Shown piece by piece: positions 1 to 62,537 of a DNA stretch of 62,537 bases (its first letter is position 1; each line of letters starts with the position of its first letter). The translations under genes were made by a program, and so were the position numbers. Location: the NCBI GenBank assembly GCA_019136545.1, contig JAGVUA010000152.1, positions 1-62,537 on the forward strand, given 5' to 3'. This DNA comes from Betaproteobacteria bacterium. GTDB lineage: Bacteria; Pseudomonadota; Gammaproteobacteria; Burkholderiales; Rhodocyclaceae. The notes under the pieces are model-generated. The model was not told the DNA's origin, did no database searches, and saw only the letters and a list, made by a program, of their open reading frames with translations.

Positions 1-249
1 GCCCCCGGCAACGCCTGCCCGTCCTTGCACGTCGCCACGGCGGTATTCTCCGCCGTCTGGCTCGACCGGCTGCTGCGCGAACTGGACGCCGGCTGGCCGA
101 TGCGCGCCATCAACTGGGGCTGGTTCGCGCTGATCGCCTGGTCGACCATGGCCGTCAAGCAGCACGTCGCGCTGGATGTGCTGGCCGGCTCCTTGCTGGG
201 CCTGGCCTTCGCGTTGCCTTCGTTGCGGCTGCGCCCGGCCAGCTTATGA
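1..249 (+). CDS. PAP2-family phosphatase, 3' part only (cut by window edge)
   Basis: Open from the first base in frame 1 to a TGA. The first residues read APGNACPSLHVATAVF, the PSLH block of PAP2/phosphatidic acid phosphatases. A later KQHVALDVLAG matches their last block, in which His and Asp are catalytic. Hydrophobic stretches around both blocks fit an integral membrane enzyme acting on lipid phosphates or undecaprenyl pyrophosphate. The N-terminal half is outside the window. It runs in the same direction as the ACP gene that follows 34 bases later, so it may belong to the same transcript. The substrate cannot be assigned. Confidence 0.75.
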   Translation, partial: APGNACPSLHVATAVFSAVWLDRLLRELDAGWPMRAINWGWFALIAWSTMAVKQHVALDVLAGSLLGLAFALPSLRLRPASL

Positions 250-283
250 TACGGGTCGGGAATGAAAGGCAATGGAGCAGGCA

Positions 284-523
284 ATGAGTTCGCTGAAGCA
301 GTTGCAGGATCTGATACAGGAAAAATACAAAATCGACCCCGCAACCCTGGACCCCGACGCATCGATGCTCGATCAAGGCGTCGACTCGCTGGCGCTGGCC
401 GAATTTCTGTTCGACATCGAGGATCACTTCGGCATCACGTTTCCCGATGCCCGCACCGACGTCAATTCGCTGGCGGGACTGGCCCGGATCATCGATGAAA
501 TCAAGGCAACGGAAACCTCCTGA
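284..523 (+). CDS. acyl carrier protein
   Basis: A 79-residue acidic protein with the phosphopantetheine attachment motif GVDSLALAE (Ser35), the expected size and the helical character of an ACP. I chose ATG 284 because a GGAG lies 7 bases upstream; ATG 272 is in frame, but its purine-rich stretch sits too close. It would carry acyl chains for the ketosynthase that follows directly. A second ACP lies at 19664-19942, so this may be the second carrier of the same aryl-polyene-like pathway (inference), since known aryl polyene systems use two ACPs. Confidence 0.85.
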   Translation: MSSLKQLQDLIQEKYKIDPATLDPDASMLDQGVDSLALAEFLFDIEDHFGITFPDARTDVNSLAGLARIIDEIKATETS

Positions 524-550
524 TCGGCGGCTGCCCGGGATCTCGCCACC

Positions 551-1762
551 ATGGTAGCGGTCACCGGCATCGGCGTCGTTTCACCGCATGGCGACCATCA
601 TGAGGCGATGTTCGCGGCCTTGACGCGCGGCGAATCGGCGATTCACGAATTCACCAGCGACATGCCCAACGCCAAGCCGGCGGCCGTGGCATCCGCCGCG
701 TTTCAGGCATCGGACTGGTTCACGCCCTTGCAGCTGGCCGGCGTGGATCGCGTCAGCCAGATCGCCGTCGCCGCCGCTGCCCAGGCCATGACCGATGCCG
801 GCGCCACCGGTGTGTACGAACCTGCCCGCATCGGCATCTACGTCGGCTGCGGCATGGGCGGCGGCACCTCGCTCGAGGCGGGTTATGCCTCCGGACTGCG
901 CAGCGGCCGCGTGCCGCCCTTGACCATCCCGGCCTTCATGCCCAACGCCCCGGCGTCGCACATCGCCATGCGCCTGCAGGCCACCGGGCCGGTGCTGACC
1001 TATTCGGTCGCCTGCGCCTCGTCGGCCGTCGCGCTCGGCGAGGCCGCCAAGGCCATCCGCCACGGCGAGGTGGACCTGGCCATCGCCGGCGGCAGCGAAG
1101 CCGTACTGGTACCCGGCGTCGTCAAGGCCTGGCAGGCGATGCAGACCCTGTCGATATTCGAGCCCGGGCAGGCCGCCTCGTCCTGCCGCCCTTTCGCGGC
1201 CGAGCGCAGCGGCTTCGCGCTCGGCGAAGGCGCCGCCTTCCTGATGCTCGAATCGACCGAACGCGCCCGGGCGCGCGGCGCGCGCCGCTATGCCGAGCTG
1301 GCCGGCTGGGGGCTGAGCTGCGATGCCACGCATCTGACCAAGCCCGATGCCGCCGGCCAGCAGGCGGCGATCCGCAATGCCCTGGCCGTGGCCGGCCTGT
1401 CGGCGCGCGACATCGGTTACTGCAACGCCCACGGCACCGCCACCCGGATCGGCGATCTCGTCGAGAGCGAGGCGTTGCACGCGCTTTGGGGCGATTCGAT
1501 CGACGCCTTGCGCGTCAGTTCCACCAAATCCATGCACGGCCACCTGCTGGGCGCCGCCGGCGCGCTGGAAGCGGTCGTCACCGTGCTGGCGCTGCATCAT
1601 CGCCAATTGCCGCCCAACGCCTTTTGCGCAACTCCCGACCCCGCCTGCCGCCTCAACCTGGTGCGGGAAGCCGGCGCCGCCGCCCCGGACCTGAACGCGG
1701 CCATCAGCAACTCCTTCGCCTTCGGCGGCACCAACGCCGTGCTGGTCTTCCAGCGCGCATGA
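551..1762 (+). CDS. beta-ketoacyl-ACP synthase (FabF/KAS II type)
   Basis: A 403-residue condensing enzyme of normal length with the full Cys-His-His set: Cys155 in SVACASSAV, His294 in NAHGTAT, Lys326 and His331 in STKSMHGHLLGAAG, and the glycine-rich FGGTNAVLVF end. It should elongate acyl-ACP by decarboxylative Claisen condensation with malonyl-ACP. It sits 27 bases after an ACP gene, and its stop overlaps the start of the DUF1615 lipoprotein gene (ATGA), so the two are translationally coupled. It could be a housekeeping FabF, but the neighbourhood points to a specialised pathway. Confidence 0.9.
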   Translation: MVAVTGIGVVSPHGDHHEAMFAALTRGESAIHEFTSDMPNAKPAAVASAAFQASDWFTPLQLAGVDRVSQIAVAAAAQAMTDAGATGVYEPARIGIYVGCGMGGGTSLEAGYASGLRSGRVPPLTIPAFMPNAPASHIAMRLQATGPVLTYSVACASSAVALGEAAKAIRHGEVDLAIAGGSEAVLVPGVVKAWQAMQTLSIFEPGQAASSCRPFAAERSGFALGEGAAFLMLESTERARARGARRYAELAGWGLSCDATHLTKPDAAGQQAAIRNALAVAGLSARDIGYCNAHGTATRIGDLVESEALHALWGDSIDALRVSSTKSMHGHLLGAAGALEAVVTVLALHHRQLPPNAFCATPDPACRLNLVREAGAAAPDLNAAISNSFAFGGTNAVLVFQRA

Positions 1763-2937
1763 CGCCGCTGCCGCGCTGGCCGGCGCTGCTGCTGTCGGTT
1801 TTCCTGGCCGCCTGCGCCAGCACGGAGATCGCCGGCCCGCAACTGCCGCCCGACATGACCAGGCGCGCCGACGGCGGCGTCGCCCGTCCGTGGTCCGCCG
1901 CGCTGGCGGAGCAGGACATCCGCGACCGCTTGGTCCGGCTGCTGCCGACCACCGTCAAGGACAAGGCCGGCTGGGCGCTCGATCTCTACATGGCTTTCGC
2001 CTACCTGAAGATTGCGCACGCCAGCGAAACCTATTGCGCAGTGATGGCCGTCACCGAGCAGGAATCGGGCTTTCAGGCCGACCCGGTGGTGCCCGGCCTG
2101 CCCGCCATCGTGCGCCGGGAATTCGACCGGCGCGCCGAGCAGTACGGCGTGCCGAAGCTGCTGATCTCGGGCGCGATGTCGGTGAAGTCGCCCGACGGCC
2201 GCAGTTACGACGAGCGGATCGACGCCCTCAAGACCGAGAAGCAGCTCAACGCGCTCTATGAAGACATGATCGGCGAGCTGCCGTTCGGCAAGCAACTGCT
2301 GGCCGACTACAACCCGGTGCACACGGCCGGCCCCATGCAGGTCAGCATTGCCTTCGCCCAGCAGCACGCCGAAGGCAAGCCCTACCCTTACCCGATCGTC
2401 CGCAAGCTGCGCGACGAAGTCTTCACGCGCCGCGGCGGGCTGTATTTCGGCGCCGCCATCCTGCTCGACTATCCCGCGCCGTACGACGATGTCGTCTATC
2501 GCTTTGCCGACTTCAACGCCGGCCGCTATGCCAGCCGCAACGCCGCGTTCCAGGCGGCGCTGGGCCGCGTCGCCGGCAAGGCGCTCAGCCTCGACGGCGA
2601 CCTGTTGCGCTATCAGGACGGCAAGCCCGCCGACACGCCAAGCCAGGTGGAAGCCGCGCTGCGCTCGCTGAGCGGCGCGCTGCGCATGAATGCCGACGAC
2701 ATCCGCCGCGACCTGCTGCTCGAAAAGAGCGCCGAATTCGGCCGCAGCGCGCTTTACCGCCGCGTCCTCGCCCTTGCCGACGAAGCCGCCGGCGACCCGG
2801 TGCCGCGCCAGGCCATGCCCGCGATCAATCTCAAGAGCCCCAAGATCACGCGCAAGCTCACCACCGAATGGTTCGCCCGCCGCGTCGACGAACGCTACCG
2901 CAAGTGCCTGGCGCGGGCCGATGGCGCCGCTTCCTGA
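1759..2937 (+). CDS. DUF1615-family lipoprotein
   Basis: 392 residues beginning with a short hydrophobic signal and the lipobox LAAC (Cys19), so a lipoprotein anchored in the periplasm. The following region with TEQESGF, HTAGPMQV and FADFNAGRYASRN resembles the lysozyme-like fold of lytic transglycosylases, where the Glu of ES would be catalytic. This matches what I recall of the DUF1615 family, for which I know of no proven function. The start overlaps the ketosynthase stop by four bases. Involvement in moving or anchoring the lipid product is only a guess from linkage. Confidence 0.75.
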   Translation: MTPLPRWPALLLSVFLAACASTEIAGPQLPPDMTRRADGGVARPWSAALAEQDIRDRLVRLLPTTVKDKAGWALDLYMAFAYLKIAHASETYCAVMAVTEQESGFQADPVVPGLPAIVRREFDRRAEQYGVPKLLISGAMSVKSPDGRSYDERIDALKTEKQLNALYEDMIGELPFGKQLLADYNPVHTAGPMQVSIAFAQQHAEGKPYPYPIVRKLRDEVFTRRGGLYFGAAILLDYPAPYDDVVYRFADFNAGRYASRNAAFQAALGRVAGKALSLDGDLLRYQDGKPADTPSQVEAALRSLSGALRMNADDIRRDLLLEKSAEFGRSALYRRVLALADEAAGDPVPRQAMPAINLKSPKITRKLTTEWFARRVDERYRKCLARADGAAS

Positions 2938-3141
2938 CCGGCCCGTTGCCGCCGCCGGCGTCCTCGGCATCGGCATCGGCATCGGTCCGCCGATCATCGT
3001 CGGCGCGTTAGTCTGGCGCTATCGACGCTGACGCGAATCGGCGTCCCGTGAAGACTGACTTTGCGGCGGGCGGGATCGGCCACAACCCGCCGGTCAGTAT
3101 GCCCTATCATTTTTCATCCCCTGTTGAAAAAGCAGGATGGC

Positions 3142-3345
3142 ATGATTGAAGCAATCCTTGAGCCAATTTTCTTATTCCTGATCGAGGCTCTTGTTAGGCT
3201 GCTCTATTGGCCTGGGTGGTTGATTCTCCGGATTGTTACGTTCGGTAGATATCCCCCAGGCCCATCGGAGTCCCATAACAAATACTTCGTCGCCGGCATT
3301 CCTCTTGTCGCAGCGAGTCTCGCCGTCGTCCTACTTTATTCTTAA
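3142..3345 (+). CDS. small membrane protein, unknown function
   Basis: 67 residues with two hydrophobic segments (about residues 4-28 and 47-66) separated by a short polar loop containing PPGPSESHN. The start ATG follows an AGGA at a suitable distance; an upstream in-frame TTG at 3061 would add 27 polar residues and looks worse. Codon use is visibly AT-richer than in the neighbours, which suggests acquisition. No family recognised. It converges on ychJ. Confidence 0.5.
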   Translation: MIEAILEPIFLFLIEALVRLLYWPGWLILRIVTFGRYPPGPSESHNKYFVAGIPLVAASLAVVLLYS

Positions 3346-3439
3346 CCCTGTTCCAAGATCCGTTTAGGGTCGGTATCAGCCGTCCGGCAGACTCCTGCCA
3401 GGATCCTCCGATCGGTCCTCCCGACGCGGCGACACCCGC

Positions 3440-3826
3440 TCACGACACGTCGCCATCGACATAGAACCAGCGCCCGTCCTCGCGCACGAAGCGGCTCACT
3501 TCGTGCAAGCGGTGGGCGCGGCCGTTGAGCTTGTAGCGGGCGACGAACTCGACGACGGCGTGGTCGGCATCCGTCTGCTCGTGGCGCTTCACTTCCAGCC
3601 CGAGCCACTTGGGCGGCGTTTCGCGCGCGAGGCCGAGCTCCGCCGGTCTTGTCGAAGGATGCCAGGTGGCCAGCAGATAATCCTCGCGCCGCAGCCCGTA
3701 GGCGCTGTAGCGCGAGCGCATCAGGGCTTCGGCGGTCGGTGCCGGGTCGCCATCGAGGTGGCGGCCGCAGCATGGCTCGAACGATTTTCCGCTGCCGCAG
3801 GGGCAGGGCGTGGTGGCGCGTCGCAT
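3440..3826 (-). CDS. ychJ: YchJ/UPF0225 family, SEC-C motif protein
   Basis: 128 residues. The N-terminus carries a SEC-C zinc-binding motif (CPCGSGKSFEPCCG), followed by the YchJ core with ALMRSRYSAY and ATWHPSTRP and an NTF2-like C-terminal half ending RFVREDGRWFYVDGD. Members are small cytoplasmic proteins with no established activity; SEC-C binds zinc and, in SecA, SecB or ribosomes. It is monocistronic and divergent from the methyltransferase gene to its right. Confidence 0.85.
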   Translation of the reverse strand: MRRATTPCPCGSGKSFEPCCGRHLDGDPAPTAEALMRSRYSAYGLRREDYLLATWHPSTRPAELGLARETPPKWLGLEVKRHEQTDADHAVVEFVARYKLNGRAHRLHEVSRFVREDGRWFYVDGDVS

Positions 3827-3869
3827 GCGCCGATGCTAGCAGAGCGGTCGGCGGATATACTCGCCGCCG

Positions 3870-4898
3870 ATGACCACGCCGACGTCCGACCCGCTGTTGC
3901 CCTTGCTGGCCGCTGCCTTTGCCGCCCGCGCCGATCTACTGGCAGACCTCCACGCCGAGCATACCGACGCCTATCGCCTGTTCCACGGCACCGTCGAGGG
4001 GCGGTCCGGCCTGACGGTCGACCGCTACGGCGATCTGCTGCTGGTGCAGAGCTTCCACCAGCCGCTGGCGCAGGAAGCCCTGGCCACGCTGGAGGGCTAC
4101 TACGCCGGCGTGCTGCCGGGGCTGACTTTGATCTACAACGATCGCAGCCGCGCCCACTCGCGCATCCTCAATGAGCTGCCGCCCGAGCGGCTCGCCGCCG
4201 CAACGCTGCCGCGCGAAGCGCATGAAATGGGCATCCGCTACCGCCTTCAGGCGCGCCACGAGGGCCAGGACCCCTGGCTGTTTCTCGACCTGCGCGCCGG
4301 CCGGCGCTACGTGATGCGGCACGCGCGCGACAAGTCGCTGCTCAACCTGTTCGCCTACACCTGCGGCGTCGGCATTGCCGCCGGCCGGGCCGGCGCGCGC
4401 TTCGTGATGAACGTCGATTTTTCCGAGAGCGCCCTTGCCGTCGGCCGCGCCAACGCCAAACTGAACGACTTGCCGTTCCGGCCGCGCTTCGTCAAGAGCG
4501 ACGCCTTCGCGGCGCTGCGCCAGCTGGCCGGCATCGGCCAGCCCGAGCGGGTGCGCGGCAAGCGCATGCCGCCGTTTCCCAAGCTCGACGCACAGATGTT
4601 CGACATGGTGTTCCTCGATCCGCCGCGCTACGCCAAAAGCCCGTTCGGCGTCGTCGACCTGGTCAACGACTATGCGGCGCTGTTCAAGCCGGCGCTGCTG
4701 TGCACCGCCGAGGGCGGCACGCTGATCTGCTGCAACAACGTCGCCGAGGTCGATCGCGACGCCTGGCTCGACCAGCTCCAGCGCAGCGCGCGCAAGGCCG
4801 GGCGCGCGATCCGCGATGTCGCGTGGATTCTCCCCGAGGCCGACTTTCCCAGCCCCGACGGCAGACCGCCGCTGAAGATGGCGGCGCTGGCGGTGTAG
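3870..4898 (+). CDS. class I SAM-dependent rRNA methyltransferase (RlmI/RlmK-like)
   Basis: 342 residues with SAM motif I NLFAYTCGVGIAA near residue 160 and motif IV DMVFLDPPRYAKS near 245, the signature of the RlmI/RlmL-type 23S rRNA base methyltransferases. The N-terminal PUA domain of E. coli RlmI is not evident, so the exact target base is uncertain. The stop codon abuts the start of the FAD dehydrogenase gene with no gap, implying one transcript. A copy of the GGCTGACTTT word lies inside it, coding for Leu-Thr-Leu with the uncommon codons ACT and TTG. Confidence 0.8.
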   Translation: MTTPTSDPLLPLLAAAFAARADLLADLHAEHTDAYRLFHGTVEGRSGLTVDRYGDLLLVQSFHQPLAQEALATLEGYYAGVLPGLTLIYNDRSRAHSRILNELPPERLAAATLPREAHEMGIRYRLQARHEGQDPWLFLDLRAGRRYVMRHARDKSLLNLFAYTCGVGIAAGRAGARFVMNVDFSESALAVGRANAKLNDLPFRPRFVKSDAFAALRQLAGIGQPERVRGKRMPPFPKLDAQMFDMVFLDPPRYAKSPFGVVDLVNDYAALFKPALLCTAEGGTLICCNNVAEVDRDAWLDQLQRSARKAGRAIRDVAWILPEADFPSPDGRPPLKMAALAV

Positions 4899-6539
4899 AT
4901 GCTGCGCCTCACCGACCTCAAGCTGCCGCTCGATCACGGCGACACGGACCTCAAGGCGGCCATCCTCACGCGGCTCGGCATCGCGCCGGCCGACCTCGTC
5001 GGCTACACGATCTTCCGGCGCGGCTACGATGCGCGCAAGCAATCGAACATCCATTTCATCTACACCGTCGACGTCGAACTCCGCCAAGCGTCGGCCGTGG
5101 CGGCACGCCTGCGCGACGATCTCCGCGTGCGGCCGACGCCCGACATGGCCTACCGCTACGTCGCGCAGGCACCGGCGGGATTCGCGAACCGCCCGGTAGT
5201 GATCGGCGCCGGCCCCTGCGGCCTGTTCGCGACGCTGATCCTGGCGCGGATGGGCTTCCGGCCGATCCTGCTCGAACGCGGCAAGGAAGTGCGCGAGCGG
5301 ACCCAGGACACCTGGGGCCTGTGGCGGCAGGGCAAGCTCGATCCCGAATCGAACGTGCAGTTCGGCGAGGGCGGCGCCGGCACGTTTTCCGACGGCAAGC
5401 TGCACAGCCAGATCAAGGACCCCGGCTTCCGGGGCCGCAAGGTGCTGGAGGAGTTCGTCGCCGCCGACGCGCCGCCCGAGATCCTCTACGTCAGCAAGCC
5501 GCACATCGGCACTTTCCGGCTGGTGCGCGTGGTCGAGAACCTGCGCGCGACGATCGAACGGCTGGGCGGCGCGATCCGCTTCCAGAGCCGCGTTGCGGAC
5601 TTGGCTATCGAACGCGACGCGACCGGCACGGGACAGGTGCGCGGCGTGGTGCTGGCCAGCGGCGAACGCATCGCCGCCGATCACGTGGTGCTGGCCATCG
5701 GCCACAGCGCGCGCGACACCTTCCGGCTGCTCCACGAGCGCGGCGTGCATCTCGAAGCCAAGCCGTTTTCCATCGGCGTGCGCGCCGAACATCCGCAGGC
5801 GCTGATCGACCGCGCCCGCCTCGGTGCCGCTGCCGGCCACCCGCTGCTCGGCGCGGCCGACTACAAGCTCGTGCACCACTGCGGCAACGGCCGCTCGGTG
5901 TACAGCTTCTGCATGTGCCCGGGCGGGCAGGTGGTGGCGGCGGCCTCGGAGCTCGGCGGCGTGGTGACCAACGGCATGAGCCAGTACTCGCGCGCCGAGC
6001 GCAACGCCAATGCGGCGCTGGTGGTCGACGTGTCGCCCGCGGATTTTCCGGGTGGCGCGGCGAACAACCCGCTGGCCGGCATCGCGTTCCAGCGCCGCTG
6101 GGAAGAAGCCGCGTTCAAGGCCGGGGGCGAAAGCTACGCAGCGCCGGCGCAGAAGATCGGCGATTTCCTCGCCGGCCGGCCATCGACCGAACTCGGCGCG
6201 GTGCGGCCGTCGTACACGCCGGGCATCCACCTCACCGATCTCGCCGCCTGCCTGCCGGACTACGTCGTCGCGGCGCTGCGCGAGGCCATTCCCGCCTTCG
6301 ACAAGCAGATCCACGGTTTTGCGATGGCCGACGCGCTGCTGACCGGCGTCGAGACGCGCACGTCCTCGCCCGTGCGCATCACGCGCGACCAGCAGCTGGA
6401 AAGCGTCAATACCCGCGGCCTCTATCCGGGCGGCGAGGGCGCTGGCTATGCTGGTGGCATTCTCTCGGCAGCCGTCGACGGCATCCGGCTGGCCGAAGCC
6501 GTGGCGCTCGACCTGACGTCGCGCCCGCCGCCGGCGTGA
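4899..6539 (+). CDS. NAD(P)/FAD-dependent dehydrogenase (COG2509 type)
   Basis: 546 residues. After a roughly 95-residue N-terminal domain comes the dinucleotide-binding motif VVIGAGPCGLFA (about residue 100), then ERGKEVRERT and the family-specific block FGEGGAGTFSDGKL. The C-terminus has the FAD-contacting GLYPGGEGAGYAGGI. This is the large FAD-dependent dehydrogenase family annotated COG2509; the substrate is unknown. The gene starts on the base after the methyltransferase stop and is convergent with the MOSC gene, with no spacer between the two stops. Confidence 0.85.
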   Translation: MLRLTDLKLPLDHGDTDLKAAILTRLGIAPADLVGYTIFRRGYDARKQSNIHFIYTVDVELRQASAVAARLRDDLRVRPTPDMAYRYVAQAPAGFANRPVVIGAGPCGLFATLILARMGFRPILLERGKEVRERTQDTWGLWRQGKLDPESNVQFGEGGAGTFSDGKLHSQIKDPGFRGRKVLEEFVAADAPPEILYVSKPHIGTFRLVRVVENLRATIERLGGAIRFQSRVADLAIERDATGTGQVRGVVLASGERIAADHVVLAIGHSARDTFRLLHERGVHLEAKPFSIGVRAEHPQALIDRARLGAAAGHPLLGAADYKLVHHCGNGRSVYSFCMCPGGQVVAAASELGGVVTNGMSQYSRAERNANAALVVDVSPADFPGGAANNPLAGIAFQRRWEEAAFKAGGESYAAPAQKIGDFLAGRPSTELGAVRPSYTPGIHLTDLAACLPDYVVAALREAIPAFDKQIHGFAMADALLTGVETRTSSPVRITRDQQLESVNTRGLYPGGEGAGYAGGILSAAVDGIRLAEAVALDLTSRPPPA

Positions 6540-7193
6540 CTAGAGATTGCGCAAGCGCTCGACGCGCTCCTTGAGCTTCGCCACCCAGCCGGCGGCCAAT
6601 CCGGGTACGGCGGCAACCGCAGCCAGGGCGTCGATATCGGGGCGATGTTCGCGCATCAAGTCCAGCAGGCGCGCCACCGGCACCGCCCCGGGCAGCCGCT
6701 CGACCAACTCGAACGGGCCGTCGGCCGCGACGCTGCCGGCTTCGACGACGCGGAAATACCAGCCGGTGATGCCTTCATCGGCGATCAACTTCGCCATGCC
6801 TTCGACGCCGTAACGGCCGTCGATCTTCCAGCAGGGCGAACGCGGCTGCGAAACCTGGATGCGCGCATCGCCGAGGCGAAAGACGTCGCCGATGCAGATA
6901 TTGGTTTCGTCCCAGCCGGGCACGGAGAGGTTCTCGCCGATCGAGCCGGGCACCAGCAGCGCCGCGGCCTCGGGGAACGCCCGCGCCAGCCGCGCGTAAT
7001 GGCCGACCGGGTACTGGTGGAGGGCTTTTTCCGGACCGCCGTGCACGCGCCGGTCGGCCTGGGCGTCGCCCGCCAGGCCTTCCTGGCCGAGCCAGACCGG
7101 CGACGGCACAGCGTGCTTGAAAATGCCGGTCGGCCGGTTCTCGGGAGGCAGCGGCCGGATGCCGCCCACGTACAAGCGCACGCGCGTGTTCAT
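6540..7193 (-). CDS. MOSC-domain protein (YiiM-like)
   Basis: 217 residues with the MOSC signature: ADRRVHGGPEKALHQY, GSIGENLS and Cys121 in PRSPCWKID. MOSC proteins transfer sulfur from, or bind, the molybdenum cofactor; YiiM types reduce N-hydroxylated compounds. The ATG overlaps the fabG stop by one base (TGATG), so it is the last gene of the left half of the polyene-like cluster, although no known aryl polyene pathway needs a MOSC protein. Confidence 0.85.
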   Translation of the reverse strand: MNTRVRLYVGGIRPLPPENRPTGIFKHAVPSPVWLGQEGLAGDAQADRRVHGGPEKALHQYPVGHYARLARAFPEAAALLVPGSIGENLSVPGWDETNICIGDVFRLGDARIQVSQPRSPCWKIDGRYGVEGMAKLIADEGITGWYFRVVEAGSVAADGPFELVERLPGAVPVARLLDLMREHRPDIDALAAVAAVPGLAAGWVAKLKERVERLRNL

Positions 7194-7912
7194 CAAATCA
7201 TCGCCCCGTTGATCGAGATCACCTGCCCGGAGAGGTAGCCGGCAGCTTCCGAGGCGAGGAAGCCGACCAGCTCCGCCACTTCTTCCGGCCGGCCGGCGCG
7301 CTGCATGGGGACGAGGCGCTTGATCGTCTCGGCGTCGAACACGCCCTCGATCATGCCGGTGTCGATGATGCCGGGCGCCACCGCGTTCACCGTCACGCCG
7401 CGGCTGGCCACTTCCAGCGCCAGCGCCTTGGTCGCCGCATGCAGCGCGCCCTTGGCGGCGGCGTAGTTGACCTGGCCGCGGTTGCCGACGATGCCGGCCA
7501 CCGAGCCGATGTTGACGATGCGGCCCCAGCGCGTGCGCAGCATCGGCAGCGTCAACGGCTGGGTGACGTTGTAGAAGCCGTTGAGCGAGACGTCGATGAC
7601 GCGCGCCCATTTCTCCTGCGACATGCCGGCGAACACGGCGTCGGCGTGGATGCCGGCGTTGTTCACCAGCACCTGGATGGCGCCGGCTTCCAGTTCCCTT
7701 TCCAGCGCGGCCTTGGTTGCCTCGGCATCGGTGACATCGAAGGCGAGGGCGCGCGCGACGCCGCCCGTGGCGCGGATCTCCGCCGCCACGGCCTCGGCGC
7801 GGTCGAGCTGGCTGTTGGCGTGCACCAGCACCTCGCAGCCCTGGGCCGCCAGCTTTCGGCAGATGGCAGCGCCGATGCCGCCGCTGCCGCCCGTCACCAG
7901 TGCGCGCTTCAT
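7193..7912 (-). CDS. 3-oxoacyl-ACP reductase (FabG-like SDR, ApeQ type)
   Basis: 239 residues, classical short-chain dehydrogenase: TGGSGGIG cofactor motif at the N-terminus, NNAG, and the catalytic set Asn111, Ser137, Tyr150 and Lys154 (NYAAAKG). It would reduce the beta-keto group after each condensation using NADPH. Start and stop both overlap neighbours (ATGA with the dehydratase, TGATG with the MOSC gene). The position next to a dehydratase and a chain-length-factor gene matches ApeQ of aryl polyene clusters. Confidence 0.9.
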   Translation of the reverse strand: MKRALVTGGSGGIGAAICRKLAAQGCEVLVHANSQLDRAEAVAAEIRATGGVARALAFDVTDAEATKAALERELEAGAIQVLVNNAGIHADAVFAGMSQEKWARVIDVSLNGFYNVTQPLTLPMLRTRWGRIVNIGSVAGIVGNRGQVNYAAAKGALHAATKALALEVASRGVTVNAVAPGIIDTGMIEGVFDAETIKRLVPMQRAGRPEEVAELVGFLASEAAGYLSGQVISINGAMI

Positions 7913-8346
7913 TTCAGTGCCTCCGCGTTCAGGATCACCGCCGCCCGGCCGGCGAGCAGCACCCGGCCGTCGCCGCGCAGTTCGAAGCGGTAGAGAATGT
8001 TGTGGTCGTCGCCGGACAGCCGCTCGGCCTCGATGTCGAGCTCGCCGGCGATGTCGTCGAGCTGGTCGACCTTGAACTCGACGCCGCGCACGCTGGCGAG
8101 GAAACCCTGGCGCGGCGGCGCGTCATCGCCGGCCATCAGCGCGCCATGCACGGCCATGGCCTGCGCCGCGTACTCGATGCCGCAGGCGGCGCCGAGCCGA
8201 CCGTCGGCACGCAGCGGATGGTCGGCGCGCCGGTGGCTGGCCGACGCGCAGCGGATGCGCGCCGGCGACCATTCGCGCACCGCGTCGAGCAGGCATATGT
8301 CGCCCTGATGTGGAATGTGCGCGGCGATCCAGGCGCGGTCTAGCAT
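7909..8346 (-). CDS. hot-dog 3-hydroxyacyl-ACP dehydratase (ApeP-like)
   Basis: 145 residues starting MLDRAWIAAHIPHQGDICLLD, the PH(R/Q)...LLD opening typical of FabA/FabZ-like hot-dog dehydratases, followed by the central helix GIEYAAQAMAVHGAL. It would remove water from the 3-hydroxyacyl chain. It overlaps the chain-length-factor gene upstream by 7 bases and fabG downstream by 4. Aryl polyene systems carry two such dehydratases; the second here is at 17522-17794. Assignment to ApeP rather than ApeI rests on gene order and size. Confidence 0.8.
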   Translation of the reverse strand: MLDRAWIAAHIPHQGDICLLDAVREWSPARIRCASASHRRADHPLRADGRLGAACGIEYAAQAMAVHGALMAGDDAPPRQGFLASVRGVEFKVDQLDDIAGELDIEAERLSGDDHNILYRFELRGDGRVLLAGRAAVILNAEALK

Positions 8347-9134
8347 GGGACGACGTCGACTTGCAGCGCCAGCGGCGCCAGGTATTCGAGGGCGACGCCG
8401 CCCGCCCGGCCGCGGGCCAGCAGGTCGAGCAGCGGCAGCGCGCGCAGGGCGGGGATGTCGGTGCGCCGTTGCTCCAGCGCGGCGTCGGTCATGGCGGAAA
8501 CCGGCGTGTCGCCAAGGCTGACTTTCACCGCGGCCAGCGAACGGGCGCCGCGCGCCGGCGCCAGCAGCAGCGCGACGCCGCCGGCATCGGGCACCGGCCG
8601 CTTGGCGAAGATCGGCTCGGGATACTCGGCGTCGTAGGAGATGAGCAGGATGGGCGCGTCGGCGGTCGCCATTTGCGTCATCGCCTCCAGCAGGCCGGCG
8701 GCGAAGCTGGCGTCGTAGGCGCACAGCACCTGGCTCGGCGCCATGGCGCCGGTGGCGATGCCCCAGTAGCCGGCGGCGGCGTTGTGCACCGAATTGTGGA
8801 AGCGCGTCGGCGACACGGCGCGGTCGTCGGAGGCCAGCGTCTCGCAGAGCGCGTGGCAGTTGTGGCCGTCGCCCGACGACGAGGTGAATACCGTCGCCAG
8901 CGTGGATGCGTCGGCCCCGGCCTGCGCCACCGCTTCCAGCCCGACGCCCAGCGCGGCCTTGACCAGCCGGCTGGCGCGCCGGCGCTCGGCCGGCGGCAGC
9001 ACCGCCGGCGGCGCCAGTTCCGTCGGCGCGCTCCGGTAGGACGCCTGTCCCGCCAGCACGGCGGCGGCCGCCGGCCAGCCGGTGATGCCGGGCGCGAGGA
9101 AGCCGATTCCGTCGATCCAGGCGGTCGGCATCAT
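8340..9134 (-). CDS. ketosynthase-like chain length factor (ApeC type)
   Basis: 264 residues, shorter than an active ketosynthase and lacking its Cys-containing nucleophile elbow; the equivalent region reads CAYDASFAAGLLEAM. FHNSVHNAAAGYWGIA and YDAEYPEP are typical of the ketoacyl-synthase-like N-terminal family (PF13723) found in aryl polyene clusters. There it pairs with a ketosynthase and sets chain length. It begins 58 bases after vapC and overlaps the dehydratase. A GGCTGACTTT word lies inside it, read on the opposite strand as Lys-Val-Ser. Confidence 0.8.
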   Translation of the reverse strand: MMPTAWIDGIGFLAPGITGWPAAAAVLAGQASYRSAPTELAPPAVLPPAERRRASRLVKAALGVGLEAVAQAGADASTLATVFTSSSGDGHNCHALCETLASDDRAVSPTRFHNSVHNAAAGYWGIATGAMAPSQVLCAYDASFAAGLLEAMTQMATADAPILLISYDAEYPEPIFAKRPVPDAGGVALLLAPARGARSLAAVKVSLGDTPVSAMTDAALEQRRTDIPALRALPLLDLLARGRAGGVALEYLAPLALQVDVVPC

Positions 9135-9192
9135 GCCCGTCCCGGAGGGCGACGCACGCTCGGTTCCCGATTGCCGCTACCGTTCCCGCTCA

Positions 9193-9567
9193 TCAGTGCG
9201 TCGCCTCGGCATATGCGAGGCCCAGTTCCACAGCAGCCCGCCGCAGCCGCTTGTCGCGAGTCCACAAACGGCTACCGGCAGCGATCGCCGCCGCCGCCAG
9301 CAGATGCATGTCGATGTAGCCCAGACCCCGTCCCATTAGCGCCTGCCGCTCGATGAAGTACAGCACTTCCTCGTCGCTCGCCAGCGGCGCCTTGGGCAGG
9401 CTGCCGAGCAGGCCCATGACTTGCGCGCGGGCGCGCAGCGTCCCGCAGGCGATTTCGCCGATCACGAACGGATGGACGAGTGCACGGCCCGACTCCAGTA
9501 CCTGCACGACCGATTGATCGCCATGGCGCAGATGATCCACCCAAACCGAAGTGTCGAGCAACACCAT
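9193..9567 (-). CDS. vapC: PIN-domain toxin, VapC family
   Basis: 124 residues with the PIN-domain acidic set: Asp5 (LLDTSVWVDHL), Glu38 (IGEIACG), Asp86 (YIDMHLL) and Asp105 (WTRDKRL). These coordinate Mg2+ in VapC ribonucleases, which cleave RNA such as tRNA. The gene starts 5 bases after the stop of the small ribbon-helix-helix gene, the usual antitoxin-toxin order. The module sits between two genes of the polyene-like cluster, and its target is unknown. Confidence 0.88.
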   Translation of the reverse strand: MVLLDTSVWVDHLRHGDQSVVQVLESGRALVHPFVIGEIACGTLRARAQVMGLLGSLPKAPLASDEEVLYFIERQALMGRGLGYIDMHLLAAAAIAAGSRLWTRDKRLRRAAVELGLAYAEATH

Positions 9568-9572
9568 GACCG

Positions 9573-9776
9573 TCAGGCGGGCGCGCTCCGCCGCCGCGGC
9601 GCTGGCTTGATACGTTTTTCCGTGCCCCCCAGCTGCGCCAGGCGACGCGCGCTTTCGCGCTGGATGAGCGCCGCAAGCGCTTCCCGCAACAGCGCCGACC
9701 GCTCCCGCACGCCGCTCAGGCTGACGGCCTGTTCGAGCAATTCGTCATCGAGATTCACCGTCGTCCGCATCTTCAT
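9573..9776 (-). CDS. vapB: ribbon-helix-helix antitoxin, VapB family
   Basis: 67 residues. The N-terminal MRTTVNLDDELLEQA is a typical MetJ/Arc-type DNA-binding strand and helix, and the Arg/Pro-rich tail ([11 protein letters not shown]) would wrap the toxin. It should neutralise the PIN toxin and autorepress. A short inverted repeat lies 11 bases upstream of its start and is the probable operator. Confidence 0.85.
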   Translation of the reverse strand: MKMRTTVNLDDELLEQAVSLSGVRERSALLREALAALIQRESARRLAQLGGTEKRIKPAPRRRSAPA

Positions 9777-9787
9777 GCTCTCCTGAT

Positions 9788-9807
9788 TGATGCAAAATAT
9801 AGCATCA
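9788..9807 (-). promoter_or_regulatory. inverted repeat, probable vapBC operator
   Basis: TGATGC and GCATCA form 6-base arms around an AT-only 8-base centre (AAAATATA), just upstream of vapB. The AT-rich centre could also hold the -10 box. VapB and other RHH proteins bind such short palindromes. The right arm overlaps the stop codon of the ketosynthase gene 9805-11022. Confidence 0.55.
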
Positions 9808-11022
9808 TTCGATGATTGATCCGGTGGTTCTGCTGGCCCTCCCGAACACCAGGCTGCAATTGCTGCCGCCGAAGCCGAAGGAATTCGACAGCGCGCGGCG
9901 CACGTCGCCGCGGCGCGTGGCCAGCAGGTAGTCGATCGGCATGGCCGGGTCCGGCGTCGCCGTGCCGGCGCTGCCGGGCAGGAAGCCGTGGCGCAACGCC
10001 AGGGCGCAGACGACCGCTTCGACGGCGCCGGCGGCGCCCAGCGTGTGGCCGGTGGCGCCCTTGGTCGAGCTCATCGGTACCCGGTCGCCGAACAGCGCCG
10101 CCACGGCCTTGCCTTCGGCGGCGTCGTTGCTCGGCGTCGCCGTGCCGTGCAGGTTGATGTAGTCGATGTCGCCGGCCGCGAGCTCCGCATCCTTCAGCGC
10201 CGCTTCCATCGCCAGCCGCGCGCCCAGGCCCTCGGGGTGCGGCGCGGACATGTGGTAGGCGTCGCTCGATTCGCCGGCGCCGAGCAGCAGCACCGCCTCG
10301 GCGTCGAGCGAGGCGGGCGGCTTCTCCAGCAGGGCGAAGGCCGCGCCTTCGCCGACCGAGATGCCGTTTCTGTTCGCGTCATACGGCCGGCAGGGCTGCG
10401 GCGAAGTCAGTTCCAGCGAGCTGAAGCCGTAGAGCGTGGTCAGGCACAGCGAGTCGACGCCGCCGACCAGCGCCGCGTCGATGAGGCCGCTTTCGATCAT
10501 GCGCGCGGCGGCGGCGAACACCTTGGCCGAGGACGAGCAGGCCGTCGATACCGCTACGGCCGGTCCTTCGAGGCCGAAGTGCTCGCGCACGAAGCCGGCG
10601 ACGGAATAGGTGTTGTGCGTCGTCGGGTAGATGAAGTCGGCCGGCAGCGCGCCGGTCTGGGGATCGCGCCGGCGGTAGGCGAGTTCGGTCTGCAGGATGC
10701 CGGCCGTGCTGGTGCCGAGGATGACGCCGAGCCGGCGCTTGCCGACTTTGCCGATCGCCGCGCGCACCGCCTCGTCGAAGCCGTCGGCACGCAGGCCGAG
10801 CAGCGCCAGCCGGTGGTTGCGGCAATCGTGGCGCGCCAGTTCGACGGGCAGGCGCACCTCATCGACGCCGGCCACTGCGCCGATCCAGGTATCGAGCCGC
10901 ACGGTTTCGAAGTCGCAGTGCCGAAGGCCGCTGGCCGCGGTTTCCAGCGCCGCCCGCATCGGCGCCAAGCCGCGCCCGAGGCAGGTGGCGGCAGTGAAAT
11001 GCGATAACAGAAGAGGCGTCAC
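9805..11022 (-). CDS. beta-ketoacyl-ACP synthase (FabB/ApeR-like)
   Basis: 405 residues with an intact active site: Cys162 (STACSSSAK), His292 (LHGTATPSND), Lys321 and His326 (STKGATGHTLGAAG), plus the SFGFGGSNCSLVF end. An acyl-condensing enzyme that likely initiates or extends the polyene chain, possibly paired with the chain-length factor at 8340-9134. It is the first gene of the left operon half and is divergent from the rhodanese gene. The vapBC module separates it from its expected partners. Confidence 0.88.
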   Translation of the reverse strand: MTPLLLSHFTAATCLGRGLAPMRAALETAASGLRHCDFETVRLDTWIGAVAGVDEVRLPVELARHDCRNHRLALLGLRADGFDEAVRAAIGKVGKRRLGVILGTSTAGILQTELAYRRRDPQTGALPADFIYPTTHNTYSVAGFVREHFGLEGPAVAVSTACSSSAKVFAAAARMIESGLIDAALVGGVDSLCLTTLYGFSSLELTSPQPCRPYDANRNGISVGEGAAFALLEKPPASLDAEAVLLLGAGESSDAYHMSAPHPEGLGARLAMEAALKDAELAAGDIDYINLHGTATPSNDAAEGKAVAALFGDRVPMSSTKGATGHTLGAAGAVEAVVCALALRHGFLPGSAGTATPDPAMPIDYLLATRRGDVRRALSNSFGFGGSNCSLVFGRASRTTGSIIE

Positions 11023-11113
11023 GATGCGGCAGTTTCAAGCGATGGCGCAGTGTAGCAGAGCGAAAAATCGCCCCGCCATGCCTGCAGAATAACCCTTGCT
11101 GCCGCGATGCCAC

Positions 11114-11141
11114 TTGACCGGATTCCGGCGGCTTCGATAAT
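11114..11141 (+). promoter_or_regulatory. sigma-70 promoter for the rhodanese gene
   Basis: TTGACC (11114-11119), a 16-base spacer and GATAAT (11136-11141), each box one base from consensus. Transcription would start near 11148, upstream of the chosen ATG at 11174. This excludes the in-frame TTG at 11141 as the translation start. Confidence 0.6.
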
Positions 11142-11173
11142 TGAAAACCTTCCGTCAACCCAGGAGCCCGACC

Positions 11174-12208
11174 ATGCGCCGCTATCTGCAACGAGCACTC
11201 TTCCTCTTCGCCGCGTGCCTGTCCGTACTCTTCGTTGCCGGCGCGGCAAGCGCGGCGGCGCCCATCATCGATGCCGCCGAGGCGAAGGCCGCCATCGCGC
11301 GCGGCGCCCTGGTCTGGGACGTGCGCGCCACGCCGCTCTACCGCAAGGGGCACGTGCCGGGAGCGATCAATATCGGCGATATCGGCGTCGTGCTGCGCAA
11401 TCCGGTGACCGAGGACTTCATCGACACGGCGCAGATCGAGAAGCTGCTCGGCCAGGCCGGTCTCGACACCACGCGGGAAATCGTCGTCTATGCGGACCGC
11501 GGGTCGCCTTACGCCCATTTCGGACGCTACGCGCTGCGTTACTTCGGCGCCGACAAGGTGAGCGTGCTGCACGACGGCATCGAAGGCTGGCAGGCCGCCG
11601 GCGGCGCCCTGGAAACCGCTGATGCCACGCGTCCGGCCATTGCCCTCAAGCTCGTCGAGCGCCCCGAACTGGCCGTGAATACCGAGGAAGTCATCGCCCG
11701 TGCCAAGGCCGGCAGCGCCCAGATCATCGATGCGCGCACCAGCGGCGAATATGCCGGCAACGACGTGCGCGCCATTCGCGGCGGCAACATCCCCGGCGCC
11801 GTGAACATCCCCTACGAGATGAACTGGAAGGACCCCGAAACGGCCGCGAAGCTTGCCCGCCGGCTGGTGCCGGACAACGGCGGCGCCGCGCTCGGCTCGC
11901 CGGAACAGCTCAAGGCGCTCTACGCCAGGCTCGATCCGAACAAGGAAACGGTCGTGTATTGCCAGAGCGGCGTGCGCGCCGCCGAGACGGCTTCGGTGCT
12001 GGAAACCCTGGGCTTCAAGAACATCAAGGTCTACGACTCGTCCTGGCTCGGCTACGCCGCGCGCCTGGATGCGCCCGCCGCCAACGAGCGCTTCTTCAAC
12101 GTCGGCGCCCTCAACGGCCGCCTGGCTGCCATGCAGCGGCGCATCGACGAGCTGGAGAAGCTGGTCGCCGACCTGCAAACCTCGCGCGCCGCCGGCGCGC
12201 CGAAGTAG
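11174..12208 (+). CDS. periplasmic tandem rhodanese-like protein
   Basis: 344 residues. A signal peptide (hydrophobic core about residues 8-27, ending AASAAAP) is followed by two rhodanese domains. The first has ADRGS at the active-site loop where Cys is expected, so it is inactive. The second has Cys263 in VYCQSGVRAA and should be a sulfurtransferase. The C-terminus ends in a short coiled coil (RRIDELEKLVADL). The start has AGGAG 7 bases upstream. It stands alone, divergent from the ketosynthase and convergent with the methyltransferase, splitting the polyene-like cluster in two. Confidence 0.85.
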   Translation: MRRYLQRALFLFAACLSVLFVAGAASAAAPIIDAAEAKAAIARGALVWDVRATPLYRKGHVPGAINIGDIGVVLRNPVTEDFIDTAQIEKLLGQAGLDTTREIVVYADRGSPYAHFGRYALRYFGADKVSVLHDGIEGWQAAGGALETADATRPAIALKLVERPELAVNTEEVIARAKAGSAQIIDARTSGEYAGNDVRAIRGGNIPGAVNIPYEMNWKDPETAAKLARRLVPDNGGAALGSPEQLKALYARLDPNKETVVYCQSGVRAAETASVLETLGFKNIKVYDSSWLGYAARLDAPAANERFFNVGALNGRLAAMQRRIDELEKLVADLQTSRAAGAPK

Positions 12209-12222
12209 CGCGCGATGCCCCG

Positions 12223-12250
12223 GGGAATGCGGCCGAACGGCCGCGTTCCC
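12223..12250. terminator. GC-rich stem-loop between convergent genes
   Basis: GGGAA-T-GCGGCCG pairs with CGGCCGC-G-TTCCC: a 12-pair stem with one wobble and an AA/GAAC loop, 15 bases after the rhodanese stop. No T-run follows, so it is at best a weak intrinsic terminator or an RNA-stabilising structure. Confidence 0.45.
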
Positions 12251-12262
12251 GCGTCGCCAAGA

Positions 12263-12288
12263 TGTCGCCAAAGTCAGCCGTGGCGACA
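12263..12288. repeat. second stem-loop with the GCTGACTTT word in its loop
   Basis: TGTCGCCA (12263-12270) pairs with TGGCGACA (12281-12288) around a 10-base loop AAGTCAGCCG. The loop and last stem base contain AAAGTCAGC, the reverse complement of the recurrent word. A further direct copy of GTCGCCA lies at 12253-12259. It lies between convergent stops and is the only copy of the word outside a gene. Confidence 0.55.
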
Positions 12289-12312
12289 CGCCGGTCCGAG
12301 ACGGCGGTCCGC

Positions 12313-12873
12313 CTAAAAAACGCCGGGGATGATGCGCCAGGTCCGGCGCATGTAGTCCGCATAGGCGGCGCCGAAGTAGTCGAGGCATTCGCGCTCCTCG
12401 GCGAAGACCATGACCAGCAGCAGTAGCGTGACGCCGCAGGCGATGGCGGTGCCCGGCCAGGAAGGCGCCTCCAGCAAGGCCGCCCAGGCGAGCGCGAGCA
12501 GGGACGCGTACATGGGGTGCCGGATGTGGGCAAAGATGCCGCGAGTGACCAGCGTGGTCGTTTTTTCCCATTCGTACAGCGCGGCGCCTTCGCGCTGGCC
12601 GGTGACGTCGCCGTAGCGAACCAGCGCCAGCACGCCCAGCATGACGAGCGCGAAGCTGACGCTGAGCAGCGGCCAGGCGATGAGCTGGTGCACCGAGTAG
12701 GGATCCTTGCCCCAGGCGCCGCGGTTCATCACCCAGAGCGCCAGGATGCCTTCCCAGGCGAAGAAGCGGTAGAAGCCGTGGCTGCCGGGGCAGCGCAACG
12801 GCTTGCGCGAGAACCAGGCGACGGCCGCCGTGCCGGCGCCAAACAGCATGATATCGGTCGCCATGCCGGTCAT
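12313..12873 (-). CDS. isoprenylcysteine carboxyl methyltransferase-type membrane protein
   Basis: 186 residues with several hydrophobic segments and the ICMT/PEMT C-terminal signature: RHPMYASLLAL, then EERECLDYFGAAYADYMRR and RIIPG. Such enzymes methylate carboxyl, thiol or amino groups of lipids or prenylated substrates with SAM. The ATG overlaps the deacetylase stop (ATGA). As the last gene of the right operon half it may decorate the pathway product (inference); such a gene is not part of the core aryl polyene set. Confidence 0.8.
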   Translation of the reverse strand: MTGMATDIMLFGAGTAAVAWFSRKPLRCPGSHGFYRFFAWEGILALWVMNRGAWGKDPYSVHQLIAWPLLSVSFALVMLGVLALVRYGDVTGQREGAALYEWEKTTTLVTRGIFAHIRHPMYASLLALAWAALLEAPSWPGTAIACGVTLLLLVMVFAEERECLDYFGAAYADYMRRTWRIIPGVF

Positions 12874-13670
12874 GGGACGAGGGCGTCGTCGAGCGTCACG
12901 GAATGCAGCGCGCATTCCCGCACACGGGCGAGCAGGCGGGGCAGCGCTTCGAGGATCACCGGCTTGCCGGACGCGGCGCGCGCGGCGTGGCCGTCGTGCA
13001 TGAGCAGGATGTCGCCGGCGGCCAGGTCGCGCGCCAAGCGCGCGTGCACCGTGTCGACGTCGCCGCAACGCGTGTCGAAGGGCCGGCGCGTCCAGCTGGC
13101 CAGGCGCAGGTCGAGGCCGGCCAGCACGGGATCGAGAAACGGATTGCGCAGTCCGGCGGTGGGCCGGAACCAGCGCGGCGCGCGGCCGACGGCCCCGGCG
13201 ATGCTGTGCTGCGCCTCGACGATCTCGCGGCGCATGCCGCCGGGCCCGCGCGCGGCGAACATCGTCAGATGCCGCTGGCTGTGGTTTTCGATCGCATGGC
13301 CGCGCGCGACCATCTCGCGCGCAAGGACCGGGTGGGCGGCGACCCGTTCGCCGATGCAGAAGAACGTCGCCTTCATGCCGCCCGCGAGGTCGAGCAGGTC
13401 GAGCACCTGCGGCGTCACCTCGGGATCGGGGCCGTCGTCGATGGTCAGCGCGATCTCGCGGCGCATGGCCGCGGCCGCGGGCAGGCGCGTCAGGTTGGGG
13501 CCGAGCAGGGTGGAGCGGGGCAGCAGGCCGGCCGTCGTCAGCAGCGCCTGGTTGGCGGCAACGGCGGCGAGCGCGTAGGGCCAGAGTGCGGGCGCCGCCA
13601 GCGCGGCAACCCCCGCGCCGACGTGCACGGCAAAGCTCGCCTGGAGCGTCGCGCTCGGCCGCCAGCCCAT
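12870..13670 (-). CDS. polysaccharide deacetylase (NodB homology domain)
   Basis: 266 residues. Two N-terminal hydrophobic segments are followed by a NodB domain with LTIDDGPDP (catalytic base and metal Asp), ENHSQRH (metal His pair), RPTAG and LLMHDGH. The family hydrolyses N- or O-acetyl groups on sugars with a divalent metal. It overlaps the MMPL gene by one base and the methyltransferase by four, so it is an integral operon member. Its placement in a polyene-type cluster suggests that a glycan or acetylated head group is modified (inference). Confidence 0.85.
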   Translation of the reverse strand: MGWRPSATLQASFAVHVGAGVAALAAPALWPYALAAVAANQALLTTAGLLPRSTLLGPNLTRLPAAAAMRREIALTIDDGPDPEVTPQVLDLLDLAGGMKATFFCIGERVAAHPVLAREMVARGHAIENHSQRHLTMFAARGPGGMRREIVEAQHSIAGAVGRAPRWFRPTAGLRNPFLDPVLAGLDLRLASWTRRPFDTRCGDVDTVHARLARDLAAGDILLMHDGHAARAASGKPVILEALPRLLARVRECALHSVTLDDALVP

Positions 13671-16051
13671 CAGCGCGCCTTGCCGCCGGCCAGCATGGCC
13701 GACAAGATCAGCGCCAGCACGGCGCCGGGGCCGACGGTGACGCCGATGGCGTGCAGCACCGGCACGGTCGAGGTGGCCAGCGCGCCGAAGCCGATCACCG
13801 TGGTGGCATTGGCAACGGCCAGCGACGCCAGCGTGCGCGGCGCGATCGCGCCGGCGGCGCGGCTGTCCTTGTCGAAGAACAGCGCGTAGTTGGAACCGAC
13901 CGCGACCGTGAGCAGCAGGCCGACCAGATGCAGCAGCGTCATGCGCTCGCCGGCCAGCACCAGGCCGGCCATGACCAGCAGCACGGCGATCACCAGCGGC
14001 GCCATGACGCGCAGCATGCGACGCACCGAATGCAGCGAGACGGCCAGCAGCGCGGCGATGGCGGCAAAACCGGCCAGCGACAGCGCGATCGCCTCGTCGA
14101 GGTATTCGGCATACAGCCGGTTCGCTTCGCGGCCGACGTCGAGAAATATCGCCCCCGGCTCATCGCTCAATGCGGCGCGCACCCGGGCGGCATCGATCTC
14201 GCCCCCCGCCGGCGCGCGCAGCGGCAAGAGCGCCGACCAGCCGGACGGCGCGCCGGCGCGCTTGAGCAGCATCGCCTCCACCGCCAGCGCGAGCGTGCTG
14301 CCCTTGAAGGCGTCGGCGTCCAGCCACGGCTGACTTTCGACGCTTCTGGCGGTGTCGACGTCGTCGAGGAAGGGCGCCAGCTTCTCGGCGCGCAGCGGCA
14401 GGTCCGCCGTCGCCGCGCGCAGGCGGCGCGCCAGCTCCTCGCGGTCGGGCAGCGCGGCGCGCCTCGCCTGCTGGGTGGCGCGGCTGGGCAGGAAGCGCGT
14501 CGGCGTGTCGAAGCCGGCGAGGACGCCCTGGTCGACCAGGGTCTGCAGCCGCCCGGCGACGCGCTCGGCGGCGGCCAGGGCCGCTTCGCGGCCGGGCGCG
14601 CTGACGACGACCAGATAGCCCTGGCCCGGCGCGCCCAGTTCGCCGCGCAAGGATTCGTCGAGCGCCAGCAGCGCCGGCGACACCGGACTCAGTTCCGCCA
14701 GCCGCAAGTTCCAGAGACGGTCGCGCTGGGCGACGAGGGTCGCCACCGCCAGCACCGCCAGCCCCAGCGCCAGCCAGCGCCACCGGCCCAGTCCGCCCAG
14801 CAGCGGCGCCACCGCGCGGCCGATGGCCGCGGTATCCGGCAGGCGAAAGCCGGCCGGACGCAGCGCCGGCAGCACGAAGCGCGTCGTGGCGGCGGCGACC
14901 AGCAGCCCCGACATCGAGTAAAGACCGAGTTGCGCCAGGCCGGCAAAACCCGAGAAGAGCAGGGAGGCGAAACCGACCAGCGAGGTCAGCACGCCGAGGC
15001 GAATGGTCGGCCAGAAACGCTCGCGCCAATCGCCCTCATTGCCATCGCTACCCTCGCTGCCCTGGCCGCCATGCCGCGATTGCACGAAGTAATAGATGCT
15101 GTAGTCGACGGCCTCGCCGATCAGCGTGGTGCCGAAGCCGATGGTCAGGCCGTGCACGTGGCCGAAGCCGAGGCTGACGGCGGCGATGCCGGCCAGCGCG
15201 CCCGACACCACGGGCAGCAGTCCGAGCGCCAGCGCCGGCCATGAGCGAAACACGAGCATCAGCACCGCGACGATGCCGATGCCGCTGACCATGGCCAGGC
15301 GCTCGACTTCGCTGCGGATGGTGCGGCGGGCATCCACCGAGAACACCGGCGTGCCCGAGACCAGCAGGCGAATTTCCGCCGCTTGCGGCAGTTGCGCGCG
15401 CGCCTCGGCAAAAGCGGCCTGCAGCCACGCCAGCGCCTGCTCCTGACCGTCGGTGTCGGCGCCGGAGGCGACGGTCTGCGCCATCAGCAGCGCGGTCCGG
15501 CCGTCGCGCGACATCCAGACACCGTGCACGCTGGCCGGGCCGCGGTCGGCGCCCAGGGCGCCGAGCAGTTCCATCGTTTCGCCGGTGGGATCGCGCGGCA
15601 GCAGGCGCTTGATCATCAGGCCGGCCGGCGAGGCGAGCAGCTCGATGCTGTCGCCGATGGCCTGGCGCAGCCCGTCGACGCTGAAGCGTTCCGCCGTCAC
15701 TGCCGGGCTCAACAGATAGCGGTGGGCGAACAGCAGGTCGCGATCCTTCGCCAGCGCCGCCGCATCGCCATTCTGCACGCCGGCGAATTCGGGGCTGGCC
15801 GCCAGCCGCCCGGCGAGCTGTTTCGACAATTCGGCGCGGGCGGCCGGCGCGCCGCCTTCGAGGCCGATCAGCAACAGGCGCGACAGCGCGCCTTCGCGCA
15901 GCTGCTCGACGAGCAGTTGCTGGGTCGCCGAGGGGCGTTGCGGCATGAAGGCCGACATGTCGGCGGTGAAGCGCGTCGGCGCGATGACGACGATGCAGGC
16001 GGCCAGGCCCAGCAGCCAGGCTATGACGGCACGGCGATCGGATCGGGTCAC
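13670..16051 (-). CDS. MMPL/RND-family lipid exporter (ApeM-like)
   Basis: 793 residues starting at GTG 16051, which overlaps the LolA-like stop (GTGA). Layout is typical of RND exporters: an N-terminal membrane helix (about 9-27), a large periplasmic loop, a block of helices with IGFGTTLIGEAVDYSIYY, a second loop and a final block with AVGSNYALFFDKDS. It would move the finished lipid or polyene across the inner membrane. It is the standard exporter of aryl polyene and xanthomonadin clusters, working with the LolA-like protein. A GGCTGACTTT word is read in reverse as Glu-Ser-Gln-Pro. Confidence 0.85.
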   Translation of the reverse strand: MTRSDRRAVIAWLLGLAACIVVIAPTRFTADMSAFMPQRPSATQQLLVEQLREGALSRLLLIGLEGGAPAARAELSKQLAGRLAASPEFAGVQNGDAAALAKDRDLLFAHRYLLSPAVTAERFSVDGLRQAIGDSIELLASPAGLMIKRLLPRDPTGETMELLGALGADRGPASVHGVWMSRDGRTALLMAQTVASGADTDGQEQALAWLQAAFAEARAQLPQAAEIRLLVSGTPVFSVDARRTIRSEVERLAMVSGIGIVAVLMLVFRSWPALALGLLPVVSGALAGIAAVSLGFGHVHGLTIGFGTTLIGEAVDYSIYYFVQSRHGGQGSEGSDGNEGDWRERFWPTIRLGVLTSLVGFASLLFSGFAGLAQLGLYSMSGLLVAAATTRFVLPALRPAGFRLPDTAAIGRAVAPLLGGLGRWRWLALGLAVLAVATLVAQRDRLWNLRLAELSPVSPALLALDESLRGELGAPGQGYLVVVSAPGREAALAAAERVAGRLQTLVDQGVLAGFDTPTRFLPSRATQQARRAALPDREELARRLRAATADLPLRAEKLAPFLDDVDTARSVESQPWLDADAFKGSTLALAVEAMLLKRAGAPSGWSALLPLRAPAGGEIDAARVRAALSDEPGAIFLDVGREANRLYAEYLDEAIALSLAGFAAIAALLAVSLHSVRRMLRVMAPLVIAVLLVMAGLVLAGERMTLLHLVGLLLTVAVGSNYALFFDKDSRAAGAIAPRTLASLAVANATTVIGFGALATSTVPVLHAIGVTVGPGAVLALILSAMLAGGKAR

Positions 16052-16614
16052 TCGGCCGCCACCGGTTCGACGGTCATGGTCGAACTGTCGCCGTCGGCCT
16101 GCAGGTAGCGGATCCATTCCACCTGGTTCTTCGAACCGCCGAAGGTGATGCGCAGCACGAAGGCGGCGATGCGCGGGTCGCTGGGCAGGAGGTCGAGCGT
16201 CCAGCGCTGTTCGTCGCCGTCCAGGCGCAGCTTGTAACTTTTCTCCAGCGTCGCCCGGTCGCCGGACAGCGTGCCGCGCAGGCTGTCCACGAAAGCGAGC
16301 GCCCCCGGCTGCTCTGCGAGGCGGACTTGGAACTTCTGCTTGCCGCGCTCGAACAGCAGCGTGTCGCCGTCGACCACCATCAGTTCCGGCTTGGGCTTGA
16401 GCGTGCGCTTTTCGAGGCGCGCCGGCGGCTGATAGCGCAGCTCGCCGGAAGAAACCACCGGCTTGTCGAGCAAGGCGATGTTCTTGGTTTCGACGAAGCG
16501 CGCCCGGCCGCCTTCGTGCCGGGCGAGGCTCTGCATCAGCGCGTCGATGTCCCAGGCGGCCTGCACCGGCAGCGCGACGAAAGTCAGCCATGGCAGCACG
16601 CCGAGTTTCCTCAT
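16048..16614 (-). CDS. LolA-like outer membrane lipid carrier
   Basis: 188 residues with a short signal peptide (ending VALPVQAAW) and a LolA-fold sequence: ARFVETKNIALLDKPVVSSGEL, RLEKRTLKPKPELMVVDG and QRWTLDLLPSDPRIAAFVLRI patterns. In aryl polyene clusters this protein is thought to ferry the product through the periplasm. It is coupled by 4-base overlaps to the acyltransferase and the MMPL gene. A GGCTGACTTT word encodes Leu-Thr-Phe within its signal peptide. Confidence 0.82.
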   Translation of the reverse strand: MRKLGVLPWLTFVALPVQAAWDIDALMQSLARHEGGRARFVETKNIALLDKPVVSSGELRYQPPARLEKRTLKPKPELMVVDGDTLLFERGKQKFQVRLAEQPGALAFVDSLRGTLSGDRATLEKSYKLRLDGDEQRWTLDLLPSDPRIAAFVLRITFGGSKNQVEWIRYLQADGDSSTMTVEPVAAE

Positions 16615-17525
16615 GACGGCCGCCAGAAGTCGAAGAAGTTGAACCAGTTGTCCGGCGCCGCGCGGCAGTGCCGCTCGAGACGGTCGACGTAGGCGCGCTG
16701 CGCCTCGGCGATGGCGGCGTCGCGCTGGCCGCGCTCGACCGTCGAGAAGTCCGCCAGCGGCTCGAAGTGGATGCGGTAGCGGTTGCCGCCCAGATAGAGG
16801 CCGGTCATGAACAGCACCGGCCGGCGCAGCAGGGCGGCGACGCGAAAAGGTCCGAGCGGGAAGCGCGCCGGCGCGCCGAGAAAATTCATTTCGCGCACGG
16901 GATCGCTACCCGCTTTCTGGTCGATCGCGCGATCGGCGAGCATGCCGACCAGGTGGCCGGCCTCGAGCCTGTCCCGGGCCGTCAGCATGGCGTCCACGCG
17001 GCCGAGCGGAATGATGTCCTGCACGGCGGCCGGGTTGATGGCGGCGAGCGCGGCGTTGATCTTGCGGGCGTTCTCTTCGTACATCAGCATGCTGATGCCG
17101 CGCCCCGTCCGCTGGCGACCGAGTGCGCGCATGACCTCGAAGCTGCCCAGGTGCGCGCCCATCAGCAGCACTCCTTGACCGCCCGCCATCGCCGCATCGA
17201 TGACGTCCTGCCCGACGATGTCGATGTCGAACAGGTCGAAGCGGTCGTTGAGCAGATACACGCGGTCGTGGACGGTGCTGGCGAAGGCCAGCAGGTGCCG
17301 GTAGCGTTCCGCGAGCGTCGGCGGGCGGCCGAGCACGCGCGCCAGATAGTCGCCGCTGGCGCGCCGCGCGCGCGGTGCGAAGGCGAGGAAGTAAGCGGTG
17401 GCGCCGCGCAGCACGAGCCGGCCGGCCGGCCGGCCGAGACGCAGCGAAAACCACGCCATCAGGCGCAGGGCGGGCAGGTTGCTGCGTTCCGGCCGCTGGG
17501 TCCAGTCGACGGCTTCCGCGTTCAT
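16611..17525 (-). CDS. LpxL-like lysophospholipid acyltransferase
   Basis: 304 residues with the acyltransferase motif H-x4-E at His125/Glu130 (GAHLGSFEVMR), then MLADRAID and NFLGAPARFP, typical of the LpxL/HtrB-like family. It would transfer the acyl or polyene chain from ACP to a membrane acceptor. ATG 17525 overlaps the dehydratase stop by 4 bases, and the stop overlaps the next start by 4 bases. Standard member of aryl polyene clusters. Confidence 0.85.
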   Translation of the reverse strand: MNAEAVDWTQRPERSNLPALRLMAWFSLRLGRPAGRLVLRGATAYFLAFAPRARRASGDYLARVLGRPPTLAERYRHLLAFASTVHDRVYLLNDRFDLFDIDIVGQDVIDAAMAGGQGVLLMGAHLGSFEVMRALGRQRTGRGISMLMYEENARKINAALAAINPAAVQDIIPLGRVDAMLTARDRLEAGHLVGMLADRAIDQKAGSDPVREMNFLGAPARFPLGPFRVAALLRRPVLFMTGLYLGGNRYRIHFEPLADFSTVERGQRDAAIAEAQRAYVDRLERHCRAAPDNWFNFFDFWRPS

Positions 17526-17794
17526 TTCGGTACCAGGCTGCCGGTGGCGACCCGGCGGCCGGCGCAGGCGATGTCGAACTTGATCGTTCCCGAGCCCTGG
17601 GCTTGCCAGGTGAATTCGAGAATTTCGCCGGGGCCGGCCGGGCTCAGGAACTTGGCGCTGGCGATATCGCAAGGAACCGCGACTGCCGACAACAGGCGGT
17701 CGAGCAGCACCACGCCCGGCACGATGGGCCGGCCGGGAAAGTGGCCGGCGAAGGCCGGGTGATCGATCGGCACGGTCCAGCGCGCCTGGCTCAC
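17522..17794 (-). CDS. small FabZ-like dehydratase (ApeI-like)
   Basis: 90 residues from GTG 17794. It contains the hot-dog dehydratase motif AGHFPGRPIVPGVVLLD (catalytic His18) and little else, shorter than FabZ (about 150). It is probably the second 3-hydroxyacyl-ACP dehydratase of the pathway, forming the conjugated double bonds. GTGA overlap with the ligase gene and ATGA overlap with the acyltransferase gene. Confidence 0.8.
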   Translation of the reverse strand: MSQARWTVPIDHPAFAGHFPGRPIVPGVVLLDRLLSAVAVPCDIASAKFLSPAGPGEILEFTWQAQGSGTIKFDIACAGRRVATGSLVPK

Positions 17795-19146
17795 GATGCG
17801 TCCTTGGCGTGCCGGTCCAGCAGCGCCGCCAGCGTGGCGCGCGGCAGTTTTCCCGTGGCGTTGCGCGGCAGGCGCGGCAGGAACACCAGCGGCCGGGGCA
17901 GGAAGATCGGATCGAGGCGGCCGCGCAGGGCATCGAGCAACTGGCGCGGCGTCAGGGTCGGCGCGACGACGAAGGCGGCAAGGCGCGTGACGCTTTCGTC
18001 GCTGCCGTCGTCGGGCATGAAGAAGCAGCCGTCCTCGACGCCGGCGACGGCGCCGAGCTGGTGGTTCAGGTAGGCCAGCGAGGTGCGTTTGCCGGCGATG
18101 TTGATCACGTCGGCATGGCGGCCGTGGAGCAGGAAAGTGCCATCGTCGCCGAGTTCGATGACGTCGCCGAGCCGCTGTCGCCCCTCGACATGGCCGCCGC
18201 AAGCGAAGGTGATGCCGTCCTGCTGATCGAACCCGATGTCCTGCAGCAGTGTCCAGCGCGACGTGAGGCTGGTGCGGCGGCTGGCGAGCTGGCCGGCTTC
18301 CGTGCAGCCGTAGATCTCGACCAGCGTGCCGCCGAGCCTGGCTTCCGCGGCGCGCGCCAGCTCCGCGGAAAGCGGCGCCGTGGCCGACAGCATCATGTCG
18401 GTGGCCGGCACGTCGATCTGCGAATCGAGCAGCGCGCGCAAGTGAAAGGGCGTGCTGACCAGCAGCCGGGGCCGGGGCACGGCGGCCAGCGCGTCGGCGA
18501 TGTCGGCCGGATAGAAAGGCCGGCCGTGCCAGAGCGCGCAGCCCCCGTGCAGGGTCAACAGGATGGTCGATTCGAACCCGTAACTATGCTGCGCCGGCAC
18601 GGTGCCGACGATCGTGAACGACGGGCTGCGCTCGTCCAGGAAACCCAGCCGCGCGGCGCCCGCCCGCCCGTTGCTGACCAGCGCGCCCCAGGTCTTGGCC
18701 TGCGCCACCGGCAATCCCGTCGAGCCCGAGGTGAACAGGATGACGGCGACCCGGTCCGTCTCGATGCCGGGCACGGCAACGGCATCGGCATCTGCGACCG
18801 CCGGCATTTCCGGGTAGCGCAGCTGGGGCAGCTCGGCGAGCGCGCCCTTGCCGTCGTGCAGGCAGAAAAGGCCGGGGTAGGATGCCTGGAGCTGCCGGAG
18901 GGTCTCCACCGACTGCGAAGCGGGCAACAGGCTGATCTTGCCGGCGACCAGCGCCGCCGACCATCCGACCATGAAGCGGTAGCGGTCCTCGCAGGTGTTG
19001 AGCAGATAGTCGCCCGCCGGCAACGATCGGGCCAGCATCTCGACCTCGGCCAGGAACTGGTTGCGCGTGACGGCGCCCGCGGCTCGCCAGGCAAGGACGT
19101 CGTCCGGCCTGGCATGCGAGGTCAGCGCGATTCGGCGCGGTTTCAC
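17791..19146 (-). CDS. acyl/aryl-AMP ligase (ApeH-like)
   Basis: 451 residues of the adenylate-forming family: core motif FTSGSTGLP (residues 138-146), EIYGCTEAG and the C-terminal LPRNATGKLPR with the catalytic Lys. It should activate the starter acid and load it on an ACP. In aryl polyene clusters the starter is 4-hydroxybenzoate or a relative, but no starter-making gene (chorismate lyase or ammonia lyase) is visible here, so the acid is unknown. Overlaps the neighbouring genes by 4 bases on both sides. Confidence 0.85.
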   Translation of the reverse strand: MKPRRIALTSHARPDDVLAWRAAGAVTRNQFLAEVEMLARSLPAGDYLLNTCEDRYRFMVGWSAALVAGKISLLPASQSVETLRQLQASYPGLFCLHDGKGALAELPQLRYPEMPAVADADAVAVPGIETDRVAVILFTSGSTGLPVAQAKTWGALVSNGRAGAARLGFLDERSPSFTIVGTVPAQHSYGFESTILLTLHGGCALWHGRPFYPADIADALAAVPRPRLLVSTPFHLRALLDSQIDVPATDMMLSATAPLSAELARAAEARLGGTLVEIYGCTEAGQLASRRTSLTSRWTLLQDIGFDQQDGITFACGGHVEGRQRLGDVIELGDDGTFLLHGRHADVINIAGKRTSLAYLNHQLGAVAGVEDGCFFMPDDGSDESVTRLAAFVVAPTLTPRQLLDALRGRLDPIFLPRPLVFLPRLPRNATGKLPRATLAALLDRHAKDAS

Positions 19147-19652
19147 GGCTTCATCCCGGCGCGATGGGATCGATAAGCCTGCACCGCGGCAAAGAAGCCG
19201 GTCCGCTCCGTGGCCGGCAGCACGCGCTGGCGCACGAAATACTCGGCGACGAACATCAGGGCCACCAGCGGCCAGGTCAGGAGATTGGCGAACAACGACC
19301 AGACTTCGATCGGCGCAAACAGGAACAACAGCAAGGACAGCACCACCATCGCCACGAAGAACAGCGTCCAGGCCACCGTGACCCGGCGCGTATAGACGAG
19401 CAGCGCGGCCGTCATGTGTTCGTGCAGGAGGCTGGCGAACACGGTTACCAGCGGCCGGCGTTTCGCCACCAGGGAACGCCCGAACAGGAAGCCGAGCGCG
19501 GCATTCGTCCCGACGTGCTGCGCGAGCACGAGCCGGTCAAGCCAGACGCCGACTTTGGCGATGCCGACCAGGTAGTGGAAGCCCCATGCCCAGGCCGCCA
19601 GGGCGATGCCGGACAGCAGCCAGCCCCAGTGTTCGTTGCGGCCTGCCGCCAT
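19143..19652 (-). CDS. COG4648-type membrane protein of polyene clusters
   Basis: 169 residues with about four membrane helices (near 10-28, 43-60, 90-112 and 118-135) and the conserved-looking QHVGTNAALGFLFGRSL. Proteins of this kind are regular members of aryl polyene, xanthomonadin and related clusters between ACP and ligase; their role is not established. It starts 11 bases after the ACP stop and overlaps the ligase gene by 4 bases. Confidence 0.72.
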   Translation of the reverse strand: MAAGRNEHWGWLLSGIALAAWAWGFHYLVGIAKVGVWLDRLVLAQHVGTNAALGFLFGRSLVAKRRPLVTVFASLLHEHMTAALLVYTRRVTVAWTLFFVAMVVLSLLLFLFAPIEVWSLFANLLTWPLVALMFVAEYFVRQRVLPATERTGFFAAVQAYRSHRAGMKP

Positions 19653-19663
19653 GGCGCGCCTCT

Positions 19664-19942
19664 CTACTTGATCCGATGCTGGGCGACGTGGCCGGCGAGA
19701 CTGCGCAACGAGGCGAAGATGCGCACGTTGTCTTCGTCGTCGGAGCGCAGTTGGAAGCCGTACTGTTTCGATACGGCCAGCGCCACTTCCAAAATGTCGA
19801 TGGAATCGAGCCCGAGGCCTTCGCCGAACAGGGGCGCGTCCGGGTCGATCTCGCCCGCGGCGATGTCGAGATTGAGGGCGGCGACCATCAGGTCCGCCAC
19901 TTCCGCCATCAGCCCGTCGGGCAGGGTCGTTGGCTCGTTCAT
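19664..19942 (-). CDS. acyl carrier protein
   Basis: 92 residues with the attachment Ser47 in GEGLGLDSIDILE and an acidic helical body. First gene of the right half of the polyene-like cluster, only 30 bases after the gyrB stop and in the same direction, so it could share the gyrB transcript. It pairs logically with the AMP ligase, dehydratase and acyltransferase that follow. Confidence 0.88.
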   Translation of the reverse strand: MNEPTTLPDGLMAEVADLMVAALNLDIAAGEIDPDAPLFGEGLGLDSIDILEVALAVSKQYGFQLRSDDEDNVRIFASLRSLAGHVAQHRIK

Positions 19943-19972
19943 GCCGTGCTCCGGACGCTCGGACGCGGACGC

Positions 19973-22459
<2,487 letters not shown>

Positions 22460-22469
22460 CTATGTGGGA

Positions 22470-23573
22470 TCAAATGCGCATCGGCATGACGACGTATTTG
22501 AAGCGGTCGTTGCCGGGCAGTTTGAACAGGGCGCTCGAACTGGCGTCGGCCAGGCGGCATTCGATGGTCTCGACATCGACATTGTTGAGCACGTCGAGCA
22601 GATACGTGACGTTGAACCCCACGTCCAGGCTTTCGCCCTGGTAGGGAACCTCGATTTCTTCCTGCGCCTCCTCCTGTTCGGCATTGGTCGACAGGATTTT
22701 CAGGCTGTCGTTGCTCAACACCAGCCGGACGCCGCGAAACTTCTCGTTGGTGAGGATGGCGGCGCGCATCAGCGAATGCAGCAGCACATCGCGCGGCAAC
22801 TGCAAAATCTTGCCGTGCTGTTGCGGAATCACGCGCTCATAGTCGGGGAACTTGCCGTCGATAAGCTTGGACACGAGCTCGATGTTGCCGAAGCGGAACT
22901 GGGCCTGGGTCGGCGCCAGCACGATCTCCAGCGGTTCGTCGTTGTCGGCCAGCTGGCGCGACAATTCCAGAATCGTTTTTCTCGGCAGGATGACTTCGCT
23001 GCGCGGCATGTTTTCCGGCAAGGCTTCGCTGGCGAATGCCAATCGATGTCCGTCGGTGGCGATCACGCGCATTTCCGCCCCGTCGATCACCAGCAACAGG
23101 CCGTTGAGGTAGTAACGGATATCCTGCTGGGCCATCGAATACTGCACCAGCGCCAGCAGGCGCTTGAATTGCTTCTGGGTCACGCCGATCCGCACGGTCT
23201 GGCCGTCGGCCGTCGACATGCGGGGAAAATCCTCCGCCGGCAGGGTTTGAAGATTGAATCGGCTTTTGCCGGCCTTGACCTGGAGACGCTTGTCGTCCAG
23301 CGAAAGGCTGACTTCCGCCGAGTCGGGCAGTGAACGGAGAATATCCTGCAGTTTGCGCGCACCGACCGTCAGGGCGGCATTTTCGGCACTGGCGGCCGAG
23401 GTGCCGGTACGAATCTGGATTTCAATATCGGTTGCCAGCAAGGTCAGATTCTCGCCGTTCTTCTCCATCAGCACATTGGAAAGAATCGGCAAGGTATGGC
23501 GTTTTTCGACAATTCCGCAAACCGATTGCAATGGCGTGAGAATCTGGTCGCGCGGCCCTTTGAACAGGAGCAT
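22470..23573 (-). CDS. dnaN: DNA polymerase III beta sliding clamp
   Basis: 367 residues, the normal length. The three clamp domains are recognisable, with MLLFKGPRDQILTPLQ at the start, HTLPILSNV, ATDGHRLAFAS in the middle, and the C-terminal YVVMPMRI. It forms the ring that tethers polymerase III. Upstream (23574-23775) lies a spacer with DnaA boxes, so dnaN may be under DnaA control; gyrB follows 22 bases downstream. Confidence 0.98.
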   Translation of the reverse strand: MLLFKGPRDQILTPLQSVCGIVEKRHTLPILSNVLMEKNGENLTLLATDIEIQIRTGTSAASAENAALTVGARKLQDILRSLPDSAEVSLSLDDKRLQVKAGKSRFNLQTLPAEDFPRMSTADGQTVRIGVTQKQFKRLLALVQYSMAQQDIRYYLNGLLLVIDGAEMRVIATDGHRLAFASEALPENMPRSEVILPRKTILELSRQLADNDEPLEIVLAPTQAQFRFGNIELVSKLIDGKFPDYERVIPQQHGKILQLPRDVLLHSLMRAAILTNEKFRGVRLVLSNDSLKILSTNAEQEEAQEEIEVPYQGESLDVGFNVTYLLDVLNNVDVETIECRLADASSSALFKLPGNDRFKYVVMPMRI

Positions 23574-23618
23574 TTTTTATATCTCCGTTTGATATTGGTA
23601 GTAAACGAGGTGGGTGAG

Positions 23619-23751
23619 TGTGGATAAGTGAATTTTTTTCTTGCAAGTCATCAATCTATCCATTTTAGCGTTCTGGGCACAAGACCGTTGCATCAATGTT
23701 GATGATTGTGGATGAAATGGCGCAAAGCGCGAATGCCCGAGGTTATTCACA
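23619..23751. promoter_or_regulatory. DnaA boxes between dnaA and dnaN
   Basis: Three matches to the 9-base DnaA box TTATCCACA: an exact one on the minus strand at 23619-23627, TGTGGATGA at 23707-23715 (one mismatch) and TTATTCACA at 23743-23751 (one mismatch). The surrounding 200 bases are the most AT-rich stretch near dnaA, including a T-run at 23633-23639. Consistent with part of oriC or with autoregulation of dnaN. Confidence 0.65.
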
Positions 23752-23775
23752 ATTGTTACCGAGTAATCCCCGTGC

Positions 23776-25191
23776 TTATCCTTTGATGGATTGCAGCAGG
23801 ACGTGAACGTCGTTGTTGAGTTGGCCATCCTTGCCGCGCAGGTCGCCGATCGTCCGGCAGGCATGAAGGACGGTCGTGTGGTCGCGTCCGCCGAAGGCTT
23901 CGCCAATTTCCGGCAGGCTGTGCGGTGTCAATTCGCGGGCCAGCCACATGGCTACCTGGCGGGGACGGGCGACGGCGCGCGTCCGCTTCTGCGAATACAT
24001 CTCGGCGACCTTGATCTTGTAATAGTCGGCAACATACTTCTGGATGAGTTCAAGCGTGATCTGACGGTTATGGGCGCCGATCACGTCTTTCAGGGCTTCT
24101 CTGGCAACTTCGATGTTGAGGTCGCGACTGTGGAATCCGGCGAAGGCGATGACCCGATTCAGGGCGCCTTCGAGTTCGCGCACGTTGGAGCGCAGATTCT
24201 TGGCGATCAGAAAAGCGACATCGTCGCCGAGCGGCAGGCCCGTGACTTCCGCTTTCTTCTTCAGGATGGCGACTCTCATTTCAAGTTCCGGCGGTTCGAT
24301 CTGTACGGTCAAGCCCCAGTCGAACCGTGAGATGAGCCTGTTCTCGAGTCCCTGGATATCCTTCGGATAGGTGTCGCAGGTAATGACGATCTGCTTTTTC
24401 GCTTCAATCAAGGTATTGAAAGCAAAGAAAAACTCTTCCTGCGTGCGTTCCTTGTTCCCGCCCAGGAACTGGATGTCGTCGATGATCAGGACGTCAAGGG
24501 AACAGTAATAGCGCTTGAAGCTGTCGAACGCTTTTTGCTGATAGGCGCGGACGAGGTCGGCGATGTAGTCATGGGCGTGGACATAGCGAATGACTTTCTG
24601 GTTGTTCGCGCGCCAGACCTCATTGCCAAGTGCGTGGACCAAGTGGGTCTTGCCCAGGCCGACGCCGCCATAAACGAACAAAGGGTTGTAGGAAGTGCCG
24701 GGATTCAGCGCTACTTGCTGGGCCGCCGCTCTGGCGAGATCATTTGAACGTCCCGTGACCAGCGTTTCGAACGTGAAACCGGGGTTCAGGCGGGTCTTTT
24801 CATACAGTTGTTCGATATTTTTTGCGTCAATAGGCGGAAATGCCGCTTTCAAGCCATGGTTTTTTTCCGCAGGCGGCAGGCCTGGACTTGGAGGCGCTTC
24901 ATTGACCGGCACCGCGCTTTCATCCAGGGCCAGGGCGATGGCAAGATCTTGAGTCTGGTCGTGCTTCTTGAAAATGGCGGCGATTAGCGGCAGGTATCTT
25001 TCCCGTACCCATTGCAGGATGAAACGGTTGGGGGCCATGAGCCGGTAGGCGCCGGACAAATCCTGTTCCAGGCGCAGGGGTTTGATCCAGGAGTTGAACT
25101 GTTGGCTTGGCAGCTCCTGCTGAAGGCTGACCAGACAACGCGACCAGAAGTCGGTTGGAGAGGGATTCTTGTCCTGGGAAACAGTGGTCAC
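23776..25191 (-). CDS. dnaA: chromosomal replication initiator DnaA
   Basis: 471 residues. Domain I is at the N-terminus ([20 protein letters not shown]), then a Pro-rich linker, the AAA+ domain with Walker [12 protein letters not shown] near residue 175, Walker [12 protein letters not shown] and the sensor region, then domain IV with the DnaA signature [14 protein letters not shown]. It binds DnaA boxes and opens the origin. DnaA boxes lie both upstream and downstream of the gene. Confidence 0.98.
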
Positions 25192-25310
25192 GGTATATCT
25201 TGTTGAATTTATGTTGATTATATTGACTGGCCCAAGCGGTTGCGGGTGTCAGACGATGATTGTAGCGGGTTGGTGAAAAGTTATCCACAAGGGTGTCCAA
25301 GAAGTTATTC
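25192..25310. promoter_or_regulatory. dnaA-rpmH spacer: origin-type region with DnaA box and dnaA -10 box
   Basis: Divergent spacer between dnaA and rpmH. It holds an exact DnaA box TTATCCACA at 25281-25289 and an AT-rich stretch at 25196-25226. On the minus strand TATAAT (25222-25217) would serve dnaA, but no convincing -35 is seen. The strand switch of gene direction (dnaA left, rpmH right) supports this as the replication origin neighbourhood. Confidence 0.6.
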
Positions 25311-25339
25311 TTGACAAAGGCAGGACCGAACGATGTAAT
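25311..25339 (+). promoter_or_regulatory. sigma-70 promoter of rpmH-rnpA
   Basis: Perfect -35 TTGACA (25311-25316), a 17-base spacer and -10 TGTAAT (25334-25339, one mismatch). It fires away from dnaA into rpmH, 29 bases before its start codon. Confidence 0.75.
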
Positions 25340-25368
25340 CGCACGTTTCTCTGAAAAAGGCAATTTCC

Positions 25369-25503
25369 ATGAAACGTACTTATCAACCTTCGGTCGTGCG
25401 GCGCAAGCGCACGCATGGTTTCCTGGTGCGCATGCGCACGCGTGGAGGTCGGGCCGTCATCCGCGCTCGCCGCGCCAAGGGCCGTCATCGTCTGGGCGTT
25501 TGA
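25369..25503 (+). CDS. rpmH: 50S ribosomal protein L34
   Basis: 44 residues, beginning [18 protein letters not shown] and ending [11 protein letters not shown]: a textbook L34, extremely rich in Arg and Lys. It binds 23S rRNA in the large subunit. An AAAAAGG lies upstream of the ATG (25355-25361). First gene of the rpmH-rnpA-yidD-yidC-mnmE series; rnpA starts 25 bases later. Confidence 0.98.
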
Positions 25504-25528
25504 AGCTTAGCTTGACGGGCTGCTGAGA

Positions 25529-25897
25529 ATGGTCGAAGCGGCAGTCGAAAGCCGCCGTTATCCGCAGGCAGCCCGGTTGCGCCAGCCTTCGCAGTTCAAA
25601 GCCCTGGCGGCCAGTTCCAAGCGACTGCGGGGGGCTAAGTTCGAACTTCGGTTCCGCGCCAACGATGCTGCGACTGCGCGTCTGGGTCTGGTGATCCCGA
25701 AGCGACTGGCTCGTCGCTCGGTCTTGCGTAATCTGATCAAACGTCTGGTCCGAGAATCTTTTCGTGCTCGCCTGCCTTCGCTGCCACGAGTCGATATCGT
25801 GATTCGCTTGTCCAATCCGATTTCACTGGGAATGCGCGAAGAGCGCCGGCAGTGGCGAGCCGATATCGACGCTTTGCTGACGGGGGTGACGGGATGA
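25529..25897 (+). CDS. rnpA: ribonuclease P protein component
   Basis: 122 residues, basic, with the conserved RNR-type block [15 protein letters not shown] (about residues 66-80) and [15 protein letters not shown] before it. It binds the RNase P RNA and helps mature tRNA 5' ends. Its stop overlaps the yidD start (ATGA). Order and spacing match other proteobacterial origin regions. Confidence 0.95.
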
Positions 25898-26121
25898 GCG
25901 CACGCGCCTGGCTGACGATGCCTCTGACGGGCCTGATCCGAGTCTATCAGTATGCAATAAGTCCATTGCTCGGGAGAAGTTGTCGCTTTCATCCGAGTTG
26001 TTCCGAATATGCGATTGAAAGCCTGGGCCGTCATGGCCTTGTCAAAGGTCTCTGGCTTTCACTGCGCCGCGTGGGATGCTGCCATCCTTGGCATCCCGGC
26101 GGCTATGATCCCGTTCCCTAA
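25894..26121 (+). CDS. yidD: membrane protein insertion efficiency factor YidD
   Basis: 75 residues. Conserved [17 protein letters not shown] and the ending [14 protein letters not shown] identify YidD, an inner-membrane-associated helper of YidC-dependent insertion. I chose ATG 25894, which overlaps the rnpA stop; an upstream in-frame start at 25852 would add residues unlike the family. Confidence 0.95.
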
Positions 26122-26145
26122 GTGGCCTAATAAGTTGCCTAACAA

Positions 26146-27789
26146 ATGGATAACCAAAGACTTATCCTTTTCCTGATCTTCAGCTTTTCGCTGATCATGC
26201 TGTGGGAAGCCTGGCAAAAGCAGGGTGTTCCCCAGGCTCAGCCGCCCAGTAAGACAGCGGTGACGGCACCCTCCGCGGCACCCGGTGCTGCCGACGTGCC
26301 GGCATCCGCGACGGCGCCGGTACCTTCGGCCATTCCGGCGGCGGGAGCCGCTTCGGCTGACGCGTCGGCCAAGGTGGTGGCGAAGACCGATCTCTACGTC
26401 GCCGAAATTTCGGCGCTGGGCGGCGATCTGACCAGGCTGGAGCTGCTCCGGCATCTTTCCGCCGAGGACCGGCAGCGGAACCTGGTGCTCTTCGAACCCA
26501 AGCATGCCTATGCGGCGCAAAGCGGCTTGATCGGGTCGGGACTGCCGAACCACAAGACGGTGTGGCAGGTGTCGTCCGACCGCGCCGACCTGAAGGAGGG
26601 GGAAAACGAACTACGGGTGCGCCTGACCACCTCGACGCCCGCCGGCATCCAGGTCGCCAAGATCTATGTGTTCAAGCGCGGCAGCTACCTGATCGATGTC
26701 GAATTCGAGATTGTCAATGGCACCGGCGAAACGATCGCGCCTCATGCCTACTTCCAGCTGACGCGCGACGGCCATCCGCCGGAAGGCGCCAACAGCATGA
26801 TGTCCACCTTCACGGGGCCGGCTTTCTATACCGAAACGGACAAGTTCCAGAAGGCGGCTTTCGAGGATATCGCCAAAAACAAGGCCAAAGTACCCGGCAA
26901 GACCGACAATGGCTGGGTGGCCATGGTCCAGCATTACTTCGTCTCGGCCTGGCTGCCGACCGGCAAGGGCGAACGGGAGTTCTACCTGCGCGAGACCAGC
27001 AAGGATTTGTTTACCGCTGGCGTGATCCTGCCGGTTGCTGCGGTGGCGCCCGGGGCCACCGGAAAAGTGGCGGTGCCGCTCTACGCCGGGCCGCAGGAAC
27101 AGGACAAATTGGCGAAGATTGCCCCCGGGCTCGACCTGGTGGTGGACTACGGCTGGCTGACCATGATCGCCGCCCCGATCTTCTGGGTGCTGCAATGGCT
27201 GCATGGCTTCCTCGGCAACTGGGGCTGGGCCATCATCGTGCTTACCATCCTGATCAAGGCGGCGTTTTTCCCGCTGTCGGCGGCGTCCTACAAGTCGATG
27301 GCGAAGATGCGCGTGCTGACGCCCAAGCTGCAGAAGCTGAAAGAAACCTTCGGCGACGACAAGCAGCGCATGAACCAGGCGATGATGGAGCTGTACAAGA
27401 AGGAAAAGGTCAATCCGCTCGGCGGCTGTCTGCCGATCCTGGTGCAGATACCGGTTTTCATCTCGCTGTACTGGGTGCTGCTGGGCACCGTGGAAATGCG
27501 CGGTGCGCCCTGGCTGGGCTGGATTACCGATCTTTCAGTCAGGGATCCGTATTTCATTTTGCCCCTGATCATGGGCGCGACCATGTTCATCCAGACCAAG
27601 CTGAACCCGACCCCGCCGGATCCCATGCAGGCCAAGATCATGCTGTTGATGCCTATCGTGTTTACCGGCATGTTCCTGTTCTTTCCGGCTGGCCTGGTGC
27701 TGTATTGGACGGTCAACAACATTCTTTCGATCGCCCAGCAGTGGCAGGTGAACCGCATGATCGAACGTGCCGGGCTCAAGGCGCATTGA
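26146..27789 (+). CDS. yidC: membrane protein insertase YidC
   Basis: 547 residues, normal for the Gram-negative form. An N-terminal helix ([15 protein letters not shown]) is followed by an Ala/Pro-rich linker and the large periplasmic P1 domain. The conserved five-helix core comes last, including [21 protein letters not shown] and the coiled cytoplasmic loop [18 protein letters not shown]. It inserts membrane proteins alone or with SecYEG. The ATP synthase c subunit, a classic YidC client, is encoded 13 kb downstream. Confidence 0.97.
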
Positions 27790-29125
27790 CGACACCGAGG
27801 TCATTGCCGCCGTCGCCACCGCTACCGGGCGCGGCGGTATCGGCGTAGTCCGGGTTTCCGGACACCGGCTGCTGGACTTCGCCGAGCGCCTGACCGGCCG
27901 GGTTCCCGAGCCGCGGCGTGCCACCATGGCTGACTTTCGCGCGGCCGACGGCGCCGCCATCGACCGGGGCATTTTGCTGTTTTTCCCGGCGCCGCGATCC
28001 TTCACTGGCGAAGACGTGCTCGAACTGCAGGGCCATGGCGGGCCGGTGGTCATGCAGCAGTTGCTCGGCCGCTGCCTGGAACTCGGCGCGCGGCTGGCCG
28101 AGCCGGGCGAGTTCACGCGCCGCGCATTCCTCAACGACAAGCTCGACCTCGCCCAGGCCGAAGCCGTGGCCGACCTCATCGAGGCGAGCACGGCGCAGGC
28201 GGCGCGCTCGGCGCTGCGCTCGCTTTCAGGAGAATTCTCGCGGCAGGTGCGCGCGCTGGTGGACGGGCTGATCGAACTGCGCATGCTGGTCGAAGCGACG
28301 CTGGATTTTCCGGAGGAGGAAATCGACCCGCTGCGCGATACCGACCTGGTGCCGCGCCTGGCGGCGCTGCGTACCGAGCTGACGACACTGCGCCGCCGGG
28401 CCCGGCAGGGCAGCCTGCTGCGCACCGGTTTGACCGTGGTGTTGGCCGGCCTGACCAACGTGGGCAAATCGTCCTTGCTCAACCGCTTGGCCGGCGAGGA
28501 CCGCGCCATCGTCACCGATATCGCGGGCACCACGCGCGATGCCTTGCGCGAGACCATCCAGATCGAAGGCATACCGCTGCACATCATCGACACCGCGGGT
28601 CTGCGCGAGACCGCAGACCCGGTCGAAAAAATCGGTATCGAACGCAGCTGGCGGGAGATCGGCCAGGCCGACGTGGTGCTGCAGATCGTCGATGCGCGCG
28701 CCGGCGTCACGCCCGCCGATCGGGCCATCGCCGCGCGCTTGCCGGCGGGCGTCGAGCGCGTGATCGTCGAGAACAAATGCGACCTGGCCCGCTTGCCGGC
28801 GGGTCGCCGTGAAAGTCGCGGGCAGGTCCATCTGCTGCTGTCGGCCCGGACCGGCGAGGGCATCGATCTTCTGCACGACGAACTGCTGCGCGTGGCCGGC
28901 TGGCAGGGTCAGGGCGAGGACGTCATTCTCGCCCGGGAACGCCATCTCGAGGCGCTGGCCGGCGCCGAGCGACGGCTGACGTTGGCGGCGGGGGAGCTGC
29001 ATCGGCTCGAATTGGCGGCCGAGGAGCTGCGGCTGGCGCAGGACGATCTCGCGGCGATCACCGGCGAGTTCACCGCAGACGATCTGCTGGGCGCCATCTT
29101 CGGCAGGTTCTGCATTGGCAAGTGA
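27767..29125 (+). CDS. mnmE: tRNA modification GTPase MnmE
   Basis: 452 residues from GTG 27767, which overlaps the yidC end by 23 bases; no other in-frame start precedes the conserved [16 protein letters not shown]-domain motifs: [28 protein letters not shown] and NKCDL. The C-terminus has FCIGK with the catalytic Cys. With MnmG it makes the cmnm5 modification of wobble uridine; mnmG lies 5.7 kb downstream in the same direction. A GGCTGACTTT copy encodes Ala-Asp-Phe. Confidence 0.96.
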
Positions 29126-29879
29126 ACTGGTCATGCTGTCATTGGCGGCGCTGTTGGCCGGCTTCGTCGATGCCGTGGCCGGCGGCGGCGGCCTGATCCA
29201 GGTGCCGGCCCTGTTCAATGCGCTGCCGGCCGAAACGCCGGCGACGATTTTCGGCACCAACAAGGGATCGAGTGTTTTCGGCACCGCCAATGCCGCCTGG
29301 CGCTACGCCCGGCGGATCGCGTTGCCATGGGACATCGCGCTGCCGGCTTCGATGGCGGCGTTCGTGTTTTCCTTCGCCGGCGCGGCGACGGTGGCCTGGC
29401 TGCCCAAGGACGTCGTGCGACCCCTGGTGCTGGCGATGATGATCGTCGTCGTCATCTACACGCTGCTGAAGCCGGATTTCGGCAAGCTGCACGGGACGCC
29501 CCTGCCGGCGGCAAAAGTGCGGCCGTGGGCGCTGACCGCCGGCGCGGCGCTGGGCTTCTACGACGGTTTCTTTGGTCCGGGCGCCGGCAGCTTCATGATC
29601 TTCGCCTTCGTCGGGCTGTTCGGGCTCGATTTCCTGCGCGCCTCCAGCGCCGCGAAGATCGTCAATCTGACCACCAACGCGGCGGCGCTGTGTTTCTTCG
29701 TGCCGACCGGCAACATGCTGTGGGTGACCGCACTGACCATGGCAGCCTTCAACATGGTCGGCGCGCTGGTGGGGACGCGGCTGGCATTGCGACATGGCAG
29801 CAGCTTTGTCCGTGTCATATTCCTTGTCGTAAGTACTGTCTTGATCGGCAAATTCGGCTACGATACGCTGTATTCTTAG
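29115..29879 (+). CDS. TSUP-family (TauE/SafE) anion exporter
   Basis: 254 residues, strongly hydrophobic, with the family's N-terminal [19 protein letters not shown] and the internal repeat [18 protein letters not shown]. The family exports sulfite, sulfonates or related anions. Start is uncertain: TTG 29115 has GGCAGG upstream and overlaps mnmE by 11 bases; ATG 29133 is the alternative. No sulfur genes surround it, so the substrate is unknown. Confidence 0.85.
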
Positions 29880-29901
29880 CCAGACACAGGAGGAGACCTC
29901 G

Positions 29902-31050
29902 ATGAACAAGAAGCTGAAGCCGCTGGTCGGTTGCGTGATCATGGCCCTGGCCGGTACGTCGCAGGCCGACATCAACGTCGGTGTCACGCTGTCGGCGACG
30001 GGCCCCGCCGCGTCCCTGGGCATTCCGGAGAAGAACACCTTTGCCTTGATGCCGACCAGCATCGGCGGGCAAAAAATCAACTACATCGTTCTCGACGACG
30101 CGTCCGACACCACTTCCGCGGTCAAGAACACCCGGAAGCTGATTACGGAAAATCAGGTGGACGTAGTGGTGGGTTCGACCATTACGCCCAATTCGCTGGC
30201 GATGATCGACGTCGCCGCGGAAGCCGAGACGCCGATGATCTCGATGGCGGCATCGGCGCGGATCGTCGATATGGCCAACCCGAAAGTCAAATGGGTCTTC
30301 AAAACGCCGCAAAACGACGTCCAGATGTCTACCGCCATCGTCGAGCACATGCTCAACAACAAGATACAGACCGTGGCGTTCATCGGCTTTTCGGATGCCT
30401 ACGGCGAGGGCTGGTATCAGGAGTTCGCCAAGATCGCCGAAGCGCGCAAGCTCAAGATCGTTGCCAACGAGCGGTATAACCGCGCCGATACCTCAGTTAC
30501 CGGCCAGGCGCTGAAAATCATTTCGACCAAGCCGGACGCGGTGCTGGTGGCCGGCTCGGGAACGCCTGCCGCGCTGCCGCAGAAGACCTTGAAGGAAAAG
30601 GGCTACAAGGGCGCCTTTTACCAGACGCACGGCGTGGCCAACATGGATTTCCTGCGCGTGTGCGGCAAGGATTGCGAAGGCACTTTCCTGCCCGCGGGCC
30701 CGGTGCTGGTAGCGGGACAGCTGCCCGACAGCAACCCCATCAAGAAGGTGGCGATGGACTACACGACCAAGTACGAGGCGGCCCATGGCAAGGGTACGAC
30801 GTCCACCTTCGGCGCCCATGCCTGGGATGCCGGCATTCTTCTGCAAAATGCCATTCCGGTGGCCTTGAAAAAGGCCCAGCCCGGCAGCAAGGAGTTTCGG
30901 GCTGCCTTGAGGGACGCCCTGGAGGGCCTGAAGAACGTCACCGTGTCGCACGGCATCGTGAACATGTCGGCACAGGACCACTTGGGATTCGACCAGCGCG
31001 CCCGCGTCATGGTCGAGATCAAGGACGGCGGCTGGAAACTGGTGCAGTAA
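29902..31050 (+). CDS. branched-chain amino acid ABC transporter substrate-binding protein (LivK-like)
   Basis: 382 residues with a signal peptide ending GTSQA before DINVGVTLS, and a periplasmic binding fold of the LivJ/LivK family (GPAASLGIPEKN, VVVGSTITPNS, FGAHAWDAG). A near-perfect AGGAGG lies 8 bases before the ATG, predicting heavy translation, as expected for the binding protein. An intrinsic terminator follows before the permease genes. The ligand could be Leu/Ile/Val or another small acid or amide. Confidence 0.9.
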   Translation: MNKKLKPLVGCVIMALAGTSQADINVGVTLSATGPAASLGIPEKNTFALMPTSIGGQKINYIVLDDASDTTSAVKNTRKLITENQVDVVVGSTITPNSLAMIDVAAEAETPMISMAASARIVDMANPKVKWVFKTPQNDVQMSTAIVEHMLNNKIQTVAFIGFSDAYGEGWYQEFAKIAEARKLKIVANERYNRADTSVTGQALKIISTKPDAVLVAGSGTPAALPQKTLKEKGYKGAFYQTHGVANMDFLRVCGKDCEGTFLPAGPVLVAGQLPDSNPIKKVAMDYTTKYEAAHGKGTTSTFGAHAWDAGILLQNAIPVALKKAQPGSKEFRAALRDALEGLKNVTVSHGIVNMSAQDHLGFDQRARVMVEIKDGGWKLVQ

Positions 31051-31067
31051 GGGCCGCGAGCTTCGGC

Positions 31068-31093
31068 AAGGCGCCTGGAACGGCGCCTTTTTC
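31068..31093 (+). terminator. intrinsic terminator after the binding-protein gene
   Basis: AAGGCGCC and GGCGCCTT form an 8-pair stem with a 6-base loop (TGGAAC), followed by a T-run (31088-31092). It lies 17 bases after the stop and 20 bases before the permease start, so it would let only part of the transcript continue. That is a common way to make more binding protein than membrane components. Confidence 0.8.
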
Positions 31094-31112
31094 ATTTTCG
31101 CCAAAATAAGCC

Positions 31113-32156
31113 ATGGATCTTCAGATTGCCTTGCTGCTTGCCCAGGATGGCGTCGTCAATGGCGCCATCTACGCGCTGTTGGCGCTGGCGCTCGTCCTGG
31201 TGTTCGCGGTGACGCGGGTGATCTTCATTCCCCAGGGGGAGTTCGTCGCGTTTGGCGCCTTGACGCTAGCCAGTTTTCAAACGGCCAAAGTGCCCGGCAC
31301 CCTGTGGTTGCTCATCGGCATGGGTGCGGTCATCTCCATCATCGAGCTGGCGGCGGCATCGCGCCGCCGAGGCGGGCGGCGACGGCTGACTTTGGCGCTC
31401 GGATGGAATCTCGCCTATCCGGCCGTCTTGGCGGCCATCGTGCTTCTGGCCAAACCTGGCCAGTGGCCGCTGGCGGTCCAGGTGGTGCTGGCGATGGCCT
31501 TGGTGGTGCCGCTCGGGCCGATGATCTATCGCCTGGTTTACCAGCCGCTGGCCTCGGCCTCGGTACTCGTGCTGCTGATCGTCTCGGTCGCGGTGCACTT
31601 GGCCTTGGTCGGCCTGGGCCTCTTGTTCTTCGGCGCGGAAGGGTCGCGTACGCCGGCCTTCTCGGAAGCGAGCTTTTCCTTGGGCGATGTCACCGTCACG
31701 GGACAGACGCTGTGGGTGATCGGCGCCAGCCTCCTGCTCATCGTCGGACTTTACATATTTTTCGAGCGCAGCTTGTGGGGCAAGGCTTTGCGGGCCACGG
31801 CCATCAATCGGGTCGGCGCGCAGTTGATGGGAATATCGACCACCCAGGCCGGCAAGCTGTGCTTCCTCCTGGCGGCGGCGATCGGCGCCATGTCGGGCAT
31901 CCTGGTGGCGCCGATCACGACCATCTATTACGACACGGGTTTCCTGGTCGGCCTCAAGGGTTTCGTCGCCGCCATCGTCGGCGGCATGATCAGCTATCCG
32001 CTGGCGGCGGCCGGCGCCATTCTCGTCGGACTTCTGGAGTCGTTTTCGTCGTTTTGGGCGTCTGCATTTAAGGAAGTAATTGTTTTTACAATGATTATTC
32101 CGGTGTTGCTCTGGCGCTCGATGACCACGCGCCATGTTGAAGAGGAAGAAGAGTGA
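31113..32156 (+). CDS. branched-chain amino acid ABC permease (LivH-like)
   Basis: 347 residues, hydrophobic, with the LivH opening [21 protein letters not shown] and the EAA-like region [16 protein letters not shown]. An insert with a basic RRRGGRRR stretch near residue 85 makes it longer than the usual 290-310. It forms half of the membrane channel. Its stop overlaps the start of the permease-ATPase fusion by 4 bases. It contains a GGCTGACTTT copy (Leu-Thr-Leu). Confidence 0.9.
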
Positions 32157-33940
32157 GTCCTCGCGTTCTTGCGGGCATGCTTCTCGCGCTGCTGGCGATC
32201 GGTCCGCTGGTTCTGCCGGAGTTCTACGTCACGCTGCTCAACTACATCGGCCTCTACGCGCTGGTGGCGCTTGGCTTGGTGCTGTTGACAGGTGTGGGAG
32301 GACTCACTTCTTTCGGTCAGGCGGCGTTCGTGGGGCTCGGTGCCTATACCACCGGTTACCTGACTACCGCCGAGGAACTCCCGGCCGTGCTCAGCTGGTT
32401 TGCCGTGTCGCCGTGGCTGACTTTGGTCGCCGGCCTGCTGGTGACCTTGGCCGTGGCGGGCGTCCTGGGTTTGCTTACCCTCAGGCTTTCCGGCCACTAC
32501 CTGCCGCTCGGCACCCTGGCCTGGGGCATGTCCCTGTATTTCCTGTTCGGCAATGTGTCGTTTCTCGGCGGCCATACCGGCATGACCGGCATTCCTCCGC
32601 TCAGCCTGTTCGGCTTCGAGCTCCGCGATGGCCGCCATCTGTATTACCTGATCTGGCTGATTTTGCTGGCGGCAGTCTGGATGACCCAGAACCTGCTCGA
32701 TTCGCGCGAGGGCAGGGCGATACGGGCGCTCAAGGGCGGCGGCATCATGGCCGAGGCCATGGGGGTGGACACGGCCCGGTCAAGAATGATCATCTTCCTG
32801 GTCGCGGCGGCTTTTGCGGCCATTTCGGGCTGGCTGTACGCGCACATGCAGCGCTTCGTCAACCCGACGCCCTTCAGTTTGCACATCGGCATCGAATACC
32901 TGTTCATGGCGGTGATCGGCGGCGCTGGCTACGTCTGGGGCGCGCTGGTGGGCGCGGGGCTGATCACGGTGTTGAAGCAATGGTTGCAGGATCTCTTGCC
33001 ACGGGTGTTCGGTGCCTCGGGTAATTTCGAAATCATCGTTTTCGGCTTGTTGATGATTTTTGTCTTCCATCGCGCCCGCGACGGCATCTGGCCCTTGCTG
33101 GCCCGGGCGGTTCCGATCAAGCGACCGGCGCGCGCCGTGCCTACGGGCGAGCCCTTGGCGCGGCGGGAGCGCCCGCCGCCGGGAACCACCTTGCTGGAAG
33201 TCAAGGATGCCGTCAAGAAGTTCGGCGGGCTGGTGGCCAACAACAAGATGAGCCTCGAAGTGCGCGCCGGCGAGATCCTGGCCCTGATCGGTCCCAATGG
33301 CGCGGGCAAGAGCACTTTGTTCAACCTGGTGACGGGCGTCGATCCGCCGACTTCGGGCGAGGTGAGCTTCCTGGGCGAGCGGGTGGATGGTTGCTGCTCG
33401 CGCGAGATCGCCCGGCGCGGCATGAGCCGAACCTTCCAGCATGTACGGTTGCTGCCGGCGATGTCGGTGCTGGAGAACGTCGCCATCGGCGCCCATCAGC
33501 GTGGCAGCGCCGGGGTCGCCGCCGCCGCCGTCCATGGCGAGCGGGGCGAGGAGGCGCGCCTTTTGGCGGAAGCGGCGCGGCAGATCGAACGCGTCGGGCT
33601 GACGGAGTACATGTTCGATGCGGCCGGCAGCCTCGCCTTGGGGCAGCAGCGCATCGTCGAGATCGCGCGCGCCCTGTCGTCCGACCCCAGTCTGCTGCTG
33701 CTCGACGAACCGGCGGCGGGCTTGCGTTATCTCGAGAAGGAAACCCTGGCCGATTTGCTGCGCAAGCTGCGCGACGAGGGCATGGGCATCCTGCTGGTCG
33801 AGCACGACATGGACTTCGTCATGGGTCTGGCCGACCGCGTGGTCGTGATGGAGTTCGGCGAAAAGATCGCCGAGGGCCTGCCCGAGCAGGTGCAATGCAA
33901 CCCGGCGGTGATCGAAGCCTACTTGGGTGGAGTGGATTGA
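32153..33940 (+). CDS. fused ABC permease and ATPase (LivM-LivG fusion)
   Basis: 595 residues from GTG 32153. Residues 1-310 are a LivM-type permease ([22 protein letters not shown]). A basic/Pro-rich linker leads to a LivG-type ATPase with Walker [11 protein letters not shown] near 378, signature-like [15 protein letters not shown] and Walker [12 protein letters not shown] near 514. One polypeptide thus replaces two subunits. The stop overlaps livF (TGATG). It also contains a GGCTGACTTT copy. Confidence 0.92.
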
Positions 33941-34674
33941 TGGACGCGCCGATTCTGGAGGTCCAGGACCTTTGCGTCGCCTACGGCAAGGTGGAGGCGC
34001 TGCACCATGTCTCGTTGGCTGTGCGGGCCGGTGAAATCGTCACCGTCATCGGCCCCAACGGGGCCGGCAAAACCACGCTGCTGTCGGCGATCATGGGCGT
34101 CTTGCCGCGGAGCTCCGGTACGGTGAGCTTTCTGGGGTCGGAGCAGGCGGACATCGAGGTCGAGCGGATGGTCGCGCTCGGCATGACGCTGGTGCCGGAG
34201 AAGCGCGAGCTGTTTGGTGAAATGAGCGTCGAAGACAACCTGCTGCTCGGCGCCTTCATGCGGCGGCGGCTCGGCCATCGCGACGAGCGGCAAACCATGG
34301 ACGAGGTTTTCGGCATTTTCCCCCGTCTCAAGGAGCGGCGCGGCCAGCGCGCCGGTACGCTTTCCGGCGGCGAACGGCAGATGCTGGCGGTGGGCCGCGC
34401 CTTGATGGCCAAGCCGAAGTTGCTGATGCTCGACGAGCCGAGCCTGGGCCTGGCGCCGCTGATCGTCCGGGAGATTTTTCACGTCATCGGCAACTTGCGC
34501 AAGACAGGCGTGGCGATCCTGCTGGTCGAACAGAATGCCCGAGCGGCGCTGCAGGTGGCCGATGCCGGATACGTGCTGGAAACCGGCGAAGTGGCGATTT
34601 CGGGGTCGAGCGCCGAGCTCGAAGGCAATCCGCGCATCGTCGAAAGCTACCTGGGGTTGGGCGGCAAGCGCTAG
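33940..34674 (+). CDS. branched-chain amino acid ABC transporter ATPase (LivF-like)
   Basis: 244 residues. Walker [13 protein letters not shown] near residue 39, signature LSGGERQMLAVGRAL, Walker B LLMLDEPSLGL, and the LivF-specific EKRELFGEMSVEDNL. It energises the transporter together with the ATPase half of the fusion. It overlaps the fusion gene by one base and is the last gene before the parS sites. Confidence 0.93.
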   Translation: MDAPILEVQDLCVAYGKVEALHHVSLAVRAGEIVTVIGPNGAGKTTLLSAIMGVLPRSSGTVSFLGSEQADIEVERMVALGMTLVPEKRELFGEMSVEDNLLLGAFMRRRLGHRDERQTMDEVFGIFPRLKERRGQRAGTLSGGERQMLAVGRALMAKPKLLMLDEPSLGLAPLIVREIFHVIGNLRKTGVAILLVEQNARAALQVADAGYVLETGEVAISGSSAELEGNPRIVESYLGLGGKR

Positions 34675-34681
34675 GGATTTG

Positions 34682-34695
34682 GTTTCACGTGAAAC
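34682..34695. promoter_or_regulatory. parS centromere site 1
   Basis: GTTTCACGTGAAAC, a perfect 14-base palindrome and the core of the chromosomal parS consensus TGTTTCACGTGAAACA. It is the loading site for ParB-CTP clamps. It lies 2.6 kb before parA and 8 bases after livF. Confidence 0.92.
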
Positions 34696-34716
34696 CGCCT
34701 GTGGTCCCTGGGGGTG

Positions 34717-34730
34717 GTTTCACGTGAAAC
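34717..34730. promoter_or_regulatory. parS centromere site 2
   Basis: A second exact GTTTCACGTGAAAC palindrome, 35 bases from the first (start to start) and upstream of mnmG. Paired parS sites near parAB and the origin nucleate a ParB partition complex. ParB spreading could also influence mnmG expression (inference). Confidence 0.92.
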
Positions 34731-34797
34731 TTTCGCATGCCAATTCTGTTTTTTGAAGGCCGAGCGTATCATTGCGCCTCTTTCGCCTCTCTGCCCC

Positions 34798-36675
34798 ATG
34801 CTCTATCCAACCAAGTTCGATGTGATTGTCGTCGGTGGCGGACACGCCGGCACCGAGGCGGCATTGGCTGCCGCGCGCAGCGGCGCGCGCACGCTGCTGC
34901 TGACGCACAATATCGAAACGCTGGGGGCGATGTACTGCAACCCGTCGATCGGCGGCATCGGCAAGGGCCATCTGGTCAAGGAAGTCGATGCGCTGGGGGG
35001 GGTGATGGCGGCGGCAACCGACGAGGCGGGCATCCAATTCAGGACGCTCAATGCCTCCAAGGGACCGGCCGTGCGCGCAACGCGGGCGCAGGCGGATCGT
35101 TTGCTCTACAAGCAGGCGATTCGAACTCGGCTCGAAGCCCACCCCAATCTCACCTTGTTCCAGCAGGCCGTCGATGACCTGATCATGACCGGTGATCGGG
35201 TCGCCGGTGCGGTGACCCAGTTGGGCATCCGGTTCGAGGCACCGGCGGTGGTGCTGACGGTCGGCACTTTCCTGAACGGCCTGGTCCATGTCGGACTGGA
35301 GAGCTACCGCGCCGGACGCTTCGGCGATCCGCCATCACTGACTTTGGCGCAACGCCTGCGCGAACTTGCCCTGCCGGTCGGACGCCTCAAGACCGGTACG
35401 CCGCCACGCCTGGACGGCAGGACCATCGATTTCTCGGTCATGCAGCGACAACCCGGCGACGAGCCGATACCGGTTTTTTCCTTCCTCGGCTCGGCCGGGC
35501 AACATCCGCGCCAGATTCCGTGTTGGATCACCCACACCAATGCCCGCACCCATGACATCATCCGCGCCGGATTGGATCGATCGCCGATGTTCACGGGTGT
35601 CATCGAAGGGGTGGGGCCGCGCTATTGCCCGTCGATCGAGGACAAGATTCACAAGTTCGCCGGCAAGGACGAGCATCAGGTCTTTCTCGAGCCGGAAGGG
35701 TTGACCACGCACGAGTTCTATCCGCAGGGGGTTTCGACCAGCCTGCCGTTCGATGTCCAGCTGGCCTTGGTGCGGTCCATCCGCGGCCTGGAAGCCGCCC
35801 AGATCACCCGGCCCGGCTACGCCATCGAATACGATTATTTCGATCCGCGCAATCTCAAGGCCTCGCTGGAAACCAAGTCGATTCAAGGACTTTTCTTCGC
35901 CGGGCAGATCAACGGCACCACCGGTTACGAAGAGGCGGCGGCGCAGGGACTGCTCGCCGGCATCAATGCCGCGCGTTTCGCCGGCGCGCTTGAGCCGTGG
36001 TCGCCGCGCCGGGATCAGGCCTATCTGGGCGTGATGATCGACGACTTGATCACGCGCGGGGTGGCCGAGCCGTATCGCATGTTCACCAGTCGTGCCGAAT
36101 ACCGCCTGAGCCTGCGCGAGGATAACGCCGACCTGCGCCTGACCGAGACTGGCCGGCAACTCGGACTGGTCGACGATGGGCGCTGGGATGTTTTCAATCG
36201 CAGACGGGATGCCGTCGCGGCGGAAGTGGAGCGGCTCAAATCGACCTGGATCAATCCCCGCCTGCTGGCCGATGCCGACGCCATTCGGGTATTGGGCAAG
36301 CCCATGGAGCGCGAGTACCGGCTACTTGAGCTGCTGCGCCGCCCCGAGATCGGCTATCGGGAACTGCTCACGCTGCCCGGCGCGGGATCGGGCTTGACCG
36401 AGCCGGGCCTGATCGAGCAGGTGGAGATTCAGGCCAAGTACCAGGGCTATATCGAGCGGCAGCGCGAGGAAGTGGCGAAAACCCGGGATCAGGAATCGCT
36501 GGTATTGCCGGCGGACATGGATTACGGCAAGGTTCGCGGCCTGTCCATCGAGGTGCGGCAAAAGCTTGATCAACACCGGCCCGAAACGCTCGGTCAGGCC
36601 TCGCGCATCCAAGGCGTCACGCCGGCGGCGATTTCCCTGCTGCTGGTGCATCTCAAGAAGAAGCGGGCAGCATGA
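34798..36675 (+). CDS. mnmG: tRNA uridine 5-carboxymethylaminomethyl modification enzyme MnmG
   Basis: 625 residues. FAD motif [14 protein letters not shown] at the N-terminus, the conserved [35 protein letters not shown] and the C-terminal [26 protein letters not shown]-dependent partner of MnmE. I chose ATG 34798; upstream in-frame codons would run into the parS site and do not match the family start. It overlaps rsmG by 4 bases. Confidence 0.97.
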
Positions 36676-37271
36676 GGCTCGCGGACGGCATCGCCGAACT
36701 CGGCCTGACGCTGCCAACGGGTGCCGAAGCCCGGCTCGAGGCATTCATGGCCTTGCTGGCGAAATGGAACAAGAGTTACAACCTGACGGCGATTCGCGAC
36801 CCGGATCAGATGGTGACGCATCATCTGCTCGATTCGCTGGCGGTGTTGCCGCATCTCGGCGCGGCCGAGACGCTGGCCGACGTCGGCAGCGGCGCCGGTC
36901 TGCCGGGGCTGACTTTGGCGATGACCCGGCCGGAGCTGCGCATCACCTCGGTCGAGGCCAGCCAGAAGAAAGTCGCGTTCCAGCAGCAAGCTAAGATCGA
37001 GTTCAAATTGACCAATGTGAGTATTCACTGTGGTCGTGTGGAGCGCCTGAAGGGGACTTTCGATGCTGTCATTTCGCGGGCGTTTTCCGATCTCGCCGAA
37101 TTCGTCAGGCTGGCCGGCCACCTGACCGGTCGCCTGCTGGCCATGAAAGGCGCGTATCCGGGCACGGAAATCGAAGGCCTGCCGACAGGGTGGCGATTGG
37201 CGGAAGCCATAAAACTCAACGTGCCCGGCCTGGCTGCCGAGCGTCATTTGCTCATTCTGGAAAGGACTTGA
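36672..37271 (+). CDS. rsmG: 16S rRNA (guanine527-N7)-methyltransferase RsmG
   Basis: 199 residues, with [27 protein letters not shown] and the SAM motif [16 protein letters not shown], followed by [11 protein letters not shown]. It methylates G527 of 16S rRNA; loss gives low-level streptomycin resistance in other bacteria. A GGCTGACTTT copy sits exactly in the SAM motif region, encoding Leu-Thr-Leu. ParA follows 2 bases after the stop. Confidence 0.96.
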
Positions 37272-37273
37272 GG

Positions 37274-38047
37274 ATGCACATCTTCGCCATCGCCAACCAG
37301 AAAGGAGGTGTCGGCAAGACCACGACTTCGGTCAATCTTGCCGCCGCCCTCGCCCAGAGCGGCCAGCGCACGCTGCTGGTGGACCTCGACCCGCAAGGCA
37401 ACGCCACCATGGGCAGCGGCGTGGACAAGCGCGAATTGCGCCGCTCCGTCTACCAACTGCTGGTCGGCCTGGTGACGCTGGGCGATGCCCGGGTCAGCTC
37501 GCCGACCGCGGGCTACGACATCCTGCCGGCCAATCGCGACCTTGCCGGCGCCGAGGTGGAGATGGTGCAGCTCGAACGCCGCGAAAACCGCCTGAGGGAC
37601 GCCCTGGCCCGGCACGCCGACGATTATGACTTTGTCTTGATCGATTGTCCGCCGTCGCTGTCGATGCTCACCCTCAACGGCCTGTGCGCCGCCCATGGGG
37701 TTGTCATTCCCATGCAATGCGAATATTACGCGCTGGAAGGCTTGTCGGACCTGGTCAATACCATCAAGCGGGTGCACGCCAGTTTCAATCGCGATCTCAA
37801 GGTGATCGGCCTGTTGCGGGTCATGTACGATCCGCGCTCGACCTTGTCGAACCAGGTGTCCGCGCAACTGGAAGAACATTTCGGCGACAAGGTGTTCCGC
37901 ACGGTGGTGCCGCGCAATGTCCGCCTGGCCGAGGCGCCCAGCTACGGCATGCCCGGCGTGTTGTTCGACAAGTCGTCCAAAGGCGCCCAGGCCTATCTCG
38001 CGTTCGCTGCCGAGATGATCGAGCGCGTGCACTCATGGAAGGAATGA
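37274..38047 (+). CDS. parA: chromosome partitioning ATPase ParA
   Basis: 257 residues with the deviant Walker A KGGVGKTTTSVNLA at the N-terminus, the Walker A' VDLDPQGNAT, and DFVLIDCPPSLSMLTLN. A Soj-type ParA that moves ParB-parS complexes on the nucleoid. It starts 2 bases after rsmG; parB follows 4 bases later. Confidence 0.97.
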   Translation: MHIFAIANQKGGVGKTTTSVNLAAALAQSGQRTLLVDLDPQGNATMGSGVDKRELRRSVYQLLVGLVTLGDARVSSPTAGYDILPANRDLAGAEVEMVQLERRENRLRDALARHADDYDFVLIDCPPSLSMLTLNGLCAAHGVVIPMQCEYYALEGLSDLVNTIKRVHASFNRDLKVIGLLRVMYDPRSTLSNQVSAQLEEHFGDKVFRTVVPRNVRLAEAPSYGMPGVLFDKSSKGAQAYLAFAAEMIERVHSWKE

Positions 38048-38051
38048 AGCG

Positions 38052-38936
38052 ATGAATCCCCCGAAGATGAAAGGGCTCGGTCGCGGGCTCGACGCGCTGC
38101 TCGCCGCCAACAACGGCGTCGAAGTCAGCCGTCAGGAGACGCTGCCGGTCGGCGCCTTGCAGCCCGGCAAGTACCAGCCGCGCACGCGCATGGATCCGGG
38201 CTCGCTCGAGGAGCTGGCCGCCTCGATCAAGGCGCAGGGCCTGATCCAGCCGATCTCGGTGCGTCCGGTGGCCGAAGCGGGCGCTGCGCCGCGCTATGAA
38301 ATCATCGCCGGCGAACGGCGCTGGCGTGCCTCGCAGATTGCCGGTCTCGCCGAAGTGCCGGTGCTGATCCGCGACATTCCGGACGATGCCGTGCTGGCGA
38401 TGTCCTTGATCGAGAACATTCAACGCGAGGATCTCAACCCGCTCGAAGAGGCCGCCGGCTTGCAGCGGCTGATCGACGAGTTCGGCATGACGCACCAGCA
38501 GGCGGCGGACGCCGTCGGCCGCTCGCGCTCCGCCGCGACCAATCTGCTTCGCCTGTTGCATCTGGCCAAGCCTGCCCAGGACATGCTGATGGCCGGCGAT
38601 ATCGAGATGGGTCACGCGCGGGCGCTGCTGGCGCTGCCCAAGACCGAGCAGGGCAGGGTGGCGAGCATCGCGGTCGACAAGGGCTGGTCGGTGCGTGAAA
38701 CGGAGCGTGCCGTCGCGCGCGAGTTGAATCCGCGTACCGAGAAGTCGACGGGCAAGCCGCCGAACCGCGACCTCGAGCGCCTGGAAGAGGAACTTGCCGA
38801 CAGTGTTGGCGCCACGGTCAAGATCGCCGCCAATCGCAAGGGTGCCGGCAGCCTGACCATCCGCTTTGCCAGCCTTGATCAACTGGACGGCCTGTTGCAG
38901 CGGCTGCAGGGAAAACAGCAACCGACAGGCCGATGA
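38052..38936 (+). CDS. parB: chromosome partitioning protein ParB
   Basis: 294 residues. N-terminal MKGLGRGLDALLA, CTP-binding motif GERRWRASQIAGL, ENIQREDLNPLEEA, helix-turn-helix MTHQQAADAVGRSRSAATNLLRL and a C-terminal dimer domain. A CTP-dependent clamp that loads on the parS palindromes found upstream of mnmG. Followed by a 75-base spacer before the CBS gene. Confidence 0.97.
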   Translation: MNPPKMKGLGRGLDALLAANNGVEVSRQETLPVGALQPGKYQPRTRMDPGSLEELAASIKAQGLIQPISVRPVAEAGAAPRYEIIAGERRWRASQIAGLAEVPVLIRDIPDDAVLAMSLIENIQREDLNPLEEAAGLQRLIDEFGMTHQQAADAVGRSRSAATNLLRLLHLAKPAQDMLMAGDIEMGHARALLALPKTEQGRVASIAVDKGWSVRETERAVARELNPRTEKSTGKPPNRDLERLEEELADSVGATVKIAANRKGAGSLTIRFASLDQLDGLLQRLQGKQQPTGR

Positions 38937-39011
38937 TGCAGTAACCTGTCAGGGCCCGAACGAAGCGCACGGGAGCTCATTCGAACCTCTTTTTTTCAAC
39001 GGGAGACGAAC

Positions 39012-39611
39012 ATGATCAATGACCGCTACAAACCCTTGGCCCAGGTCGCCGTCTGCACCGGTGGCTGCTACGTCGGTGGCGCGCTCAATCCCGCCTTTGT
39101 CCAGGCGGATTCGCCCGCCATCGAGGTCATGACCGACCTGACCAAGATTCCGCCGGCCACGGTGTCGCCGCAGGAAACGCTCTATGCCGCCAACCAGCAC
39201 ATGCTGCTGCGCGGCGTTCGCCTGCTGCTGGTCGTGGAAAGGAATGGCCGAATCTCGGGCGTGGTGACGGCGCGCGACCTGATGGGCGAGAAGCCGATCC
39301 TGGTTGCCCAGGCGCGCGGCGCCAAGCGCGAGGAACTGGAAGTGCGCGATGTCATGACCAGTCTCGAAGTCATGGAAGCGATCAAGTTGAGCGACGTCAT
39401 GCGCGCGGAAGTAGGCCACATCGTCGCCACGTTGAAGGCGTGCGGACGCCAGCATACCCTGGTCGTCGAGGAGGATCGGGAAGCCAACAAACAAACGCTG
39501 CGCGGCATCTTCTCGGCGTCGCAAATCGCGCGCCAGCTGGGGGTCGAGTTGACCACGCACGAAATCGCCAGGACCTTCGCCGAAATCGAAGCGGCTTTTG
39601 CCGGCGTATGA
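39012..39611 (+). CDS. CBS-domain pair protein
   Basis: 199 residues containing two CBS domains: one around PPATVSPQETLYAANQHML to ISGVVTARDLM, the second around DVMRAEVGHIVATLKACGRQHTLVVEED to GIFSASQIA. CBS pairs bind adenine nucleotides and usually regulate a partner; no fused output domain is present. The N-terminus has CTGGCYVGG, unlike a signal peptide. It sits alone between parB and the ATP synthase operon with a GGGAG ribosome site upstream. The partner is unknown. Confidence 0.8.
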   Translation: MINDRYKPLAQVAVCTGGCYVGGALNPAFVQADSPAIEVMTDLTKIPPATVSPQETLYAANQHMLLRGVRLLLVVERNGRISGVVTARDLMGEKPILVAQARGAKREELEVRDVMTSLEVMEAIKLSDVMRAEVGHIVATLKACGRQHTLVVEEDREANKQTLRGIFSASQIARQLGVELTTHEIARTFAEIEAAFAGV

Positions 39612-39647
39612 GCAGCATAAGAGAATATTAATGTTGCAACGCAGCGA

Positions 39648-39677
39648 TTGACGGGGTCCATAAACTTCCATTAAAAT
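39648..39677 (+). promoter_or_regulatory. probable promoter of the atp operon
   Basis: TTGACG (39648-39653) and TAAAAT (39672-39677), each one base off consensus, with an 18-base spacer. Transcription would start around 39684, leaving a leader of about 54 bases before atpI. The leader opens with an eight-T run. Confidence 0.6.
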
Positions 39678-39737
39678 CCGCTGGTTTTTTTTGATGGCCT
39701 TGCGGCGAACGCCCTGGGCATCGGGATTGAGCCTCGA

Positions 39738-40100
39738 ATGTTCAAACTCGGCCGGGCGTTTCGCGTAACGATGTTGTGGCAGGGATTCGCCACCGCCGTG
39801 GTTGCGGCCGCGGCGGGAGGCTTGGCCGGCGGCAATGGGGCGCTGTCGGGGTTGCTGGGTGGCATGATCGGTGTGGCTGGCGTGCTGGTGTTTGCCTTGA
39901 TGTCGGCGCGTCCCGCAGCGAGTTCGAGTTCCGCGGTGCGAGTCGCGCTGCGGGCCGAAGCCGCGAAAGTAGTGGTGATGGTGCTGCTGTTATGGTTGGT
40001 GTTTTCGGCCTACCAGAGCTTAGTGGTGCTGGCTTTCCTCGGCGCATTCGTGGTCTCCGTACTGCTGTCGGGGATGGCGTTTGCGATGTCTGGTGATTAA
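39738..40100 (+). CDS. atpI: ATP synthase subunit I (AtpI)
   Basis: 120 residues, four hydrophobic segments, with a Gly/Ala-rich GGLAGGNGALSGLLGG and LRAEAAKVVVMVLLLWLVF typical of the AtpI family, a non-structural protein that helps assemble the c ring. First gene of the operon; atpB follows 22 bases later. Confidence 0.88.
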   Translation: MFKLGRAFRVTMLWQGFATAVVAAAAGGLAGGNGALSGLLGGMIGVAGVLVFALMSARPAASSSSAVRVALRAEAAKVVVMVLLLWLVFSAYQSLVVLAFLGAFVVSVLLSGMAFAMSGD

Positions 40101-40122
40101 CTGATACTTCTTGGGTTTCGAC

Positions 40123-40929
40123 ATGACGGCTGGCGCAGAACTGACCCCGACCTCCTACATTACCCACCACCTCAGCTTCATGCAGAAATCGGTCGGCACG
40201 GGTGATTTCTGGGTACTGCATGTCGATACCATCGTGACTTCCGTCATCCTCGGCATCCTCGCATTTGGTTTTCTCTGGTGGGTGGTGCGCGGCGCGACGG
40301 CAGGCGTGCCCAACAAGCGTCAGGCCTTTGTCGAACTGGCCATCGAGTTCATCGATGACCAGGTCAAGGGCATCTTCCACGGCGACCGCCATGCCTTCGT
40401 CGCTCCCGCCGCCCTGACCGTGTTCGTCTGGGTGTTGCTGATGAACGCCATGGACTTCCTGCCGGTGGACATCATGGCCAAGATCCTGGGGGCCATGGGG
40501 CTGCACGAATGGCGCATGGTGCCGACCGCCGACGTCAATACCACTTTCGCCCTGGCGCTGGCCGTCTGGTTCCTGATGATCTTCTACAGCGTCAAGGTCA
40601 AGGGCCTGGGCGGCTGGATTCACGAGCTGTTTTGCTCGCCGTTTGGTTCGAATCCGCTCCTTTGGCCGGCCAACTTTCTGCTCAACATCATCGAGTACGT
40701 GTCCAAGCCGCTGTCGCACTCCCTGCGTCTCTACGGCAACATGTACGCGGGCGAAATCATTTTCCTGCTGCTGGGCCTCTGGGCCGCCACCGGCCTCGCC
40801 GGGACTGTTTTCGGCGCCATTCTTGGTGCCGGCTGGGCGATCTTCCATATCCTGATCGTCGTGCTGCAGGCCTTCATTTTCATGATGCTCACCGTCGTCT
40901 ATCTGGCGATGGCGCATGAGAGCCACTGA
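40123..40929 (+). CDS. atpB: ATP synthase F0 subunit a
   Basis: 268 residues, with [16 protein letters not shown] and the essential Arg in [14 protein letters not shown]. It forms the proton half-channels against the c ring. I chose ATG 40123; the in-frame TTG at 40111 adds four residues and is less likely. It is followed by a 55-base spacer with AAAGGA before atpE. Confidence 0.96.
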
Positions 40930-40972
40930 TTTCCGCGTTTTTCACTTTCCACTTAACCCAGATCTCAACTGA

Positions 40973-41257
<285 letters not shown>

Positions 41258-41293
41258 CAGCGTTTTTTTCGTCCAACCGAAAGCGGTGGATAA

Positions 41294-41764
41294 ATGAACA
41301 TCAATCTGACCCTGATTTCCCAAGCGGTCGCCTTCGCCATCTTCATCTGGTTCACGGTCCGGTTTGTCTGGCCGCCCTTGCGCAACGCCATCGAGATCCG
41401 GCAGAAGACCATTGCCGACGGACTGGCCGCCGCCGAGCGCGGCAAGCACGACCTCGAACTGGCTGCCCGCCGCTCGGCGGACGTCCTGCGCGAGACCAAG
41501 GACAAGTCGGCTGAACTGCTGACCCAGGCCGAGCGTCGCGCCCAGCAGATCGTCGAGGATGCCAAGGCCGCTGCTCGGGTCGAAGCCGACAAGGTGATTG
41601 CCTCCGCCAAGGCCGAGATCGACCAGGAAGCCGAGCGCGCCAAGCAGCAATTGCGCGAGCGCGTCGCCGAACTGGCGGTTACCGGTGCCGAGAAGATCCT
41701 GCGCCGCGAGGTCAATGCTGCCGCTCATGCCGACATGTTGTCGGCGCTGAAACAGGAGCTGTAA
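41294..41764 (+). CDS. atpF: ATP synthase F0 subunit b
   Basis: 156 residues: one N-terminal membrane helix ([20 protein letters not shown]), then a long charged coiled-coil rich in Ala, Glu, Lys and Arg ([20 protein letters not shown]). The dimer forms the peripheral stalk linking subunit a to the F1 head. atpH starts 4 bases after the stop. Confidence 0.96.
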
Positions 41765-41768
41765 GCGC

Positions 41769-42308
41769 ATGGCCGAGATCGCCACCCTTGCACGTCCGTA
41801 TGCCGAGGCGGCATTTCGCCTGGCGCGGGAACGGCAGGCGTTGCCGGCGTGGTCGGAAGCCTTGGGTCGCCTCGCGCAGATCGCGGTCGACCCGCAGGCC
41901 GCCAGCCTGATCGGCAATCCCAACGTGCCTGCCGCCAAGGTCGAAGACCTTTTTCGCGCCGCCGCCGGCAAAGACGCGGAAGCCACTTCGGTGTTGGGCA
42001 ATTTCATCCGCCTGCTGGCCGACAACGGCCGTTTGGCATGCCTGCCGGAAATCGCCGGTCAATTCGCGGCGATGAAGCAGGGCGAAGAGGGCGTCAAGGA
42101 AGGCGTTGTCCATTCCGCTTTCCCGCTCGACGATGCCCAACTCGCCAGCCTGAGCCAGCTTCTGGAAAAGCGTTTCGGTCGCCTGCAGCTTTCGGTGAGC
42201 GTCGATCCGGCGTTGATCGGCGGTGTCAAGGTGGTGATCGGCGATCAAGTGCTCGATGCCTCGGTGAGCGGCAAGCTGTCCGCCATGCGCGTCGCCCTGA
42301 ACAGTTAG
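41769..42308 (+). CDS. atpH: ATP synthase F1 subunit delta
   Basis: 179 residues, starting [19 protein letters not shown] and containing [12 protein letters not shown] and the C-terminal [21 protein letters not shown], the OSCP/delta family pattern. It joins the b stalk to the alpha3beta3 head. A 10-base spacer with AGGAG precedes atpA. Confidence 0.96.
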
Positions 42309-42318
42309 GAGAAATTCC

Positions 42319-43857
42319 ATGCAGTTGAATCCATCCGAGATCAGCGAACTGATCAAGAGCAAAATCCAGAACCTGGACGGCGCGAGCGAAGTGCGCACCC
42401 AGGGCACGGTCGTTTCCGTGACCGACGGCATCTGCCGCGTGCACGGCCTGGCCGACGTCATGCAGGGCGAGATGCTGGAGTTCCCCGGCAACACTTTCGG
42501 CATGGCGCTCAACCTCGAGCGCGATTCCGTCGGCGCGGTGGTGCTGGGTGAGTACGAGCACATCACCGAAGGCGACATCGTCAAGACGACCGGCCGGATT
42601 CTCGAAGTGCCGGTCGGCCCCGAGCTGATCGGCCGTGTCGTCAACTCGCTGGGTCAGCCCATCGACGGCAAGGGCCCGATCAACGCCAAGGAAACCGACA
42701 AGATCGAAAAGGTGGCGCCGGGCGTCATCTGGCGCAAGTCCGTTTCGCAGCCGGTGCAGTCGGGCCTGAAGGCCATCGACTCCATGGTGCCGGTGGGTCG
42801 CGGCCAGCGCGAACTGATCATCGGCGACCGCCAGACCGGCAAGACGGCGGTGGCGATCGACACGATCATCAACCAGAAGGGCAAGGAGCTGCTCTGCATC
42901 TACGTCGCCGTCGGCCAGAAGGCCTCGTCGATCATGAACGTGGTCAAGAAGCTCGAAGAACACGGCGCCATGGCCTACACCATCGTCGTCGCCGCCTCGG
43001 CCTCTGACTCTGCCGCCATGCAGTTCATCGCCCCCTACTCCGGCTGCACCATGGGCGAGTACTTCCGCGACCGCGGCCAGGACGCCCTGATCATTTACGA
43101 CGACTTGACCAAGCAGGCCTGGGCCTATCGCCAGATCTCGCTGCTGCTGCGTCGTCCGCCCGGCCGCGAAGCCTATCCGGGCGACGTCTTCTACCTGCAC
43201 TCGCGCCTGCTGGAGCGCGCCGCGCGCGTTAACGAAGAGTACGTCGAGAACTACACCAAGGGGGCCGTCAAGGGCAAGACCGGTTCGCTGACCGCGCTGC
43301 CGGTGATCGAAACCCAGGCCGGCGACGTTTCCGCCTTCGTGCCGACCAACGTCATCTCGATTACCGACGGCCAGATCTTCCTCGAGACCAGTCTGTTCAA
43401 CGCCGGTATCCGTCCCGCCATCAACGCCGGTATCTCGGTGTCGCGCGTCGGCGGCGCCGCCCAGACCAAGGTCATCAAGAAGCTCGGTGGCGGTGTGCGT
43501 CTGGCCTTGGCGCAGTACCGCGAGCTCGCGGCCTTCGCCCAGTTCGCTTCCGACCTCGACGACGCCACCCGCAAGCAGCTGGAGCGCGGCCGCCGCGTTA
43601 CCGAACTGATGAAGCAGGCCCAATACGCGCCGCTGTCGGTGGCCGAAATGGCGGTGTCGCTGTTTGCGATCAACCAGGGGTTCTTCGACGACGTCGACGT
43701 GCCGAAGCTGCTGGCCTTCGAAGCCGACCTGCACAAGTACATGAAGGCGAGCCACGGCGCGCTCATGGACAAGATCGAGTCCACCAAGGATCTCGACAAG
43801 GACGGCGAGGCGGCGCTGACGGCAGCGGTGACCGAGTTCAAGAAGAACTGGGCCTAA
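42319..43857 (+). CDS. atpA: ATP synthase F1 subunit alpha
   Basis: 512 residues. Walker [22 protein letters not shown]-like elements absent as expected, [30 protein letters not shown] and the family signature [11 protein letters not shown]. The non-catalytic nucleotide-binding subunit of the F1 hexamer. Very good match in length to beta-proteobacterial AtpA. Confidence 0.98.
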
Positions 43858-43878
43858 GCGCCACTCAGGAGACGCGCG

Positions 43879-44775
43879 ATGCCTAGCGGCAAAGAGATTC
43901 GGACCAAGATCGCTTCGTTCCAGAACACGAAGAAGATCACCAAGGCCATGGAGATGGTGGCTGCGTCGAAAATGCGCAAGGCGCAGGATCGCATGCGCGC
44001 CGCGCGGCCGTATTCCGAGAAGATTCGCCGCCTGGCGGCCAATCTCTCGGCGGCGACGCTTTCCGACTACCGCCATCCTTTCTTGGCGAAAAGTCAGCCG
44101 TCGCAGGACGCCGCCGGCAAGGCCAAGCGCATCGGCCTGATTCTGGTGACCACCGACAAGGGGTTGTGCGGCGGCCTCAATACCAACATCCTGCGCTTGG
44201 TGCTCAACACCATGCGCGACTGGGAAGCTGCCGGCGCCGCCCAGGTTCGCGTCACCGCCATCGGCAACAAGGGGCTCGGCTTCATGCAGCGGCTGGGCGC
44301 CAAGGTCGTGTCCGAGGCCACACACCTGGGCGACACGCCCCATCTGGAAAAGTTGATCGGTCCCGTCAAGATCATGATCGACGCCGTCCAAAACGGCGAG
44401 CTGGATGTCGTTTACATCGCCTATACCCGCTTCATCAACACCATGAAGCAGGAGCCGGTGGTCGAGCAACTGCTGCCGCTGACCGGCGAGCGCCTGGGCA
44501 CGCCGGAAGGCCACTGGGACTACCTCTACGAGCCCGAGGCGCGCGTCGTCGTCGATGAGCTGCTGGTACGCTACGTCGAGGCGCTGATCTATCAGGCGGT
44601 GGCGGAGAACATGGCCTCCGAGCAGTCGGCGCGCATGGTGGCGATGAAATCGGCGACCGACAATGCCGGCAACGTCATCAAGGAACTCCAGCTGGTCTAC
44701 AACAAGGCCCGCCAGGCTTCGATCACCAAGGAAATTTCTGAAATCGTCGGCGGCGCCGCCGCTATCGCAGGCTAA
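43879..44775 (+). CDS. atpG: ATP synthase F1 subunit gamma
   Basis: 298 residues with N-terminal [25 protein letters not shown] and C-terminal [26 protein letters not shown], the two coiled-coil helices of the rotor shaft. Between them, [12 protein letters not shown] is conserved. A GCTGACTTT copy is read in reverse as Lys-Ser-Gln-Pro in a variable loop. Confidence 0.97.
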
Positions 44776-46212
<1,437 letters not shown>

Positions 46213-46240
46213 GCCACGCACACAATAAGGGATAGCCATC

Positions 46241-46663
46241 ATGGCCATGACCATTCATGTCGATGTCGTCAGTGCCGAAGAGTCCATTTTCTCCGGCTTG
46301 GCCGAGTTCGTCGTCCTGCCGGGCGAAGCGGGCGAGCTGGGCATCCTGCCCGGCCACATGCCGCTGATGACCCGCATCAAGCCGGGCGCGGTGCGCGTCA
46401 AGCTGCAGGATGGCAAGGAAGAGTTGATCTTCGTCGCCGGCGGCATTCTCGAGGTGCAGCCCGGACTCGTCACCGTGTTGGCCGATACCGCGATCCGCGG
46501 CAAGGATCTCGATGAAGCCAAGGCGATCGAGGCCAAGAAAAAGGCCGAGGAAGCCATGTCCAGTCGCGAATCGGCCCTGGACTATGCGCGCGCCCAGGCG
46601 GAACTGCTGGAAGCCGTTGCGCAACTGGCGGCAATCCAGAAGTTGCGCAAGCAGACGCACTGA
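46241..46663 (+). CDS. atpC: ATP synthase F1 subunit epsilon
   Basis: 140 residues: N-terminal beta sandwich ([34 protein letters not shown]) and a C-terminal helical hairpin rich in Ala, Glu and Lys. Inhibitory and coupling subunit on the central stalk. Last gene of the operon, followed by a strong terminator. Confidence 0.96.
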
Positions 46664-46685
46664 TCGCGCGACGCTTCGTTCAAGC

Positions 46686-46713
46686 AAAAAAGGCAGCCCA
46701 GGCTGCCTTTTTT
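46686..46713. terminator. bidirectional intrinsic terminator after atpC
   Basis: A near-perfect symmetric structure: six A, GGCAGCC, CA, GGCTGCC, six T. It works on both strands, ending the atp operon from the left and the regulator gene (stop at 46716) from the right. Confidence 0.92.
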
Positions 46714-46715
46714 GT

Positions 46716-47648
46716 TCAATGGCGAGTGGATGTGCTTTCCGGGGGCGTAACGGCGGGCGGCAGGTTCACCACGCCTTCGACCTCGTTGCCGCAACCCCGG
46801 TACTCCAGCTTGTCGAAACTGAGCAGCTTGGACATGGCAATGCCGCGTCCATGGGTGTCGAAGGCGCGCTCCGGGATCATCTCCAGGTATTGTTGCCAGT
46901 CGAATCCTTTGCCCTGGTCGCGGATGATGAAGCGCAACTCGCCCGCATTCCTGACGAACTCGACAGTCGCAATCCTGCGGGCAAAGTCAGGATCGACGAG
47001 GCGCCGGTCGATTTCCTCGGCCAGCGCTTCGCCGCCGCCGAGCTGAGTCTTTTCGTCGTAGGTAATGCCCAGATTGCCGTGTTCGATGGCATTCAACATC
47101 AATTCGGAAAGTCCGAGCACCACGCGGCCGGGATCGGGCGCCGCCTGTGCGAGCAGCGTCGCGACGTCGCGCGCCTCGTCAGTGGTGCGAAAACCGAATG
47201 CCGCCGAGTCCAGGCAGGCCATGCTGCGCGACGCCTGCCGGACTTCGCGTTGCAGGTCGAGATAGTCCTGGTGGTCGCGAATCGCCGCGCCAACGATGGC
47301 TATCAGCGTTTCCGCGGCGAAGGGCTTGACCAGATAGTAGTAAGCCCCCGCTTTCAAACCCTCCGCGACCGCTTCGCTGCCGGACATGGAGGTTTGCATG
47401 ATCACGGGCAGGTGGGCCATCTCGCGGCGGTCCTTCATGCGGCGCAGGATTTCGATGCCGTCCATGTCGGGCAGCATGCGGTCGAGCAGCACGACGTCGA
47501 AACTTTTGGGCGACTCGGCCAGCAACCGCCAGGCATCGGCGCCGTTGCCGGCGCTGTGAATCTCGTAGCCTTCCTCGCCGAGAATGTCGGTCAACACCAT
47601 CAGGCCGACCGGCTCGTCTTCGGCGATGAGAATTCGGGCAGCACTCAT
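46716..47648 (-). CDS. response regulator with HATPase (anti-sigma-type) output domain
   Basis: 310 residues. A REC domain with acidic pocket Asp11, phospho-acceptor Asp56 (VVLLDRMLP) and Lys108 (LVKPF). The C-terminal half has the GHKL N-box ELMLNAIEHGN and the G-box-like IRDQGKGFD and HGRGIAM motifs of RsbW/SpoIIAB-type serine kinases. It probably controls an anti-sigma or phosphatase partner-switching step rather than DNA. No cognate sensor kinase lies beside it; the next gene, 32 bases upstream in the same direction, encodes a heme protein that could supply a signal. Confidence 0.85.
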   Translation of the reverse strand: MSAARILIAEDEPVGLMVLTDILGEEGYEIHSAGNGADAWRLLAESPKSFDVVLLDRMLPDMDGIEILRRMKDRREMAHLPVIMQTSMSGSEAVAEGLKAGAYYYLVKPFAAETLIAIVGAAIRDHQDYLDLQREVRQASRSMACLDSAAFGFRTTDEARDVATLLAQAAPDPGRVVLGLSELMLNAIEHGNLGITYDEKTQLGGGEALAEEIDRRLVDPDFARRIATVEFVRNAGELRFIIRDQGKGFDWQQYLEMIPERAFDTHGRGIAMSKLLSFDKLEYRGCGNEVEGVVNLPPAVTPPESTSTRH

Positions 47649-47680
47649 GGGATCAAAGGATCGGGCGGGCCGACCGGCGC

Positions 47681-48259
47681 TTACAGGGGCTTGCGAAGGG
47701 TGATGGCGCCGCGGATTTCGGCGGCCGAATAACCAACTGCCTTGTCGTTCGGATAAAGCTCCTGAAGCTTGGCCTGCACCGACGGGGAGATGCGGTCGGC
47801 GGTACCGTGGCACTGCAGGCACAAATCCTGGGTGGGCAAGGCCTTCATGTAACGATAGACCTGCTGGCCGTCGACCGTCAGCAACTCGCCTTTTTCCATC
47901 CCCGTCGGCTTGTCGCCGGCGGCGGCGCGACGATCGAACTCCTCGAGCACGGCTTTTTCCCAGGCGTCCGGCACCGCCTTGGGGTTGCGGTTCCTCAGGC
48001 TGACGCGCCGGATCGCCCAGCCGGTCTTCTCCGAGGCGGCCTTCGCCATCTGCGGCGCCTTTTCGCGGCAGACGCCAATGGCGTTCTCCGGGCCGCCCTT
48101 GCGGAGCTCTTCATCCAGAACTTCCAGGAGCTTCGGCGGGATCGACGATGCCACCTTGCGGGCCTCCTCGAGCAACTGGGCTTCGTCGGCGGCGAAGGCC
48201 GTTGGCAAGACCGGCAAGTCGGCGGTCAGGGCGAAAGCGAAAAGTATCTTGCGCAGCAT
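47681..48259 (-). CDS. DUF3365 periplasmic c-type heme protein
   Basis: 192 residues. Signal peptide ending PTAFA, one heme c motif CLQCH (147-151) and the DUF3365/Tll0287-like pattern with ALPTQDLCLQCHG and DKAVGYSAAEIRGAITLRKPL. The family is regarded as a redox or gas sensor domain, often N-terminal to kinases; here it stands alone. A perfect AAGGAGG ribosome site precedes ATG 48259. Confidence 0.82.
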   Translation of the reverse strand: MLRKILFAFALTADLPVLPTAFAADEAQLLEEARKVASSIPPKLLEVLDEELRKGGPENAIGVCREKAPQMAKAASEKTGWAIRRVSLRNRNPKAVPDAWEKAVLEEFDRRAAAGDKPTGMEKGELLTVDGQQVYRYMKALPTQDLCLQCHGTADRISPSVQAKLQELYPNDKAVGYSAAEIRGAITLRKPL

Positions 48260-48294
48260 CGATGCCTCCTTTGAACGAATTCCGGCAGCCGTCC

Positions 48295-48891
48295 TTACCT
48301 CAGCGCACCGACACGAGCCTCGAGTAGTTCGACACGACGGCTGAATTCTGCCAGTTCTGCGCGAAAAGTGCTCAGGTCTCGCGCGCGAACCAGCAGATCC
48401 GCTTCCTCGCCCAGATATTCGGCCACATTCTCGGCAAAATCGCGCGCCGCCTGCTTCTGCCACAAAGTCAGCCGTGCCGACACGCCGACCATGCGATGGG
48501 CTGCGATGTCGCCGACCAGCTTCGACAAGTCTTCCTCGGCATCCCAGCGCAGGTTCTTGAGCACGAAGGACAGGGCGGTGGCGAACTCGGCGTTGCCGGT
48601 GACATGAGCGGCCGCCATGGCGCGATCCATGCCCTGCAGCGCGACCAGCGGCGTGCCGGCCGGCAGGACGACCGTCACGTCAACCGCCTGGTCGTCGGCC
48701 GGCGCGAGCCGGCCCTGTTCGTCGACGCGAAATGCCAGCTTCCAGGGCGGCATCTCGAAGCGGGCGCGACGGCCGGCGAACCCGCTCAATTGCCGACGCG
48801 CCCATGCCGCCTGCTCAAGCAGGTGATTGAGCGCGCCGAGAATCAGACCCTCGAGCACACCCGGATCATTGAATCTGCTGGATACCGGCAA
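48295..48891 (-). CDS. ubiJ: ubiquinone biosynthesis accessory factor UbiJ (SCP2 domain)
   Basis: 198 residues with an N-terminal SCP2 lipid-binding domain (LILGALNHLLEQ, ALQGMDRAMAAAHVTGNAEFA) and a C-terminal coiled coil (EFSRRVELLEARVGALR), the UbiJ layout. It helps assemble the coenzyme Q enzyme complex. The start is unclear: TTG 48891 overlaps the Tim44 gene by 26 bases, while GTG 48858 avoids the overlap but loses 11 residues. A GGCTGACTTT copy encodes Leu-Thr-Leu. Confidence 0.82.
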   Translation of the reverse strand: MPVSSRFNDPGVLEGLILGALNHLLEQAAWARRQLSGFAGRRARFEMPPWKLAFRVDEQGRLAPADDQAVDVTVVLPAGTPLVALQGMDRAMAAAHVTGNAEFATALSFVLKNLRWDAEEDLSKLVGDIAAHRMVGVSARLTLWQKQAARDFAENVAEYLGEEADLLVRARDLSTFRAELAEFSRRVELLEARVGALR

Positions 48892-49735
48892 CGCGCCAGC
48901 CGCCGCCGCTGACCGGTTTGGTCAGATGCCAGACTTCGGCGAACGGCTGCGCTGCGCCGGCATCTTCCCGGATCAGGCCGTGGAAACGAACGCTGGCGAT
49001 GTACTGGTCGTTTTCCGTTACCAGCTCAAGCAGATCGGCGTCGAGCTGCTGCACGTCGGTTTCCTGCTTCGCCTTGCCACGCTCTTCGTATTGCATCCGG
49101 ATCTCGGCAAACACTTCGGGCGCGAGAAACTGCTTGAGATCATCGAGATTGCCGGCGTCGTTGGCCGCCTGCAGACGGATGAAATTCAGCTTGGCCTGAC
49201 GCAGGAAGCCTTCGGAGTCGAAACCGGCAGGCACATGGGTGACTGCGGCGGCGCCCGCCACGGGCGCGGCGCTCGGTTCGAAATGCATCGGCGCGTTGCC
49301 GGCTGTCGCGAGGGAGGCGCCATGGTGGTATGGTGACGGCTGACTCTTGCGGAACAGCAGGCGGAAAACGAACACCGCCGCCATCACCAGCAGCAGGATC
49401 ATCAGCATGTTGGCCACGCCTTCGCCCAGACCGAAATGCGAGAGCAGGGCGGCCAGCCCGATGCCCGCGGCCAGGCCGGCGATCGGACCGAGCCAGCGGC
49501 TGGCGCCGGCGGGCTTGGGCGCGGCGGCCGTCGGCGCCGCGGCGGGGGCGGCAGGTGCAGGCGTGGGTGCGGCGTGGGTTGGGGAACTCGGCGCCGGCGC
49601 GGCTTTCTGGATCGGCGCCGTGCTGCGACTCATGCCAAGCGATCCGCCGCCGCCCAGCCGCTTGGCCTCCGCATCCTGTGCGGGCAAGCCGAAGCCGGCG
49701 ATGGTGACGACAAGGGTCAGCAGAAACTTCTTCAT
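48866..49735 (-). CDS. Tim44-like domain membrane protein
   Basis: 289 residues. An N-terminal signal or anchor is followed by KRLGGGGSLGMSR and a long Ala/Pro linker. Two membrane segments come next (about 84-100 and 107-122), then a C-terminal Tim44-like domain (residues 170-289) with KLNFIRLQAANDAGNLDDLKQFL and FAEVWHLTKP. Tim44-like domains bind lipid membranes or proteins. It lies between ubiE and ubiJ, so a role near quinone synthesis is possible but unproven. Confidence 0.82.
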   Translation of the reverse strand: MKKFLLTLVVTIAGFGLPAQDAEAKRLGGGGSLGMSRSTAPIQKAAPAPSSPTHAAPTPAPAAPAAAPTAAAPKPAGASRWLGPIAGLAAGIGLAALLSHFGLGEGVANMLMILLLVMAAVFVFRLLFRKSQPSPYHHGASLATAGNAPMHFEPSAAPVAGAAAVTHVPAGFDSEGFLRQAKLNFIRLQAANDAGNLDDLKQFLAPEVFAEIRMQYEERGKAKQETDVQQLDADLLELVTENDQYIASVRFHGLIREDAGAAQPFAEVWHLTKPVSGGGWRVAGIQQIQ

Positions 49736-49758
49736 GGGGTCTTCCTCCGTGAGTGGGG

Positions 49759-50490
49759 TCAGATCTTGTAGCCGCGATGCAGGGCAACGACGCCGGCGGT
49801 CAGGTTGAAGTATTCGACCTTCGCCAGGCCCGCCTGTTCCATCATGCCCTTCAATGTTTCCTGGTCGGGATGCATGCGGATCGACTCGGCCAGGTAACGA
49901 TAGCTGTCGGCGTCGCCGACGATCTTGCTGCCCAGCCAAGGCAGTACCTTGAACGAATAGAGGTCGTAGAACGGCGAAAGCGGCTCCCAGACCTTGGAAA
50001 ACTCGAGCACCAGCAGACGGCCGCCGACGCGCAGCACGCGGCTCATCTCGGCCAGCGCCTTGTCCTTGTGCGTCATGTTGCGCAGACCGAAGGCGACCGT
50101 GACGATGTCGAAATGATTGTCGGGGAAGGGCAGCTTCTCGGCATCGCACTGGGCCACCGGGCTGAGCACGCCCTCGTCGAGCAGGCGATCGCGGCCGCGC
50201 GTCAGCATGGCGTTGTTGATGTCGGTGAGCCAGATCTCGCCGGTCGGACCGACGCGCTTGGCGAATGCCGAGGAAAGGTCGGCCGTGCCGCCGGCGACGT
50301 CGAGCACGCGGTCGCCCGCGCGCGCGCCGGACACCTGGAGGGCGAAGGCTTTCCAGAGCCTGTGCAGGCCGACCGACATCAGGTCGTTCATCAGGTCGTA
50401 CTTGTTGGCGACCGATGAAAACACGCCTTCGACGCGGCGGGCTTTTTCCCCCTCGTTGACCGTCTCGAAACCGAAATGCGTATCCGGCAT
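49759..50490 (-). CDS. ubiE: ubiquinone/menaquinone C-methyltransferase UbiE
   Basis: 243 residues, starting with the typical [21 protein letters not shown], with SAM motif [12 protein letters not shown], the UbiE signature [17 protein letters not shown] and [18 protein letters not shown]. It methylates the quinone ring. DUF971 is 6 bases upstream and Tim44 follows 23 bases downstream. Confidence 0.97.
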
Positions 50491-50496
50491 CGCGAC

Positions 50497-50928
50497 TCAG
50501 TGGCTGCCGCAGGAACCGCCGCTGCCGCAGGACGTCGGCGGCTTGGTGGACGTATCGACGTCGCGGTCGGCGCCGGCTGCTTCGAGGCGGATCAGGTAGG
50601 CCTGCCAGTACGACTCCTGGTTGATGCCCAGATCGTAGAGCAGATCCCAGGAATAGATGCCGGTGTCGTGGCCGTCCGAGAACACCGGCCTGACGGCATA
50701 GTGGCCCACCGCCTCGACGCCGATGATGTCGACGCTGCGCTTGCCGGTCTGCAGCGTTTCCTGACCGGGACCGTGGCCGCGCACCTCGGCCGAGGGCGAA
50801 TGGACGCGCAGGTATTCGAACGGCAGCTTGAAACTGGCGCCATCGGCAAAGCTGATTTCCATCAGCTTGGATTGCTTGTGGAGCTTGATTTCCGTGGGGA
50901 TCGGCGTTTGTTTATCGAGACCGGCCAT
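50497..50928 (-). CDS. DUF971 family protein
   Basis: 143 residues with IKLHKQSKLMEISFADGASFKLPFEYLRVHSPSAEVRGHG in the DUF971 (gamma-butyrobetaine hydroxylase N-terminal-like) fold and GIYSWDLLYDLG. The C-terminus ends in a Cys/Gly/Ser tail (SCGSGGSCGSH) that could bind metal. Commonly next to ubiE in betaproteobacteria; function unknown. I chose ATG 50928. Confidence 0.85.
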   Translation of the reverse strand: MAGLDKQTPIPTEIKLHKQSKLMEISFADGASFKLPFEYLRVHSPSAEVRGHGPGQETLQTGKRSVDIIGVEAVGHYAVRPVFSDGHDTGIYSWDLLYDLGINQESYWQAYLIRLEAAGADRDVDTSTKPPTSCGSGGSCGSH

Positions 50929-50971
50929 GGCGTTGTCGTGGTTATGTCGAGAATATGTCAGGGGGCACCTA

Positions 50972-52579
50972 TCATAGCGCAGCCGGCAGTGGCTGATCGG
51001 CCAGCGCAAATGAACAGCGTTCGAAGTTGGGCCCTTTGGCTATCAGTTCCTGGAGTTTTGCCGCCACCGGCCGGTCGGTGTAGATCTCGACCACGCGGCC
51101 CGGGCTGAACCAGCCCGGCGGCAGGATGACCGAAAGCGGCTCCTTGAGCGCGACGACGCCCGGCATGAAGAAGCCGGGCACATATTTGTCGGAAGGGCCG
51201 ACACCGACACCGGTGGGCCGGATCGCCACGCCCGTCACGGGACCGGGCAGGACGTGAATGCCCGCCTGCAGTCCGCCGCCGCGTTCCTGGAACAGCCAGG
51301 TAATGCGGCCGAGCAAGAAGTTATCCTTTCCCGGCGGCTTGAGCGCGATCAGTTGGTTGTGCTCGACGCGCGGTCCGGCAACATCGCGGCTGACCCGGTA
51401 GCCATTGAGCGATTGATCGGCGATGTGCCAGACGTCCAGCGCGAAGCCCAGCGCCGCGGTGCGCAGATTGAGCGGCAGTTTGGGGTCCAACTGGTTGCGG
51501 AAGGTCCAATAGCGCTCCATTTCCGCGCGGGAATAAATCCGGGCGTGCTGGGGCTGGACGAATTCGACGCCCGTGACATGGAAGTAGATCGACTCCGCCG
51601 GCAATGCGATCGACAAGGTGCCGCTGCCGCGGCTGCGTTCGAATCGGCGCGGCATGGCGGCAAGGCACCAGGGACGATAGAGCTGCAGCAGCAGGCGCAA
51701 GGCGTGGACGGCGGAGCAATCGTCGCCGAGCCCCAGCGCCTTGGGGTCCTCGCCCGCCTTGAGTCGGGCGAGCAGTTGCTGCATGGGGGCGCCGAGCTTG
51801 GAGGTGTCGAACAGGCGGGCGGAGGGCGTGTCGGAAAGATGGTCAACCGGCAGCAGGCCGTGATCCTGCATCAGGTCCAGCCCGTACCCTCGGCCGCCGG
51901 CATCGTCGGGCTTGCGGATGGCCACACGGGGTGCCATCAGCTTCGCCCAGCGCACGATCCAGGCCAGTTCCTTCGGCGTGCGGCCGTAGGGATTGGCCAG
52001 ATCGATCAGGAGCACCGTGGCGTAGGCGATGGTGCCGGTCGTGCCGGCTTTCCCGGGCGCCTCGCAAACCTCGGTATCGGCGAGTCCCCATTCCTCGGCT
52101 GAATCGAAGAAGCCGTGGAGTTCGAGCCAGAAACCTGCGTCGAGCTGACGATGCGCGCGGTAATGCTCGACGATGGTCTGCCCCGCGTAGTGGAGACAGC
52201 GCTGGCAGATCAGCGCCAGCTGTTCCTGAATGCCCGGATGGTTGCTGCCCAGATCGGCCACGCGCGCGTAGGCGCCGGCCATCAACCGCCAGAGCGAGAC
52301 GACCTTGGCGAAAATGGCGGACTCGACCTCGTTGGCCGGCAATGGCCGCGAAGCGTAGCGGACCGCCACCTCTTCCTGGAGGAAGGCCAGCGGTTCATGG
52401 GCCGCTTCGAGCACGGCCAGGTATTCCGTGGCCGGCGGCGGCGTGTCATGGACGGCTTTCAGCAGCTTGCCGACGAGATCGTGCGCCAGCGGCACGTCGG
52501 TGATCGGCAGGTTCGCCAGGAACGCCCGGCAGCCGGCCGGGTCGCGTGGATCGAAGGGGGACTGGACGGGGCTTGCCAT
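50972..52579 (-). CDS. conserved protein of unknown function, first of a tandem pair
   Basis: 535 residues, no signal peptide or membrane helix. Mostly helical N-terminal 250 residues (FLANLPITDVPLAHDL, LQEEVAVRYASRPLP, LWRLMAGAYARV), then a region with IALKPPGKDNFLLGRITWLF and RPTGVGVGP that looks beta-rich, ending in FMPGVVALKEPLSVILPPGWFSPGR. It is a clear distant paralogue of the next gene upstream (same blocks, same order). I recognise no domain with certainty; the C-terminal beta part is vaguely reminiscent of PilZ-type c-di-GMP domains, which is only a guess. Confidence 0.7.
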   Translation of the reverse strand: MASPVQSPFDPRDPAGCRAFLANLPITDVPLAHDLVGKLLKAVHDTPPPATEYLAVLEAAHEPLAFLQEEVAVRYASRPLPANEVESAIFAKVVSLWRLMAGAYARVADLGSNHPGIQEQLALICQRCLHYAGQTIVEHYRAHRQLDAGFWLELHGFFDSAEEWGLADTEVCEAPGKAGTTGTIAYATVLLIDLANPYGRTPKELAWIVRWAKLMAPRVAIRKPDDAGGRGYGLDLMQDHGLLPVDHLSDTPSARLFDTSKLGAPMQQLLARLKAGEDPKALGLGDDCSAVHALRLLLQLYRPWCLAAMPRRFERSRGSGTLSIALPAESIYFHVTGVEFVQPQHARIYSRAEMERYWTFRNQLDPKLPLNLRTAALGFALDVWHIADQSLNGYRVSRDVAGPRVEHNQLIALKPPGKDNFLLGRITWLFQERGGGLQAGIHVLPGPVTGVAIRPTGVGVGPSDKYVPGFFMPGVVALKEPLSVILPPGWFSPGRVVEIYTDRPVAAKLQELIAKGPNFERCSFALADQPLPAAL

Positions 52580-52601
52580 GGCGTGAGGCCGAAGTCGGAT
52601 A

Positions 52602-54218
52602 TCAGGCGGGTTGGTAAGTGGCGCGGTCGAAGTCCAGGCCGCGATCGACGAGCTGCATCAGGACGACCTGTCGATGCGGACCGCCGAAGAGCTCCAGCGT
52701 CCGGCCGGCCCGGAAATGCCCGGGGGGCATGACAAGCGTGGCGGGCGAATTCAGGGCTTCGACCGCCGGAAGGAGAAATGCCGGTCGATACGGTTCCCTG
52801 ATCGTAGTCGCATCGATGTCGCGCGCGGCCACCGGATCGGGGCGTCCCGGCATCATGCGGATGCCGGCCAGCAGGCGGCCGTCGCCTGTCATCATCGCCC
52901 AGCGCACGCTGCCCAGCAGGAAATACTGGCCGGTATGCGGGCGGCTGGCGACCAGCTGTCCCTGACCGATGCGTCCGCCCGACGGGCCCGGCTCGCGACT
53001 GGCCTGGAGACCGGCGGGCGACTCATCGAGGATTCGCCATTCTTCGATCTGGTAGCCACGTTGCTGGCTGAAGCCGGCTTCTTGGCGCGCGTCGGCGAGC
53101 CGGCCGAAGGTGGCAAGCTCCTCGCGCTCCCGGCGCAAGGCTTCGTCGTCGGCGTGGCCCGGCTGGCGGAAAGGCTTGCGTCCCGACAGGTAGTAGTGAA
53201 TGGCATCGGTGCCGCCGATGAGGTCGCAGCGACCGTCGGCCGCCAGCCGCTCGTGTCGACGGGGGGTGCCGCCCTTGCACCAGCGCTGATAGATCTGCGC
53301 CAGCAGCAGGCCGCAGGCAGGCTGGGTGCAGTCGTCGCCGAGTTGCAGTTCGGCCGGCTTCGCGCCTTTGTCGAGTTGCGTCAGGCGCTTCTTGAGGCTT
53401 TGCCTGACCGACGCGGTATCCAGCCAGCGCACGCCTTCGCCGGCCGCCGGCGCGTAGCCGGCCGGCTCCTTCGAGGCCAGGTCAACGCACAGCGGCGTCG
53501 TCTTGCCGGGTGCGGGTGGCGTCGTGACGATATCGACCTTGGCCGACCAGCGGCGCGCCCAGCGCGCCGCCCAGGCCAGATGCCGCGCCGGCAGCTCGTG
53601 CGGGCTGGCGGCATGGAGCAGCAGGATTTCGGCATAGACGGCCCGCGGCGACGAGGGCGTTTTGCCTTGGCGCGCCTGGTCCGGAATCTCGGCAGCGGCG
53701 AGCCCGGCGCGCTCGGCGGTGGCAAACAGTTGATGCAGCGTGCGCCAGTGATCGGGCGTCGGCTGGAAACAGGCGCGGTAGATGTCGATCTGGGCGGCGG
53801 CCAGCGTCGCCAGGCCGCGCTGGACAAGCAGCGCCAGGCGGTCGCGCAGCGGTTCGCTGCCGGCCAGCGCCGATTCGATACAGCGGACATAACCGCCCAA
53901 CAAGGCGTGCCAGACCGCCTGGGCGGCATCGAAGGCGGCCTGTTCGGGCGGTACCAGCGGCAGGGGTTTGCCGATGAAACGCCGCGCCCCTTCTTCCTGC
54001 ACTTGCAACAAGGGCTTGCGCAGCAGTTCGAGGATCGCCAGGCGCTCACCGGGGTCGATGTTGGCGCGATTGAGCAGATTGAGCTGGCGCAGCAGTTGCG
54101 CCAGGGCTTGCACCGGATGGGTCAGCGGCGTGGCGGCCAGCCAGGCGCGGCAGCCCTCGGCGTCCTGGAACGCCAGCCGCTGCTCGCCATTGGCGCCTTG
54201 GGCGACACCGGTGTTCAT
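52602..54218 (-). CDS. conserved protein of unknown function, second of a tandem pair
   Basis: 538 residues. Same architecture as its neighbour: PLTHPVQALAQLLRQL, ILELLRKPLLQVQEEGARRFIGKPLPLVPPE, VWHALLGGYVRC, LVASRPHTGQYFLLGSVRWAMM and LPAVEALNSPATLVMPPGHFRAGR. Gene duplication followed by strong divergence is evident. It starts 4 bases inside the HIT gene's stop (ATGA), so it is coupled to it. No catalytic motif seen. Confidence 0.7.
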   Translation of the reverse strand: MNTGVAQGANGEQRLAFQDAEGCRAWLAATPLTHPVQALAQLLRQLNLLNRANIDPGERLAILELLRKPLLQVQEEGARRFIGKPLPLVPPEQAAFDAAQAVWHALLGGYVRCIESALAGSEPLRDRLALLVQRGLATLAAAQIDIYRACFQPTPDHWRTLHQLFATAERAGLAAAEIPDQARQGKTPSSPRAVYAEILLLHAASPHELPARHLAWAARWARRWSAKVDIVTTPPAPGKTTPLCVDLASKEPAGYAPAAGEGVRWLDTASVRQSLKKRLTQLDKGAKPAELQLGDDCTQPACGLLLAQIYQRWCKGGTPRRHERLAADGRCDLIGGTDAIHYYLSGRKPFRQPGHADDEALRREREELATFGRLADARQEAGFSQQRGYQIEEWRILDESPAGLQASREPGPSGGRIGQGQLVASRPHTGQYFLLGSVRWAMMTGDGRLLAGIRMMPGRPDPVAARDIDATTIREPYRPAFLLPAVEALNSPATLVMPPGHFRAGRTLELFGGPHRQVVLMQLVDRGLDFDRATYQPA

Positions 54219-54664
54219 GCGCCGCCGGACTCCTCGGCCAGCGCGGCGGCGATCGCGACGCGCAGCGCCGGCGTGGCGGGCGCGGATCGGCGGGGCGCCA
54301 CGGCTGACTTTCGTTCAGGATCGGCGCCGGCCCAGATCGGCGCCGGAAAGCGGCTGTCGTCGCGCCAGCGCGGGATGACGTGCCAATGGAGATGCGGGAC
54401 CATGTTGCCCAGCGCGGCGAGATTGATCTTGTCGGGTGCGGCGAGCGCACGCAACGCCGTTTCGACCGCGAAGACGACGTTCATGGCATGACGGCGATCG
54501 GCGAGGTCGAGGTCGGTCATTTCGGCGACATGGCCGCGCCAGACGACGCGGCAAAAACCGGGAAACGCTTCGCCTTCGGGACCGCCGACGCGAATCACGC
54601 GGCACAGGCCATCTTCCCAAACGATTTCGCCGCCGGCGGACGAGCAAAACGGGCACGCATCCAT
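54215..54664 (-). CDS. HIT-family nucleotide-binding protein
   Basis: 149 residues with the histidine triad HLHWHVIPR (His91, 93, 95), an N-terminal CPFC that may bind zinc and GFCRVVWRGHVAEMTDL. HIT proteins hydrolyse nucleotide conjugates such as adenosine phosphoramidates or ApnA. It is translationally coupled to the paralogue pair. A GGCTGACTTT copy is read in reverse as Lys-Ser-Ala in the variable C-terminal part. Confidence 0.88.
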   Translation of the reverse strand: MDACPFCSSAGGEIVWEDGLCRVIRVGGPEGEAFPGFCRVVWRGHVAEMTDLDLADRRHAMNVVFAVETALRALAAPDKINLAALGNMVPHLHWHVIPRWRDDSRFPAPIWAGADPERKSAVAPRRSAPATPALRVAIAAALAEESGGA

Positions 54665-54679
54665 GCCCGCAAGGATAAC

Positions 54680-55876
54680 TCATCGCCGCAGGCGTGGCAG
54701 GCTGTCGCGCAGGATCAGGTTCGGCGAGGAAAAAGGCGCCAGCCGCTCGAGGAAATCCAGCAGCTCCAGCGATGGCGAATTGGCGAAGAACTTCGCCTTG
54801 GGCAGTTCCATCCAGAGGCGGTCGGCGTACAGCCACAGTTCGTAGGGCGTGTCGCCGATGCCGTCGCCGTCGCGGTCGAAACCCTGATAGTCGCTCCAGT
54901 GGTTGCCGCGCCAGACATTCGCCTCGCCGACCCCGGGGGCGCTGATGGACACCTGCGTCAGATTGTTGTCGAAATGGTTGTCGAGGATGCGATGACCGCC
55001 CTTCTCGCCGTAGAACGACATGCCGGTGATGTTGTGGGCGAAACGGTTGTTGCGGATCACGTGGGTCAGTTCGGCGTTGACCGGCGCGTCGGCCATCAGG
55101 CCGACGGCGCAGTGCACGACCTCGTTGTTCTCGACCAGCGCGCCGCCGCTGTCCTTGAAGGTCAGGGCGGCGCCGCCGCCGTCGAGCGCATGGCTGATCC
55201 GGTTGCCGCGCACGATCAGGTCGGTGGAGTACATGGCGACGATGCCGGTGCCGGTCCGCTCGATGATGTTGCCTTCCACCCGTGTGCGCGGCGAGAAAAC
55301 GATGTGCATGGCATAGCGCGCGTCCGCCAGCCGGTTGTTCGCGACGCGGTTGTCGGGCGAGTTGGCCAGCGTCAGGTCGCGCACGCGCCGGAACTCGTTG
55401 CCGGTGATCTCGTTGTCGCGGCCGTTCCAGATGCGCAAGCCGTCGCCCCGCAGTCCCAGCGACAGGTTCTTGCCGGTCACGCGGTTGTCGCGGATGCGGT
55501 TGCGGTTGCCGCCCTTGATGTGAATGCCGAAGAACACTTCGTCGAGCACGTTGCCGTCCACCAGGTTGTCGTGGCCCTCGATGGCGAGGCCGGCGTCGAT
55601 GCCGTCATGCGTTTCGCCGCTGCCGGTCAGGCGCAGGCCGCGTATCGTCACGCCGCTGGCGCGAACGGTCAGGACCGTCCCCCGGTTGCCGGCGTCGACC
55701 GAGACCTTGCCGCCGCCGTCGATCACCATGGGCCGTTCGATCACCACCGGGCCGGCATAGAGGCCGGCCGCCGGTCGCAACGTGCCTCCGGCGGGCGTGG
55801 CGTCGATCAGCGGTTGGAGGGGAAGCGCGGCCCAGGCCGGCAAGGCCAGGAAAGCCGACAGCCAGAACGCTTTCAT
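54680..55876 (-). CDS. NosD-like right-handed beta-helix periplasmic protein
   Basis: 398 residues. Signal peptide MKAFWLSAFLALPAWA, then many beta-helix turns with N-x-I and N-x-V ladders (NLVDGNVLDEV, NRIRDNRVTG, NEITGNEF, NRVANNRLADA) and the NosD-type ending GDGIGDTPYELWLYADRLW. NosD assists copper-site maturation of nitrous oxide reductase, but no nos gene is near. It may serve another metalloenzyme or bind a carbohydrate. I chose ATG 55876 for the signal peptide; 55924 is an alternative in-frame start. Confidence 0.8.
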   Translation of the reverse strand: MKAFWLSAFLALPAWAALPLQPLIDATPAGGTLRPAAGLYAGPVVIERPMVIDGGGKVSVDAGNRGTVLTVRASGVTIRGLRLTGSGETHDGIDAGLAIEGHDNLVDGNVLDEVFFGIHIKGGNRNRIRDNRVTGKNLSLGLRGDGLRIWNGRDNEITGNEFRRVRDLTLANSPDNRVANNRLADARYAMHIVFSPRTRVEGNIIERTGTGIVAMYSTDLIVRGNRISHALDGGGAALTFKDSGGALVENNEVVHCAVGLMADAPVNAELTHVIRNNRFAHNITGMSFYGEKGGHRILDNHFDNNLTQVSISAPGVGEANVWRGNHWSDYQGFDRDGDGIGDTPYELWLYADRLWMELPKAKFFANSPSLELLDFLERLAPFSSPNLILRDSLPRLRR

Positions 55877-55927
55877 GTCGTCATTGTTCGCCGCAACCGG
55901 ACATCCGGCCTTGGCATGGGTCAAGCA

Positions 55928-58900
55928 CTACAGCAGTACCCGCTCGATGCCTCCGGCGTTGGCGGCGGCGATGTATTGCCCTTGCCAGTCCTTGCCGAGC
56001 AGGTGGTTGGCCATCTCGACCACGATGTACTCGGCTTCGACATTGACGTCTTCGCGGTAGCGGTGCAGGCCCTGCAGGCAGGACGGGCAGCTGGTCAGAA
56101 TCTTCGGCGTTTCATCGCGGCTGACTTTCAGTGCCGCGAGACCCGCCTCGATCTCCTGCTGCTTGCGGAAGCGCACCTGCGTCGAGACGTCGGGGCGTTT
56201 GATGCCCTTCTCCATGAGGTACTCGTGGATGTCGAGCAGCCGGCAGCCGGGGAAGATCCTGTCGAACTGGTACTTTTCGAGCTGGTCGAGGCAGGTGCCG
56301 CACGACACCAGCACGGTCTTGATGTCGAGATAGTTGAGCGTGTTGGCGACGCGGTGGAACAGCACGCGGTTCTGCATGGTGATCGCCTGGCCCCTGTCCT
56401 CGTTGCCGTTCGCGGTCTGCGGGTAGCCGCAGCACAAATACCCCGGCGGCAGCACCGTGGTGGCGCCGACATGCCAGAGCATCGCCTGCGTGGCCAGCCC
56501 CACCTGCGAGAACAGACGCTCCGAGCCGCAGCCGGGGAAGTAGAACACCGCACCGCTTTCGTCGCCGGGCTCGGCCGCCCGCTTCGGGTCGCGGATCACC
56601 GGGATCAGCGTGCCGTCCTCGATGTCGAGCAGCGCGCGCGACGTACGGCTCGGCATGCCGGGCGGCATCGGCTTGTTGAGCAGGTGGATCACCTGCGTCT
56701 TGACGGGCGGCTTGCCGAGCGTTGCCGCCGGATTGCGCGTGCTGTCCTGGATCAGTCCCAAGGATTTGGCAAGCCGGTGGCCGAAGCGCTGGGCGCGGTA
56801 GCCCAGCCCGATCATGCCGGCGCGCAGCGCCTTGATGGCCCGGGGGTCGCGCGCGTTGAGGAAGGCCATGGCCGCCGCGGTGCCGAGGCTGACTTTCTTC
56901 TTGCCATGGCGGCGCAGGAAGTTGCGCATGGCGATCGAGACGTCGCCGAAGTCGATGTCCACCGGGCAGGGCTTGACGCAGCGATGGCAGATCGTGCAAT
57001 GGTCGCCGATGTCGGCGAATTCGTCGAAGTGCTGCAGGCTGACGCCGCGCCGCGTCTGCTCCTCGTAGAGGAAGGCCTCGATCAGCAGGCCGGTGCCGAG
57101 GATCTTGTTGCGCGGGCTGTAGAGCAGGTTGGCGCGCGGCACGTGCGTCGAGCAGACCGGCTTGCACTTGCCGCAGCGCAGGCAGTCCTTGACCATGGCC
57201 GAGATCGAGCCGATCTCCGATTGCTCCATGATCAGCGATTCGATGCCGAGCAGCGCGAACGAGGGCGTGTAGGCGTTGCGCAAGTCCGCCGCGGTCTCCG
57301 GCAGGTCCATGAGCTTGCCCTTGTTGAAGCGGCCTTCCGGGTCGACCCTGCGCTTGTACTCGCGGAACGGCCGAATCTCGGCATCGGTCAGGAACTCCAG
57401 CTTGGTGATGCCGATGCCGTGCTCGCCCGAGATGACGCCGCCGAGGTCGCGCGCCAGGTGCATGATGCGCTCGACCGCCTGGTAGGCGGTTTGCAGCATC
57501 TCGTAGCGGTCCGAGTTCACCGGAATGTTGGTGTGCACGTTGCCGTCGCCGGCGTGCATGTGCAGGGCGACGAAGAGCCGGCCGCGCAGCACGTCGGCGT
57601 GGATGGCGTCGATGCGCTCGAGCACCGGCCGGTAGACGTTGCCGTCGAAGATCGCCTCCAGCAACGGCTTGAGTTCCGCCTTCCACGACACGCGCACCGA
57701 ATGGTCCTGGAGCTTGTGGAAGACGCTGGCGGCCAGCGGGTGCCAGGTCTTCACCGGCACCGGGCGGCGCGGCCGCGGCCGCGGATGCCAATAGGGGCGT
57801 GTGCGCGGCCACGCCTCGGGTTCCGGCGGCGGCCAGGCGCCGTCGAGGTTGTCGAGCAGGGACTGCCAGCGCGACCGCACTTCGGCGACTGCCGCCAGCG
57901 CCTGGTCGCGGCGGTCGCCGATCAGCTCCTCTTTGTCGAGGCTGGCGTCGCCGAGGTGGAGCGGCATCTGGTTAACCGGGCCGGCGAGGAATTCGTGCAG
58001 CGCGTCGCAGAGTTCGATCTTGTTGGCGATCGACAGCTCGATATTGATGCGCTCGATGCCGTCGCAGTAGTCGCCCATGCGCGGCAGCGGAATCACCACG
58101 TCCTCGTTGATCTTGAAGGCGTTGGTGTGCTTCGAGATCGCGGCGGTGCGGGCGCGGTCGAGCCAGAATTTCTTGCGCGCTTCGGCGCTGACGGCGATGA
58201 AGCCTTCGCCCGAACGCGAGTTGGCGATGCGGACGACCTGGGACGTCGCCGCCATGACGGCGCGCTCGTCCTCGCCGACGATATCGCCGACCAGCACCAT
58301 CTTCGGCCGGCCATGCCTTTTTGCTTTCGTCGCGTAGCCGACCGCCTTGATGTAACGCTCGTCGAGGTGTTCGAGGCCCGCCAGGATGGCGCCGCCGGGT
58401 TTGGCCTTCAAGTAATCGGTGATCTCGACGATGGCCGGCACGGCATCCGCGACCCGCCCGAAGAACTCCAGGCAGAAGGTGCGCGCCACCGGCGGCATCC
58501 GGTGCAGGAGCCAGACTGCCGAAGTGATGATGCCGTCGCAACCTTCCTTCTGCACGCCCGGCAGGCCGGCGAGGAATTTGTCGGTGACGTCCTTGCCCAG
58601 CCCGGCCTTGCGGAAGGTTGCGCCGGGAATGGCAAGGAACTCCTCGCCGAGCTGGCGGCCCGCGTCGTCGAGCTTTTTCACGCGGAAGGTGGCCGTTTCC
58701 TGATCGTGGATCTTGCCCAGGTTGTGGCCGATGCGCTCGACCTCCAGCCAGTTGCCGTCAGGCGTCACCATCGTCCACGAGGCGAGGTTGTCGAGCGCCG
58801 TGCCCCACAGCACGGCCTTTTTGCCGCCGGCGTTCATGGCGATGTTGCCGCCGATGCAGGAAGCGTCGGCCGAAGTCGGGTCGCAGGCGAACACCAGCCC

Positions 58901-59668
58901 GGCCTCGTCGGCGCGGTCCATGACGCGGCGCGTGACCACGCCGGCGCCGGTGCGGATCGTCGCGTAGGCGTGGTCGACGCCGGGCAGCGTGCGCATTGCC
59001 ACCGCGCCCATGTCGATCAGTTTTTCGGTGTTGATGACAGCCGACTTCGGCGTCAGCGGCACGGCGCCGCCGGTGTAGCCGGTACCGCCGCCGCGCGGGA
59101 TGATGGTCAGGCCGAGCTCGATCAGGCCGCGCACCAGCGGCGCGACTTCCGCCTCGGTGTCCGGAGTGAGCACGACGAACGGATATTCGACGCGCCAGTC
59201 GGTGGCGTCGGTCACATGAGAAACGCGCGACAGGCCGTCGAAACCGATGTTGTCGCAGCGGGTGTGCTTGCACAGGTGCTTCTTCACCTGCCGGCGCAGT
59301 TCGATGGTCTCGTCGAACCAGCGTTCGAAATCCGCCACCGCCGCGTGCGCGGCGACGAGCAGCTTCGCCACCGCGTCGTTGCCGGCGCGGCGCTTCTCGA
59401 TCTCGGTTAGCCGATGGCGCAGCGCCCCGATCAGCGCATTGCGCCGCTGGCGGTTGGCCAGCAGGTCGTCTTCGAGGTAGGGGTTGCGGCGCACCACCCA
59501 GATGTCGCCCAGCACTTCGTAGAGCATGCGCGCCGAGCGGCCGGTGACGCGCCGGCCGCGCAGCGCGTCGAGCGCGGCCCACGCTTCGGCGCCGAGCAGG
59601 CGGACGACGATCTCGCGATCGGAGAACGAAGTGTAGTTGTAGGGAATTTCCCGTAAACGGGTAGCCAT
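55928..59668 (-). CDS. giant FAD-linked oxidase / Fe-S / CCG-domain protein with DUF3683 N-terminus
   Basis: 1246 residues. An N-terminal DUF3683 region ([17 protein letters not shown]) is followed by a vanillyl-alcohol-oxidase-type FAD domain with [14 protein letters not shown] near residue 190, then the GlcD-type C-terminal FAD domain with [14 protein letters not shown]. Next come two 4Fe-4S motifs ([23 protein letters not shown]) and two CCG-type cysteine domains ([26 protein letters not shown]). It looks like a one-piece D-lactate or 2-hydroxyacid dehydrogenase feeding quinone. It contains two GGCTGACTTT copies 768 bases apart, both Lys-Val-Ser in reverse. Confidence 0.88.
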
Positions 59669-59735
59669 TGGGCAGAGCGGCGACCAAAGATTGCTATTCT
59701 AGGTCATCCATTGCGGCGCAATAACCCCGATCCTC

Positions 59736-61088
59736 TTGAGCCAATCCGCTTTTCGTCGTCTCACCCGGCTTGCCTGGCCCGTCCTGGTGGCGCAGGTCTC
59801 CGTGGTCGCCAACGGCGTCATCGATACCATGATGGCCGGCCGCCTGTCGGCGGTCGACCTCGCCGCCGTCGGCATCGGCGCGGCGATCTACATCACCGTC
59901 TTCGTCACCGCCATGGGCGTGCTGCTGGCGTTGGCGCCGATGGTCGCCCAACATTTCGGCGCCGGTCGCCATGGCGAAATCGGCGAGGACGTCCGCCAGT
60001 CGGCCTGGCTGGCGCTGGCGCTGGCGGCGCTCGGCATCGTTCTGCTGCGCAACCCCGAGCCTTTCGTGGCGCTGTCGCGCATGACGCCGGAGGTCGAAGC
60101 GCGGGTGCGCGCCTATCTCAATGCCGTCTCCTGGGGCATGGCGCCCGGCATGATGTTTCGCATCTTCTACGGCTTCATGACCGGCATCGGCCGGCCGCGT
60201 GCCATCATGGCCTTCAATCTGATCGGCCTCGCCTTCAAGGTGCCGCTCAATACCTTGTTCATGTTCTCGCTCGGCATGGGCGCCGCCGGCTGCGCCGCCG
60301 CGACCGCGACCATTTCCTGGGGTACGGCGATCCTCGCCTGGTCGTGGTGCGCGCGCCAGCCCGATTGCGCGGAATTCGGCGTCTTCTCGCGGCTGACTTT
60401 GCCCAAGCCGGGCCCCATCCTGGCGCTCGTCAAGCTGGGGCTGCCGATTGGCGTGACCATGCTGGTCGACGTCACCGCGTTCACTTTCATGGCGCTGTTC
60501 ATTGCCCGCCTGGGCTCGGTCTATTCGGCCGCGCACCAGATCGCCTCCAATCTGACCGTGCTGACCTTCATGATTCCGCTCTCGATCGGCCATGCGGCGC
60601 TGGTGCTGGTCGGCCACGCCATGGGTGCCGGCCAGCCGGCCGAGGCCCGGCGCGCGGCACTGGTCGGATTGGCGGTCGGCATGGCGGTCGCCGCGCTGGT
60701 CAGCCTCGGGCTCGGATTCGGCGCGGAGCGACTGGCGGCGGCCTACACGCCAGACCCCCAAGTGCGGGCCGTCGCAACGGGCCTGATCGGCATCGTTGCC
60801 TTCTATCACCTCGTCGACGCGTTGCAGGCGGTGGTGGTCAACGTACTGCGCGGCTACAAGAAAACCACCGTGCCGATGCTGGTCTATGCCTTCTCGCTGT
60901 GGGGCGTCGGCCTTGCCGGCGGTTATCTGCTCGGCCTCACCGACTTCCTCGGCCCGGCGCGCGGCGCCGCCGGTTTCTGGATTGCCGCCACGCTCAGCGT
61001 GCTGCTGGCGGGGGGGGTGGTGCTGGCCTACTTCCTGCGGATTTCCCGGCAATATGCCGTGCTGGTACTATTAGCACGGCTAACCTAG
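59736..61088 (+). CDS. MATE-family multidrug/cation efflux protein
   Basis: 450 residues with about 12 membrane helices and MATE signatures: the opening LAWPVLVAQVSVVANGVIDTMMAGRLS and YSAAHQIASNLTVLTFMIPLSIGHAALVLVGHAMGAG. It exchanges Na+ or H+ for drugs or metabolites. The start is TTG 59736; no ATG precedes the conserved block. Divergent from the giant oxidoreductase. It is the last GC-rich gene before the composition drops. A GGCTGACTTT copy encodes Leu-Thr-Leu. Confidence 0.88.
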   Translation: MSQSAFRRLTRLAWPVLVAQVSVVANGVIDTMMAGRLSAVDLAAVGIGAAIYITVFVTAMGVLLALAPMVAQHFGAGRHGEIGEDVRQSAWLALALAALGIVLLRNPEPFVALSRMTPEVEARVRAYLNAVSWGMAPGMMFRIFYGFMTGIGRPRAIMAFNLIGLAFKVPLNTLFMFSLGMGAAGCAAATATISWGTAILAWSWCARQPDCAEFGVFSRLTLPKPGPILALVKLGLPIGVTMLVDVTAFTFMALFIARLGSVYSAAHQIASNLTVLTFMIPLSIGHAALVLVGHAMGAGQPAEARRAALVGLAVGMAVAALVSLGLGFGAERLAAAYTPDPQVRAVATGLIGIVAFYHLVDALQAVVVNVLRGYKKTTVPMLVYAFSLWGVGLAGGYLLGLTDFLGPARGAAGFWIAATLSVLLAGGVVLAYFLRISRQYAVLVLLARLT

Positions 61089-61202
61089 TGTCCAGTTTGA
61101 GCGGATTCAATGTCCAAGTTCATGCCAGATAGTCTTTTTGCGAATACCGAATAGGGTTACTAGGTACAGGCAATTCCCAACTTCAATCTAAGGGAGGAAT
61201 GC
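61089..61202. other. AT-richer spacer, likely left border of an acquired segment
   Basis: Base composition drops sharply right after the MATE stop. TGTCCAGTTTGAG (61091-61103) and TGTCCAAG (61113-61120) form a weak direct repeat and could be a remnant of a mobile-element end, but no transposase or clear terminal repeat pair is visible. Confidence 0.3.
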
Positions 61203-61218
61203 CGATACTTGCGTATCG
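61203..61218. promoter_or_regulatory. inverted repeat upstream of the small basic protein gene
   Basis: CGATAC and GTATCG flank TTGC, a perfect 6-base-arm palindrome 26 bases before the ATG at 61244. It could be an operator or a small hairpin; no clear promoter boxes are seen next to it. Confidence 0.4.
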
Positions 61219-61243
61219 ATGATGTACTTTTTGGAGGCAAGCC

Positions 61244-61453
61244 ATGAGTATTACCACGAGGGCGAAACGGAGCGCCAATAGTCCAAAGCGAAAGAGTATC
61301 GACAAGAATCACAAAAAGCCGAAAGTGAGGAGCGCAAAGGATTACATAACTGAGTACAGAAAGTACTTCGTTGCTCCCTCTGCAACGCCGGATGCGTTTC
61401 GGGTGCTTGACCTCACCGATGGCTCGGGTATTTCGTACTCATCGCACACATAA
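61244..61453 (+). CDS. small basic hypothetical protein
   Basis: 69 residues. The first 30 are very rich in Lys and Arg (SPKRKSIDKNHKKPKVRS), the rest mixed (RKYFVAPSATPDAFRVLDL). A good GGAGG lies 8 bases before the ATG. The protease gene starts 3 bases after its stop, so the two form an operon. No family recognised. A partner, substrate or regulator of the protease is conceivable. Confidence 0.6.
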   Translation: MSITTRAKRSANSPKRKSIDKNHKKPKVRSAKDYITEYRKYFVAPSATPDAFRVLDLTDGSGISYSSHT

Positions 61454-61456
61454 CTC

Positions 61457-62377
61457 ATGCCAAACTGGAACGATGTCCTTTCAGAGATCAATCGGGTTAG
61501 AGCCGAGCTTGCTTCTGCAAGCCCTCTAGATATCGCTCGGCGTAGGTACCTTACAGAACTACACAATTACACAGGCCGTAACGTAATTGCCTACTATTCG
61601 GCGTGGCTGCAACGTGGCCCAAATACGCCGAATCTGTCAATCAATGACTCAGACAAGAACGCCTTGATGGCTACGGTCCATGGGCTGGATCGAACAAAAA
61701 GCCTGGACCTGATTCTTCATACGCCAGGCGGATCAATTGCTGCTGCGGAGTCGTTGGTCGACTATCTACGGCGGATGTTTGGCACAGATATCCGAGCTAT
61801 CGTTCCCCAAATTGCGATGTCTGCGGGAACTATGATGGCGTGTGCTTGCAGTGAGATCGTCATGGGCAAACAGTCAAACCTTGGGCCCATCGATCCTCAA
61901 ATGAACGGAATGCCTGCAACAGGAGTACTTCGCGAATTCGAACAAGCCATCAATGAAATCAAAGCCGATCCTGCGCGCATTGCCGTTTGGCAAGTCATCA
62001 TTGGTAAGTACCATCCGTCATTCCTGCAGCAATGCAAGAATGCAATAGACTGGTCGAAGACAGTCGTTAAGGATTGGTTACGCACAGGCATGTTTGAGAA
62101 TGATCCTCGTTCTGCCTCCAAGGCTGCGCGCATCGTTAAGGCCCTAACTGACGATGGATCGATGAAGAATCATGGCCGCCACGTGCACATTGATCAATGT
62201 CGGAGTATCGGACTTCGTATCGTCGATCTCGAGGCTGATCAGCACCTGCAGGATCTTGTGCTTACAGCACACCATGCTTTCATGCAGACTCTTGGCGAGG
62301 CAGGCCACGTAACTAAGATTGTCGAAAATCACCGGGGTGTTGCCCTCGTTTCCAACTTTGGTCTTCCCGCTGCTTAG
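61457..62377 (+). CDS. SDH/ClpP-class serine protease (serine dehydrogenase proteinase family)
   Basis: 306 residues with the crotonase/ClpP-like core: LDLILHTPGGSIAAAESLVDYLR, the nucleophile elbow QIAMSAGTMMACACSE (Ser122) and GKQSNLGPIDPQM. This matches the SDH proteinase family related to SppA and ClpP. No signal peptide; probably cytoplasmic or membrane-associated. The C-terminal third (HGRHVHIDQCRSIGLRIVDLE) fits the same family. Codon use is much AT-richer than in the rest of the window, indicating transfer. Confidence 0.8.
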   Translation: MPNWNDVLSEINRVRAELASASPLDIARRRYLTELHNYTGRNVIAYYSAWLQRGPNTPNLSINDSDKNALMATVHGLDRTKSLDLILHTPGGSIAAAESLVDYLRRMFGTDIRAIVPQIAMSAGTMMACACSEIVMGKQSNLGPIDPQMNGMPATGVLREFEQAINEIKADPARIAVWQVIIGKYHPSFLQQCKNAIDWSKTVVKDWLRTGMFENDPRSASKAARIVKALTDDGSMKNHGRHVHIDQCRSIGLRIVDLEADQHLQDLVLTAHHAFMQTLGEAGHVTKIVENHRGVALVSNFGLPAA

Positions 62378-62537
62378 GCGGAAGCCCCAAATCATGGCAG
62401 GGAGCGTGTTCCAGTGACATTCAGGATTGCTAGGTAGCCAGTTCTGTTCGACAGCGGATGTCTATCCACTTGTCGTACTCGCTTCTTTATAGGACGCTTA
62501 TTCCAGCCGCCACCAATACGTAGCGCAGGCCCTTGCC

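Follow-up and report, generated by a model that had tools for sequence, protein, structure and literature searches.

The window, i.e., the whole stretch of 62,537 nucleotides analyzed here, and the genome to which it belongs (G000) contain a dispersed motif of ~25 bp, CGGCGTGYCGCCACGGCTGACTTTC, which, as far as its sequence characteristics indicate, is quite probably a DNA uptake signal, with the word GCTGACTTT, or the 10-mer GGCTGACTTT, as its right half. The best reading is that such a signal would be convergent with the DUS of Neisseriaceae and the USS of Pasteurellaceae.

Form and abundance of the motif

All 16 exact copies of GCTGACTTT reported in the original prediction, where about 0.2 were expected, were found again at their places from 4121 to 60400, and 100 dinucleotide shuffles of the window gave a mean of 0.21 copies and two at most. 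GGCTGACTTT, with 15 copies, ranks first among all 10-mers of the window, and the presumed genome-wide nature of the signal was borne out by 313 copies in the whole 3.40-Mb genome, a count far above random, where the word read backwards, which served as a control, occurs 6 times. The 15 copies exceed by ~2.6-fold the ~5.7 expected in the window from 313 per 3.40 Mb, a density above the genome average that should be read with the caveat that the window was chosen for its richness in the word and contains the replication origin.

At ~28 bits, the full motif has over twice the length of the word and includes a partial dyad, GGCG-N3-CGCC. Sites were counted with a motif matrix at a threshold of 13 bits, by which 114 sites were found in a 436-kb sample of the same genome, with 1 in the reversed-sequence control, and extrapolation from this sample gives ~890 full sites per genome. 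In the window, 24 sites score above 13 bits and 21 of these above 20 bits (Table 1), while 15 of the 16 exact copies of GCTGACTTT possess the upstream arm and exceed 13 bits; the copy in gyrB was rejected as a motif site and probably occurs by chance. Conservation across the sites is graded, not copy-like, and no homology flanking the sites was found beyond the motif. Among the literature matches listed for the letters of GGCTGACTTT, nothing concerned such a motif, and no relevant paper was found among those with the letters of the dialect 2 word or its complement.

Table 1. Motif sites in the window and their state in aligned relatives (carrier congeners G001, G002 and G004; non-carriers G003 and G005)
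Feature	Position	Strand	Bits	Remarks
Motif site	3037..3064	+	31.9	Core GACTGACTTT; absent from the original prediction
Motif site	4104..4131	+	32.5	
Weak motif-like site	5085..5112	-	18.6	
Motif site	8500..8527	+	38.1	
Motif site	12268..12295	-	38.5	Top score in window
Motif site	14312..14339	+	34.8	G004 has core (gapped alignment)
Motif site	16578..16605	-	37.2	G004 has core (gapped alignment)
Weak motif-like site	17386..17413	-	14.9	Absent G004
Motif site	18320..18347	+	21.3	Absent G004
Weak motif-like site	20260..20287	+	14.4	Absent G002, G004
Lone GCTGACTTT in gyrB	20826..20834	-		Without G and left arm
Motif site in mnmE	27912..27939	+	34.1	Kept G001, G002; under threshold G005, G003
Motif site	28958..28985	+	22.3	Absent G001, G002
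Motif site	31368..31395	+	24.0	Degenerate G001 (16.4 bits); absent G002
Motif site	32399..32426	+	30.9	Kept G001 (31.2), G002 (36.3); absent G005
Motif site	35320..35347	+	30.8	Kept G001, G002; weak G003 (14.0); absent G005, which encodes different amino acids there
Motif site in rsmG	36891..36918	+	26.5	Kept G001, G002; weakened G004 (13.4); absent G005
Motif site	38119..38146	-	21.1	Absent in the relatives aligned
Motif site	44088..44115	-	30.6	
Motif site	46981..47008	-	24.4	Core CCTGACTTT; absent from the original prediction
Motif site	48462..48489	-	31.7	
Motif site	54286..54313	+	35.0	
Motif site	56103..56130	+	32.6	
Motif site	56871..56898	+	26.4	
Motif site	60375..60402	+	27.2	

Placement of the sites

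As predicted, the 114 sites of the sample lie on both strands (54 + and 60 -); no strand polarity was detected (heterogeneity over six contigs, p = 0.18), and the skew near the origin that had been proposed as a check was not seen either, with 14 of the 24 sites of the origin window on the leading strand. No confinement of the sites to one chromosome region was detected, and apparent runs of "+" sites were dismissed as an artifact of listing order, G108 DNA showing a "-" site in between. With a crude gene caller, 83 sites fell inside genes, 1 at an edge and 30 outside, the last count being too high because the caller misses real genes, e.g., rsmG (36672-37271). The genic sites of this larger sample are, as had been noted for the window, in sense (38) and antisense (45); they use all reading frames, although the frame reading TGA is nearly empty (1/83). 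The word does force rare codons, as the original prediction said: in the sample, ACT accounts for 6.1% of Thr, TTG for 13.8% of Leu and AAA for 18.9% of Lys codons.

Conservation and origin of the sites

In a 12.5-kb stretch aligned with G001 and G002 (78% overall identity), four of the seven sites are kept ungapped, and one of the three others shows a 3-base gap at its edge. The motif-less orthologues in this collinear stretch can be aligned across the site, differing by base substitutions and a gap of at most 3 bases; the sites there originate by substitution, not by insertion. BLAST alignments elsewhere contain gaps at some other sites, mostly where the alignment is poor.

Conservation in orthologues, another check that had been proposed, was observed in alignments with ≥68% identity and ≥400 bases in length: the core is exact in 17 of 23 copies aligned in the carrier congeners G001, G002 and G004, which are pairs of own site and species and hence non-independent, versus a background of ~0.18 for all other 8-mers and 197/1,103 for anagrams of the core. 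At ~22% divergence, this conservation points to continuing maintenance, and several orthologous sites score above the window species' own copy. In the non-carriers G005 and G003, whose aligned stretches are small and, in G005, contain runs of N, 0 of 10 cores are kept, which equals chance (background 0.094 and 0.135).

Distribution and dialects

One pattern, covering the two spellings designated dialects 1 and 2, reaches at least 30 copies in 39 of the 297 family genomes (33-586 copies; reversed control, 2 at most). It is enriched in 7 of the 68 sampled genera and not in the remaining 61, where it reaches at most 15 copies, and none of the 386 genomes sampled from other families of the order has 30 or more. 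At least one match is present in 112 of the 297 family genomes and in 42 of 399 genomes of the order, and small islands of perfect copies exist in non-carriers, the explanation of which does not need uptake. The term non-carrier denotes low counts of the patterns tested, with refinement attempted on four such genomes, and genomes so classified could hide an undetected dialect.

Four consensus forms obtained by motif refinement, together with genome-wide pattern counts and exact words in stretches, show at least four dialects, the commonest of which has CCG at the place of the CTG of dialect 1. A pattern admitting every right-half form except that of dialect 1 gives 311 copies in G279 and 167 in G283, where the dialect 1/2 pattern gives 33 and 8, and the exact dialect words concur; the spelling switches within a genus, with the clade-wise distribution of dialects being judged by genus code only. 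Additional dialects derived from the top 11-letter words of G265 and G283 were rejected, these words being local repeats, as were G003 and G265 as dialects, for which refinement gave a blurred consensus; refinement of G075 was also blurred, and its assignment rests on genome-wide counts. No motif form was detected in G265 (99% complete), G270 and G005 (85-87%), all of which belong to carrier genera. The non-carrier status of G003 is less certain, given a genome of 1.4 Mb in which 8 exact words and 3 full patterns occur.

The three named carriers are metagenome-assembled genomes (MAGs) only. By gyrB, a Sulfuritalea MAG (84%) is the nearest named relative of the window, ahead of a "Burkholderiaceae" MAG (83%) and a betaproteobacterial MAG (81%), followed by Uliginosibacterium and Rhodocyclaceae/Azonexaceae MAGs at 77-80%. 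These matches suggest that the window species is betaproteobacterial and stands near the Rhodocyclaceae.

Uptake machinery and candidate receptors

ComEC was found in 33 of 35 genomes, the misses being G003 and the carrier G004, both 80-85% complete, and GspH-type pilins were also found in 33 of 35. The presence of comP-like pilins and ComEA, likewise proposed as a check, did not follow the motif. The ComP_DUS pilin (PF16732) occurs in 45 of 46 genomes, whether or not these carry the motif, and its top scores lie mostly in non-carriers; a GspH minor pilin adjoining it is present in both groups. The ComEA models (TIGR00426, HHH_3) did not separate carriers from non-carriers: nearly every match was a single open frame, 452-1,237 codons in length and probably Tex, whereas shorter frames were matched in only three carriers (G175, G093 and G024, the last below the cut-off) and in the non-carriers G010, G265, G012 and G005. 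No match to these models was obtained in the carriers G097, G206 and G141, and a short ComEA was seen neither in most carriers nor in G000. No candidate receptor tracking the motif was found among the ComP_DUS pilins, GspH pilins and ComEA-model matches.

Discussion

Copy number, occurrence on both strands and in every usable frame, origin by substitution, positions shared between species, dialects and patchy loss within genera all argue for the DNA uptake sequence among the options of the original prediction. We consider it likely that self-DNA uptake signals evolved independently for a third time in a betaproteobacterial family other than Neisseriaceae, where the signal would be ~25 bp in length and have at least four dialects, intra-genus switches and a receptor other than a carrier-specific ComP-family pilin. 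For binding, uptake, receptor and recombination drive, we infer the following scheme from the genomic patterns. Free DNA with the motif would attach to the cell surface, where a minor pilin of the type IV pilus is the presumed receptor, and the bound DNA would be pulled in and recombined, so that own-kind DNA would be favored. Copies would build up by point mutation and repeated exchange of homologous segments, and would gather in permissive places of shared genes in any stop-free frame. Receptor and signal might drift jointly to produce dialects between and within genera, and the loss of specificity in a lineage would lead to the loss of the signal.

The motif might instead be the chromosome-wide site of a cytoplasmic DNA protein for nucleoid, segregation or origin organization, which co-evolves with its site. 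The length and ~28 bits of the motif, its partial dyad and the ~2.6-fold richness of the origin window in exact words (15 versus 5.7) would agree with such a protein, but the tested pattern is not enriched in 61 of the 68 family genera, no motif form was detected in the carrier-genus members G265, G270 and G005, and neither polarity nor regional confinement was detected. The switch of spelling within a genus (G279, G283) would also be unexpected for chromosome maintenance, and we regard this alternative as rather unlikely. Chi-type or segregation sites are expected to be conserved throughout a family and to be either short or polar, and the ~25-bp length, the lack of detected polarity and the restriction to few genera disfavor both the nucleoid/segregation option and the recombination hotspot option of the original prediction. 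A Chi-type hotspot recognized by RecBCD or AddAB, for which the many genic copies might be taken, seems very improbable given that Chi is 5-8 bp long, versus ~25 bp and ~28 bits here, that the window sites are non-polar (the leading strand has 14 of the 24) and that the distribution is patchy.

A short REP/MITE-like repeat, mobile or amplified and inserted many times, would produce many similar copies, of which 30 of 114 were called outside genes, but it is scarcely credible in view of the graded conservation, the lack of flanking homology past the motif and the motif-less orthologues that align through the sites with at most a 3-base gap in the collinear stretch of seven sites. It also appears improbable that the motif is a relic, that is, a former uptake signal now unread in the window species and still read in relatives. 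The lack of a visible short ComEA in G000 and a copy number below that of Neisseria would fit with a relic; the orthologues that outscore the own copy and, at ~22% divergence, the exactness of the core in 17 of 23 copies speak against it. If the motif is an uptake signal of a third origin, some 40 genomes with four spellings would constitute a natural experiment on joint receptor-signal change, the carriers would be predicted to be naturally transformable, and ideas about why such signals exist could be tested by comparing independent origins.

Comparison with known systems

Chi, KOPS, matS and parS are short, polar or regional words; they resemble the motif in being over-represented or chromosome-wide, whereas the motif is long and dispersed, lacks polarity and is limited to a clade. 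The further segments of USS adjoin the core and are A+T-rich, in contrast to the second segment of the motif, which lies upstream, is G+C-rich and abuts the core. USS is also gammaproteobacterial and thus belongs to other bacteria than the motif carriers. According to excerpts from a 2025 paper (PMC12616744), USS is of two types with a receptor that is not proven, and, like the motif, it is genome-wide and discontinuous, with a core and further conserved positions; the USS core AAGTGCGGT or ACAAGCGGT given there is found in none of our consensus forms. Neisseriaceae and Pasteurellaceae are the only families known with such signals in these excerpts, which state self-DNA discrimination by motif for these two alone (PMC12616744), and the enrichment found here is in one further family.

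Genomes with DUS or USS have hundreds or thousands of copies, with dialects that follow phylogeny, as described in excerpts of two papers (PMC12616744, PMC3630211). The signals are "often organized as inverted repeats" (PMC12616744), whereas inverted pairs are scarce here, with 2 close opposite pairs in 105 sites. The DUS of Neisseriaceae measures 10 to 12 nucleotides, requires CTG as its core and is read by the minor pilin ComP, while the motif is ~25 bp long and of other sequence, and ComP-family pilins are not carrier-specific here. The DUS type GCCGTCTGAA, from excerpts of PMC3630211, is not matched by any consensus form; GCCGT, common to it and the left arm of dialect 2, is probably shared by chance. 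The same excerpts report about 1,900 DUS in the 2.2-2.3 Mb of Neisseria, a density higher than that of the motif, and five Neisseriaceae genomes without obvious DUS (PMC3630211). The DUS described there nevertheless resembles the motif in its hundreds to thousands of copies, its genic and intergenic placement and its dialects that differ between species (PMC3630211).

Results

The enrichment claimed by the original prediction was reproduced, with 16 exact copies of GCTGACTTT in the window and 0.21 in shuffled sequence, and GGCTGACTTT, with 15 copies, was the top-ranked 10-mer of the window. The predicted genome-wide excess was also found: the genome that holds the window as contig C31 (3,404,842 bases, 162 contigs, 94.8% complete) contains 313 copies of GGCTGACTTT, 156 forward and 157 reverse, versus 6 of the reversed word. 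The signal is, beyond doubt, real. Alignment of 45 copies of the word revealed a second conserved block directly upstream, and refinement of a matrix over 436,323 bases (the window and 20 further stretches) yielded 114 sites above the threshold of 13 bits versus 1 in reversed sequences; 92 exceeded 22 bits, and no control exceeded 16 bits. The consensus, CGGCGTGYCGCCACGGCTGACTTTC, amounts to about 28 bits with CGGCGT, CGCCA and CTGACTTT as its firm blocks, and conservation is slight outside some 26 bp. The word reported earlier is the right end of this consensus; 15 of its 16 copies have the left part as well, and one lacks it. At a density of 2.6 sites per 10 kb, a whole genome would contain about 890 by extrapolation.

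Enrichment of the 10-mer is confined to four of six genomes in the window's genus (313, 265, 278 and 180 copies); counts are 8 and 14 in the remaining two and range from 1 to 41 in the 55 further relatives searched. The relatives named from their gyrB loci gave the reason, as they use another spelling. The pattern CGTNNNNNCANNGCYGACTTT, which covers both spellings, occurred 33 to 586 times in 39 of 297 family genomes (the carriers) and at most 15 times in the rest, with at least one match in 112 and at most 2 copies of the reversed control. The carriers fall within 7 of 68 genera (g1, 4; g2, 11; g9, 1; g20, 9; g63, 1; g71, 4; g89, 9). Among 29 genomes found via the named gyrB loci, those of L031, L032 and L104 had 359, 119 and 214 copies and the others 0 to 11. 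In a survey of 399 genomes of the order, four had at least 30 copies, all of the same family, and the 386 genomes of other families had at most 4 each. Since the family set and the order set are both even samples from larger groups, further carriers may exist.

Refinement on each genome's own stretches resolved four spellings, or dialects. Dialect 1, CGGCGT..CGCCA.GGCTGACTTTC, was obtained in the window's genome, and its carrier congeners G001, G002 and G004 look alike; dialect 2, CGCCGTnnCGCCAGCGCCGACTTTt or near it, in G097, G013, G067, G175 and G108; dialect 3, CGCCGCCcCGCCAGCGCCGAGTTT, in G283 (genus g20); and dialect 4, CGCCGTg.CGCCAGCGCCAACTCT, in G279 (genus g2). Dialects 2, 3 and 4 all fit the pattern CGCCAGCGCCRASTYT; it was counted 311 times in G279 and 167 times in G283, with no control match, compared with 33 and 8 for CGTNNNNNCANNGCYGACTTT. 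In line with these counts, the exact dialect 3 word occurred 10 times in the stretches of G283, and those of G279 contained 9 copies of the exact dialect 4 word, against 0 or 1 in those of other genomes. The sampled stretches of G265 (g2, 99% complete), G270 (g20) and G005 (g1) yielded no convincing form of the motif; their copies number 7, 0 and 1 for CGTNNNNNCANNGCYGACTTT and 4, 0 and 0 for CGCCAGCGCCRASTYT. Short tandem repeats of the ATGTCTGGC type, which topped the word counts in G283, were set aside as unrelated, and repeated TGCGCCTCT units in G265 are a local repeat family.

Orthologous positions were compared among congeners. A collinear part of the window (78% identity to G001, 77% to G002) contains seven sites, of which four are found in both relatives at identical base positions without a gap and three are absent or degenerate there, which indicates that sites arise by substitution and are maintained. 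Across the aligned stretches as a whole, the core CTGACTTT is unchanged in 4 of 5 copies in G001, in 6 of the 9 in G002 and in 7 of the 9 in G004, where one site may count in several species. All other 8-mers are retained at 0.178-0.183, and anagrams of the core in 41 of 241, 82 of 509 and 74 of 353 cases, respectively. The congeners G005 and G003, which lack the signal, keep the core in 0 of 7 and 0 of 3 cases, which is no different from their chance backgrounds (0.094 and 0.135). Core columns are less alike in G005 (0.48) than flanks (0.71), indicating that the carriers departed there from the common sequence. Whole-site retention, a stricter measure that scores gapped sites as lost and lowers G004 most, was 4/7 (G001), 8/14 (G002), 2/12 (G004), 0/7 (G005) and 1/5 (G003).

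The window includes the replication origin region, and its motif density is above the genome average. If the origin lies beside dnaA, the leading strand holds 14 of the 24 window sites; the sample divides into 54 plus and 60 minus sites, and the strand share did not differ among six contigs (105 sites, p = 0.18). A crude gene caller, whose calls covered 82% of the sample, placed 83 sites within genes (38 sense, 45 antisense), 30 outside them and 1 on an edge; of the 83, 1 uses the frame in which the motif would read TGA. Two overlapping sites in opposite orientation possibly form a terminator-like pair.

Locations of features in the window and in other stretches
Feature	Location	Detail
Replication origin region	window 19973-37271	gyrB, dnaN, dnaA (-); yidC, mnmE, rsmG (+)
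dnaA	window 23776-25191	minus strand
Word copy without left part	window 20826
Part collinear in G001 and G002	window 26000-38500
Overlapping opposite sites	L116:17413-17446	outside called genes
ATGTCTGGC-type repeats	L209:2389-2700	G283
TGCGCCTCT units	L202:1081-2203	one small G265 contig

In some low-copy genomes, full-strength dialect 2 sites are clustered, as in G111 (five within 41 kb of a 3.66 Mb contig), G156, G085, G084 and G359, the last of another family. The clusters of G111 and G156 (L273-L276) lie in a metal-resistance stretch, whose products in G111 are an integrase-domain protein along with a heavy-metal sensor kinase, a metal P-type ATPase and a CusA/CzcA efflux protein; of nine G111 frames examined, five had no family match at a strict threshold. 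These predicted contents are in keeping with transferred DNA, and some contigs with such islands may be assembly contamination. In Neisseriaceae, integrative elements have reportedly been located from the distribution of dialects (PMC7371117). Viral contigs carry the motif as well (L293-L372 and L413-L417 among them), with dialect 2 in at least 120 stretches, mostly as single matches among those listed, and the dialect 1 pattern in five; the viral stretch L314 has four copies spaced 316 bases apart, plus a fifth beyond them.

Discussion

A putative DNA uptake signal is, with good probability, the best explanation of the motif. Uptake is favored because the predictions of its rivals, namely family-wide conservation, polarity, regional placement and insertion scars, were tested and unseen in the sample. 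The uptake machinery is plausible from predicted proteins, if not complete on paper. Of 35 genomes, carriers and non-carriers together, 33 have ComEC, and completeness is 80-85% in the two without a match, G003 and one carrier, G004; a ComP_DUS-type pilin adjoins a GspH-type pilin in many genomes, carriers and non-carriers. Matches to the ComEA models fall mostly on a single long open frame in each genome, probably Tex, and on shorter frames in only a few genomes; G097, G206 and G141, all carriers, have none. No receptor candidate stands out among the pilins and ComEA matches searched, and the missing receptor and ComEA are among the weakest points of the uptake reading.

Searches of openly licensed PubMed Central for Rhodocyclaceae uptake sequences, wider topics and the motif's letters found no prior description among the papers listed, and the passages of PMC6397845 considered bear on Sulfuritalea alone. 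For the uptake sequence (DUS) of Neisseriaceae, passages of PMC3630211 describe eight dialects and five genomes without obvious DUS, and give the CTG core as required. The left arm of dialect 2 is GCCGTC in many copies, like the start of Neisseria DUS GCCGTCTGAA, a likeness probably due to chance. In copy number, siting and dialects, and in being lost patchily, the motif resembles DUS and the Pasteurellaceae uptake signal (USS); it departs from them in its length, sequence and family and in how seldom its sites form inverted pairs. It belongs to neither of the two named families.
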